Below, one piece after another: positions 1 through 64,000 of a stretch of DNA of 64,000 nucleotides. This stretch comes from Apoderus coryli (Eukaryota; Arthropoda; Insecta; Coleoptera; Attelabidae). Made by a program: the position numbers and the translations under genes. The stretch is taken from positions 1,853,981-1,917,980 of the forward strand of contig OU452216.1 of assembly GCA_911728435.2 (NCBI GenBank), in the 5' to 3' direction. A model generated the notes under the pieces. It was not told where the DNA came from. It worked only from the letters and a program-made list of their open reading frames with translations, and made no database searches. Position 1 is the stretch's first letter; each line of letters starts with the position of its first letter.

Positions 1-330
1 TATTTGAACACTTTCATCATACACATATTCCTCATAGTTTCACGCAATATATTTACACATGGAATATGATTAGATACTTAATTTTACAACAAATTTAATT
101 TACGCAACTCCCACAATAATATAACAAATATTAAAACATTATTTTATGTTAAAAAACTAATAATTTATACTTATTTTTATTTTACTGCTATTCACATGAA
201 CTAAATCTGGCAGAGTAGTAAAATTTATTCCCACCAGAAAGGTTACAATTTCAATTAATAATGCAAAAAAGTTCAATGACCCGTGAAGTGGGAGGAGTTG
301 AGTATGTGCAGACGGGCTACTAATTACAAC
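1..330. other. Left flank, no recognised feature
   Basis: AT-rich DNA with no ORF of note and no match to the repeated units to its right. Similarity to type-B unit bodies starts abruptly near 331 (words CAATCAATGACC and ATGCAACCTCC), so this may be DNA just outside the array or an insertion within it. Confidence 0.5.
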
Positions 331-409
331 CAATCAATGACCTTTATTTAATATCTTATGCTTATGCAACCTCCAACACATCATTATGGTATTTACGGTT
401 GCATAACCT

Positions 410-3020
410 CAGCGATAGGTGACTTTATTTTCTTTAAAAGAGAAATTTTTAGCATAGGTTTTAAATTTATATACAGGGTGAATCAAAAATTTATTTCCTA
501 TCGTCAAAAAAGCAATATTTTGAATAATTGTTTGATTTCTTTAGATTTCAAATCAAGATTTTTTTAAAAGTTAAACTATAAGCTCAAATTTATATACAGG
601 GTGAATCAAAAATGTATTTCTTTATTTTGTTAAGGTGAAATAGTATTGTTTTGAATAACTTTTTGATTTCTTTAGATTTCAAATCAAGATTTTTTTAAAA
701 GTTAAACTATAAGCTCAAATTTATATACAGGGTGAATCAAAAATGTATTTCTTTATTTTGTTAAGGTGAAATAGTATTGTTTTGAATAACTTTTTGATTT
801 CTTTAGATTTCAAATCAAGATTTTTTTAAAAGTTAAACTATAAGCTCAAATTTATATACAGGGTGAATCAAAAATGTATTTCTTTATTTTGTTAAGGTGA
901 AATATTTTGAATCACTTTTTGATTTCTTTAGATTTCCAATCAAGATTTTTTGAAAGTTAAACTACAAGCTCAAATTTATATACAGGGTGAATCAAAAATG
1001 TATTTCTTTATTTTGTTAAGCTGAAATATTTTGAATAACTTTTTGATTTCTTTAGATTTCAAATCAAGATTTTTTGAAAGTTAAACTATAAGCTCAAATT
1101 TATATACAGGGTGAATCAAAAATGTATTTCTTTATTTTGTTAAGGTGAAATAGTATTGTTTTGAATAACTTTTTGATTTCTTTAGATTTCAAATCAAGAT
1201 TTTTTTAAAAGTTAAACTACAAGCTCAAATTTATATACAGGGTGAATCAAAAATGTATTTCTTTATTTTGTTAAGCTGAAATATTTTGAATAACTTTTTG
1301 ATTTCTTTAGATTTCAAATCAAGATTTTTTGAAAGTTAAACTATAAGCTCAAATTTATATACAGGGTGAATCAAAAATGTATTTCTTTATTTTGTTAAGC
1401 TGAAATAGTATTGTTTTGAATAACTTTTTGATTTCTTTAGATTTCAAATCAAGATTTTTTTAAAAGTTAAACTATAAGCTCAAATTTATATACAGGGTGA
1501 ATCAAAAATGTATTTCCTATCGTCAAAAAAGCAATATTTTGAATAATTGTTTGATTTCTTTAGATTTCAAATCAAGATTTTTTTTAAAAGTTAAACTATA
1601 AGCTCAAATTTATATACAGGGTGAATCAAAAATGTATTTCTTTATTTTGTTAAGGTGAAATAGTATTGTTTTGAATAACTTTTTGATTTCTTTAGATTTC
1701 AAATCAAGATTTTTTTAAAAGTTAAACTATAAGCTCAAATTTATATACAGGGTGAATCAAAAATGTATTTCTTTATTTTGTTAAGGTGAAATAGTATTGT
1801 TTTGAATAACTTTTTGATTTCTTTAGATTTCAAATCAAGATTTTTTTAAAAGTTAAACTATAAGCTCAAATTTATATACAGGGTGAATCAAAAATGTATT
1901 TCTTTATTTTGTTAAGGCGAAATAGTAATATTTGGAATAATTTTTTGATATCTTTAGATTTCAAATCAAGATTTTTTGAAAGTTAAACTATAAGCTCAAA
2001 TTTATATACAGGGTGAATCAAAAATGTATTTCTTTATTTTGTTAAGGTGAAATAGTATTGTTTTGAATAACTTTTTGATTTCTTTAGATTTCAAATCAAG
2101 ATTTTTTTAAAAGTTAAACTATAAGCTCAAATGTATATACAGGGTGAATCAAAAATGTATTTCTTTATTTTGTTAAGGTGAAATATTTTGAATAATTTTT
2201 TGATTTCTTTAGATTTCAAATCAAGATTTTTTTAAAAGTTAAACTATAAGCTCAAATTTATATACAGGGTGAATCAAAAATGTATTTCTTTATTTTGTTA
2301 AGGTGAAATAGTATTGTTTTGAATAACTTTTTGATTTCTTTAGATTTCAAATCAAGATTTTTTTAAAAGTTAAACTATAAGCTCAAATTTATATACAGGG
2401 TGAATCAAAAATGTATTTCTTTATTTTGTTAAGCTGAAATATTTTGAATAACTTTTTGATTTCTTTAGATTTCAAATCAAGATTTTTTGAAAGTTAAACT
2501 ATAAGCTCAAATTTATATACAGGGTGAATCAAAAATGTATTTCTTTATTTTGTTAAGCTGAAATAGTATTGTTTTGAATAACTTTTTGATTTCTTTAGAT
2601 TTCAAATCAAGATTTTTTTAAAAGTTAAACTATAAGCTCAAATTTATATACAGGGTGAATCAAAAATGTATTTCTTTATTTTGTTAAGGCGAAATAGTAA
2701 TACTTGGAATAATTTTTTGATTTCTTTAGATTTAAAATCAAGATTTTTTGAAATTTAAACTATAAGCTCAAATTTATATACAGGGTGAATCAAAAATGTA
2801 TTTCTTTATTTTGTTAAGGTGAAATATTTTGAATAACTTTTTGATTTCTTTAGATTTCAAATCAAGATTTTTTGAAAGTTAAACTATAAGCTCAAATTTA
2901 TATACAGGGTGAATCAAAAATGTATTTCTTTATTTTGTTAAGGTGAAATAGTAATATTTTGAATAATTTTTTGATTTCTTTGGGTTTCAATTCAAGATTT
3001 CTTTGAAAGTTAAACTATAT
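410..3020 (+). repeat. Minisatellite array of unit 0
   Basis: About 20 copies, mostly 131 bp with 119-124-bp variants, each with the core TATATACAGGGTGAATC (cores near 471, 591, 722, 853, 977 and on to 2898). The shorter variants lack the GTATTGTT segment. The copy near 1510 uses TATCGTC in place of the TTTGTTAAGG region, like the first copy, which points to an internal block duplication. Confidence 0.93.
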
Positions 3021-3348
3021 GCTCCTAGAGGTTTTCTACGGGGTAACTCAAAAATGTTTCTATTTATTTTCAATAATAGATAGAAACATTTTCAGATTTT
3101 CAGCTCTGGCAATACTTTTTTTTAATTAATTTTTGAATTATTTTTTTTTGAAATTTTTTTTTTTTAATTTTTTTTTTTTTAAATTTTTTTTTTTGAAATT
3201 TTTTTTTTGAAATTTTTTTTTTTTAATTTTTTTTTAATAATAGAAACATTTTTTTCCTTGAAATTTTTTTTTTTTGATTTTTTTTTTGATTTTTTTTTGC
3301 CACCCTCAATGACTTTTTTTATAGATAAAACTACCACACAACGACTGG

Positions 3349-3367
3349 GAAATCCCGAAGGGATTTC
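3349..3367 (+). other. Hairpin H1, unit 0 tail
   Basis: Arms GAAATCCC/GGGATTTC, loop GAA. The next H2 starts 86 nt after its end. Confidence 0.85.
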
Positions 3368-3452
3368 TTTTAATATATACTAACGAGTGATCTTCGCGTT
3401 TCTTTCTAAAATGAGGAAAAAAAGCACAAAGTTGTGTGCGAATAAACGCAAA

Positions 3453-3471
3453 GGAACGCCGGAGGCGTTCC
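3453..3471 (+). other. Hairpin H2, unit 1
   Basis: Arms GGAACGCC/GGCGTTCC, loop GGA (allele a). Confidence 0.85.
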
Positions 3472-5746
3472 AACAGTGATTCCTATATGGCAACTTTATT
3501 TTTTGCATCACCCGATAGGCTATATATCAAAGCTGATTCAATGCATTAAAATTATGTATTTTATTCATATATTTACCTGTGCAGAAACGATATTTTAGCG
3601 TGACAAGGAGGTAAATACGATTTTCTACGAGGAAATTCAAGAAAAAAGCATTATAAAGTACTGCTATTACTTTGAAATAAATACCTGTTTTGGTGCTGTG
3701 TTTAGGTACAAAAACAATTTTAAAGTTACGTACAAGCATATTTGGTACGCCACTGTGCCTTTTCCATATCCTATATTTTCAATTATTGCGTTTTTCGTTC
3801 ATTTTTATTAATCTATCAAACCTTAAATGCGACTGGTATATTCCTTAAAATTGACAAATCTAATTTAGTTCAGCTGTCACACATAACGTTCTTTTACATT
3901 TTTCCAAATAAATATACAATGACACTCTTTAAAAACACATGTTAAATATAAAGAACAAAATTTAAAAGACACTGATATACGCAGCATTTGCAATATTAAT
4001 TACAAAATGTGCGAAAAACCACATAAAATCATACCGATGACACCCATTTTTGCCTTCAATATAGAGGCGACACTAACGACCACCACACAGGAAATGAACA
4101 TTATGTTTCATTTGGCTATGATGCCTATCCTTTTCACAAACAAACACATTCAAATTCTTTCATCCATTGCAATTGAAAATAATACATACATACATAACCT
4201 ATAAAATACTGCCATGAACAGTGAAGGCTTATCTAATTTTTTAACAACTGCTTTAATTCCAAATCTAATTATCCCAGAAAGTGATTTTGTAGAATGTGGC
4301 CCAATATGGCAACAATGGCGCACATCGTTTTCGACTCGACTAATTCCGTGACCAGTCACTCCAATTTTGCAAATGGCCACTCATCATAAACTTCCGCAAA
4401 GAACAACAACAATAAACACAAATTATCGAAATGAGTAAACAACAGTAGTAAATATAGCAAAAAACACTTGCACAGTAAGTAGTTTAATACAAACACATAA
4501 TAGGTATTCAATATTTCAGGCAAACATTTGTTGTTAGCTACCTACTAGGTATATTACGATCAAAACAAACAGGTTAATATTTTTAAAATTAAAACATTAT
4601 ACCTACCACATCACAACCGTAAGTAACAAATACAAACAACATAATATTGTTATTCCAAAGTGATAGATACAGAAATATACAAAAACAATGCAAGTAAGGA
4701 AGTACCTACTTTTACCCGAGATCTATCACTGGCAACAAACAATTACAAGTAGAGTTATTTTTTTATTAATGAAGTCTATAAAAAGGCCACAATACAGACA
4801 ACATTTTTTGCATCCAGCTACATAAATATGCTTTTAACAACGTGAGTACTTTGTAAAACTAAGTATCTACTATTTACTGAAACTTATTCTCGATCAGAAA
4901 ATACCAACAATTACAATTTACAGTTTTTATAATCCATTTATCAGGAAGAATTTGAGATACCTAGGTAGGTATGTCGTATATGTTGTACTTATTAATGAAG
5001 TTTATAAAAAGGAAGGTAGGTACATTATTATTATTATTATTTAGATTTGTTTGAAACTAAACTAAAGGTTACTAGGTCAATTTCATCTTATTGATCTCGG
5101 TCAGGGTTGTTTCCAAATAACTAATGACGTACGTACTTAGCTGACTAATTTTATTATAGATTTACAATTTTCGTATTATACCTAACTTTACCTGTTTAAT
5201 TAATTAATTAAATTTAGTATATTATATTAATAAAATAAATGTTGTACTATTTTAAGACAGCTAAAATAAAGGTTACTAGGTCAATTTCATCCGGTCAGGG
5301 TCAGGATAGTTTCCAAATAACTAACGACGTACGGTACTTAGCTGGCTAATTTTATACCAAAGACCTTACTAACACAGTATTATTATTATGTATGTATGTA
5401 TTATTAAGGTCTTTGTTTTATACAAAGGTTCTCCATTCGTCAAGAAAGTAGATATTCATACGTACGTCGTTACTACATTCCTATAATAGATCAGGTGGTG
5501 AAGGGTAGCATAACCAACTACGTACATTAGGACAGTGTTGCCTACGTTATCTGTTATATAAACGGATTTCACAATATCTGTAGGTGCATACTTACGTTGG
5601 CTGCATGTGAATTAAAGCAGTATTATTTGTCTTTGTTTATCTCATTGCGTGACAAATTTTGCTTCACTTTATCACAAATATTCGCAGCTTGATATAAGTG
5701 GACTTATTGTCATCTGTGGAACAATGCTATTATTTAAAATGACGTC

Positions 5747-5765
5747 ATACGTACGACGTACGTAT
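5747..5765. other. 9-bp inverted repeat in tail C
   Basis: ATACGTACG and CGTACGTAT around a single A, preceded by GACGTC. The same structure occurs at 25227-25245 in unit 6. Function unknown. Confidence 0.7.
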
Positions 5766-6641
5766 CTAAGCTAAGACCGAGAGAATTTGATCATATGTTT
5801 TGGATGACGACATATTGTTTATCTTACGATTTATTTACCAAAAAATTAGGGTTTCTTTTTTAATTTACAAATTCCACTACTAAATTAAATTAAAATGCCT
5901 ACATTTAGTTTTAATTTCCTGATACCGAATTTATTCTTACGTTACAAATAACTGGATAAAATACAAGTCTCATTACCTACCTACCTACCTGTTTTTGTCC
6001 AAAAACTAATTACAGATGATAACCTAGATCAAAAACATTCAATGAAACAAAATAGGTACGTAATTTTGTTAAGTTTAAGTCTTAAAGTAAGTATAGCCAT
6101 TATATATATTCATATAAATAGCACAGAATAAATAATATTCTGTGTAAATAGTACTTATCATGTTTTTATACAAAAATTATAAACCGTAAACACAACAAAT
6201 CAATATAGAATTAACTACACTTTTTATTTTATACACCACGTATTATTATTATTAGCGGATGCTGACGACCAAATTTCCATTTCCAAATTGATTTCTGTCT
6301 CTTGCCTGTAGGTCCATATTTTGAATGCTTCAAGTTATTTCGTTTTTTTTTTAAGTTACCGCCTAAGCGAGTACTAACTATTATTGGCCTCTTGCCCTTT
6401 CACAGTAGGATACAGCCAGCACAGTTTATTTTTATCAAATATAGTTACAATGCATACTACTACTGTTTACTTTTAACCTCCAAGCCCCATAATATAACCT
6501 ATTTATTTATGACGTGAAATAGAAGTGTCAACCAAACAAAAATAAGGGACACCAACGTCAGAACAAAATTCTGCCAAATTATGACAAACCAACGAAGCCA
6601 AAATAGATAGACAGATAGTCCTAAAATCAACGTCCGCCGCT

Positions 6642-6659
6642 ATTAACGTTAACGTTAAT
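6642..6659. other. 18-bp perfect palindrome
   Basis: ATTAACGTTAACGTTAAT contains two overlapping GTTAAC sites. It is repeated in unit 6 (near 26116) and in the degenerate unit 11c (near 49099), always in the same context. Confidence 0.75.
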
Positions 6660-6776
6660 TGAACACCAACGATTTTCAAATAGAAAGATGTGGTAGGTTT
6701 ATAAAATGATGATCGGCAGCCATTTTTAGGCTAGCAGATTTAAAATACCAAACTAATATATTTATAGTAGGTATTT

Positions 6777-8915
6777 ACCATTTTTTTTAACACGATAGGT
6801 GACTTTATTTTCTTTAAAAGAGAAATTTTTAGCATAGGTTTTAAATTTATATACGGGGTGAATCAAAAATGTATTTCTCTATTTTTTACCATTTTTTTTA
6901 ACACGATAGGTGACTTTATTTTCTTTACAAGAGAAATTTTTAGCATAGGCTTTAAATTTATATACAGGGTGAATCAAAAATGTATTTCTCTATTTTTTTA
7001 CCATTTTTTTTAACACGATAGGTGACTTTATTTTCTTTAAAAGAGAAATTTTTAGCATAGGTTTTAAATTTATATACGGGGTGAATCAAAAATGTATTTC
7101 TCTATTTTTTTACCATTTTTTTTAACACGATAGGTGACTTTATTTTCTTTAAAAGAGAAATTTTTAGCATAGGTTTTAAATTTATATACGGGGTGAATCA
7201 AAAATGTATTTCTCTATTTTTTTACAATTTTTTTTAACACGATAGGTGACTTTATTTTCTTTAAAAGAGAAATTTTTAGCATAGGTTTTAAATTTATATA
7301 CGGGGTGAATCAAAAATGTATTTCTCTATTTTTTTACCATTTTTTTTAACACGATAGGTGACTTTATTTTCTTTAAAAGAGAAATTTTTAGCATAGGTTT
7401 TAAATTTATATACGGGGTGAATCAAAAATGTATTTCTCTATTTTTTTACCATTTTTTTTAACACGATAGGTGACTTTATTTTCTTTAAAAGAGAAATTTT
7501 TAGCATAGGTTTTAAATTTATATACGGGGTGAATCAAAAATGTATTTCTCTATTTTTTTACCATTTTTTTTAACACGATAGGTGACTTTATTTTCTTTAA
7601 AAGAGAAATTTTTAGCATAGGTTTTAAATTTATATACAGGGTGAATCAAAAATGTATTTCTTTATTTTGTTAAGGTGAAATAGTATTGTTTTGAATAACT
7701 TTTTGATTTCTTTAGATTTCAAATCAAGATTTTTTTAAAAGTTAAACTATAAGCTCAAATTTATATACAGGGTGAATCAAAAATGTATTTCTTTATTTTG
7801 TTAAGGTGAAATAGTATTGTTTTGAATAACTTTTTGATTTCTTTAGATTTCAAATCAAGATTTTTTTAAAAGTTAAACTATAAGCTCAAATTTATATACA
7901 GGGTGAATCAAAAATGTATTTCTTTATTTTGTTAATGTGAAATATTTTGAATAATTTTTTGATTTCTTTAGATTTCAAATCAAGATTTTTTGAAAGTTAA
8001 ACTATAAGCTCAAATTTATATACAGGGTGAATCAAAAATGTATTTCTTTATTTTGTTAAGGTGAAATAGTATTGTTTTGAATAACTTTTTGATTTCTTTA
8101 GATTTCAAATCAAGATTTTTTGAAAGTTAAACTATAAGCTCAAATTTATATACAGGGTGAATCAAAAATGTATTTCTTTATTTTGTTAAGCTGAAATAGT
8201 ATTGTTTTGAATAACTTTTTGATTTCTTTAGATTTCAAATCAAGATTTTTTTAAAAGTTAAACTATAAGCTCAAATTTATATACAGGGTGAATCAAAAAT
8301 GTATTTCTTTATTTTGTTAAGGCGAAATAGTAATACTTGGAATAATTTTTTGATATCTTTAGATTTCAAGTCAAGATTTTTTGAAAGTTAAACTATAAGC
8401 TCAAATTTATATACAGGGTGAATCAAAAATGTATTTCTTTATTTTGTTAAGGTGAAATATTTTGAATAACTTTTTGATTTCTTTAGATTTCAAATCAAGA
8501 TTTTTTGAAAGTTAAACTATAAGCTCAAATTTATATACAGGGTGAATCAAAAATGTATTTCTTTATTTTGTTAAGGTGAAATAGTATTGTTTTGAATAAC
8601 TTTTTGATTTCTTTAGATTTCAAATCAAGATTTTTTTAAAAGTTAAACTATAAGCTCAAATTTATATACAGGGTGAATCAAAAATGTATTTCTTTATTTT
8701 GTTTAGATGAAATAGTAATATTTTGAATAACTTTTTGATTTCTTTAGATTTCAAATCAAGATTTTTTTAAAAGTTAAACTATAAGCTCAAATTTATATAC
8801 AGGGTGAATCAAAAATGTATTTCTTTATTTTGTTAAGGTGAAATAGTAATATTTTGAATAATTTTTTGATTTCTTTGGGTTTCAATTCAAGATTTCTTTG
8901 AAAGTTAAACTATAT
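6777..8915 (+). repeat. Minisatellite array of unit 1, two subfamilies
   Basis: Eight copies of a 112-bp repeat (cores near 6848-7631, with the word CGATAGGTGACTTT) are followed without a gap by about nine copies of the 119-131-bp repeat (cores 7762-8795). Both share the core TATAC(A/G)GGGTGAATC. The first 112-bp copy is one T shorter. Confidence 0.92.
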
Positions 8916-9243
8916 GCTCCTAGAGGTTTTCTACGGGGTAACTCAAAAATGTTTCTATTTATTTTCAATAATAGATAGAAACATTTTCAGATTTTCAGCT
9001 CTGGCAATACTTTTTTTTAATTAATTTTTGAATTATTTTTTTTTTAAATTTTTTTTTTTTAATTTTTTTTTTTTTTTAAATTTTTTTTTTTGAAATTTTT
9101 TTTTTTTAATTTTTTTTTTTAATTTTTTTTTAATAATAGAAACATTTTTTTCCTTGAAATTTTTTTTTTTTTATTTTTTTTTTCATTTTTTTTGCCACCC
9201 TCAATGACTTTTTTCATAGATAAAACTACCACAAACCAACTGG

Positions 9244-9263
9244 GAAATCCCGCAAGGGATTTC
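9244..9263 (+). other. Hairpin H1, unit 1 tail
   Basis: Arms GAAATCCC/GGGATTTC, loop GCAA. H2 of the next unit starts at 9350. Confidence 0.85.
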
Positions 9264-9349
9264 TTGTTAATATATACTAACGAGTGATCTTCGCGTTTCT
9301 TTCTAAAATGAGGAAAAAAAGCACAAAGTTGTGTGCGAATAAACGCAAA

Positions 9350-9368
9350 GGAACGCCGGAGGCGTTCC
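9350..9368 (+). other. Hairpin H2, unit 2
   Basis: Arms GGAACGCC/GGCGTTCC, loop GGA (allele a). Confidence 0.85.
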
Positions 9369-11220
9369 AACAGTGATTCCTATATGGCAACTTTATTTTT
9401 TGCATCACCCGATAGGCTATATATCAAAGCTGATTGAATGCATTAAAATTATGTATTTTATTCATTTATTTACCTGTGCAGAAACGATATTTTAGCGTGA
9501 CAAGGAGGTGAATACGATTTTCTACGAGGAAATTCAAGAAAAAAGCATTATAAAGTACTGCTATTACTTTGAAATAAATACCTATTTTGGTGCTGTGTTT
9601 AGGTACAAAAACAATTTTAAAGCATATTTGGTACGCCACTGTGCCTTTTCCATATCCTATATTTTCAATTATTGCGTTTTTCGTTCATTTTTATTAATCT
9701 ATCAAACCTTAAATGCGACTGGTATATTCCTTAAAATTGACAAATCTAATTTAGTTCAGCTGTCACACATAACGTTCTTTTACATTTTTCCAAATAAATA
9801 TACAATGACACTCTTTAAAAACACATGTTAAATATAAAGAACAAAATTTAAAAGACACTGATATACGCAGCATTTGCAATATTACTTACAAAATGTGCGA
9901 AAAACCACATAAAATCATACCGATGACACCCATTTTTGCCTTCAATATAGAGGCGACACTAACGACCACCACACAGGAAATGAACATTATGTTTCATTTG
10001 GCTATGATGCCTATCCTTTTCACAAACAAACACATTCAAATTCTTTCATCCATTGCAATTGAAAATAATACATACATACATAACCTATAAAATACTGCCA
10101 TGAACAGTGAAGGCTTATCTAATTTTTTAACAACTGCTTTAATTCCAAATCTAATTATCCCAGAGAGTGATTTTGCAGAATGTGGCCCAATATGGCAACA
10201 ATGGCGCACATCGTTTTCGATTCGACTTATTTTGTGATCAGTCACTCCAATTTTGCAAATGGCCACTCATCATAAACTTCCGCAAAGAACAACAACAATA
10301 AACACAAATTATCGAAATGAGTAAACAACAGTAGTAAATATAGCAAAAAACACTTGCACAGTAAGTAATTTAATACAAATACATAATATTCCATATTTCA
10401 GACAAATAGGTATATCATGCCGTCTATACCTAAAATGTAGTACATTCGTTGTTGTTAGCTACCTACTAGGTATATTATGATCAAAACAAACAGGCTAACA
10501 TTCTTAAAATTAAAACATTATACCTACCACATCACAACCGTAAGTAACAAATACAAACAACATATTATTGTTATTCCAAAGTGATAGATACAGAAATATA
10601 CAAAAACAATGCAAGTAAGTAAGTACCTACTTACTTATTCTCTATCTGAAAATACCAACAATTACAATTAAGGTTCGCCATTTATCAGGAAGAATCTGTT
10701 TGAGATACCTTATTATGTCGTTTATATTGTACTTATTAATGAAGTTTATAAAAAGGAAGGTAGGTACATTATTATTATTATTTAGATTTGTTTGAAACTA
10801 AACTAAAGGTTACTAGGTCAATTTCATCTTATTGATCTCGGTCAGGGTTGTTTCCAAATAACTAATGACGTACGTACCTACTTAGCTGACTAATTTTATT
10901 ATAGATTTACAATTTTCGTTTTAAACCTAACTTTATCTGTTTAATTAACTAAATTTAGTATTTTATATTAATAATAGGTACTTATTTTTCTGGTAATTAT
11001 CTATTTCTTATAATCTTGATCATATATACATTAGTAGTTTTTATAACAGGTTCTCCATTCGTCAAGAAAGTAGATATTCATACGTACGTCGCTACTAGAC
11101 TCCTATAATACATCAGGTGTTGAAGGGCAGCAACCAACTACGTACATTAGGACAGTGTTGCCTACGTTATCTGTTATAAAAAGGGCAAAGCAATAAATTT
11201 CAGAGTTTTTTAGATTAGTT

Positions 11221-12601
11221 GATGAAATTTTTTGATTTCTTTAGATTTCAAATTAAGTTTTCTGTGAAAGTTAAACTATAGGGTCAAATATATATACAGG
11301 GTGAATCAAAAATGTATTTCTTTATTTTGTTATGGTCAAAAAAGTTATATTTTGAATAATTTTTTGATTTCTTTAGATTTCAAATTAAGTTTTCTGTGAA
11401 AGTTAAACTATAGGGTCAAATATATATACAGGGTGAATCAAAAATGTATTTCTTTATTTTGTTATGGTCAAAAAAGTTATATTTTGAATAATTTTTTGAT
11501 TTCTTTAGATTTCAAATTAAGTTTTCTGTGAAAGTTAAACTATAAGGTAGAATATATATACAGGGTGAATCAAAAATGTATTTCTTTATTTTGTTATGGT
11601 CAAAAAAGTTATATTTTGAATAATTTTTTGATTTCTTTAGATTTCAAATTAAGTTTTCTGTGAAAGTTAAACTATAGGGTCAAATATATATACAGGGTGA
11701 ATCACAAATGTATTTCTTTATTTTGTTATGGTCAAAAAAGTTATATTCTGAATAATTTTTTGATTTCTTTAGATTTCAAATTAAGTTTTCTGTGAAAGTT
11801 AAACTATAAGGTAGAATATATATACAGGGTGAATCACAAATGTATTTCTTTATTTTGTTATGGTCAAAAAAGTTATATTTTGAATAATTTTTTGATTTCT
11901 TTAGATTTCAAATTCAGTTTTCTGTGAAAGTTAAACTATAGGGTCAAATATATATACAGGGTGAATCAAAAATGTATTTCTTTATTTTGTTATGGTCAAA
12001 AAAGTTATATTTTGAATAATTTTTTGATTTCTTTAGATTTCAAATTAAGTTTTCTGTGAAAGTTAAACTATAGGGTCAAATATATATACAGGGTGAATCA
12101 CAAATGTATTTCTTTATTTTGTTATGGTCAAAAAAGTTATATTTTGAATAATTTTTTGATTTCTTTAGATTTCAAATTAAGTTTTCTGTGAAAGTTAAAC
12201 TATAGGGTCAAATATATATACAGGGTGAATCAAAAATGTATTTCTTTATTTTGTTATGGTCAAAAAAGTTATATTTTGAATAATTTTTTGATTTCTTTAG
12301 ATTTCAAATTAAGTTTTCTGTGAAAGTTAAACTATAGGATCAAATATATATACAGGGTGAATCACAAATGTATTTCTTTATTTTGTTATGGTCAAAAAAG
12401 TAATATTTTGAATAATATTTTGATTTCTTTAGATTTGAAATTAAGTTTTCTGTGAAAGTTAAACTATAAGCTCAAATTTATATACGGGGTGAACCAAAAA
12501 TGTATTTCTTTATTTTGTTATGGTCAAAAAAGTAATATTTTGAATAATTTTTTGATTTCTTTGGGTTTCAATTGAAGATTTCTTTGAAAGTTAAACTATA
12601 T
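11221..12601 (+). repeat. Minisatellite array of unit 2 (132-bp subfamily)
   Basis: About ten copies (cores from 11291 to 12478) marked by TTATGGTCAAAAAAG and TTTTCTGTGAAAG, which are absent from the 131-bp subfamily. Copies alternate between AATCAAAAATG and AATCACAAATG, so the homogenisation is recent but incomplete. Confidence 0.92.
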
Positions 12602-12945
12602 GCTCCTAGAGGTTATCTACGAGGTGACTCAAAAATGTTTCTATTTATTTTCAATAATAGATAGAAACATTTTCAGATTTTCAGCTCTGGCAATACTTTT
12701 TTTTAATTATTTTTTTTGTAATTTTTTTTTTTGAAAAATTTTTTTTTTCGAAATTTTTTTTTTTAAATTTTTTTTTTTAAATTTTTTTTTTTGAAAATTT
12801 TTTTTTTTTTAATTTTTTTTTGACTTTTTTTTTTTTAATAGAAACATTTTTTTCCTTGAAATTTTTTTTTTTTATTTTTTTTTTTCATTTTTTTTATAAC
12901 CCTCAATGACTTTTTTTATAGATAAAACTACCACAAACCAACTGG

Positions 12946-12965
12946 GAAATCCCGCAAGGGATTTC
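12946..12965 (+). other. Hairpin H1, unit 2 tail
   Basis: Arms GAAATCCC/GGGATTTC, loop GCAA. Confidence 0.85.
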
Positions 12966-13044
12966 TTGTTAATATATACTAACGAGCGTACAGTCCGTTT
13001 CTTTCTAAAATGGGGAAAAAAAGGGGCCACTTAAAGCCACTAAG

Positions 13045-13075
13045 GCTGCAGTTTCGCCGAAGGCGAAACTGCAGC
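13045..13075 (+). other. Hairpin H2, unit 3 (14-bp arms)
   Basis: The left arm GCTGCAGTTTCGCC is perfectly complementary to the right arm; loop GAA (allele b). A smaller hairpin, AGCC-ACTAA-GGCT, lies just upstream and overlaps its base. Confidence 0.87.
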
Positions 13076-15154
13076 GCTGCCTATTATAGAAAATTTCCTT
13101 TTTGCACACGGGAAAGGTGTACTTTACAAAGGTGATTCAGTGCATTAAAATTATGTATTTTATTCATTTATTTACCTGTGCAGAAACGATATTTTAGCGT
13201 GACAAGGAGGTGAATACGATTTTCTACGAGGAAATTCAAGAAAAAAGCATTATAAAGTACTGCTATTACTTTGAAATAAATACCTGTTTTGGTGCTGTGT
13301 TTAGGTACAAAAACAATTTTAAAGTTACGTACAAGCATATTTGGTACGCCACTGTGCCTTTTCCATATCCTATATTTTCAATTATTGCGTTTTTCGTTCA
13401 TTTTTATTAATCTATCAAACCTTAAATGCGACTGGTATATTCCTTAAAATTGACAAATCTAATTTAGTTCAGCTGTCACACATAACGTTCTTTTACATTT
13501 TTCCAAATAAATATACAATGACACTCTTTAAAAACACATGTTAAATATAAAGAACAAAATTTAAAAGACACTGATATACGCAGCATTTGCAATATTACTT
13601 ACAAAATGTGCGAAAAACCACATAAAATCATACCGATGACACCCATTTTTGCCTTCAATATAGAGGCGACACTAACGACCACCACACAGGAAATGAACAT
13701 TATGTTTCATTTGGCTATGATGCCTATCCTTTTCACAAACAAACACATTCAAATTTTTTCATCCATTGCAATTGAAAATAATACATACATACATAACCTA
13801 TAAAATACTGCCATGAACAGTGAAGGCTTATCTAATTTTTTAACAACTGCTTTAATTCCAAATCTAATTATCCCAGAGAGTGATTTTGCAGAATGTGGCC
13901 CAATATGGCAACAATGGCGCACATCGTTTTCGATTCGACTTATTTCGTGATCAGTCACTCCAATTTTGCAAATGGCCACTCATCATAAACTTCCGCAAAG
14001 AACAACAACAATAAACACAAATTATCGAAATGAGTAAACAACAGTAGTAAATATAGCAAAAAACACTTGCACAGTAAGTAATTTAATACAAATACATAAT
14101 ATTCCATATTTCAGACAAATAGGTATATCATGCCGTCTATACCTAAAATGTAGTACATTCGTTGTTGTTAGCTACCTACTAGGTATATTATGATCAAAAC
14201 AAACAGGCTAACATTCTTAAAATTAAAACATTATACCTACCACATCACAACCGTAAGTAACAAATACAAACAACATATTATTGTTATTCCAAAGTGATAG
14301 ATACAGAAATATACAAAAACAATGCAAGTAAGTAAGTAGGTACCTACTTACTTATTCTCTATCTGAAAATACCAACAATTACAATTAAGGTTCGCCATTT
14401 ATCAGGAAGAATTTGTTTGAAATACCTTATTATGTCGTTTATATTGTACTTATTAATGAAGTTTATAAAAAGGAAGGTAGGTACATTATTATTATTATTA
14501 TTTAGATTTGTTTGAAACTAAACTAAAGGTTACTAGGTCAATTTCATCTTATTGATCTCGGTCAGGGTTGTTTCCAAATAACTAATGACGTACGTACTTA
14601 GCTGACTAATTTTATTATAGATTTACAATTTTCGTTTTAAACCTAACTTTATCTGTTTAATTAACTAAATTTAGTATTTTATATTAATAATAGGTACTTA
14701 TTTTTCTGGTAATTATCTATTTCTTATAATCTTGATCATATATACATTAGTAGTTTTTATAACAGGTTCTCCATTCGTCAAGAAAGTAGATATTCATACG
14801 TACGTCGCTACTAGACTCCTATAATACATCAGGTGTTGAACGGCAGCAACCAACTACGTACATTAGGACAGTGTTGCCTACGTTATCTGTTATAAAAAGG
14901 GCAAAGCAATAAATTTCAGAGTTTTTTAGATTAGTTGATGAAATTATTGCATAGGGTGATGTACGGGGTAACTCAAAAATGTTTCTATTTATTTTCAATA
15001 TTTTTAGGTATGGTAAAACGTAATAGAAAAATTTTCCTGGCTATGCGCTAAGTATTTATCAGATTTTAACGACATTAATTAATAAGCACCATGTACAGGG
15101 TGATACAAAACCAACATTAATTATCCCACATTTAAGAAATTTTAAATGTATAGA

Positions 15155-16601
15155 AATTTATATACGGGGTGAATCAAAAATGTATTTCTCTATTTAGTTA
15201 TGGTCAAAAAAGTTTTATTTTGAATAATTTTTTGATTTCTTTAGATTTCAAATTAAGTTTTCTGTGAAAGTTAAACTATAAGGTAGAATATATATACAGG
15301 GTGAATCAAAAATGTATTTCTTTATTTTGTTATGGTCAAAAAAGTTATATTTTGAATAATTTTCTGATTTCTTTAGATTTCAAATTAAGTTTTCTGTGAA
15401 AGTTAAACTATAGGGTCAAATATATATACAGGGTGAATCAAAAATGTATTTCTTTATTTTGTTATGGTCAAAAAAGTTATATTTTGAATAATTTTTTGAT
15501 TTCTTTAGATTTCAAATTAAGTTTTCTGTGAAAGTTAAACTATAGAGTCAAATATATATACAGGGTGAATCAAAAATGTATTTCTTTATTTTGTTATGGT
15601 CAAAAAAGTTATATTTTGAATAATATTTTGATTTCTTTAGATTTCAAATTAAGTTTTCTGTGAAAGTTAAACTATAAGGTAGAATATATATACAGGGTGA
15701 ATCAAAAATGTATTTCTTTATTTTGTTATGGTCAAAAAAGTTATATTTTGAATAATTGTTTGATTTCTTTAGATTTCAAATTAAGTTTTCTGTGAAAGTT
15801 AAACTATAAGGTAGAATATATATACAGGGTGAATCACAAATGTATTTCTTTATTTTGTTATGGTCAAAAAAGTTATATTCTGAATAATTTTTTGATTTCT
15901 TTAGATTTCAAATTAAGTTTTCTGTGAAAGTTAAACTATAGGGTCAAATATATATACAGGGTGAATCAAAAATGTATTTCTTTATTTTGTTATGGTCAAA
16001 AAAGTTATATTTTGAATAATTTTTTGATTTCTTTAGATTTCAAATTAAGTTTTCTGTGAAAGTTAAACTATAGGGTCAAATATATATACAGGGTGAATCA
16101 CAAATGTATTTCTTTATTTTGTTATGGTCAAAAAAGTTATATTTTGAATAATTTTTTGATTTCTTTAGATTTCAAATTAAGTTTTCTGTGAAAGTTAAAC
16201 TATAGGGTCAAATATATATACAGGGTGAATCAAAAATGTATTTCTTTATTTTGTTATGGTCAAAAAAGTTATATTTTGAATAATTTTTTGATTTCTTTAG
16301 ATTTCAAATTAAGTTTTCTGTGAAAGTTAAACTATAGGATCAAATATATATACAGGGTGAATCACAAATGTATTTCTTTATTTTGTTATGGTCAAAAAAG
16401 TAATATTTTGAATAATATTTTGATTTCTTTAGATTTGAAATTAAGTTTTCTGTGAAAGTTAAACTATAAGCTCAAATTTATATACGGGGTGAACCAAAAA
16501 TGTATTTCTTTATTTTGTTATGGTCAAAAAAGTAATATTTTGAATAATTTTTTGATTTCTTTGGGTTTCAATTGAAGATTTCTTTGAAAGTTAAACTATA
16601 T
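15155..16601 (+). repeat. Minisatellite array of unit 3
   Basis: Eleven copies of the 132-bp subfamily, with cores from 15159 (TACGGGG form) to 16478. The order of point variants matches that in unit 7, so the arrays were copied as a block. Confidence 0.92.
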
Positions 16602-16946
16602 GCTCCTAGAGGTTATCTACGAGGTGACTCAAAAATGTTTCTATTTATTTTCAATAATAGATAGAAACATTTTCAGATTTTCAGCTCTGGCAATACTTTT
16701 TTTTAATTATTTTTTTTGTAATTTTTTTTTTTGAAAAATTTTTTTTTTCGAAATTTTTTTTTTTAAATTTTTTTTTTTTAATTTTTTTTTTTGAAAATTT
16801 TTTTTTTTTTTTAATTTTTTTTTGACTTTTTTTTTTTTAATAGAAACATTTTTTCCTTGAAATTTTTTTTTTTTATTTTTTTTTTTCATTTTTTTTATAA
16901 CCCTCAATGACTTTTTTTATAGATAAAACTACCACACAACGACTGG

Positions 16947-16965
16947 GAAATCCCGAAGGGATTTC
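16947..16965 (+). other. Hairpin H1, unit 3 tail
   Basis: Arms GAAATCCC/GGGATTTC, loop GAA. Confidence 0.85.
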
Positions 16966-17050
16966 TTGTTAATATTAATAAAACCCGTACAGTCCGTCTC
17001 TGTCTAAAATTGGGAAAAAAAGACCAAAAGTGTGGCGGATTTGGCATCTA

Positions 17051-17069
17051 GCCACGCCGAAGGCGTGGC
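17051..17069 (+). other. Hairpin H2, unit 4
   Basis: Arms GCCACGCC/GGCGTGGC, loop GAA (allele c). An upstream GTGGC at about 17032 could pair with the left arm instead, giving an alternative fold. Confidence 0.85.
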
Positions 17070-19180
17070 CCCCGCTTTATTGATATAGAAACTTTATTTT
17101 TTGCACAATAGAATAGGCTATATATCAAAGCGGATTGGGTGCATGAAAATTATGTATTTTAATCATTTATATACCTCTGCACAAACGGAATTAAAGTGTG
17201 AGAAGGAGGTGAATAACTTTTTCTACGAGAAAATTCAAGAAAACAACAACAAAATACTGCAAAAAATGCTACTACTAAATCAATAAATTTACCTTTTTGC
17301 AACATCCCCACATACAATAAAAGCCTTTTGATTTATTCTAGGCACTGTTCTAAACAGGGGAGTGCACTTTTACGGTATGGTACGGCCCTTTATTACATTT
17401 TTAATTGTAAACTAAAAATGTTGAAAAATCTTCCGAGACTTCGTACATTCATCAATCTGACATAAGTTATTGTTATGTATTGTTGTAACCTGACGTTTTT
17501 TGGTACCGATTCAATTCTGTCATTACTGTTAATTTGTCACAAAAACTTTCAATGAAACTAAATATGGATATGTGATTATAATAAGAAGCCATATACACCT
17601 ATAATAAGTATCCATATAAATAGAAGGAATAAAAAACTACCTATAGTAAAATTAAACTGCCACTCATAAACTTTCGCAGAGAATAACAACAATGAACACA
17701 AATTATGAGTAAACATTGCACAGTAAGTATTGTACATAAATTCTTTATTTTAGGCTACTAACTAGGTACCTACTACCATCGAAAATATACTACGACTACG
17801 ATTTTTATATCTACGGTGCTACTACTACACATTATTATGATCAAAACAACAACATCTAATTACAGTGAAATCGTACCTTTTGCAAACACAGACATAGGTA
17901 GAATACCTAATAAATGTAACTACCTACTTCAAATACGTAATGAAGGTTATATTAAACAACAAAGTGATAGAAACAGAAATATACCTATGCAAGTAAGTAC
18001 CGATTCAGTTCTGTCATTACTGTTTTTGTTAATTCCAAGTAGTAGGTATACTAAAAACTTTCAATGAAACTAAATATAGATATGTGATTTTGTAGCGATA
18101 TTAAATAAGTATTAATAGGTATCCATTATAAATAGAAGTAAGGAATAAAAAACTACCTATAGTAAAATTAAACTGCTACTTATTTATCTTATACCTAGAA
18201 AATCACGTACCTATAACTACACTTACTTGCTGAATGTTTTTATTTCAAAATACACAATAATTAAAATTTCTTAAACTACAAATACAACACAGTTTTGTGT
18301 TAGGTGCATAGATAATTTAACTATATAAATAAACTAAATTTGGACTACGCGCGACATCATCACACACATTTTAAAAACATTGGTATATTAATAGGTATAA
18401 CCTACACACACTGAAAATATTATAATAAACCGAACGAAATTTCATAATTTTTAAACACCAAATCATGATTTTGTTTATGTCGCCTGAGCAGAGCTTCGTT
18501 GGTCACTTTATAGTCCACATAATTTTAACAAACGGCTGTATGTCCACATTTTGAACGCCTATTTTGTTGATAGTGTCAGTTTGGGTTAGGTATTAACAAT
18601 TTCTCACTAAAATTACTTCAAATATACAATGACATATTCTAAATTTACTACAAATACTTTTAATAACCATTTTATAACAATACAATTTAACATGTTGATA
18701 GGAATTGAAAACTGTTAGGCTATTAATGTACACAAATAAAACCAAATTATGACGTGACCTAGAAGTGTCAACCAAACAAAAATAAGTGACACTAACGTCA
18801 GAAAAAAATTCTGCCAAATTATGACGTGAAACTAGAGGTGCAACTATATTGGAATTTGTCGATTTATTTTGAAAGCCATTTTCATGACTATATTCTTAGA
18901 AAAGCATATAGGACATGCAATTTCGTATATTTTTAATAACAATCCTATAAAAAGACTAACGTAAATTGCATTGAACAAGTATTAATCTTTAAATCTCATT
19001 TCAATCAATGACCTTTATTTAATATCTTATGCTTATGCAACCTCCAACACATCATTATGGTATTTACGGTTGCATAACCTCTTCTATGGAATAAGACACT
19101 TTTCGATGCTCTTCAATTTTGTCTAAAGTAGATTGCAATCGAAAAACTTTTAAATCTTTAGAAATTTTTAACGTACACTT

Positions 19181-20597
19181 TAAATTTATATACAGGGTGA
19201 ATCAAAAATGTATTTCTTTATTTTGTTAAGGTGAAATAGTATTGTTTTGAATAACTTTTTGATTTCTTTAGATTTCAAATCAAGATTTTTTTTAAAGTTA
19301 AACTATAAGCTCAAATTTATATACAGGGTGAATCAAAAATGTATTTCTTTATTTTGTTAAGCTGAAATAGTATTGTTTTGAATAACTTTTTGATTTCTTT
19401 AGATTTCAAATCAAGATTTTTTTAAAAGTTAAACTATAAGCTCAAATTTATATACAGGGTGAATCAAAAATGTATTTCTTTATTTTGTTAAGGTGAAATA
19501 GTATTGTTTTGAATAACTTTTTGATTTCTTTAGATTTCAAATCAAGATTTTTTGAAAGTTAAACTATAAGCTCAAATTTATATACAGGGTGAATCAAAAA
19601 TGTATTTCTTTATTTTGTTAAGGTGAAATATTTTGAATAATTTTTTGATTTCTTTAGATTTCAAATCAAGATTTTTTTAAAAGTTAAACTATAAGCTCAA
19701 ATTTATATACGGGGTGAACCAAAAATGTATTTCTTTATTTTGTTAAGGTGAAATAGTATTGTTTTGAATAACTTTTTGATTTCTTTAGATTTCAAATCAA
19801 GATTTTTTTTAAAGTTAAACTATAAGCTCAAATTTATATATAGGGTGAATCAAAAATGTATTTCTTTATTTTGTTAAGGTGAAATAGTATTGTTTTGAAT
19901 AACTTTTTGATTTCTTTAGATTTCAAATCAAGATTTTTTGAAAGTTAAACTATAAGCTCAAATTTATATACAGGGTGAATCAAAAATATATTTCTTTATT
20001 TTGTTAAGGTGAAATATTTTGAATAATTTTTTGATTTCTTTAGATTTCAAATCAAGATTTTTTTAAAAGTTAAACTATAAGCTCAAATTTATATACAGGG
20101 TGAATCAAAAATGTATTTCTTTATTTTGTTAAGGTGAAATAGTATTGTTTTGAATAACTTTTTGATTTCTTTAGATTTCAAATCAAGATTTTTTTAAAAG
20201 TTAAACTATAAGCTCAAATTTATATACAGGGTGAATCAAAAATGTATTTCTTTATTTTGTTAAGGTGAAATAGTATTGTTTTGAATAACTTTTTGATTTC
20301 TTTAGATTTCAAATCAAGATTTTTTGAAAGTTAAACTATAAGCTCAAATTTATATACAGGGTGAATCAAAAATGTATTTCTTTATTTTGTTAAGGTGAAA
20401 TATTTTGAATAACTTTTTGATTTCTTTAGATTTCAAATCAAGATTTCTTTGAAAGTTAAACTATAAGCTCAAATTTATATACAGGGTGAATCAAAAATGT
20501 ATTTCTTTATTTTGTTAAGGTGAAATAGTAATATTTTGAATAATTTTTTGATTTCTTTGGGTTTCAATTCAAGATTTCTTTGAAAGTTAAACTATAT
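19181..20597 (+). repeat. Minisatellite array of unit 4
   Basis: About eleven copies of the 119-131-bp subfamily (cores from 19187 to 20477). One copy has the core variant TATATATAGGG (19836) and one has AAAATATATTTC (near 19985). Confidence 0.92.
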
Positions 20598-20923
20598 GCT
20601 CCTAGAGGTTTTCTACGGGGTAACTCAAAAATGTTTCTATTTATTTTCAATAATAGATAGAAACATTTTCAGATTTTCAGCTCTGGCAATACTTTTTTTT
20701 AATTAATTTTTGAATTATTTTTTTTTAAAATTTTTTTTTTAAATTTTTTTTTTTGAAATTTTTTTTTTTTAAATTTTTTTTTTTTAAATTTTTTTTTTTA
20801 ATTTTTTTTTAATAATAGAAACATTTTTTTCCTTGAAATTTTTTTTTTTTTGGTTTTTTTTTTCATTTTTTTTGCCACCCTCAATGACTTTTTTTATAGA
20901 TAAAACTACCACACAACGACTGG

Positions 20924-20943
20924 GAAATCCCGCAAGGGATTTC
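20924..20943 (+). other. Hairpin H1, unit 4 tail
   Basis: Arms GAAATCCC/GGGATTTC, loop GCAA. Confidence 0.85.
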
Positions 20944-21010
20944 TTGTTTAATATTAATAACGGGTGATGTTCGCGTTTCTTTCTAAAATTGGCAAAAAAA
21001 TACCCATTTT

Positions 21011-21047
21011 GGAGCCACTAAGGCTCCAGTTTCGCCGAAGGCGAAAC
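21011..21047 (+). other. Double hairpin incl. H2, unit 5
   Basis: First stem-loop GGAGCC-ACTAA-GGCTCC (21011-21027), then H2 with arms GTTTCGCC/GGCGAAAC and loop GAA (21029-21047). One base separates them. Beyond 8 bp the H2 stem is broken here, whereas in units 3 and 7 it extends to 14 bp. Confidence 0.83.
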
Positions 21048-23216
21048 CGCAGCGCTGCCTATAATAGAAAATTTCCTTTTTGCACAACTGCAACAGCTAC
21101 TTTTCAAAGCTGATTGAATGCATTAAAATTATGTATTCTATTAATATATTTAGATCTACAAAACCGAAATTAAAGTGCGAGAAGGAGGTGAATAACTTTT
21201 TCTACGAGAAAATTCAAGAAAACAACAAGCACAAAACTGCAAAAAATGCTACTACTAAATCAATAAATTTACCTTTTTGTAACATCCACACATACAACAA
21301 AAGCATTTTGATTTATACTAGGCACTGTTCTAAACACGGCAGTGCACTTTTACGGTATGGTACGGCCCTTTATTACATTTTTAATTGTAAACTAAAAATG
21401 TTGAAAAATCTTCCGAGACTTCGTACATTCATCAATCTGACATAAGTTATTGTTATGTATTGTTGTAACCTGACGTCTTCTGGTACCGATTCAGTTCTGT
21501 CATTACTGTTTTTGAGTTCTGTCATTACTGTTTTTGTTACAAAAACTTTCAATGAAACTAAATATAGATATGTGATTATAATAAGAAGCCATATACACCT
21601 ATAATAAGTATCCATATAAATAGAAGGAATAAAAAACTACCTATAGTAAAATTAAACTGCCACTCATAAACTTTCGCAGAGAATAACAACAATGAACACA
21701 AATTATGAGTAAACATTGCACAGTAAGTATTGTACATAAATTCTTTATTTTAGGCTACTAACTAGGTACCTACTACCATCGAAAATATACTACGACTACG
21801 ATTTTTATATCTACGGTGCTACTACTACACAATGTAATACATTCGTTGTTGCTATTACCTACCTATATTATGATCAAAACAACAACATCTAATTACAGTG
21901 AAATCGTACCTTTTGCAAACACAGACATAGGTAGAATACCTAATAAATGTAACTACCTACTTCAAATACGTAATGAAGGTTATATTAAACAACAAAGTGA
22001 TAGAAACAGAAATATACCTATGCAAGTAAGTACCGATTCAGTTCTGTCATTACTGTTTTTGTTAATTCCAAGTAGTAGGTATACTAAAAACTTTCAATGA
22101 AACTAAATATAGATATGTGATTTTGTAGCGATATTAAATAAGTATTAATAGGTATCCATTATAAATAGAAGTAAGGAATAAAAAACTACCTATAGTAAAA
22201 TTAAACTGCTACTTATTTATCTTATACCTAGAAAATCACGTACCTATAACTACACTTACTTGCTGAATGTTTTTATTTCAAAATACACAATAATTAAAAT
22301 TTCTTAAACTACAAATACAACACAGTTTTGTGTTAGGTGCATAGATAATTTAACTATATAAATAAACTAAATTTGGACTACGCGCGACATCATCACACAC
22401 ATTTTAAAAACATTGGTATATTAATAGGTATAACCTACACACACTGAAAATATTATAATAAACCGAACGAAATTTCATAATTTTTAAACACCAAATCATG
22501 ATTTTGTTTATGTCGCCTGAGCAGAGCTTCGTTGGTCACTTTATAGTCCACATAATTTTAACAAACGGCTGTATGTCCACATTTTGAACGCCTATTTTGT
22601 TGATAGTGTCAGTTTGGGTTAGGTATTAACAATTTCTCACTAAAATTACTTCAAATATACAATGGCATATTCTAAATTTACTACAAATACTTTTAATAAC
22701 CATTTTATAACAATACAATTTAACAACATGTTGATAGGAATTGAAAACTGTTAGGCTATTAATGTACACAAATAAAACCAAATTATGACGTGACCTAGAA
22801 ATGTCAACCAAACAAAAATAAGTGACACTAACGTCAGAAAAAAATTCTGCCAAATTATGACGTGAAACTAGAGGTGCAACTATATTGGAATTTGTCGATT
22901 TATTTTGAAAGCCATTTTCATGACTATATTCTTAGAAAAGCATATAGGACATGCAATTTCGTATATTTTTAATAACAATCCTATAAAAAGACTAACGTAA
23001 ATTGCATTGAACAAGTATTAATCTTTAAATCTCATTTCAATCAATGACCTTTATTTAATATCTTATGCTTATGCAACCTCCAACACATCATTATGGTATT
23101 TACGGTTGCATAACCTCTTCTATGGAATAAGACACTTTTCGATGCTCTTCAATTTTGTCTAAAGTAGATTGCAATCGAAAAACTTTTAAATCTTTAGAAA
23201 TTTTTAACGTACACTT

Positions 23217-23607
23217 TAAATTTATATACAGGGTGAATCAAAAATGTATTTCTTTATTTTGTTAAGGTGAAATAGTATTGTTTTGAATAACTTTTTGATT
23301 TCTTTAGATTTCAAATCAAGATTTTTTTTAAAGTTAAACTATAAGCTCAAATTTATATACAGGGTGAATCAAAAATGTATTTCTTTATTTTGTTAAGGTG
23401 AAATAGTATTGTTTTGAATAACTTTTTGATTTCTTTAGATTTCAAATCAAGATTTCTTTGAAAGTTAAACTATAAGCTCAAATTTATATACAGGGTGAAT
23501 CAAAAATGTATTTCTTTATTTTGTTAAGGTGAAATAGTAATATTTTGAATAATTTTTTGATTTCTTTGGGTTTCAATTCAAGATTTCTTTGAAAGTTAAA
23601 CTATATG
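23217..23607 (+). repeat. Minisatellite array of unit 5
   Basis: Only three 131-bp copies (cores 23223, 23354, 23485). The flanks are unchanged, so array length varies independently of the unit. Confidence 0.92.
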
Positions 23608-23932
23608 CTCCTAGAGGTTTTCTACGGGGTAACTCAAAAATGTTTCTATTTATTTTCAATAATAGATAGAAACATTTTCAGATTTTCAGCTCTGGCAATA
23701 CTTTTTTTTAATTAATTTTTGAATTATTTTTTTTTTAAATTTTTTTTTTTAAATTTTTTTTTTTTAATTTTTTTTTTTTTAAATTTTTTTTTTTTAATTT
23801 TTTTTTTTTAATTTTTTTTTAATAATAGAAACATTTTTTTCCTTGAAATTTTTTTTTTTTTATTTTTTTTTTCATTTTTTTTGCCACCCTCAATGACTTT
23901 TTTTATAGATAAAACTACCACACAACGACTGG

Positions 23933-23951
23933 GAAATCCCGCAGGGATTTC
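23933..23951 (+). other. Hairpin H1, unit 5 tail
   Basis: Arms GAAATCCC/GGGATTTC, loop GCA. Confidence 0.85.
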
Positions 23952-24037
23952 TTGTTAATATATACTAACGAGTGATCTTCGCGTTTCTTTCTAAAATGGG
24001 GGAAAAAAGCACAAAGTTGTGTGCGAATAAACGCAAA

Positions 24038-24056
24038 GGAACGCCGGAGGCGTTCC
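24038..24056 (+). other. Hairpin H2, unit 6
   Basis: Arms GGAACGCC/GGCGTTCC, loop GGA (allele a). Confidence 0.85.
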
Positions 24057-24630
24057 AACAGTGATTCCTATATGGCAACTTTATTTTTTGCATCACCCGA
24101 TAGGCTATATATCAAAGCTGATTCAATGCATTAAAATTATGTATTTTATTAATATATTTAGATCTACAAAACCGAAATTAAAGTGTGAGAAGGAGGTGAA
24201 TAACTTTTTCTACGAGGAAATTCAAGAAAAAAGCCCTATAAAGTACTGCTATTACTTTGAAATAAATACCTGTTTTGGTGCTGTGGATAAATACAAAAAC
24301 AATTTTAAAGTTACGTACAAGCATATTTGGCACGCCTCTGTGCCTTTTTCATATCCTGTATTCCCAATTATTGTGTTTTTCGTTAATTTTTATTAAGCTA
24401 TTATACCTTAAATGCGACTGGTATATTCCTTAAAACTGACAAATCTAATTTTAGTTCAGCTGTCACACATAACGTTCTTTTACATTTTTCCAAATAAATA
24501 TACAATGACACTCTTTAAAAACACATGTAATTATTAGCGCACATAATTTTAAACACTTTCATACCAAACACATTTGTAGAATTAGTTGAAAAATGCGAGA
24601 AAAATCAAAAAAAATCTTAAGAATGACAAA

Positions 24631-24866
24631 CACATTTTTTTTTTAGATGTCGCCCTGTTCACGGAAAGAGGAAATAAACTGTTGTGTTATTTTACTGTGT
24701 TGCCATGCTCCCACATAAACCATTATTAAATAATTTTACTATTTATTACACATTTTTTTTTTAGATGTCGCCCTGTTCACGGAAAGAGGAAATAAACTGT
24801 TGTGTTATTTTACTGTGTTGCCATGCTCCCACATAAACCATTATTAAATAATTTTACTATTTATTA
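24631..24866 (+). repeat. 118-bp tandem duplication
   Basis: Two adjacent, apparently identical copies starting CACATTTTTTTTTT (24631 and 24749), each containing GTCGCCCTGTTCACGG. It lies in the segment unique to unit 6. Confidence 0.9.
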
Positions 24867-25226
24867 TTATTTATAAATATAAATAAAATAAATTTTTCCA
24901 CAGGTGTTATCGATAAAAAGAGGTTAGGTTCTTATTCTGCATTACAACATCTAATAGGTTATTTTATAGAGTTAGAAATTGAAGTGAGTTACCTAGGTGA
25001 TAATATGCAAATTTAGCTCAGCTGAATTGAGTTGTAGTAGTGAGTTCTGACGGATTTCACAATATCTGTAGGTACATACTTACGCTGGCTGCATGTGAAT
25101 TAAAGCAGTATTATTTGTTTTTATTTATTTATTTAATTTTGCTTCACTTTATCACAAATATTCGCAGCTTGATATAAGTGGACTTATTGTCATCTGTGGA
25201 ACAATGCTATTATTTAAAATGACGTC

Positions 25227-25245
25227 ATACGTACGACGTACGTAT
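25227..25245. other. 9-bp inverted repeat, unit 6 copy
   Basis: Second copy of the ATACGTACG/CGTACGTAT structure described at 5747. Confidence 0.7.
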
Positions 25246-26250
25246 CTAAAACCTAGAGAATTTGATCATATGTTTTGGATGACGTCATATTGTTTATCTT
25301 ACGATTTATTTACCAAAAAATTAGGGTTTCTTTTTTAATTTACAAATTCCACTACTAAATTAAATTAAAATGCCTACATTTAGTTTTAATTTCCTGATAC
25401 CGAATTTATTCTTACGTTACAAATAACTGGATAAAATACAAGTCTCATTACCTACCTAACTACCTGTTTTTGTCCAAAAACTAATTACAGATGATGACCT
25501 AGATCAAAAACATTCAATGAAACAAAATAGGTACGTAATTTTGTTAAGTTTAAGTCTTAAAGTAAGTATAGTCATTATATATATTCATATAAATAGCACA
25601 GAATAAATAATATTCTGTGTAAATAGTACTTATCATGTTTTTATACAAAAATTATAAACCGTAAACACAACAAATCAATATAGAATTAACTACACTTTTT
25701 ATTTTATACACCACGTATTATTATTATTAGCGGATGCTGACGACCAAATTTCCATTTCCAAATTGATTTCTGTCTCTTGCCTGTAGGTCCATATTTTGAA
25801 TGCTTCAAGTTATTTCGTTTTTTTTTTAAGTTACCGCCTAAGCGAGTACTAACTATTATTGGCCTCTTGCCCTTTCACAGTAGGATACAGCCAGCACAGT
25901 TTATTTTTATCAAATATAGTTACAATGCATACTACTACTGTTTACTTTTAACCTCCAAGCCCCATAATATAACTTATTTATTTATGACGTGAAATAGAAG
26001 TGTCAACCAAACAAAAATAAGGGACACCAACGTCAGAACAAAATTCTGCCAAATTATGACAAACCAACGAAGCCAAAATAGATAGACAGATAGTCCTAAA
26101 ATCAACGTCCGCCGCTATTAACGTTAACGTTAATTGAACACCAACGATTTTCAAATAGAAAGATGTGGTAGGTTTATAAAATGATGATCGGCAGCCATTT
26201 TTAGGCTAGCAGATTTAAAATACCAAACTAATATATTTATAGTAGGTATT

Positions 26251-27568
26251 TACCATTTTTTTTAACACGATAGGTGACTTTATTTTCTTTAAAAGAGAAA
26301 TTTTTAGCATAGGTTTTAAATTTATATACGGGGTGAATCAAAAATGTATTTCTCTATTTTTTTACCATTTTTTTTAACACGATAGGTGACTTTATTTTCT
26401 TTACAAGAGAAATTTTTAGCATAGGCTTTAAATTTATATACAGGGTGAATCAAAAATGTATTTCTCTATTTTTTTACCATTTTTTTTAACACGATAGGTG
26501 ACTTTATTTTCTTTAAAAGAGAAATTTTTAGCATAGGTTTTAAATTTATATACGGGGTGAATCAAAAATGTATTTCTTTATTTTGTTAAGGTGAAATAGT
26601 ATTGTTTTGAATAACTTTTTGATTTCTTTAGATTTCAAATCAAGATTTTCTGAAAGTTAAACTATAAGCTCAAATTTATATACAGGGTGAATCAAAAATG
26701 TATTTCTTTATTTTGTTAAGGTGAAATATTTTGAATAACTTTTTGATTTCTTTAGATTTCAAATCAAGATTTTTTGACAGTTAAACTATAAGCTCAAATT
26801 TATATACAGGGTGAATCAAAAATGTATTTCTTTATTTTGTTAAGGTGAAATAGTATTGTTTTGAATAACTTTTTGATTTCTTTAGATTTCAAATCAAGAT
26901 TTTTTTAAAAGTTAAACTATAAGCTCAAATTTATATACAGGGTGAATCAAAAATGTATTTCTTTATTTTGTTAAGGTGAAATAGTATTGTTTTGAATAAC
27001 TTTTTGATTTCTTTAGATTTCAAATCAAGATTTTTTTAAAAGTTAAACTATAAGCTCAAATTTATATACAGGGTGAATCAAAAATGTATTTCTTTATTTT
27101 GTTAAGGTGAAATATTTTGAATAATTTTTTGATTTCTTTAGATTTCAAATCAAGATTTTTTTAAAAGTTAAACTATAAGCTCAAATTTATATACAGGGTG
27201 AATCAAAAATGTATTTCTTTATTTTGTTAAGGTGAAATAGTATTGTTTTGAATAACTTTTTGATTTCTTTAGATTTCAAATCAAGATTTTTTGAAAGTTA
27301 AACTATAAGCTCAAATTTATATACAGGATGAATCAAAAATGTATTTCTTTATTTTGTTAAGGTGAAATAGTATTGTTTTGAATAACTTTTTGATTTCTTT
27401 AGATTTCAAATCAAGATTTTTTGAAAGTTAAACTATAAGCTCAAATTTATATACAGGGTGAATCAAAAATGTATTTCTTTATTTTGTTAAGGCGAAATAG
27501 TAATATTTGGAATAATTTTTTGATATCTTTAGATTTCAAATCAAGATTTTTTGAAAGTTAAACTATAT
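26251..27568 (+). repeat. Minisatellite array of unit 6
   Basis: Three 112-bp copies (cores 26323, 26435, 26547), then about seven 119-131-bp copies up to 27452. The order of subfamilies is as in unit 1, but with fewer 112-bp copies. Confidence 0.92.
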
Positions 27569-27899
27569 GCTCCTAGAGGTTTTCTACGGGGTAACTCAAA
27601 AATGTTTCTATTTATTTTCAATAATAGATAGAAACATTTTCAGATTTTCAGCTCTGGCAATACTTTTTTTTAATTAATTTTTGAATTATTTTTTTTTTAA
27701 ATTTTTTTTTTTTAATTTTTTTTTTTTTGAAATTTTTTTTTTTGAAATTTTTTTTTTTTTAATTTTTTTTTTTAAATTTTTTTTTAATAATAGAAACATT
27801 TTTTTCCTTGAAATTTTTTTTTTTTTTGATTTTTTTTTTCATTTTTTTTGCCACCCTCAATGACTTTTTTCATAGATAAAACTACCACAAACCAACTGG

Positions 27900-27919
27900 G
27901 AAATCCCGCAAGGGATTTC
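27900..27919 (+). other. Hairpin H1, unit 6 tail
   Basis: Arms GAAATCCC/GGGATTTC, loop GCAA. Confidence 0.85.
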
Positions 27920-27998
27920 TTGTTAATATATACTAACGAGCGTACAGTCCGTTTCTTTCTAAAATGGGGAAAAAAAGGGGCCACTTAAAGCCACTAAG

Positions 27999-28029
27999 GC
28001 TGCAGTTTCGCCGAAGGCGAAACTGCAGC
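27999..28029 (+). other. Hairpin H2, unit 7 (14-bp arms)
   Basis: Same allele as unit 3: left arm GCTGCAGTTTCGCC, loop GAA. Confidence 0.87.
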
Positions 28030-30101
28030 GCTGCCTATTATAGAAAATTTCCTTTTTGCACACGGGAAAGGTGTACTTTACAAAGGTGATTCAGTGCATT
28101 AAAATTATGTATTTTATTCATTTATTTACCTGTGCAGAAACGATATTTTAGCGTGACAAGGAGGTGAATACGATTTTCTACGAGGAAATTCAAGAAAAAA
28201 GCATTATAAAGTACTGCTATTACTTTGAAATAAATACCTGTTTTGGTGCTGTGTTTAGGTACAAAAACAATTTTAAAGTTACGTACAAGCATATTTGGTA
28301 CGCCACTGTGCCTTTTCCATATCCTATATTTTCAATTATTGCGTTTTTCGTTCATTTTTATTAATCTATCAAACCTTAAATGCGACTGGTATATTCCTTA
28401 AAATTGACAAATCTAATTTAGTTCAGCTGTCACACATAACGTTCTTTTACATTTTTCCAAATAAATATACAATGACACTCTTTAAAAACACATGTTAAAT
28501 ATAAAGAACAAAATTTAAAAGACACTGATATACGCAGCATTTGCAATATTACTTACAAAATGTGCGAAAAACCACATAAAATCATACCGATGACACCCAT
28601 TTTTGCCTTCAATATAGAGGCGACACTAACGACCACCACACAGGAAATGAACATTATGTTTCATTTGGCTATGATGCCTATCCTTTTCACAAACAAACAC
28701 ATTCAAATTTTTTCATCCATTGCAATTGAAAATAATACATACATACATAACCTATAAAATACTGCCATGAACAGTGAAGGCTTATCTAATTTTTTAACAA
28801 CTGCTTTAATTCCAAATCTAATTATCCCAGAGAGTGATTTTGCAGAATGTGGCCCAATATGGCAACAATGGCGCACATCGTTTTCGATTCGACTTATTTC
28901 GTGATCAGTCACTCCAATTTTGCAAATGGCCACTCATCATAAACTTCCGCAAAGAACAACAACAATAAACACAAATTATCGAAATGAGTAAACAACAGTA
29001 GTAAATATAGCAAAAAACACTTGCACAGTAAGTAATTTAATACAAATACATAATATTCCATATTTCAGACAAATAGGTATATCATGCCGTCTATACCTAA
29101 AATGTAGTACATTCGTTGTTGTTAGCTACCTACTAGGTATATTATGATCAAAACAAACAGGCTAACATTCTTAAAATTAAAACATTATACCTACCACATC
29201 ACAACCGTAAGTAACAAATACAAACAACATATTATTGTTATTCCAAAGTGATAGATACAGAAATATACAAAAACAATGCAAGTAAGTAAGTACCTACTTA
29301 CTTATTCTCTATCTGAAAATACCAACAATTACAATTAAGGTTCGCCATTTATCAGGAAGAATTTGTTTGAAATACCTTATTATGTCGTTTATATTGTACT
29401 TATTAATGAAGTTTATAAAAAGGAAGGTAGGTACATTATTATTATTATTTAGATTTGTTTGAAACTAAACTAAAGGTTACTAGGTCAATTTCATCTTATT
29501 GATCTCGGTCAGGGTTGTTTCCAAATAACTAATGACGTACGTACTTAGCTGACTAATTTTATTATAGATTTACAATTTTCGTTTTAAACCTAACTTTATC
29601 TGTTTAATTAACTAAATTTAGTATTTTATATTAATAATAGGTACTTATTTTTCTGGTAATTATCTATTTCTTATAATCTTGATCATATATACATTAGTAG
29701 TTTTTATAACAGGTTCTCCATTCGTCAAGAAAGTAGATATTCATACGTACGTCGCTACTAGACTCCTATAATACATCAGGTGTTGAACGGCAGCAACCAA
29801 CTACGTACATTAGGACAGTGTTGCCTACGTTATCTGTTATAAAAAGGGCAAAGCAATAAATTTCAGAGTTTTTTAGATTAGTTGATGAAATTATTGCATA
29901 GGGTGATGTACGGGGTAACTCAAAAATGTTTCTATTTATTTTCAATATTTTTAGGTATGGTAAAACGTAATAGAAAAATTTTCCTGGCTATGCGCTAAGT
30001 ATTTATCAGATTTTAACGACATTAATTAATAAGCACCATGTACAGGGTGATACAAAACCAACATTAATTATCCCACATTTAAGAAATTTTAAATGTATAG
30101 A

Positions 30102-31548
30102 AATTTATATACGGGGTGAATCAAAAATGTATTTCTCTATTTAGTTATGGTCAAAAAAGTTTTATTTTGAATAATTTTTTGATTTCTTTAGATTTCAAAT
30201 TAAGTTTTCTGTGAAAGTTAAACTATAAGGTAGAATATATATACAGGGTGAATCAAAAATGTATTTCTTTATTTTGTTATGGTCAAAAAAGTTATATTTT
30301 GAATAATTTTCTGATTTCTTTAGATTTCAAATTAAGTTTTCTGTGAAAGTTAAACTATAGGGTCAAATATATATACAGGGTGAATCAAAAATGTATTTCT
30401 TTATTTTGTTATGGTCAAAAAAGTTATATTTTGAATAATTTTTTGATTTCTTTAGATTTCAAATTAAGTTTTCTGTGAAAGTTAAACTATAGAGTCAAAT
30501 ATATATACAGGGTGAATCAAAAATGTATTTCTTTATTTTGTTATGGTCAAAAAAGTTATATTTTGAATAATATTTTGATTTCTTTAGATTTCAAATTAAG
30601 TTTTCTGTGAAAGTTAAACTATAAGGTAGAATATATATACAGGGTGAATCAAAAATGTATTTCTTTATTTTGTTATGGTCAAAAAAGTTATATTTTGAAT
30701 AATTGTTTGATTTCTTTAGATTTCAAATTAAGTTTTCTGTGAAAGTTAAACTATAAGGTAGAATATATATACAGGGTGAATCACAAATGTATTTCTTTAT
30801 TTTGTTATGGTCAAAAAAGTTATATTCTGAATAATTTTTTGATTTCTTTAGATTTCAAATTAAGTTTTCTGTGAAAGTTAAACTATAGGGTCAAATATAT
30901 ATACAGGGTGAATCAAAAATGTATTTCTTTATTTTGTTATGGTCAAAAAAGTTATATTTTGAATAATTTTTTGATTTCTTTAGATTTCAAATTAAGTTTT
31001 CTGTGAAAGTTAAACTATAGGGTCAAATATATATACAGGGTGAATCACAAATGTATTTCTTTATTTTGTTATGGTCAAAAAAGTTATATTTTGAATAATT
31101 TTTTGATTTCTTTAGATTTCAAATTAAGTTTTCTGTGAAAGTTAAACTATAGGGTCAAATATATATACAGGGTGAATCAAAAATGTATTTCTTTATTTTG
31201 TTATGGTCAAAAAAGTTATATTTTGAATAATTTTTTGATTTCTTTAGATTTCAAATTAAGTTTTCTGTGAAAGTTAAACTATAGGATCAAATATATATAC
31301 AGGGTGAATCACAAATGTATTTCTTTATTTTGTTATGGTCAAAAAAGTAATATTTTGAATAATATTTTGATTTCTTTAGATTTGAAATTAAGTTTTCTGT
31401 GAAAGTTAAACTATAAGCTCAAATTTATATACGGGGTGAACCAAAAATGTATTTCTTTATTTTGTTATGGTCAAAAAAGTAATATTTTGAATAATTTTTT
31501 GATTTCTTTGGGTTTCAATTGAAGATTTCTTTGAAAGTTAAACTATAT
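30102..31548 (+). repeat. Minisatellite array of unit 7
   Basis: Eleven copies of the 132-bp subfamily, in the same order as unit 3, including the AATTTTCTGATTTC variant in the second copy. Confidence 0.92.
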
Positions 31549-31893
31549 GCTCCTAGAGGTTATCTACGAGGTGACTCAAAAATGTTTCTATTTATTTTCA
31601 ATAATAGATAGAAACATTTTCAGATTTTCAGCTCTGGCAATACTTTTTTTTAATTATTTTTTTTGTAATTTTTTTTTTTGAAAAATTTTTTTTTTCGAAA
31701 TTTTTTTTTTTTAATTTTTTTTTTTTAATTTTTTTTTTTGAAAATTTTTTTTTTTTTTTAATTTTTTTTTGACTTTTTTTTTTTTAATAGAAACATTTTT
31801 TCCTTGAAATTTTTTTTTTTTATTTTTTTTTTTCATTTTTTTTATAACCCTCAATGACTTTTTTTATAGATAAAACTACCACACAACGACTGG

Positions 31894-31912
31894 GAAATCC
31901 CGAAGGGATTTC
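31894..31912 (+). other. Hairpin H1, unit 7 tail
   Basis: Arms GAAATCCC/GGGATTTC, loop GAA. Confidence 0.85.
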
Positions 31913-31997
31913 TTGTTAATATTAATAAAACCCGTACAGTCCGTCTCTGTCTAAAATTGGGAAAAAAAGACCAAAAGTGTGGCGGATTTGGCATCTA

Positions 31998-32016
31998 GCC
32001 ACGCCGAAGGCGTGGC
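31998..32016 (+). other. Hairpin H2, unit 8
   Basis: Arms GCCACGCC/GGCGTGGC, loop GAA (allele c). Confidence 0.85.
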
Positions 32017-34182
32017 CCCCGCTTTATTGATATAGAAACTTTATTTTTTGCACAATAGAATAGGCTATATATTAAAGCGGATTGGGTGCATTAAAATTAT
32101 GTATTTTAATCATTTATATACCTCTGCACAAACAGAATTAAAGTGTGAGAAGGAGGTGAATAACTTTTTCTACGAGAAAATTCAAGAAAACAACAACTCA
32201 AAACTGTAAAAAATGCTACTACTAAATCAATAAATTTACCTTTTTGTAACATCTACCATGCAATAAAAGCCTTTTGATTTATACTAGGCACTGTTCTAAA
32301 CACGCGAGTGCACTTTTACGGTATGGTACGGCCCTTTATTACATTTTTAATTGTAAACTAAAAATGTTGAAAAATCTTCCGAGACTTCGTACATTCATCA
32401 ATCTGACATAAGTTATTGTTATGTATTGTTGTAACCTGACATCTTTTGGTACCGATTCAGTTCTGTCATTACTGTTTTTGAGTTCTGTCATTACTGTTTT
32501 TGTTACAAAAACTTTCAATGAAACTAAATATAGATATGTGATTATAATAAGAAGCCATATACACCTATAATAAGTATCCATATAAATAGAAGGAATAAAA
32601 AACTACCTATAGTAAAATTAAACTGCCACTCATAAACTTTCGCAGAGAATAACAACAATGAACACAAATTATGAGTAAACATTGCACAGTAAGTATTGTA
32701 CATAAATTCTTTATTTTAGGCTACTAACTAGGTACCTACTACCATCGAAAATATACTACGACTACGATTTTTATATCTACGGTGCTACTACTACACAATG
32801 TAATACATTCGTTGTTGCTATTACCTACCTATATTATGATCAAAACAACAACATCTAATTACAGTGAAATCGTACCTTTTGCAAACACAGACATAGGTAG
32901 AATACCTAATAAATGTAACTACCTACTTCAAATACGTAATGAAGGTTATATTAAACAACAAAGTGATAGAAACAGAAATATACCTATGCAAGTAAGTACC
33001 GATTCAGTTCTGTCATTACTGTTTTTGTTAATTCCAAGTAGTAGGTATACTAAAAACTTTCAATGAAACTAAATATAGATATGTGATTTTGTAGCGATAT
33101 TAAATAAGTATTAATAGGTATCCATTATAAATAGAAGTAAGGAATAAAAAACTACCTATAGTAAAATTAAACTGCTACTTATTTATCTTATACCTAGAAA
33201 ATCACGTACCTATAACTACACTTACTTGCTGAATGTTTTTATTTCAAAATACACAATAATTAAAATTCCTTAAACTACAAATACAACACAGTTTTGTGTT
33301 AGGTGCATAGGTAATTTAACTATATAAATAAACTAAATTTGGACTACGCGCGACATCATCACCCACATTTTAAAAACATTGGTATATTAATAGGTATAAC
33401 CTACACACACTGAAAATATTATAATAAACCGAACGAAATTTCATAATTTTTAAACACCAAATCATGATTTTGTTTATGTCGCCTGAGCAGAGCTTCGTTG
33501 GTCACTTTATAGTCCACATAATTTTAACAAACAGCTGTATGTCCACATTTTGAACGCCTATTTTGTTAATAGTGTCAGTTTGGGTTAGGTATTAACAATT
33601 TCTCACTAAAATTACTTCAAATATACAATGGCATATTCTAAATTTACTACAAATACTTTTAATAACCATTTTATAACAATACAATTTAACAACATGTTGA
33701 TAGGAATTGAAAACTGTTAGGCTATTAATGTACACAAATAAAACCAAATTATGACGTGACCTAGAAGTGTCAACCAAACAAAAATAAGTGACACTAACGT
33801 CAGAAAAAAATTCTGCCAAATTATGACGTGAAACTAGAGGTGCAACTATATTGGAATTTGTCGATTTATTTTGAAAGCCATTTTCATGACTATATTCTTA
33901 GAAAAGCATATAGGACATGCAATTTCGTATATTTTTAATAACAATCCTATAAAAAGACTAACGTAAATTGCATTGAACAAGTATTAATCTTTAAATCTCA
34001 TTTCAATCAATGACCTTTATTTAATATCTTATGCTTATGCAACCTCCAACACATCATTATGGTATTTACGGTTGCATAACCTCTTCTATGGAATAAGACA
34101 CTTTTCGATGCTCTTCAATTTTGTCTAAAGTAGATTGCAATCGAAAAACTTTTAAAACTTTAGAAATTTTTAACGTACACTT

Positions 34183-35337
34183 TAAATTTATATACAGGGT
34201 GAATCAAAAATGTATTTCTTTATTTTGTTAAGGTGAAATAGTATTGTTTTGAATAACTTTTTGATTTCTTTAGATTTCAAATCAAGATTTTTTTTTAAAG
34301 TTAAACTATAAGCTCAAATTTATATACAGGGTGAATCAAAAATGTATTTCTTTATTTTGTTAAGCTGAAATAGTATTGTTTTGAATAACTTTTTGATTTC
34401 TTTAGATTTCAAATCAAGATTTTTTTAAAAGTTAAACTATAAGCTCAAATTTATATACAGGGTGAATCAAAAATGTATTTCTTTATTTTGTTAAGGTGAA
34501 ATATTTTGAATAACTTTTTGATTTCTTTAGATTTCAAATCAAGATTTTTTGAAAGTTAAACTATAAGCTCAAATTTATATACAGGGTGAATCAAAAATGT
34601 ATTTCTTTATTTTGTTAAGCTGAAATAGTATTGTTTTGAATAACTTTTTGATTTCTTTAGATTTCAAATCAAGATTTTTTTAAAAGTTAAACTATAAGCT
34701 CAAATTTATATACAGGGTGAATCAAAAATGTATTTCTTTATTTTGTTAAGGTGAAATATTTTGAATAACTTTTTGATTTCTTTAGATTTCAAATCAAGAT
34801 TTTTTGAAAGTTAAACTATAAGCTCAAATTTATATACAGGGTGAATCAAAAATATATTTCTTTATTTTGTTAAGGTGAAATAGTATTGTTTTGAATAACT
34901 TTTTGATTTCTTTAGATTTCAAATCAAGATTTCTTTGAAAGTTAAACTATAAGCTCAAATTTATATACAGGGTGAATCAAAAATGTATTTCTTTATTTTG
35001 TTAAGGTGAAATATTTTGAATAACTTTTTGATTTCTTTAGATTTCAAATCAAGATTTTTTGAAAGTTAAACTATAACTCAAATTTATATACAGGGTGAAT
35101 CAAAAATGTATTTCTTTATTTTGTTAAGGTGAAATAGTATTGTTTTGAATAACTTTTTGATTTCTTTAGATTTCAAATCAAGATTTCTTTGAAAGTTAAA
35201 CTATAAGCTCAAATTTATATACAGGGTGAATCAAAAATGTATTTCTTTATTTTGTTAAGGTGAAATAGTAATATTTTGAATAATTTTTTGATTTCTTTGG
35301 GTTTCAATTCAAGATTTCTTTGAAAGTTAAACTATAT
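34183..35337 (+). repeat. Minisatellite array of unit 8
   Basis: About nine copies of the 119-131-bp subfamily (cores 34189 to about 35216). One copy near 35073 has lost GC from ATAAGCTC. Confidence 0.92.
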
Positions 35338-35661
35338 GCTCCTAGAGGTTTTCTACGGGGTAACTCAAAAATGTTTCTATTTATTTTCAATAATAGATAG
35401 AAACATTTTCAGATTTTCAGCTCTGGCAATACTTTTTTTTAATTAATTTTTGAATTATTTTTTTTTTAAATTTTTTTTTTAAATTTTTTTTTTTTAAATT
35501 TTTTTTTTTGAAATTTTTTTTTTTTAAATTTTTTTTTAATTTTTTTTTAATAATAGAAACATTTTTTTCCTTGAAATTTTTTTTTTTTTGGTTTTTTTTT
35601 TCATTTTTTTTGCCACCCTCAATGACTTTTTTTATAGATAAAACTACCACACAACGACTGG

Positions 35662-35681
35662 GAAATCCCGCAAGGGATTTC
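35662..35681 (+). other. Hairpin H1, unit 8 tail
   Basis: Arms GAAATCCC/GGGATTTC, loop GCAA. Confidence 0.85.
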
Positions 35682-35767
35682 TTGTTAAATATTAATAAAA
35701 CCCGTACAGTCCGTCTCTGTCTAAAATTGGGAAAAAAAGACCAAAAGTGTGGCGGATTTGGCATCTA

Positions 35768-35786
35768 GCCACGCCGAAGGCGTGGC
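35768..35786 (+). other. Hairpin H2, unit 9
   Basis: Arms GCCACGCC/GGCGTGGC, loop GAA (allele c). Confidence 0.85.
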
Positions 35787-37943
35787 CCCCGCTTTATTGA
35801 TATAGAAACTTTCTTTTTTGCACAATAGAATAGGCTATATATTAAAGCGGATTGGGTGCATTAAAATTATGTATTTTAATCATTTATATACCTCTGCACA
35901 AACAGAATTAAAGTGTGAGAAGGAGGTGAATAACTTTTTCTACGAGAAAATTCAAGAAAAGAACAACATAAAACTGCAAAAAATGCTACTACTAAAGCAA
36001 TAAATTTACCTTTGTGCAACATCCACACATACAATAAAAGCCTTTTGATTTATTCTAGGCACTGTTCTAAACAGGGGAGTGCACTTTTACGGTATGGTAC
36101 GGCCCTTTATTACATTTTTAATTGTAAACTAAAAATGTTGAAAAATCTTCCGAGACTTCGTACATTCATCAATCTGACATAAGTTATTGTTATGTATTGT
36201 TGTAACCTGACGTCTTCTGGTACCGATTCAGTTCTGTCATTACTGTTTTTGAGTTCTGTCATTACTGTTTTTGTTACAAAAACTTTCAATGAAACTAAAT
36301 ATAGATATGTGATTATAATAAGAAGCCATATACACCTATAATAAGTATCCATATAAATAGAAGGAATAAAAAACTACCTATAGTAAAATTAAACTGCCAC
36401 TCATAAACTTTCGCAGAGAATAACAACAATGAACACAAATTATGAGTAAACATTGCACAGTAAGTATTGTACATAAATTCTTTATTTTAGGCTACTAACT
36501 AGGTACCTACTACCATCGAAAATATACTACGACTACGATTTTTATATCTACGGTGCTACTACTACACAATGTAATACATTCGTTGTTGCTATTACCTACC
36601 TATATTATGATCAAAACAACAACATCTAATTACAGTGAAATCGTACCTTTTGCAAACACAGACATAGGTAGAATACCTAATAAATGTAACTACCTACTTC
36701 AAATACGTAATGAAGGTTATATTAAACAACAAAGTGATAGAAACAGAAATATACCTATGCAAGTAAGTACCGATTCAGTTCTGTCATTACTGTTTTTGTT
36801 AATTCCAAGTAGTAGGTATACTAAAAACTTTCAATGAAACTAAATATAGATATGTGATTTTGTAGCGATATTAAATAAGTATCCATTATAAATAGAAGTA
36901 AGGAATAAAAAAACTACCTATAGTAAAATTAAACTGCTACTTATTTATCTTATACCTAGAAAATCACGTACCTATAACTACACTTACTTGCTGAATGTTT
37001 TTATTTCAAAATACACAATAATTAAAATTTCTTAAACTACAAATACAACACAGTTTTGTGTTAGGTGCATAGATAATTTAACTATATAAATAAACTAAAT
37101 TTGGACTACGCGCGACATCATCACACACATTTTAAAAACATTGGTATATTAATAGGTATAACCTACACACACTGAAAATATTATAATAAACCGAACGAAA
37201 TTTCATAATTTTTAAACACCAAATCATGATTTTGTTTATGTCGCCTGAGCAGAGCTTCGTTGGTCACTTTATAGTCCACATAATTTTAACAAACGGCTGT
37301 ATGTCCACATTTTGAACGCCTATTTTGTTGATAGTGTCAGTTTGGGTTAGGTATTAACAATTTCTCACTAAAATTACTTCAAATATACAATGGCATATTC
37401 TAAATTTACTACAAATACTTTTAATAACCATTTTATAACAATACAATTTAACAACATGTTGATAGGAATTGAAAACTGTTAGGCTATTAATGTACACAAA
37501 TAAAACCAAATTATGACGTGACCTAGAAGTGTCAACCAAACAAAAATAAGTGACACTAACGTCAGAAAAAAATTCTGCCAAATTATGACGTGAAACTAGA
37601 GGTGCAACTATATTGGAATTTGTCGATTTATTTTGAAAGCCATTTTCATGACTATATTCTTAGAAAAGCATATAGGACATGCAATTTCGTATATTTTTAA
37701 TAACAATCCTATAAAAAGACTAACGTAAATTGCATTGAACAAGTATTAATCTTTAAATCTCATTTCAATCAATGACCTTTATTTAATATCTTATGCTTAT
37801 GCAACCTCCAACACATCATTATGGTATTTACGGTTGCATAACCTCTTCTATGGAATAAGACACTTTTCGATGCTCTTCAATTTTGTCTAAAGTAGATTGC
37901 AATCGAAAAACTTTTAAATCTTTAGAAATTTTTAACGTACACT

Positions 37944-40389
37944 TTAAATTTATATACAGGGTGAATCAAAAATGTATTTCTTTATTTTGTTAAGGTGAAA
38001 TAGTATTGTTTTGAATAACTTTTTGATTTCTTTAGATTTCAAATCAAGATTTTTTTTAAAGTTAAACTATAAGCTCAAATTTATATACAGGGTGAATCAA
38101 AAATGTATTTCTTTATTTTGTTAAGGTGAAATAGTATTGTTTTGAATAACTTTTTGATTTCTTTAGATTTCAAATCAAGATTTTTTTAAAAGTTAAACTA
38201 TAAGCTCAAATTTATATACAGGGTGAATCAAAAATGTATTTCTTTATTTTGTTAAGGTGAAATATTTTGAATAATTTTTTGATATCTTTAGATTTCAAAT
38301 CAAGATTTTTTGAAAGTTAAACTATAAGCTCAAATTTATATACAGGGTGAATCAAAAATGTATTTCTTTATTTTGTTAAGGCGAAATAGTAATACTTGGA
38401 ATAATTTTTTGATATCTTTAGATTTCAAATCAAGATTTTTTGAAAGTTAAACTATAAGCTCAAATTTATATACAGGGTGAATCAAAAATGTATTTCTTTA
38501 TTTTGTTAAGGTGAAATAGTATTGTTTTGAATAACTTTTTGATTTCTTTAGATTTCAAATCAAGATTTTTTGAAAGTTAAACTATAAGCTCAAATTTATA
38601 TACAGGGTGAATCAAAAATGTATTTCTTTATTTTGTTTAGGTGAAATAGTATTGTTTTGAATAACTTTTTGATTTCTTTAGATTTCAAATCAAGATTTTT
38701 TTAAAAGTTAAACTATAAGCTCAAATTTATATACAGGGTGAATCAAAAATGTATTTCTTTATTTTGTTAAGGTGAAATATTTTGAATAACTTTTTGATTT
38801 CTTTAGATTTCAAATCAAGATTTTTTGAAAGTTAAACTATAAGCTCAAATTTATATACAGGGTGAATCAAAAATGTATTTCTTTATTTTGTTAAGCTGAA
38901 ATAGTATTGTTTTGAATAACTTTTTGATTTCTTTAGATTTCAAATCAAGATTTTTTTAAAAGTTAAACTATAAGCTCAAATTTATATACAGGGTGAATCA
39001 AAAATGTATTTCTTTATTTTGTTAAGGTGAAATATTTTGAATAATTTTTTGATATCTTTAGATTTCAAATCAAGATTTTTTGAAAGTTAAACTATAAGCT
39101 CAAATTTATATACAGGGTGAATCAAAAATGTATTTCTTTATTTTGTTAAGGTGAAATAGTATTGTTTTGAATAACTTTTTGATTTCTTTAGATTTCAAAT
39201 CAAGATTTTTTGAAAGTTAAACTATAAGCTCAAATTTATATACAGGGTGAATCAAAAATGTATTTCTTTATTTTGTTAAGGCGAAATAGTAATACTTGGA
39301 ATAATTTTTTGATATCTTTAGATTTCAAATCAAGATTTTTTGAAAGTTAAACTATAAGCTCAAATTTATATACAGGGTGAATCAAAAATGTATTTCTTTA
39401 TTTTGTTAAGCTGAAATAGTATTGTTTTGAATAACTTTTTGATTTCTTTAGATTTTAAATCAAGATTTTTTTAAAAGTTAAACTATAAGCTCAAATTTAT
39501 ATACAGGGTGAATCAAAAATGTATTTCTTTATTTTGTTAAGGCGAAATAGTAATACTTGGAATAATTTTTTGATATCTTTAGATTTCAAATCAAGATTTT
39601 TTGAAAGTTAAACTATAAGCTCAAATTTATATACAGGGTGAATCAAAAATGTATTTCTTTATTTTGTTAAGGTGAAATAGTATTGTTTTGAATAACTTTT
39701 TGATTTCTTTAGATTTCAAATCAAGATTTTTTTAAAAGTTAAACTATAAGCTCAAATTTATATACAGGGTGAATCAAAAATGTATTTCTTTATTTTGTTT
39801 AGGTGAAATAGTAATATTTTGAATAACTTTTTGATTTCTTTAGATTTAAAATCAAGATTTTTTGAAAGTTAAACTATAAGCTCAAATTTATATACAGGGT
39901 GAATCAAAAATGTATTTCTTTATTTTGTTAAGGTGAAATATTTTGAATAATTTTTTGATTTCTTTAGATTTCAAATCAAGATTTTTTGAAAGTTAAACTA
40001 TAAGCTCAAATTTATATACAGGGTGAATCAAAAATGTATTTCTTTATTTTGTTAAGGTGAAATATTTTGAATAACTTTTTGATTTCTTTAGATTTCAAAT
40101 CAAGATTTTTTGAAAGTTAAACTATAAGCTCAAATTTATATACAGGGTGAATCAAAAATGTATTTCTTTATTTTGTTAAGGTGAAATAGTATTGTTTTGA
40201 ATAACTTTTTGATTTCTTTAGATTTCAAATCAAGATTTCTTTGAAAGTTAAACTATAAGCTCAAATTTATATACAGGGTGAATCAAAAATGTATTTCTTT
40301 ATTTTGTTAAGGCGAAATAGTAATATTTGGAATAATTTTTTGATTTCTTTGGGTTTCAATTCAATATTTCTTTGAAAGTTAAACTATAT
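37944..40389 (+). repeat. Minisatellite array of unit 9
   Basis: About nineteen copies of the 119-131-bp subfamily. The rare AATACTTGG variant recurs at about 38391, 39291 and 39551, which indicates block duplications of several monomers at a time. Confidence 0.92.
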
Positions 40390-40716
40390 GCTCCTAGAGG
40401 TTTTCTACGGGGTAACTCAAAAATGTTTCTATTTATTTTCAATAATAGATAGAAACATTTTCAGATTTTCAGCTCTGGCAATACTTTTTTTTAATTAATT
40501 TTTGAATTATTTTTTTTTTTAATTTTTTTTTTTTAATTTTTTTTTTTGAAATTTTTTTTTTTGAAATTTTTTTTTTTTAAATTTTTTTTTTAATTTTTTT
40601 TTAATAATAGAAACATTTTTTTCCTTGAAATTTTTTTTTTTTTTGATTTTTTTTTTCATTTTTTTTGCCACCCTCAATGACTTTTTTTATAGATAAAACT
40701 ACCACACAACGACTGG

Positions 40717-40735
40717 GAAATCCCGCAGGGATTTC
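40717..40735 (+). other. Hairpin H1, unit 9 tail
   Basis: Arms GAAATCCC/GGGATTTC, loop GCA. Confidence 0.85.
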
Positions 40736-40821
40736 TTGTTAAATATTAATAAAACCCGTACAGTCCGTCTCTGTCTAAAATTGGGAAAAAAAGACCAAAA
40801 GTGTGGCGGATTTGGCATCTA

Positions 40822-40840
40822 GCCACGCCGAAGGCGTGGC
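40822..40840 (+). other. Hairpin H2, unit 10
   Basis: Arms GCCACGCC/GGCGTGGC, loop GAA (allele c). Confidence 0.85.
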
Positions 40841-42966
40841 CCCCGCTTTATTGATATAGAAACTTTATTTTTTGCACAATAGAATAGGCTATATATTAAA
40901 GCGGATTGGATGCATTAAAATTATGTATTTTAATCATTTATATACCTCTGCACAAACGGAATTAAAGTGTGAGAAGGAGGTGAATAACTTTTTCTACGAG
41001 AAAATTCAAGAAAACAACAAGCACAAAACTGCAAAAAATGCTACTACTAAATCAATAAATTTACCTTTTTGTAACATCCACACATACAACAAAAGCATTT
41101 TGATTTATACTAGGCACTGTTCTAAACACGGCAGTGCACTTTTACGGTATGGTACGGCCCTTTATTACATTTTTAATTGTAAACTAAAAATGTTGAAAAA
41201 TCTTCCGAGACTTCGTACATTCATCAATCTGACATAAGTTATTGTTATGTATTGTTGTAACCTGACGTTTTTTGGTACCGATTCAGTTCTGTCATTACTG
41301 TTTTTCAGTTCTGTCATTACTGTTTTTGTTTACAAAAACTTTCAATGAAACTAAATATAGATATGTGATTATAATAAGAAGCCATATACACCTATAATAA
41401 GTATCCATATAAATAGAAGGAATAAAAAACTACCTATAGTAAAATTAAACTGCCACTCATAAACTTTCGCAGAGAATAACAACAATGAACACAAATTATG
41501 AGTAAACATTGCACAGTAAGTATTGTACATAAATTCTATATTTTAGGCTACTAACTAGGTACCTACTACCATCGAAAATATACTACGACCACGATTTTTA
41601 TATCTACGGTGCTACTACTACACATTATTATGATCAAAACAACAACATCTAATTACAGTGAAATCGTACCTTTTGCAAACACAGACATAGGTAGAATACC
41701 TAATAAATGTAACTACCTACTTCAAATACGTAATGAAGGTTATATTAAACAACAAAGTGATAGAAACAGAAATATACCTATGCAAGTAAGTACCGATTCA
41801 GTTCTGTCATTACTGTTTTTGTTAATTCCAAGTAGTAGGTATACTAAAAACTTTCAATGAAACTAAATATAGATATGTGATTTTGTAGCGATATTAAATA
41901 AGTATCCATTATAAATAGAAGTAAGGAATAAAAAAACTACCTATAGTAAAATTAAACTGCTACTTATTTATCTTATACCTAGAAAATCACGTACCTATAA
42001 CTACACTTACTTGCTGAATGTTTTTATTTCAAAATACACAATAATTAAAATTTCTTAAACTACAAATACAACACAGTTTTGTGTTAGGTGCATAGATAAT
42101 TTAACTATATAAATAAACTAAATTTGGACTACGCGCGACATCATCACACACATTTTAAAAACATTGGTATATTAATAGGTATAACCTACACACACTGAAA
42201 ATATTATAATAAACCGAACGAAATTTCATAATTTTTAAACACCAAATCATGATTTTGTTTATGTCGCCTGAGCAGAGCTTCGTTGGTCACTTTATAGTCC
42301 ACATAATTTTAACAAACGGCTGTATGTCCACATTTTGAACGCCTATTTTGTTGATAGTGTCAGTTTGGGTTAGGTATTAACAATTTCTCACTAAAATTAC
42401 TTCAAATATACAATGGCATATTCTAAATTTACTACAAATACTTTTAATAACCATTTTATAACAATACAATTTAACAACATGTTGATAGGAATTGAAAACT
42501 GTTAGGCAATTAATGTACACAAATAAAACCAAATTATGACGTGACCTAGAAGTGTCAACCAAACAAAAATAAGTGACACTAACGTCAGAAAAAAATTCTG
42601 CCAAATTATGACGTGAAACTAGAGGTGCAACTATATTGGAATTTGTCGATTTATTTTGAAAGCCATTTTCATGACTATATTCTTAGAAAAGCATATAGGA
42701 CATGCAATTTCGTATATTTTTAATAACAATCCTATAAAAAGACTAACGTAAATTGCATTGAACAAGTATTAATCTTTAAATCTCATTTCAATCAATGACC
42801 TTTATTTAATATCTTATGCTTATGCAACCTCCAACACATCATTATGGTATTTACGGTTGCATAACCTCTTCTATGGAATAAGACACTTTTCGATGCTCTT
42901 CAATTTTGTCTAAAGTAGATTGCAATCGAAAAACTTTTAAATCTTTAGAAATTTTTAACGTACACT

Positions 42967-44368
42967 TTAAATTTATATACAGGGTGAATCAAAAATGTAT
43001 TTCTTTATTTTGTTAAGGTGAAATAGTATTGTTTTGAATAACTTTTTGATTTCTTTAGATTTCAAATCAAGATTTTTTTTAAAGTTAAACTATAAGCTCA
43101 AATTTATATATAGGGTGAATCAAAAATGTATTTCTTTATTTTGTTAAGGTGAAATATTTTGAATAATTGTTTGATTTCTTTAGATTTCAAATCAAGATTT
43201 TTTTAAAAGTTAAACTATAAGCTCAAATTTATATACAGGGTGAATCAAAAATGTATTTCTTTATTTTGTTAAGGTGAAATAGTATTGTTTTGAATAACTT
43301 TTTGATTTCTTTAGATTTCAAATCAAGATTTTTTTAAAAGTTAAACTATAAGCTCAAATTTATATACAGGGTGAATCAAAAATGTATTTCTTTATTTTGT
43401 TAAGGTGAAATAGTATTGTTTTGAATAACTTTTTGATTTCTTTAGATTTCAAATCAAGATTTTTTGAAAGTTAAACTATAAGCTCAAATTTATATACAGG
43501 GTGAATCAAAAATGTATTTCTTTATTTTGTTAAGGTGAAATATTTTGAATAATTTTTTGATTTCTTTAGATTTCAAATCAAGATTTTTTGAAAGTTAAAC
43601 TATAAGCTCAAATTTATATACAGGGTGAATCAAAAATGTATTTCTTTATTTTGTTTAGGTGAAATATTTTGAATAATTTTTTGATTTCTTTAGATTTCAA
43701 ATCAAGATTTTTTGAAAGTTAAACTATAAGCTCAAATTTATATACAGGGTGAATCAAAAATGTATTTCTTTATTTTGTTAAGGTGAAATATTTTGAATAA
43801 TTTTTTGATTTCTTTAGATTTCAAATCAAGATTTTTTGAAAGTTAAACTATAAGCTCAAATTTATATACAGGGTGAATCAAAAATGTATTTCTTTATTTT
43901 TTTAAGGTGAAAAAGTATTGTTTTGAATAACTTTTTGATTTCTTTAGATTTCAAATCAAGATTTTTTGAAAGTTAAACTATAAGCTCAAATTTATATACA
44001 GGGTGAATCAAAAATGTATTTCTTTATTTTGTTTAGGTGAAATAGTAATATTTTGAATAACTTTTTGATTTCTTTAGATTTCAAATCAAGATTTTTTGAA
44101 AGTTAAACTATAAGCTCAAATTTATATACAGGGTGAATCAAAAATGTATTTCTTTATTTTGTTAAGGTGAAATATTTTGAATAATTTTTTGATTTCTTTA
44201 GATTTCAAATCAAGATTTTTTGAAAGTTAAACTATAAGCTCAAATTTATATACAGGGTGAATCAAAAATGTCTTTCTTTATTTTGTTAAGGTGAAATAGT
44301 AATATTTTGAATAATTTTTTGATTTCTTTGGGTTTCAATTCAAGATTTCTTTGAAAGTTAAACTATAT
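42967..44368 (+). repeat. Minisatellite array of unit 10
   Basis: About eleven copies of the 119-131-bp subfamily (cores from 42974). The last copy has ATGTCTTTC in place of ATGTATTTC. Confidence 0.92.
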
Positions 44369-44738
44369 GCTCCAAGAGGTTTTCTACGGGGTAACTCAAA
44401 AATGTTTCTATTTATTTTCAATAATAGATAGAAACATTTTCAGATTTTCAGCTCTGGCAATACTTTTTTGTAATTATTTTTTTGTAATTTTTTTTTTTTA
44501 TTTTTTTTTTTTGAAAATTTTTTTTTTCGAAATTTTTTTTTTTAAATTTTTTTTTCAAAATTTTTTTTTTCAAAAATTTTTTTTTTTTTTATTTTTTTTT
44601 TTTAAATATTTTTTTCTTTATTTTTTTTATTGACACATTTCTTTTTCCTTAAAATTTTTTTTCTTGATTTTTTTTTTCCTTTTTTTTTATAATCCTCAAT
44701 GACTTTTTTTATAGATAAAACTACCACACAACGACTGG

Positions 44739-44757
44739 GAAATCCCGAAGGGATTTC
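44739..44757 (+). other. Hairpin H1, unit 10 tail
   Basis: Arms GAAATCCC/GGGATTTC, loop GAA. Confidence 0.85.
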
Positions 44758-44760
44758 TTG

Positions 44761-46031
44761 TTAATATTAATAAAACCCGTACAGTCCGTCTCTGTCTAAA
44801 ATTGGGAAAAAAAGACCAAAAGTGTGGCGGATTTGGCATCTAGCCACGCCGAAGGCGTGGCCCCCGCTTTATTGATATAGAAACTTTCTTTTTTGCACAA
44901 TAGAATAGGCTATATATTAAAGCGGATTGGGTGCATTAAAATTATGTATTTTAATCATTTATATACCTCTGCACAAACAGAATTAAAGTGTGAGAAGGAG
45001 GTGAATAACTTTTTCTACGAGAAAATTCAAGAAAACAACAACATAAAACTGCCAAAAATGCTACTACTAAAGCAATAAATTTACCTTTGTGCAACATCCA
45101 CACATACAATAAAAGCCTTTTGATTTATACTAGGCACTGTTCTAAACACGGCAGTGCACTTTTACGGTATGGTACGGCCCTTTATTACATTTTTAATTGT
45201 AAACTAAAAATGTTGAAAAATCTTCCGAGACTTCGTACATTCATCAATCTGACATAAGTTATTGTTATGTATTGTTGTAACCTGACGTCTTCTGGTACCG
45301 ATTCAGTTCTGTCATTACTGTTTTTGAGTTCTGTCATTACTGTTTTTGTTACAAAAACTTTCAATGAAACTAAATATAGATATGTGATTATAATAAGAAG
45401 CCATATACACCTATAATAAGTATCCATATAAATAGAAGGAATAAAAAACTACCTATAGTAAAATTAAACTGCCACTCATAAACTTTCGCAGAGAATAACA
45501 ACAATGAACACAAATTATGAGTAAACATTGCACAGTAAGTATTGTACATAAATTCTTTATTTTAGGCTACTAACTAGGTACCTACTACCATCGAAAATAT
45601 ACTACGACTACGATTTTTATATCTACGGTGCTACTACTACACAATGTAATACATTCGTTGTTGCTATTACCTACCTATATTATGATCAAAACAACAACAT
45701 CTAATTACAGTGAAATCGTACCTTTTGCAAACACAGACATAGGTAGAATACCTAATAAATGTAACTACCTACTTCAAATACGTAATGAAGGTTATATTAA
45801 ACAACAAAGTGATAGAAACAGAAATATACCTATGCAAGTAAGTACCGATTCAGTTCTGTCATTACTGTTTTTGTTAATTCCAAGTAGTAGGTATACTAAA
45901 AACTTTCAATGAAACTAAATATAGATATGTGATTTTGTAGCGATATTAAATAAGTATTAATAGGTATCCATTATAAATAGAAGTAAGGAATAAAAAACTG
46001 CCTATAGTAAAATTAAACTGCTACTTATTTA
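44761..46031 (+). mobile_element. Unit 11a (head c, body B, truncated)
   Basis: Head c (H2 44843-44861) and the first part of body B. It stops at ...GCTACTTATTTAT, where all other B units continue CTTATACC. No minisatellite, T-rich tract or H1 follows; the head of another unit starts immediately. The unit is therefore 3'-truncated at a junction with at most 1 nt of overlap. Confidence 0.78.
44843..44861 (+). other. Hairpin H2, unit 11a
   Basis: Arms GCCACGCC/GGCGTGGC, loop GAA (allele c). Confidence 0.85.
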
Positions 46032-48081
46032 TTAATATTAATAAAACCCGTACAGTCCGTCTCTGTCTAAAATTGGAAAAAAAACGCATGATTTGCGTGC
46101 AAGTTGGCATCTCGCCACGCCGGAGGCGTGGCCCCAGCTGTATTTATATCGAAACTTTACTTTTTTAAGACTGGTATAGGCTATATATGAAAGCGGATTG
46201 GATGCATTAAAATTATGTATTTTAATCATTTATATACCTCTGCACAAACGGAATTAAAGTGTGAGAAGGAGGTGAATAACTTTTTCTACGAGAAAATTCA
46301 AGAAAACAACAAGCACAAAACTGCAAAAAATGCTACTACTAAATCAATAAATTTACCTTTTTGTAACATCCACACATACAACAAAAGCATTTTGATTTAT
46401 ACTAGGCACTGTTCTAAACACGGCAGTGCACTTTTACGGTATGGTACGGCCCTTTATTACATTTTTAATTGTAAACTAAAAATGTTGAAAAATCTTCCGA
46501 GACTTCGTACATTCATCAATCTGACATAAGTTATTGTTATGTATTGTTGTAACCTGACGTTTTTTGGTACCGATTCAGTTCTGTCATTACTGTTTTTCAG
46601 TTCTGTCATTACTGTTTTTGTTTACAAAAACTTTCAATGAAACTAAATATAGATATGTGATTATAATAAGAAGCCATATACACCTATAATAAGTATCCAT
46701 ATAAATAGAAGGAATAAAAAACTACCTATAGTAAAATTAAACTGCCACTCATAAACTTTCGCAGAGAATAACAACAATGAACACAAATTATGAGTAAACA
46801 TTGCACAGTAAGTATTGTACATAAATTCTATATTTTAGGCTACTAACTAGGTACCTACTACCATCGAAAATATACTACGACCACGATTTTTATATCTACG
46901 GTGCTACTACTACACATTATTATGATCAAAACAACAACATCTAATTACAGTGAAATCGTACCTTTTGCAAACACAGACATAGGTAGAATACCTAATAAAT
47001 GTAACTACCTACTTCAAATACGTAATGAAGGTTATATTAAACAACAAAGTGATAGAAACAGAAATATACCTATGCAAGTAAGTACCGATTCAGTTCTGTC
47101 ATTACTGTTTTTGTTAATTCCAAGTAGTAGGTATACTAAAAACTTTCAATGAAACTAAATATAGATATGTGATTTTGTAGCGATATTAAATAAGTATCCA
47201 TTATAAATAGAAGTAAGGAATAAAAAAACTACCTATAGTAAAATTAAACTGCTACTTATTTATCTTATACCTAGAAAATCACGTACCTATAACTACACTT
47301 ACTTGCTGAATGTTTTTATTTCAAAATACACAATAATTAAAATTTCTTAAACTACAAATACAACACAGTTTTGTGTTAGGTGCATAGATAATTTAACTAT
47401 ATAAATAAACTAAATTTGGACTACGCGCGACATCATCACACACATTTTAAAAACATTGGTATATTAATAGGTATAACCTACACACACTGAAAATATTATA
47501 ATAAACCGAACGAAATTTCATAATTTTTAAACACCAAATCATGATTTTGTTTATGTCGCCTGAGCAGAGCTTCGTTGGTCACTTTATAGTCCACATAATT
47601 TTAACAAACGGCTGTATGTCCACATTTTGAACGCCTATTTTGTTGATAGTGTCAGTTTGGGTTAGGTATTAACAATTTCTCACTAAAATTACTTCAAATA
47701 TACAATGGCATATTCTAAATTTACTACAAATACTTTTAATAACCATTTTATAACAATACAATTTAACAACATGTTGATAGGAATTGAAAACTGTTAGGCA
47801 ATTAATGTACACAAATAAAACCAAATTATGACGTGACCTAGAAATGTCAACCAAACAAAAATAAGTGACACTAACGTCAGAAAAAAATTCTGCCAAATTA
47901 TGACGTGAAACTAGAGGTGCAACTATATTGGAATTTGTCGATTTATTTTGAAAGCCATTTTCATGACTATATTCTTAGAAAAGCATATAGGACATGCAAT
48001 TTCGTATATTTTTAATAACAATCCTATAAAAAGACTAACGTAAATTGCATTGAACAAGTATTAATCTTTAAATCTCATTTC
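46032..48081 (+). mobile_element. Unit 11b (head d, body B), lacks 3' end
   Basis: Starts TTAATATTAATAAAACC without any preceding H1, so it fixes the 5' end of the repeat. H2 lies at 46114-46132 and is preceded by a small hairpin ACGCA-TGATT-TGCGT (46084-46098). Body B is almost base-for-base that of unit 10 up to about 48080. The sequence then leaves the B consensus just after AAATCTCATTTCA, where other units continue ATCAATGACC. Confidence 0.75.
46084..46132 (+). other. Double hairpin incl. H2, unit 11b
   Basis: ACGCA-TGATT-TGCGT, then H2 with arms GCCACGCC/GGCGTGGC and loop GGA (46114-46132, allele d). The stem matches allele c, but the loop and flanks differ. Confidence 0.82.
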
Positions 48082-49447
48082 ACAACAACGAGGAGTAGCA
48101 ATTTTCACTCACCTATTTTAAACGCACGTTCCTTTTACAGAACAAAAAAGTGCATGAAGTTAGAGTCGAACAATATGTGCCTGAGTTGTAACCTATGGAT
48201 AGGATGACTTCTTTTGGTACCGATTCAGTTCTTTCATTACTGTTTTTGTTACAAAAATTCCAAATAGTAGGTATATTAAAAACTTTCAATGAAACTAAAT
48301 ATAGATATGTGATTTTGTACCGAAATTAAACAAGTAGCCATATACCTATAATAGGTATCCATTATAAATTGAAGTAAGGAATAAAAAACTGCTACTTATT
48401 TATCTTATACCTAGAAAATCACGTACCTATAACTACGCTTACTTGCTGAATGTTTTTATTTCAAAATACACAATAATTAAAATTCCTTAAACTACAAATA
48501 CAAACAATAAACTTTAGAGTTTTGTGTTAGGTGCATAGGTAATTTAACTATATTAATAAACTAAATTTGGGCTACGGGCGACTTTATCACACACATTTTA
48601 AAAACATTGGTATATTAATAGGTATAACCTACACACACTGAAAATATTATAATAAACCGAACGAAATTTCATAATTTCTAAACACCAAATCATGATTTAG
48701 TTTATGTCGCCTGAGCAGAGCTTCGTTGTTGATCACTTTATAGTCGACAAAATTTTAAACAAACGGCTGTATGTCCACATTTTGAACGCCTATTTTGTTG
48801 ATAGTGTCAGTTTGGGTTAGGTATTAACAATTTCTCACTAAAATTTACTACAAATACTTTTAATAACCATTTTATAACAATACAATTTAACAACAATTTG
48901 ATCTTAAACATGAAAATAATGCCGAAAACTGTTAGGCTGTCAATGTACACAAATAAAACCAAATTATGACGTGAACTAGAAGTGTCAACCAAACAAAAAT
49001 AAGTGACACTAACGTCAGAAAAAAATTCTGCCAAATTATGACAAACCAACGAAGCCAAAATAGATAGACAGATAGTCCTAAAATTAACGTCCGCCGCTAT
49101 TAACGTTAACGTTAATTTAACACCAACGATTTTCAAATAGACAGATGTGGTAGGTTTATAAAATGATGATAATCATATTATAGGCAGCCATTTTTAGGCT
49201 AGCAGATTTAAAATACCTAACTAATATATTTATAGTAGGTATTTAGTATAAAATTTTATAAGGTTATTGAATTTGACAAGTGGATTTATTATTTAAATTA
49301 GGTATGTATCAGATTATAACAAAATTAATTAATAAGCGCATGTACAGGGTGATGCAAAAAAAAAAACATTAATTAGCCAACATTTTACAAATTTTCCAGA
49401 TTGTAATCAAATAAATTTTAAATGTTTAGAAATTTTTAGCATACACT

Positions 49448-49965
49448 TAAATTTATATACGGGGTGAGTCAAAAATGTATTTCATCACTTTGTTAAGGAC
49501 AAAAAAGTAATATTTTGAATAATTTTTATATTTCTTTAGATTTCAAATCAAGATTTTTTTGAAAGCTAAACTATAGCCTCCTAGAGGTTATCTACGGGGT
49601 CACTCAAAAATGTTTATGAATGTAATTTATTATTTAAGACTTTTAGAGAACTTTATCAGCGATAGGTGACTTTTTATTTTCTTTGAAAGAGAAACTTTTA
49701 GCATAGGCTTTAAATTTATATACGGGGTGAGTCAAAAATGTATTTCATTATTTTGGACAAAAAAGTAATATTTTAAAGAATTTTTTGATTTCTTTAGATT
49801 TCAATTCAAGTTTTCTGTGAAAGTTAAACTATAAGCTCAAATTTATATACAGGGTGAATCAAAAATGTATTTCTTTATTTTGTTAAGGTCAAATAGTAAT
49901 ATTTTGAATAATTTTTTGATATCTTTAGATTTCAATTCAAGATTTCTTTGAAAGTTAAACTACAT
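49448..49965 (+). repeat. Degenerate minisatellite copies of unit 11c
   Basis: Three diverged copies (cores near 49454, 49717, 49844), two with GGGTGAGTC instead of GGGTGAATC. They resemble an ancestral mixture of all three subfamilies: the second carries the CGATAGGTGAC word and the third TTTTCTGTGAAAG. Confidence 0.85.
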
Positions 49966-50317
49966 GCTCCTAGAGGTTATCTACGGGGTAACTCAAAAAT
50001 GTTTCTATTTATTTTCAATAATAGATAGAAACATTTTCAGATTTTCAGCTCTGGCAATACTTTTTTTTAATTAATTTTTGAATTATTTTTTTTGAAAATT
50101 TTTTTTTCTTATTTTTTTTTTAAATTTTTTTTGAAAATTTTTTTTTTGAACATTTTTTTTTATTATTTTTTTTTTTTAATTTTTTTTTTTTTAAATTTTT
50201 TTTTTAATAATAGAAACATTTTTTTCCTTGAAATTTTTTTTCTTGATTTTTTTTTTCCTTTTTTTTTATAACCCTCAATGACTTTTTTCATAGACAAAAC
50301 TACCACACAACGACTGG

Positions 50318-50336
50318 GAAATCCCAAAGGGATTTC
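50318..50336 (+). other. Hairpin H1, unit 11c tail
   Basis: Arms GAAATCCC/GGGATTTC, loop AAA. It is the only H1 whose loop does not start with G. Confidence 0.82.
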
Positions 50337-50422
50337 TTGTTTAATATTAATAACGGGTGATGTTCGCGTTTCTTTCTAAAATTGGAAAAAAAACGCATGA
50401 TTTGCGTGCAAGTTGGCATCTC

Positions 50423-50441
50423 GCCACGCCGGAGGCGTGGC
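50423..50441 (+). other. Hairpin H2, unit 12
   Basis: Arms GCCACGCC/GGCGTGGC, loop GGA (allele d). The upstream ACGCA-TGATT-TGCGT hairpin is also present (near 50393). Confidence 0.83.
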
Positions 50442-50970
50442 CCCAGCTGTATTTATATCGAAACTTTAGTTTTTTAAGACTGGAATAGGCTATATATGAA
50501 AGCGGATTGGATGCATTAAAATTATGTATTTTAATCATTTATATACCTCTGCACAAACGGAATTAAAGTGTGAGAAGGAGGTGAATAACTTTTTCTACGA
50601 GAAAATTCAAGAAAACAACAAGCACAAAACTGTAAAAAATGCTACTACTAAATCAATAAATTTACCTTTTTGCAACATCCCCACATACAATAAAAGCCTT
50701 TTGATTTATACTAGGCACTGTTCTAAACACGGCAGTGCACTTTTACGGTATGGTACGGCCCTTTAGTACATTTTTAATTGTAAACTAAAAATGTTGAAAA
50801 ATCTTCCGAGACTTCGTACATTCATCAATCTGACATAAGTTATTGTTATGTATTGTTGTAACCTGACGTTTTTTGGTACCGATTCAGTTCTGTCATTACT
50901 GTTAATTTGTCACAAAAACTTTCAATGAAACTAAATATAAATATAATAGGTATCCATATCAATAGAAGTA

Positions 50971-51450
50971 AGGAATAAAAAACTACCTATAGTAAAATTA
51001 AACTGCCACTCATAAACTTCCGCAGAGGTAAACAACATTCGTAAACATTGCTCAGTAAGTATTTTACATAATATTTTATATTTTAGGCTACTAACTAGGT
51101 ACCTACTACCATCGAAAATATACTACGACTACGATTTTTATATTTACGGTGCTACCTACTACTACACAATGTGATACATTCGTTGTTGCTGCTGTTACCT
51201 ACCTATATTAAGGAATAAAAAACTACCTATAGTAAAATTAAACTGCCACTCATAAACTTCCGCAGAGGTAAACAACATTCGTAAACATTGCTCAGTAAGT
51301 ATTTTACATAATATTTTATATTTTAGGCTACTAACTAGGTACCTACTACCATCGAAAATATACTACGACTACGATTTTTATATTTACGGTGCTACCTACT
51401 ACTACACAATGTGATACATTCGTTGTTGCTGCTGTTACCTACCTATATTA
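50971..51450 (+). repeat. Exact 240-bp tandem duplication
   Basis: Copies start AGGAATAAAAAACTACC at 50971 and 51211. No difference was seen over 240 bp, so the event is recent or is an assembly duplication. Confidence 0.9.
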
Positions 51451-52343
51451 TGATCAAAACGACAACAATATCTAATTACAGTGAAATCGTACCTTTTGCA
51501 AACACAGACATAGGTAGAATACCTAATAAATGTAACTACCATAAAGTGAAAATAGAAATGGTACCTACCTAACTACTTCAAATACGTAATGAAGGTTATA
51601 TTAAACAACAACAAAGTGATAGAAACAGAAATATACCTATTGCAATCAATGCAAGTAAGTACCGATTCAGTTCTGCCATTTTTAATATCCTGTATCCTCA
51701 ATTATTGCGTTTTTCGTTCATTTTTATTAAGCTATTATACCTTAAATGCGACTGGTATATTCCTTAAAATTGACAAATCTAATTTAGTTCACCTGTCACA
51801 TAACGTTTTTTTACATTTTTCCAAATAAATATACAATGACACTCTTTAAAAACACATGTTAAATATAAAGAACAAAATTTAAAAGACACTGCTATACGCA
51901 GGATTTGCAATATTACTTACAAAATGTGCGAAAATCTACATAAATCATGGCGATAACAACAACTTTTTCCTTCAATATAGAGGCGACACTAACGACCAAA
52001 CACAGGAAATGAATATTATGTTTCATTTGGCTATGATGCCTACCCTTTTCACAAACAAACGCATTCAAATTCTTTCATCCATTGCAATTGAAAATAATAC
52101 ATACATACATAACCTATAAAATACTGCCATAAACAGTGAAGGCTTATCTAATTTTTTAACAACTGCTTTAATTCCAAATATAATTATCCCAGAGAGTGAT
52201 TTTTTAGAATGTGGCCCAATATGGCAACAATGGCGCACATCGTTTTCGACTCGACTAATTCCGTGACCAGTCACTCCATTTTAGCAAATGGCCATTCATC
52301 ATAAACTTCCGCAGAGAACAACAATAAACACAATTAATCGAAA

Positions 52344-52440
52344 TTAATAAACATTAGTAAATATAGCATACACACTTGCACAGTAAGTAGTTTAATAAAC
52401 ATTAGTAAATATAGCATACACACTTGCACAGTAAGTAGTT
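52344..52440 (+). repeat. 48-bp tandem duplication
   Basis: TTAATAAACATTAGTAAATA recurs with period 48, within body A of unit 12. Confidence 0.88.
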
Positions 52441-53343
52441 TAATACAAATACATAACAGGTATTCAATATTTCAGGCAAACATTTGTTGTTGTTAGCTAC
52501 CTACTAGGTATATTATGATCAAAACAAACAGGCTAATATTCTTAAAATTAAAACATTATACCTACCACATCACAACCGTAAGTAACAAATACAAACAACA
52601 TAATATTGTTATTCCAAAGTGATAGATACAGAAATATACAAAAACAATGCAAGTAAGTAAGTACCTACTTACTTATTCTCTATCTGAAAATACCAACAAT
52701 TACAATTTACAGTTTTTATATGGATCGCCATTTATCAGGAAGAATTTGTTTGAGATACCTTATTATGTCGTTTATGTTATACTTATTAATGAAGTTTATA
52801 AAAAGGAAGGTAGGTACATTATTATTATTTAGAAACTAAACTAAAGGTTACTAGGTCAATTTCATCTTATTGATCTCGGTCAGGGTTGTTTCCAAATAAC
52901 TAATGACGTACGTACTACTTAGCTGAGTAATTTTATTATAGATTTACAATTTTCGTATTAAACCTAACTTTACCTGTTTAATTAATTAAATTTAGTATTT
53001 TATATTAATAATAGGTACTTATTTTTCTGGTAATTATATATTTCTTATAATCTTGATCATATATACATTAGTAGTTTTTATAACAGGTTCTCCATTCGTC
53101 AAGAAAGTAGATATACATACGTACGTCGGTACTAGACTCCTATAATTAATCAGGTGTTGAAGGGCAGCAACCAACTACGTACATTAGGACAGTGTTGCCT
53201 ACGTTATCTGTTATATAAAGGCCAAAGCAATAAATTTCAGATTTTTTTAGATTAGGTGATGAAATTATTGCATATGGTGGTGAAACCTGTGATCTACGGG
53301 GTAACTCAAAAATGTTTCTATTTATTTTCAATATTTTTAGGTA

Positions 53344-53790
53344 TTAATTATCCCAGAGAGTGATTTTTTAGAATGTGGCCCAATATGGCAACAATGGCGC
53401 ACATCGTTTTCGATTCGACTTATTTCGTGATCAGTCGCTCCAATTTTGCAAATGTCCACTCATAAAGTTCCGCAGAGAACAACAATGAACAGAAATGAGT
53501 AAACAACAGTAGTAAATATAGCAAAAAACACTTGCACATTAAGTAATTTAATACAAATACATAATATTCCATATTTCAGACAAATATATCATGCCGTCTA
53601 TACCTAAAATGTAGTACATTCGTTGTTGGTAGCTAGGTACCTAATAAGTATATTATGATCAAAACAAACAGGCTAACATTCTTAAAATTAAAACATTATA
53701 CCTACCACATCACAACCGTAAGTAACAAATACAAACTACATATTATTGTTATTCCAAAGTGATAGACACAGAAATATACACCACCAACTA
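53344..53790 (+). repeat. Detached fragment of body A, right edge of array
   Basis: Starts within body A (TAATTATCCCAGAGAG, matching about 52182 onward) and runs to about 53778, where GACACAGAAATATACA leaves the consensus. It is fused to the truncated end of unit 12 without a head, so the right border of the array is rearranged. Confidence 0.8.
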
Positions 53791-54702
53791 ACAAACTATA
53801 TTACAACTAAAGTTGTTTATGTTCCAAAAACCACTGACTCTATGTAGAACTTAACTACCTACTTAAGGTATATACAAGTTGAACATTACATTCTACACCA
53901 TCTATACGTATATTATGTCTTTTATTACAGGATTAGAAACAATACGTCAATAAGTAGCAGATAAATAATGAATAGAAACCTTCATAAGCGACATTACAGA
54001 AATAGCAAATTGTGTGGCGACTACTTTAAGCAAGTATTCCATCAATAAAGAGTTTATTATAGGATAATAAAACCACTGATAATGTGGTACTTAAGGTATT
54101 GTATTAGAAACATACAAATCATTTTTTAAACCACATTAAAAATGAATTGGTATATTAAACAATACCATAACTACAATTTAAACATTTCAGATTAATTCTA
54201 CAGCATGTATACTTATAGTATGTCTTTTATTCTATGCTAACATTAATTCATTAGAATTTTCCTAAAAACTACCCAATTAAAAATAATACATCTGCAGGGG
54301 TTATCTAAAATCAATGCAAAAGCATGCAATACGGTTCATGAACAAAAATGAGAGGCATTAGAGAACGAGCAAATTGCAAACAAACTTTAAGATAACGTTT
54401 GATTAATATGGATTTGTGAAGAAGCATTATGCTAATTATTCATTGATTTTATATGGAACATAACTACATACTCTAACAACAAAGTCGTTGTTAATAAGCA
54501 GATTAAACGTTTTTTACATCTTACATAAACATAATTTGTTGTTGATTACAGGGTGATACTTACAACAAAATTGTTTTGAAATGAAGAGCATACAGTACTG
54601 GATGGTATTGATATGATATGACAAGTATTCAATGAATGAAAGAAAACCATCCATAATTTTATATTTATTTTGTATAAGTAACATAACGTTATTATTACAA
54701 TT
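53791..54702. other. Unique AT-rich DNA, nothing recognised
   Basis: No credible ORF or repeat unit. ACCACTGA...ACTTAAGGTAT occurs twice, diverged (53830-53870 and 54072-54098), and a single TTACAGGGTGATAC word lies at 54547, resembling the minisatellite core. Confidence 0.5.
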
Positions 54703-54781
54703 CATATTTCACACAATTTTTATATGTTGTCTTCGAAATAAATATTCATTTAATCAATTTGTATTATCATTTTTCTCAGGT
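54703..54781 (+). repeat. 79-bp direct repeat, left copy
   Basis: Matches 57436-57514 with about three differences; both end TTTTTCTCAGGT. The pair brackets 2.65 kb that includes the retroelement fragment. Confidence 0.85.
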
Positions 54782-54828
54782 GTTTTCTAATAGAATACTA
54801 CCAAAGCCAAAATAATCGTATATGGTGG

Positions 54829-54872
54829 CAAGGTTATTGGCATGAATGCTGACATTCATGCCAATAACCTTG
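54829..54872. other. Perfect 20-bp inverted repeat with 4-nt loop
   Basis: Arms 54829-54848 and 54853-54872 are exactly complementary around CTGA. The right arm ends where similarity to the integrase begins, so this looks like a foldback or template-switch product at the truncation point. A functional cruciform cannot be excluded. Confidence 0.85.
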
Positions 54873-55431
54873 GATTGAAATATTATCCACTGTCCTACTC
54901 GGATTACGAACAAGTCTCAAAAAAGACATTCAGGCATCTCCGGCAGAAATGTTATATGGAACAACATTGAGAGTGCCTGGAGAATTCTTTACCAATATAT
55001 AACAAGCAGCCAACCCTCAAATTTTCCTAGAAAAACATCGAGAGTTCATGAGGGGTCTGCGACCATCACCGACAGCGCACCATCAAAAAGCTAAAGTTTT
55101 TATTGCCAAAGATCTTCAGACATGCTCTCACGCATTCATACGAAGTGATCATATAAAAGCTCCTTTAGAGCCACCCTATAGAGGACCGTATAAAATTCTT
55201 AAACATATAACAGACATTCTTTATCAACTAGACGTCAACGGAACATCTAAAAACATTAACATAGACAGACTAAAACCTGCTTTTATCACAAAAACAGACA
55301 ACACGAACACAGACAACTCTCAACCTACTTCTACGGACACAATTCCAGATCATCAATGGTCTGCAACAACAGACAAACCACTTAGAACTTACAACAACAA
55401 GAAAAAAGTCACAATCAAACTTCCCGCTTGA
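54871..55431 (+). pseudogene. Ty3/gypsy integrase C-terminal fragment
   Basis: One reading frame from 54871 to the stop at 55429-55431 gives the end of an LTR-retrotransposon integrase. Family landmarks: VLLGLRTSLKKD and AEMLYGTTLRVPGEFF at the end of the core domain, then PPYRGPYKIL and the ending DRLKPAF of the gypsy-type C-terminal domain, then a Thr/Asn-rich tail ending KKKVTIKLPA. A TAA stop interrupts the frame just after GEFFTNI (about 54997), so only the downstream 127 codons from the Met at 55048 remain open. Reverse transcriptase, protease and the DDE residues are absent: the copy is 5'-truncated at the inverted repeat. A reverse-strand ORF over its end is a shadow. Dead remnant. 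Confidence 0.88.
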
Positions 55432-55437
55432 TTGAAC

Positions 55438-55655
55438 TGTGGCGATCACGCCGCCGACTGACATTTGCAGACATACTTCTGTCGCTTCTGATTTGTTACT
55501 CCGTGCTAAATCGACAAATTGACACTAGTGACAGAAAAGGTAAAAAAGAAGAATAAGGATTACTTCGTACGTTTTTAGAGCTACTAAATGCAATTAAAAA
55601 TCATTATAATAATATTAAGTTTGTTGAATAAAGTTTATTTGAGTGTATTAAAACA
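55438..55655 (+). repeat. Possible 3' LTR remnant
   Basis: Begins TGTGGCGATCACG seven bases after the integrase stop, contains AATAAA at 55627 and could end at TTAAAACA (55655), fitting a short TG...CA LTR with a polyadenylation signal. No polypurine tract is obvious before it and no second LTR exists to compare, so the limits are tentative. Confidence 0.4.
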
Positions 55656-55715
55656 ATTGACAAATCATTTCCCACTATAAAATACAGACTACATATAGCA
55701 CAATAGCTATAAAAG

Positions 55716-55865
55716 TAGATTAGTAGTTTTTATAACAAAACTTCACCATTTGTAAAGAAAGTAAAAAAATTAGAGATTGTACCGGCAGATGTCGCATCCA
55801 GAAATAAAAGTACTTTATTAGTAGTTTTTAAAACAACGGTTCGCCATTCGTCAAGAAAGTAATAT
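55716..55865 (+). repeat. Two scraps of array body A
   Basis: ATTAGTAGTTTTTATAAC...AAGAAAGTA (about 55719-55762) and a second copy (about 55816-55862, with GTTCGCCATTCGTCAAG) match body-A sequence found near 11030, 14750 and 53070. They show that the array's sequence family extends outside the array. Confidence 0.75.
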
Positions 55866-57435
55866 GACAGATAAAATTATTGTTATTATTTACATTATTT
55901 ACAAAATATTTAGTATAACAACTACACACCAAAAAAAATATACATAAAATCACTTAATCATTCCTCCACAAAAAATCTAAGGTAAACATGTAGTATAGTT
56001 GTACTAAATTACACAAACCACAACGCAATAGTCATCAAATACTAGGTACATGTCCAAGCAAACATATCCGAATACAACAGAAACAGGATATCGTCACATG
56101 AGGATAGCTGAATCCCCATCCGTCTTTCCAAAATACAAACATGCTTACAGGCTTAAATGTAGGCGCAAAAGTCACCGACAACCACTATTATTATTATTAT
56201 TGCTTAAATTAAATTGTTATTTGATTTCAATTCTGCTATTCAATATTTATAAATAATTGATAATATTCCAAGAGGTTATGAATATCACACCTCGCTTCTT
56301 CTTTTTAACTTGACTTTTATCGCCTTCCAAAGAAGTTAGATTAGTTAGAGAAATATCCCATATAAAAATAGCCAATAAAATAGTAGGTATTACTGACATA
56401 GCGTAACCAGGGTTGCCAACACCTCCGAAAGAAAATCTACTAAATGAGATTATCGAATCTACTAGAAATCTACTATACGAGAAATATGAAATTTTTAAAA
56501 CTACCAAAAAATCTACTGGGTGTTGCCAAGTTCCCTTAATAAAAATGAATATGTTATTAGTTTAAAATGAAACAGTTTATTTTATATTTCCTGCACTAAA
56601 AACAGTCTCTGACTGACAGTGCATATGTCTGTGCTATTCACTGATGACATATGACAACAAGTATTGTTGGCTGCCTACCCAAAATCAAATTACTTATAAT
56701 GGCGAACGATTTAGGTATGTGCCTTTATTTCAACTCAGTATTTTACTTTGAAGCAAGATATATTATATATAATTGTGAATTCCTCTTCAATTTCATAAAC
56801 ATCGTTATATAATGTATGTAAAATATATTAGGTTTTTGCAATAACATAAAATTAACTATGTACCTACTTGGATTTTAAACGAAAAATATCAGATTTTTTT
56901 AGACACCTATATTATTTCATAACACATTGTTAATTGTTATCTTTCATTTGCAGTAGAATGAGAAAATAACCTCAAAATATTATACTCTAAATAAAATTGA
57001 CACGCAGCATTGTGACAAATGTATAAAAAAAACGTTAAACTATTAAAATTGTGAAAATTCTCATTAGCTATGGAACTATTTGAGACTAGGTTTCTAATTA
57101 AATGTCTTTCAAATTTGTGAAAACAACATAATTGGTAATTAACATAAAAATATAATTTTATGTGATCACATCACATCAGCCCAGCGGAACTGAGATGGAA
57201 AAGAACAAGATCTATTAAACCATTCTTACTTTCAAATTATAGACTGTCTATTTATGTCAAATCTAATATTTCCAAAAGTTAATATTTTAAGTAAAGTTAT
57301 CTATGGCATAATCATTGTGTTTATTTTAAAATATAGCGCTTGGATAGTACCTGTCAACTAACAACAGATGGCGTTATCATATACCAGAAATTTATTAATG
57401 AACAATGGTATATGAGATAAAATAAAAGTAGCTGT
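55866..57435. other. Unique AT-rich DNA, nothing recognised
   Basis: Short ORFs at 56050-56256 (+) and 56247-56507 (-) have low-complexity or unremarkable translations and no family match. GGGTTGCCAACAC (about 56411) and GGGTGTTGCCAAG (about 56518) form a direct pair around AAATCTACT words, perhaps a small degraded transposon. Confidence 0.45.
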
Positions 57436-57514
57436 CATATTTCACAAAATTTTTATATGTTGTCTTCGAAATAAATATTCATTTAATCAATTTGTATTTC
57501 CATTTTTCTCAGGT
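57436..57514 (+). repeat. 79-bp direct repeat, right copy
   Basis: Partner of 54703-54781. Confidence 0.85.
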
Positions 57515-57961
57515 TCTATACAATTTTACTTCTACTTCACTTTATCATCCACATTTGCAAATTGCAGGAACTAATTTGATAATTAAAAAAAAATGACATA
57601 TCGGAACAATACTATTATTGTTTTTTTATGACGTCATAATTGTTATCGTTATTGGAACAAATATTGGATTTTTTTAATTATAAAATGGCAAAAATCATTA
57701 TTGCAATAATATAATAATAATTTGGAAAATACATTTCTTGGTAAACAATTTCATAATTCAAACATTGATCAATTTTTTATAAATTTTGGTATAGAACAAA
57801 TAATTTTGAGGTTGTGTTCGTTATGAATCGGGCGTATTCATGAAAATATATATGGTAGAAAATTTAGATATCTGGATTTGGAAAAACAAGTGAATATAAT
57901 AATGCTTAGCAGCATTTATCAACTATCGAAAATTGAGAATTGATAAAATTTTATGTGAAAC
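57515..57961 (+). promoter_or_regulatory. Upstream region of the Helitron gene
   Basis: AT-rich, with no ORF. It would hold the 5' end of the Helitron and its promoter, but no clear terminal TC motif or TATA/Inr arrangement can be picked out. A short upstream ATG-TGA (57953) precedes the chosen start. A small inverted repeat, ATGAAT-CGGGCGT-ATTCAT, lies at about 57823-57841. Confidence 0.3.
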
Positions 57962-60900
57962 ATGCCGAGAAGAAAGAAAGGTAATCTTAGTTCCAAGAAA
58001 GGACGGAATTGCCGTGGTCGTGATACCAGAGTAAAAAAGGAAAATGAAATAACCAATACGCAGTCTACCACAGGTAAAAAATCAATATATTATATAAGTA
58101 CTTAGGTAGGTATTTCAATTGCTTTTTAATGACTAATAAAAGTACTTAGGTAGGTACTTCAATTGCTTTTTAATGACTAATAATTCTATATTCTGTTGCT
58201 CTTTTCTTATTGCTTATGTCGTTGGTTTTTAAAATCCAAAAGAATAAAGTATAATACTATAACAAAAATTCTAATTTATCGAAATATTACCAAAAAAATG
58301 TGACTTTATAACATCAATAAACTTTGAGAAGTTTGTGCCTACCTATAATATCTAATCTATTGATGAAATTCATATTGTTTTGTAGTTTCAACAAACACTG
58401 ATGTGAGTACCCAGTTGACCGTAACACAGTTAACTCAAAGAGAACGTACTCCCATAGGAAGTCAAGTTCCAGGTTGTAGTAGAAGGGCGCATGAGGTAAC
58501 TATAGTTGCCGGAAATACGCACTCACATCAGGAACGTGCTACCATTATAAATGACAATGCCGTTGTTCAATGTAGCAATGTAAATGGTACCACCACAGTT
58601 GAGACTGGTGAAGCTGAGTATAATAATACAAATGGTATGTTATCAAATTATTTATGATTTTATTTCATATATTTCATATTTTATAAGTACCTGTATATAG
58701 GTATCTTATATTTTGAAAATGTTATTCAAAAACTAATTGACTAATAACAAACATTCTCATATATACGAGGTCCCTTCAGGAAAGACTCCGCTAAATATTG
58801 CAAAACATACAACTTAGAAAACTAAGAACAAACTGTGTCCAAGATAAGAATGATATAGCATTGGATTCTGTAGAAGTTACAATGCCGGTTAAATTATTGT
58901 TACTTTTTGAGGAGAATAAGATAACTTTTACACATTTTCACTACGACGTTTCATTTTTGAAAAACCATCATCAGCTTGGTGTTTTTAAATACGGTCTTAG
59001 ATTTTTTATTGTTAATTTTAAAGCCATTTTCAATTCCACAATAGTTGGTATATCACACGGCTTTAAAATTTAACAGTAAAAAATTCAAGTTGATAATGGT
59101 TTTTGGAAAGCGAAGCTATGCCATTCTTATTTTGGACACAGTGTTATACTAAAATTCACGAAAAACAAAAGACCAAAACAATATGTTTTTTCTTTTATAG
59201 CTATTTCCAATTTAAATGGAAATCAACGGCAGAAAAGAAATGGTGAACATTTTAGCCAACGTCCAGGTCCGAGTAGAGTAGCAGTTACCGATAATACAAA
59301 TGGTAAATATAATTTTTAATGAAATTATTGATATACAGGGTGTTAGTAAATAAGTGCGACAAACTTGAAAACGGTAGGAGTTACAATGTCGGTTAAATTT
59401 GAGAAAAGTCGTACAATTCATTCACCTTTTAAATAGTGTTTTAAAAAATAAACTAACTTTAGCCGGTTTCCAGAATTTTTGAAACAATTTTTGCGATTTT
59501 AATTTTTATTTATTTTTGATATTATTTTTACAGATATAAAAATATGGAAAGCACTTTCTCATTGTTACTTTTTGAGGAGAATAAGATAGCGTTTACAAAT
59601 TTTCACTACGACTTTTTATTTTTGGAAAACTATCATCAACTTGGTTTTTTTAAATACGACCCTGGAATTTTTATTTTCAATTTTAAAGCCATTTTCATTT
59701 ACAAAATAAGTGGTATCACACGTACTGGTTTAAAAAAGTTTTCAGTGTTTTTAGCGGGTCACATATTGACATTTTTCAACTAATCAATTTAACGTTGGTG
59801 ATAAATAAAGTAATCTAAACTATACTTGGTGTTTGAACTATACAATGTTGAACCAAATTCTATCAATACCTATCTATAAATTTTTAGTATATACCAACCA
59901 AATTTGGTAATTTCCGAATAAGGAGAAAAAAAAATATTTAATACCAAAATGGAATATACAGGGTATTTCATGAAATATAAAACTGTGATATCTAAAACGA
60001 TACTGGGACACCCTATACACATGATAATATATGCTGGACATAGTTTACATTAAGCTCTAAAACTTTCGTATTTAACATTTCCCTCTACAGGGTGAAACAA
60101 CACCGTTAAAAGGGGGTGTGCGTTTATAAATGAACACCCAGTACATACAATGATTTTCAACTTACTTATCTTACATGTAAATGATAGGAAATAATTTAGA
60201 TTGGCATATGGATGAACATAGGAGAAATAAACATGTAATTTCAACCCCCCAAATAAACAAAATTTAAACAATTTCTTTAAAATAAATTACCACATCGATA
60301 TATCTACATTTTTAATTTAATTTGTTATGTTATACGGAAATATGTTATAATTGAAAAAAATGTTCATTTAATTTTTAGCTAATCCTCTACCTGGGAACAA
60401 ACGGCTCCGTAGAGTCTCTTCGTCACAAAATATTGTTTTGGAACAGCAATCGCAATCCGTTGAACACATTGAAGTAGATGATGCTATAATTAATTTATCA
60501 CCAACTGAGATAGCATCATCCCAACCAGGTAATTATTATTCAACTAAAAAATACCCGCTTCGTTTTCTTTATTTATCATTTAGGTATACTAAAATAATTG
60601 TGTGTATTGATTTTTTCGGAGAATTTCCAATATTACAGAGTGTTTCTATATTCGACCGACAACGCTCTACCACAAAACATATACCCTTAAAGGAATTAGT
60701 TGTCCAGTTATAAAGTCTCAAAGGTTCAGCTCCAAAATGTTCCATAATTCAAAAACGCCTCTAAATATTTGTTTTTTTATTTCTTAACTGATAAGTTTTT
60801 TTACAAAAGTCATATTTTGACATAAACAATCTTTTTAAAAAATTAACCAGTGGCATGCTATAGGAATTAGTGACACTTTTTATACCCCTATTTTTTACAC

Positions 60901-63900
60901 CACTGGAAAGAATTATATATCTTTGTAATTTTCTTTAATTCTCTATTTATTTTTGTTTATAAAAATAATAATTATTTATGGGTCTAAACTGAACTGTTTT
61001 GCAGGAATTTGACTCTAAAGTAAAGTCTCCTAAAACCGTAACATGATTAGTTTTCGAAATATAGCCAGTGTCCTTTCTTATCTGTACACCCAGTACATAT
61101 ACTCCCTTTACTTGCAGATTTTTGTTCGAAGCAAATCCTGCAAAACTGTTCACTTTAGACCCATAATTTTACTTTACTTTTTTAACGGAATTAAGAAATA
61201 AGTAAAATAATATATTTATCCAATGGCGTAACACATAAAGAGATAAAAAATGTTACTAACCCTTATAGCATGCCACTGGTTAATTTTTTAAAAAGTTTGT
61301 TGATGTCCAAATATGACATATCGGTCACTAAATTTGAAAAAAAACGGCATTTTCCAATTATGGCAAATTTTCGATTTAAATTTGAACCTTTGACATCGTG
61401 TATCTAGACAACTAATCCATTTAAGGATGTTTCTAAATTCGACCGACAACGCTCTACCACACAAAGCTTTCGCAAATTCATATATTTTATTGTCAAAGTT
61501 AATTTAAAATCGAAAATTTGCCAAAATTCAAAAAGTCTATTAAATATTTCTTTCAGATTTAGTAACTAACTTTACTTTAAAGAAATCTTATTTTGACATA
61601 AATAATCTTTTTAAAAAATTTACCAGTGGCATGCTCTAGAGGTCAGTAACACTCTTTATCTTTCTATTTTTTACGCCACTGGAATAAATTTATCTTTCTT
61701 TTTTTGTTCCCTGTTAATTTTTTCTGAAAAAAAGCAATAACTTTTTATGGGTCTAAAATGAACAGTTTTGCAGGAATTTGCCTCTACACAAATGTCTGCA
61801 AGCAAAGAATGCTTATTAATAAAGTACACACAGTTGAAAGTAGCAACCTTTACTTGCAAACTTTTGTTTAGAGGCAAATTCCTGCAAAGCAGCACTTTAA
61901 AGATAAAAATTTATTCGTTTTTTAAGCAAAAATTAACAAGAAAAAAAATTATAAAATATATTCAAGTATTCCAGTGGCATAAAAATATTGCATGCCAATG
62001 ATTAATTTTTAAACATATTATTTATGTCAAAATGATTTTTTTAAAGAACATATCGGTCACTAAATTTGAAAAAAAAACGGCATTTTCCAATTATGGCAAA
62101 TTTTCGATTTAAATTTGAACCTTTGACATCCTGTTTCTAAACAACTAATCCCTTTTTTGGACCCTGTCTAACTGTAGACAAATTTCCCTGAGAAATTTTA
62201 TATTTTATTATACAGGGGTTTTCTAAAGTCGACCGACAATACTCTACCACAAAAAACTCACGCTAATTCATGTATTTTGATATAGCGACATATTATACCC
62301 TTAATGAGCTTAGTTGTCTAGATACAAGGTGTCAAAAATTTTAATTTAAAATCGAAAATTTGGCCATAATTCAAAAAGTTTTTTTACGCCACTGGATTAA
62401 ATATATTTTTTTCATTCCCTGTTCATTTTTGAACAGTTTTGCAGAAATTTGCCTCTAAACAAATGTTTACAAGTAAGTAAGAATGCGTATTAATTAACAC
62501 ACAGTTGAAAGTAGAAACCTTTACTTGCAAACTTTTGTTTACAGGCAAATTCCTACAAAACTATTCAACTTAGGTCCATAATAAATTATTAGTTTTTGAA
62601 ACATAAATTAACAAGAAATTTAATGAAATTAAAAAAATGATTAATATTCTAATGTTGTGTTATTTTACGTATATCTAACACTGCTGCATTAGCGAAAATA
62701 TTCTTCAAATTAATTTTTTTTCCTATTACATCCGTGTACTAATTTAAAAAAAAAAACAATTTGTTAATTCTCTATATTTTTTAAATATCAAACATTCAAC
62801 ATCAATTGCATCATACACATTTTCATAATATAACAATTTTTATACTAAAAATCGAAAGAAAAAACAATTTAAAATACTATATGTTTATTTTTTGTACATA
62901 TTTTTAATATTATTTTATTTCAGTTCACGGTAATGACGAAGAGATTCAAAGTCAACAAATAATTCCTATGGAAATTGAGGAATTACACAATGCCAATGAC
63001 GACAACCTTCAAATTCAGAATGTTCCACTGGAAGATGTTGTCGACATGGAAATTGAACAATTGGAGATTGTCAACAACGACAATTTACCTAATGTTCCAA
63101 TAGAAGTTGTTGCTGATCCTCACAACCCAAATCAAAATAACTTGGCTGACAGATTGGCTGAATTTCAAGAAGAAGTCGATGTTCTTATGGCTGACCTGGA
63201 TCGCCTGAGAAATTTAAGACAACTTCATCCAGGTTATTTGCGTGGTTTTGAAAGGAACGCAGAACCTCTACATCTTGGAGCTATGGATAGAGAATGCACG
63301 TTTTGTGGTGCTTTGCATTTTTTCCTAGAACGTACAACCCGATCAATTTATAATAAATGTTGTAAAGGTGGTAAAGTTCATGTTGATAATCTGCCGGCCC
63401 TACAGCCTTTTCCACCAATATTGCAACAGTTATTTACAGGTCGTCATCCATTATCTAGAGAATTTAAAAGAAATTCCATTCGCTATAACAATGCTTTTCA
63501 ATTCGCTAGCATGATGGCAAATCTGAGAGAGTTTAGGCATCCAGGCCCATTCACATATTCTGTGCAAGGGAAAGTATATTATCATTATTCAAATGTTAAT
63601 ATAGCTAATCCACAGCCTAATCGTGGTCCAATCTATTATTTAGATGCTAATGCCGCAATAAATCAGCGCATAGCCAATCAACCACGTTATAATCTCAATA
63701 TCAATTTGATTCAAATCTTGGAAAATGTCATGCGTACATTTAATCCATATGCTAATGCATATATGATGCTAAGGGAAGTGTTCGAAAGAGAACAAGAACG
63801 CAATAACGAAATTCCAAATGTAGTGTTGGAATTGTTAGCTGTTAGAGGAGACAGACGTTTCGATTTACCTACTGTAAACGAAGTAGCCGCTGTATATCCG

Positions 63901-64000
63901 TTTAACAATGAACTTCCTCCTACATCAAATCTCAGAATTTTCGTTCGTAATCAAATTGAAGGTCCAGGTAGACGTGAATTATTTCACAATATATCTCATT
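57962..64000 (+). CDS. Helitron Rep/helicase, 5' part, five exons, runs off window
   Basis: Rolling-circle transposase-helicase of a Helitron, N-terminal part. Proposed exons: 57962-58073, 58386-58634, 59201-59302, 60379-60528 and 62924 to the window end. Every intron begins GT, ends AG and splits a codon after its first base (phase 1), and the joined frame has no stop over at least 563 codons. The start is the ATG in AAACATGCC, giving the basic MPRRKKGN beginning usual for animal Helitron proteins. Exons 2-4 encode low-complexity Ser/Thr/Asn/Gln-rich linkers. Exon 5 holds an acidic stretch, then CTFCGALHFFLE (Cys329, Cys332) and NKCCKGGKVHVDNLP (Cys350, Cys351), the zinc-finger-like motif, then SREFKRNSIRYNNAFQFASM and the Helitron_like_N region. 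The HUH nuclease and SF1 helicase domains would lie beyond 64000. The exon 1-4 model rests on splice signals and frame only. Confidence 0.82.
58096..58185 (+). repeat. 44-bp tandem duplication in intron 1
   Basis: AGTACTTAGGTAGGTA and the downstream ATTGCTTTTTAATGACTAAT recur with period 44 (58097 and 58141). Confidence 0.88.
58870..59070 (+). repeat. Interspersed repeat in intron 2 (deleted copy)
   Basis: Similar to 59374-59740 in intron 3: shared GTAGAAGTTACAATG, TTTTTGAGGAGAATAAGATA, TTTAAAGCCATTTTCA and GGTATCACACG-like words. It lacks about 170 bp present in the intron 3 copy. The 91-codon ORF across it is not part of the gene model. Confidence 0.8.
59374..59740 (+). repeat. Interspersed repeat in intron 3 (fuller copy)
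   Basis: Preceded by TATACAGGGTGTTAGTAAAT (about 59332), a word class typical of insect repeats and close to the array's minisatellite core. The 79-codon ORF at 59544-59783 is repeat-derived. Confidence 0.78.
60641..61428. mobile_element. Foldback element FB1 in intron 4
   Basis: Long imperfect inverted repeat. The left arm, about 60688-60910 (AGTTGTCCAG ... ACCAGTGGCATGC ... CCACTGG), matches the reverse complement of about 61225-61427. Inside is a second inverted pair (GGGTCTAAACTGAACTG with its partner CACTTTAGACCCAT, about 60979-61167). It starts TGTTTCTATATTCGACCGAC. No transposase is encoded. It resembles a foldback or MITE-type hairpin element. Confidence 0.78.
61429..62216. mobile_element. 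Foldback element FB2 in intron 4
   Basis: Begins with the same TTCGACCGACAACGCTC word, 788 bp after FB1. Outer arms hold ACCAGTGGCATGC (61622) and GCATGCCAATG (61991). Inner arms TTTGCAGGAATTTGCCTCTA (about 61768) and the reverse complement (about 61869-61888) form a tight hairpin of about 37 bp per arm with few mismatches. Two overlapping ORFs on opposite strands here (61671-61895, 61768-62001) are products of the palindrome, not genes. Confidence 0.78.
62217..62600. mobile_element. Foldback element FB3 in intron 4 (truncated)
   Basis: Third copy, again about 788 bp after the previous start (GTCGACCGACAATACTC). It keeps the left outer arm up to TTACGCCACTGG and the inner hairpin (GAACAGTTTTGCAG with its partner CAAAACTATTCA, about 62435-62570). 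The right outer arm is lost; non-repeat intron DNA follows. Confidence 0.72.

Follow-up and report, generated by a model that had tools for sequence, protein, structure and literature searches.

All 13 unit heads in a 64,000-nucleotide stretch of Apoderus coryli DNA (the window) carry a perfect hairpin, H2, about 80-106 nt inside the 5' end of what is, judging from its sequence, a Helitron-like rolling-circle transposon. H2 is tentatively read as a 5'-subterminal hairpin recognised through its shape and loop in an element that inserts between A and T (A/T insertion), with template switching supplying matching arms and selection keeping those that fold.

In the window, the hairpins lie on the forward strand and use three stems. 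The stem GGAACGCC (paired with GGCGTTCC in head 1) occurs three times, with a GGA loop, at 3453..3471, 9350..9368 and 24038..24056 (heads 1, 2 and 6). GTTTCGCC also occurs three times, with a GAA loop, at 21029..21047 (head 5) and, extended to the 14-bp stem GCTGCAGTTTCGCC, at 13045..13075 and 27999..28029 (heads 3 and 7). The other seven heads share GCCACGCC, with a GAA loop at 17051..17069, 31998..32016, 35768..35786, 40822..40840 and 44843..44861 (heads 4 and 8-11) and a GGA loop at 46114..46132 (head 12, which adjoins a body, not an H1 end) and 50423..50441 (head 13, whose unit runs toward a transposase exon). Overall, the loop is GAA in 8/13 and GGA in 5/13. The initial annotation had described a hairpin at the same place in 13 heads, with perfectly complementary arms and a stem reaching 14 bp in units 3 and 7, and all of this was confirmed.

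A complete unit (9267..12968, forward strand) runs from 5' TTAAT through the H2 head, a body, 130-bp tandem repeats, a T-rich tract and a second hairpin, H1, to CTTG. The copy number of the repeats varies among units (one array spans 7626..8919, forward strand). H1 directly adjoins the 3' end. The first copy lies at 3349..3367 on the forward strand, as GAAATCCC(GAA)GGGATTTC followed by TTTTAAT where TTGTTAAT is usual, and others in the window are at 9244, 12946, 16947, 20924, 23933, 27900, 31894, 35662, 40717, 44739 and 50318. The exact stem with a GAA, GCAA, AAA or GCA loop was present in 104 of 115 H1 tails. A covariation check of H1 showed a constant stem sequence, with variation confined to the loops and a few one-sided changes. 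The genome holds 1538 tail copies, and the element is amplified as head-to-tail arrays. Most heads begin with TT; those of type G begin with TC (L027, L033, L035 and L041). A tRNA-derived SINE with the same tail was considered and rejected, as in the copies read the tRNA-like stretch forms part of longer related elements and not of a separate SINE.

The mode of insertion was read from one empty site, an uninserted paralogue (...TTTGGAATAACAATATT). Compared with it, an array sits between A and T without target site duplication (left ...TTTGGAA/TTACATATAATAACGAG, right ...GATTTCTTG/TAACAATATT). The flanks of this array lie about 17 kb apart with at least four heads between them, and the reading covers the flanks. 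Assuming that the element starts with TT, the host base is A at 7/9 5' junctions; it is T at 10/10 3' junctions, and the A/T reading keeps a one-base ambiguity. Direct repeats around two full-length solo copies (L073 and L075) did not exceed chance, and direct matches in the flanks of L074 are AT-rich only, at 10-11 nt.

The start of a Helitron transposase exon lies at 62908..64000 on the forward strand (a 364-aa frame still open at the window end; Helraiser match, E 6.7e-20), and a Rep-domain match (Helitron_like_N) starts at 64114, 114 bp past the window. Across the genome there are 133 Helitron_like_N matches, not all from this element family, and long open Rep frames are present. Because the empty site lacks a duplication, the exon resembles Helraiser and a Rep match lies nearby, the units are classed, from sequence, as Helitron-like rolling-circle transposons. 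A single-stranded DNA phase is expected of such an element, which supports the earlier suggestion of one. The transposase gene is probably linked to the H1 and H2 ends, given one end (head 13) and no intervening end: no H1 tail was found from 52.5 kb to the exon, and the H1 copies catalogued include none from head 13 up to 52.5 kb. At a second locus, L018, the DNA after the H2 head is 74-82% like the gene side.

In the window and fetched loci together, a perfect stem of at least 7 bp was found at the H2 place in 80/102 heads that follow an intact H1, compared with 18/4000 when the region was shuffled as a chance control. Loci L009-L028 were chosen around matches to one A-type head, so the sample favours this allele; in the C1 sample, chosen by the 3' tail alone, 22/34 heads have the stem. 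Two more perfect 8-bp stems occur outside the window, which brings the perfect stem alleles at this position to five, and the distance to the 5' end is nearly constant across unrelated stems. The earlier statement that loops are only GNA stands for the window and fails elsewhere, where GTCA, AGA and the flipped loops TTC and TTCC occur. The loop reads G..A on the drawn strand in 79/80 perfect hairpins; of 316 A-type copies, 99 of the 100 listed first also have it. The 22/102 heads missing a perfect stem include two multi-copy types: type F (eight heads, imperfect hairpin) and type G (four heads, hairpin absent), both of which therefore multiply without the perfect stem. Two type J heads have a 5-bp stem, and eight others have a mismatch, break or deletion. 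Losses by deletion are scattered single heads, except for the pair L059/L060.

Covariation was assessed in 30 chosen heads, with column shuffles and slid copies as controls. In this set, 95.2% of 228 cells in the H2 stem are paired, against 74.8% in shuffles and at most 42.5% in slid copies. Both-sided changes affect 6/8 stem pairs, a result equalled by 3/500 shuffles, and the covariation score (0.498 vs 0.132) is reached by 0/500. There was no excess of further pair types in the stem (12 vs 12.1 in shuffles). RNAalifold returned H2 as the sole conserved helix of the 5' region. ViennaRNA with DNA parameters gives all triloops equal energy and does not discriminate among them; the tetraloops GTCA and GCAA have the lowest value. 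A longer helix, involving a CTTCGC/AGTCCG segment and the region before H2, was rejected, as the segments reassort with H2 alleles. The compensating changes first noticed in the window are thus borne out as covariation above both controls. Their attribution to selection on structure is less secure: template switching, visible here in rewritten arms and flipped loops, is also capable of producing arms that match, and covariation by itself therefore does not prove selection. In addition, the H2 alleles form few clades, which implies few independent events.

The favoured reading builds on the observed ends and insertion site of the element, the transposase relative, and the position and covariation of H2, and supposes a displaced strand, folding in vivo and a binder of H2. 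During transposition, the drawn strand would be displaced in single-stranded form, with H1 folding at its 3' end as a stop signal and H2 folding some 80 nt in from its 5' end. The two hairpins would thereby flank the cleavage site CTTG/TT at a junction between units or in a circle. H2 would be recognised on this strand by shape and by a C(GNA)G or C(GNNA)G loop, not by stem sequence, and may aid either second-strand synthesis or the transposase. New matching arms would arise by template switching at H2, and selection would retain those that fold. The function of H2 is inferred. A possible precedent by analogy is the Helraiser 3' hairpin, where a stem swap reportedly left ~90% activity and a loop change acted like deletion of the hairpin (PMC4778049). 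Counting against a role are the position of H2 outside the terminal 40 bp that hold the reported Helraiser cleavage determinants, the multiplication of types F and G without the perfect stem, the loop flips and the few independent events.

The strongest competitor, a real if somewhat doubtful possibility, is that H2 is functionless and kept perfect by replication template switching, one arm being rewritten from the other and the loop flipped. Such switching does contribute to the matching arms. Of 15 B-type copies, five have the perfect outer-arm extension GCTGCA/TGCAGC and three have GCTCCA/TGGAGC; the outer arms of the remaining seven are incompletely paired. The loop is flipped to TTC in L048 and to TTCC in L086, and H1 is inverted in L066. 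The process is also reported to make the two arms alike, to turn spacers around and to generate hairpins (PMC8604942, PMC8794818), and the multi-copy types F and G without a perfect stem fit a dispensable H2. However, free switching predicts both loop orientations, whereas G..A keeps to one strand in nearly all perfect hairpins, although these represent few clades. The near-constant distance to the 5' end despite unrelated stems and the scattered deletion losses also count against this reading.

It is unlikely that H2 instead acts in RNA, or that proteins bind it as a palindrome in the promoter or 5' untranslated region of the transposase gene. H2 does lie upstream of an apparently spliced transposase gene (the splice site judged by eye), its half-sites are inverted and GC-rich, and GAA and GGA loops fold in RNA too. 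Yet H2 persists in units of several kb that lack an open frame of 150 aa, and its outer stem bases vary freely as pairs, unlike those of a sequence-specific site. The GTCA loop is outside the GNRA class of RNA loops. A TATA-like sequence lies downstream of H2 and is not kept in every allele. Rfam gave no match at gathering score, with seven hits for 3290-3700 far below cut-offs, and neither Rfam nor inspection by eye found hammerhead, HDV-like or other known ribozymes. Target-primed retroelements with hairpins acting in RNA, including H1 as a 3' RNA tail, are very improbable and were abandoned. Two 5'-truncated copies, L029 and L023, do have flanking direct repeats (76 bp and ~36 bp, respectively), but the duplication-free empty site already largely refutes this reading, and the two full-length solo copies and the transposase matches oppose it. 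Duplications are also documented for 5'-truncated Helitrons, at 7-19 bp and sometimes at 44-443 bp (PMC3627910).

More speculatively, H2 may be a structure-only cis signal at the 5' end of the Helitron, with a free stem and, on the displaced strand, a fixed G..A loop and C-G closing pair, that brackets the circle junction together with H1, has its stem renewed by template switching and has possibly been missed elsewhere. If so, similar signals may be overlooked in A/T-inserting Helitrons, as searches target sequence or 3' hairpins only, and a free stem would let elements renew H2 through switching. To our knowledge, recognition of Helitron 5' ends is poorly known. In the reconstructed bat Helitron, the 5' end is the essential one (PMC4778049). 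The five natural stem alleles, the many tail copies and the long Rep frames provide ready variants for tests of shape against sequence. As this locus shows both arm rewriting and loop flips, selection and template switching are separable here as sources of covariation.

Compared with known groups, the element has the general features of the Helitron superfamily: Rep transposase in autonomous copies (from N-terminal and Rep matches), duplication-free full-length insertion (one empty site and two solo copies) and a hairpin near the 3' end. Helentrons, DINE-1 and HINE share the 3' palindrome, central tandem repeats, flanking T, variable bodies and satellite-like spread (PMC4067079, PMC7492417). 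However, their 11-15 bp subterminal inverted repeats were not found in a search of four heads against one tail for exact matches only, so this identity was dropped, and insertion is read here as A/T, not TT. Helitron1 and Helraiser share A/T insertion without duplication, the 3' hairpin and N-terminal transposase similarity (PMC4778049), and a CTTG 3' end is also seen in Helraiser and maize. Canonical Helitron1 elements differ in having 5'-TC and 3'-CTRR termini, a hairpin set back 10-12 nt from the 3' terminus and none at the 5' end, whereas here most heads begin with TT, the 3' end is CTTG, H1 touches it and H2 lies on the 5' side.

The closest parallel for H2 is Helitron2, which has hairpins at both ends, with compensatory changes between Helitron-1N1_CQu and -1N2_CQu (Bao and Jurka 2013, PMC3627910), so the kind of element that the initial annotation put forward as a candidate for an undescribed one is already known. 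Likewise, exact 5' ends are duplication-free and 5'-truncated copies carry duplications in Helitron2 (PMC3627910), and the 5' hairpins of FoHeli1/2 have C(GAA)G loops (PMC5148889). In contrast, the Helitron2 5' hairpin is terminal and contains an asymmetric terminal inverted repeat of 8-15 bp that it shares with the 3' end, and its insertion site is T-rich. The same exact-match search, comparing four heads with one tail, turned up no such repeat (longest match 8 nt; shuffles 6-12), and the varying H2 arms beside a constant tail also count against one. The present element differs from Helitron2 in its subterminal H2, in an asymmetric inverted repeat not found in that search, and in inserting between A and T.

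The initial annotation had placed a hairpin, H2, near the 5' end of 13 units, and all 13 matched its positions exactly, the last lying at 50423-50441 of the window. The 14-bp stems proposed for units 3 and 7 are likewise present in heads 3 and 7, the head being the 5' part of the unit. The window contains three H2 stem alleles, with loops of GAA (8/13) or GGA (5/13).

Across the genome, 114 ends at H1, the 3'-terminal hairpin before CTTG, were examined with at least 130 nt following; 102 led to heads and 12 rows to other DNA, where two copies occur twice. A perfect H2 stem of at least 7 bp is found in 80 of the 102 heads, at a near-equal distance from the 5' end. The stem is GGAACGCC in 44 of these hairpins, GCCACGCC in 17, GTTTCGCC in 15, and GTTCGGCC and GCTGCACC in two each. 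The 22 heads without a perfect stem include eight rows of type F (imperfect hairpin), four of type G (no hairpin) and two of type J (5 bp), with a mismatch, break or deletion in the remaining eight; one further head, at locus L088, has cleanly lost the hairpin. An extra allele, GCACGCC(GTA)GGCGTGC, lies in A-type flanks and shows one change on both sides and one on a single side; its stem recurs with one mismatch at L079. Most alleles (A, B, D, H, I) also carry a short motif, NNCAG, just 3' of H2.

Compensating stem changes, as originally claimed, are supported in 30 chosen heads, where 95.2% of cells in the named helix are paired and six of the eight pairs change on both sides. Slid versions of the helix reach at most 42.5% pairing, and unconstrained RNAalifold predicts exactly the eight H2 pairs and no others. 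Of five covariation measures, four were equalled in no more than 3 of 500 shuffles and the fifth, the count of pair types, in 336, in a test that ignores phylogeny; the H2 stems belong to a few clades.

However, the inference from compensation to selection is weakened by template switching, which can match the arms without selection. Arm matching and loop flips are marks described for this process (PMC8604942, PMC8794818), and both occur here. The outer arms of 15 B-type copies show two different perfect extensions (five and three copies; seven are not fully paired), and H2 loops are occasionally flipped, as at L086, which also has one mismatch. Nevertheless, the G..A loop stays on a near-constant strand, which speaks for selection acting on H2 in addition to template switching.

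The proposed restriction to GNA loops holds in the window but not genome-wide, where GTCA, AGA and TTC also occur. The 80 perfect hairpins have GGA (48), GAA (29), GTCA (2) or TTC (1). A-type hairpins with a triloop of whatever sequence number 316 in the genome, and of the first 100 listed, 98 have GGA, one GAA and one AGA. H1 loops are GAA (66), GCAA (21), AAA (9) or GCA (8) in 104 exact-stem tails of 115 read. Given these counts, C(GNA)G or C(GNNA)G describes nearly every H2 loop and the majority of H1 loops. Such loops are unusually stable in DNA; the energy model used treats all triloops alike. At L066, a perfect 12-bp palindrome with an inverted TTGC loop replaces H1 and resembles a fold-back product formed at the 3' hairpin.

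Units run from 5' TTAAT through a head of ~345 bp with H2, a body, 130-bp tandem repeats, a T-rich tract and H1 to CTTG. The tail motif occurs 1538 times genome-wide at up to two mismatches (reversed control, 0). Each body is one of several unrelated kinds, and at least three different bodies (window 1-410, 3560-6790 and 17260-19160) share the same two ends. Segments from the 5' part of the heads are reassorted between alleles. The window, which belongs to contig C24, is 73% A+T, and no open frame of at least 150 aa (ATG/GTG/TTG start) is closed inside it. Borders between arrays and other DNA break directly after CTTG or directly before TTAAT or a close variant.

An array on contig C1 is inserted in a body whose uninserted copies are present in the window. 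Its flanks, ~17 kb apart and separated by four or more heads, join between A and T with zero gain or loss relative to these copies, a comparison based on the flanks. An exon at 62908-64000 resembles the Helraiser transposase (the reconstructed bat Helitron); Pfam gave no match to that portion. A Helitron Rep match begins 114 bp past the window; the genome has 133 such matches, not every one of them belonging to this family. Because of the empty site between A and T, the Helraiser-like exon and the nearby Rep match, the units are a Helitron-like rolling-circle family. This agrees with the single-stranded DNA phase initially suggested, during which H2 would fold on the displaced strand. The stretch from head 13 to the exon yielded no H1 tail; on the simplest reading, therefore, head 13 and the H2 it carries form the 5' end of a transposase-coding copy. 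The H2-to-Rep distance is 13.7 kb here, 13.8 kb on C5 and 12.7 kb on C1, where, as on C5, other element ends may lie between. At L018 (C5), the DNA after the H2 head is 74-82% like the gene side.

In the array at C5:19965748-20043824, tail positions reveal a segmental tandem duplication whose period is 38,108 bp. Among the matches listed, copies cluster in few regions, near 20 Mb of the 42-46 Mb contigs C5 and C7 and, on some others, no more than a few Mb from an end; the mid-contig clusters might mark old fusion points or heterochromatin blocks. By eye, related subfamilies (L085, L086, L087) carry a tRNA-Ala-like stretch ~100-170 nt before the 3' end, of which the window family seems to keep just a remnant (CAGCTCTGGCAATAC); ARAGORN detected no tRNA in L023. 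At 54829-54872 of the window, a perfect palindrome of 20 bp, its loop 4 nt long, adjoins a 142-aa frame (55003-55431) resembling the integrase end of an LTR retrotransposon, and the L032 unit (C1:19900460-19905800) begins at the end of an apparent LTR retrotransposon with open frames of 463 and 402 aa, both judged by eye.

Two truncated copies differ from full-length ones. At L029 (C1:30325150-30330500), a 3' fragment shorter than 70 bp lies between perfect 76-bp direct repeats, and a 5'-truncated copy (L023, 7411-7930) between repeats of ~36 bp, whereas two full-length copies have none. Bao and Jurka (PMC3627910) describe the same contrast for Chlamydomonas Helitron2, with exact 5' ends without duplication and 5'-truncated copies with duplications of 7-19 bp, sometimes 44 to 443 bp. 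The pattern at L029 and L023 resembles one-ended transposition of a Helitron, here in an animal.

The claim that H2 is undescribed stands only in part. Helitrons with a hairpin at each end and compensatory changes are already published (PMC3627910, PMC5148889), but a subterminal covarying 5' hairpin in an A/T-inserting Helitron was not found in the available portions of the literature on Helitron end hairpins and covariation. Once folded, H2 might assist the transposase or second-strand synthesis. Against such a role, type F and G heads multiply without a perfect stem, and the Helraiser cleavage determinants (PMC4778049) are located in the terminal 40 bp at either end, with H2 further in. According to the same paper, the Helraiser 5' end is essential and the 3' hairpin serves as a stop signal, in which a swapped stem leaves ~90% activity and an altered loop behaves like hairpin loss. 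H2 lies on the 5' side, but resembles that hairpin in its free stem and near-fixed loop.
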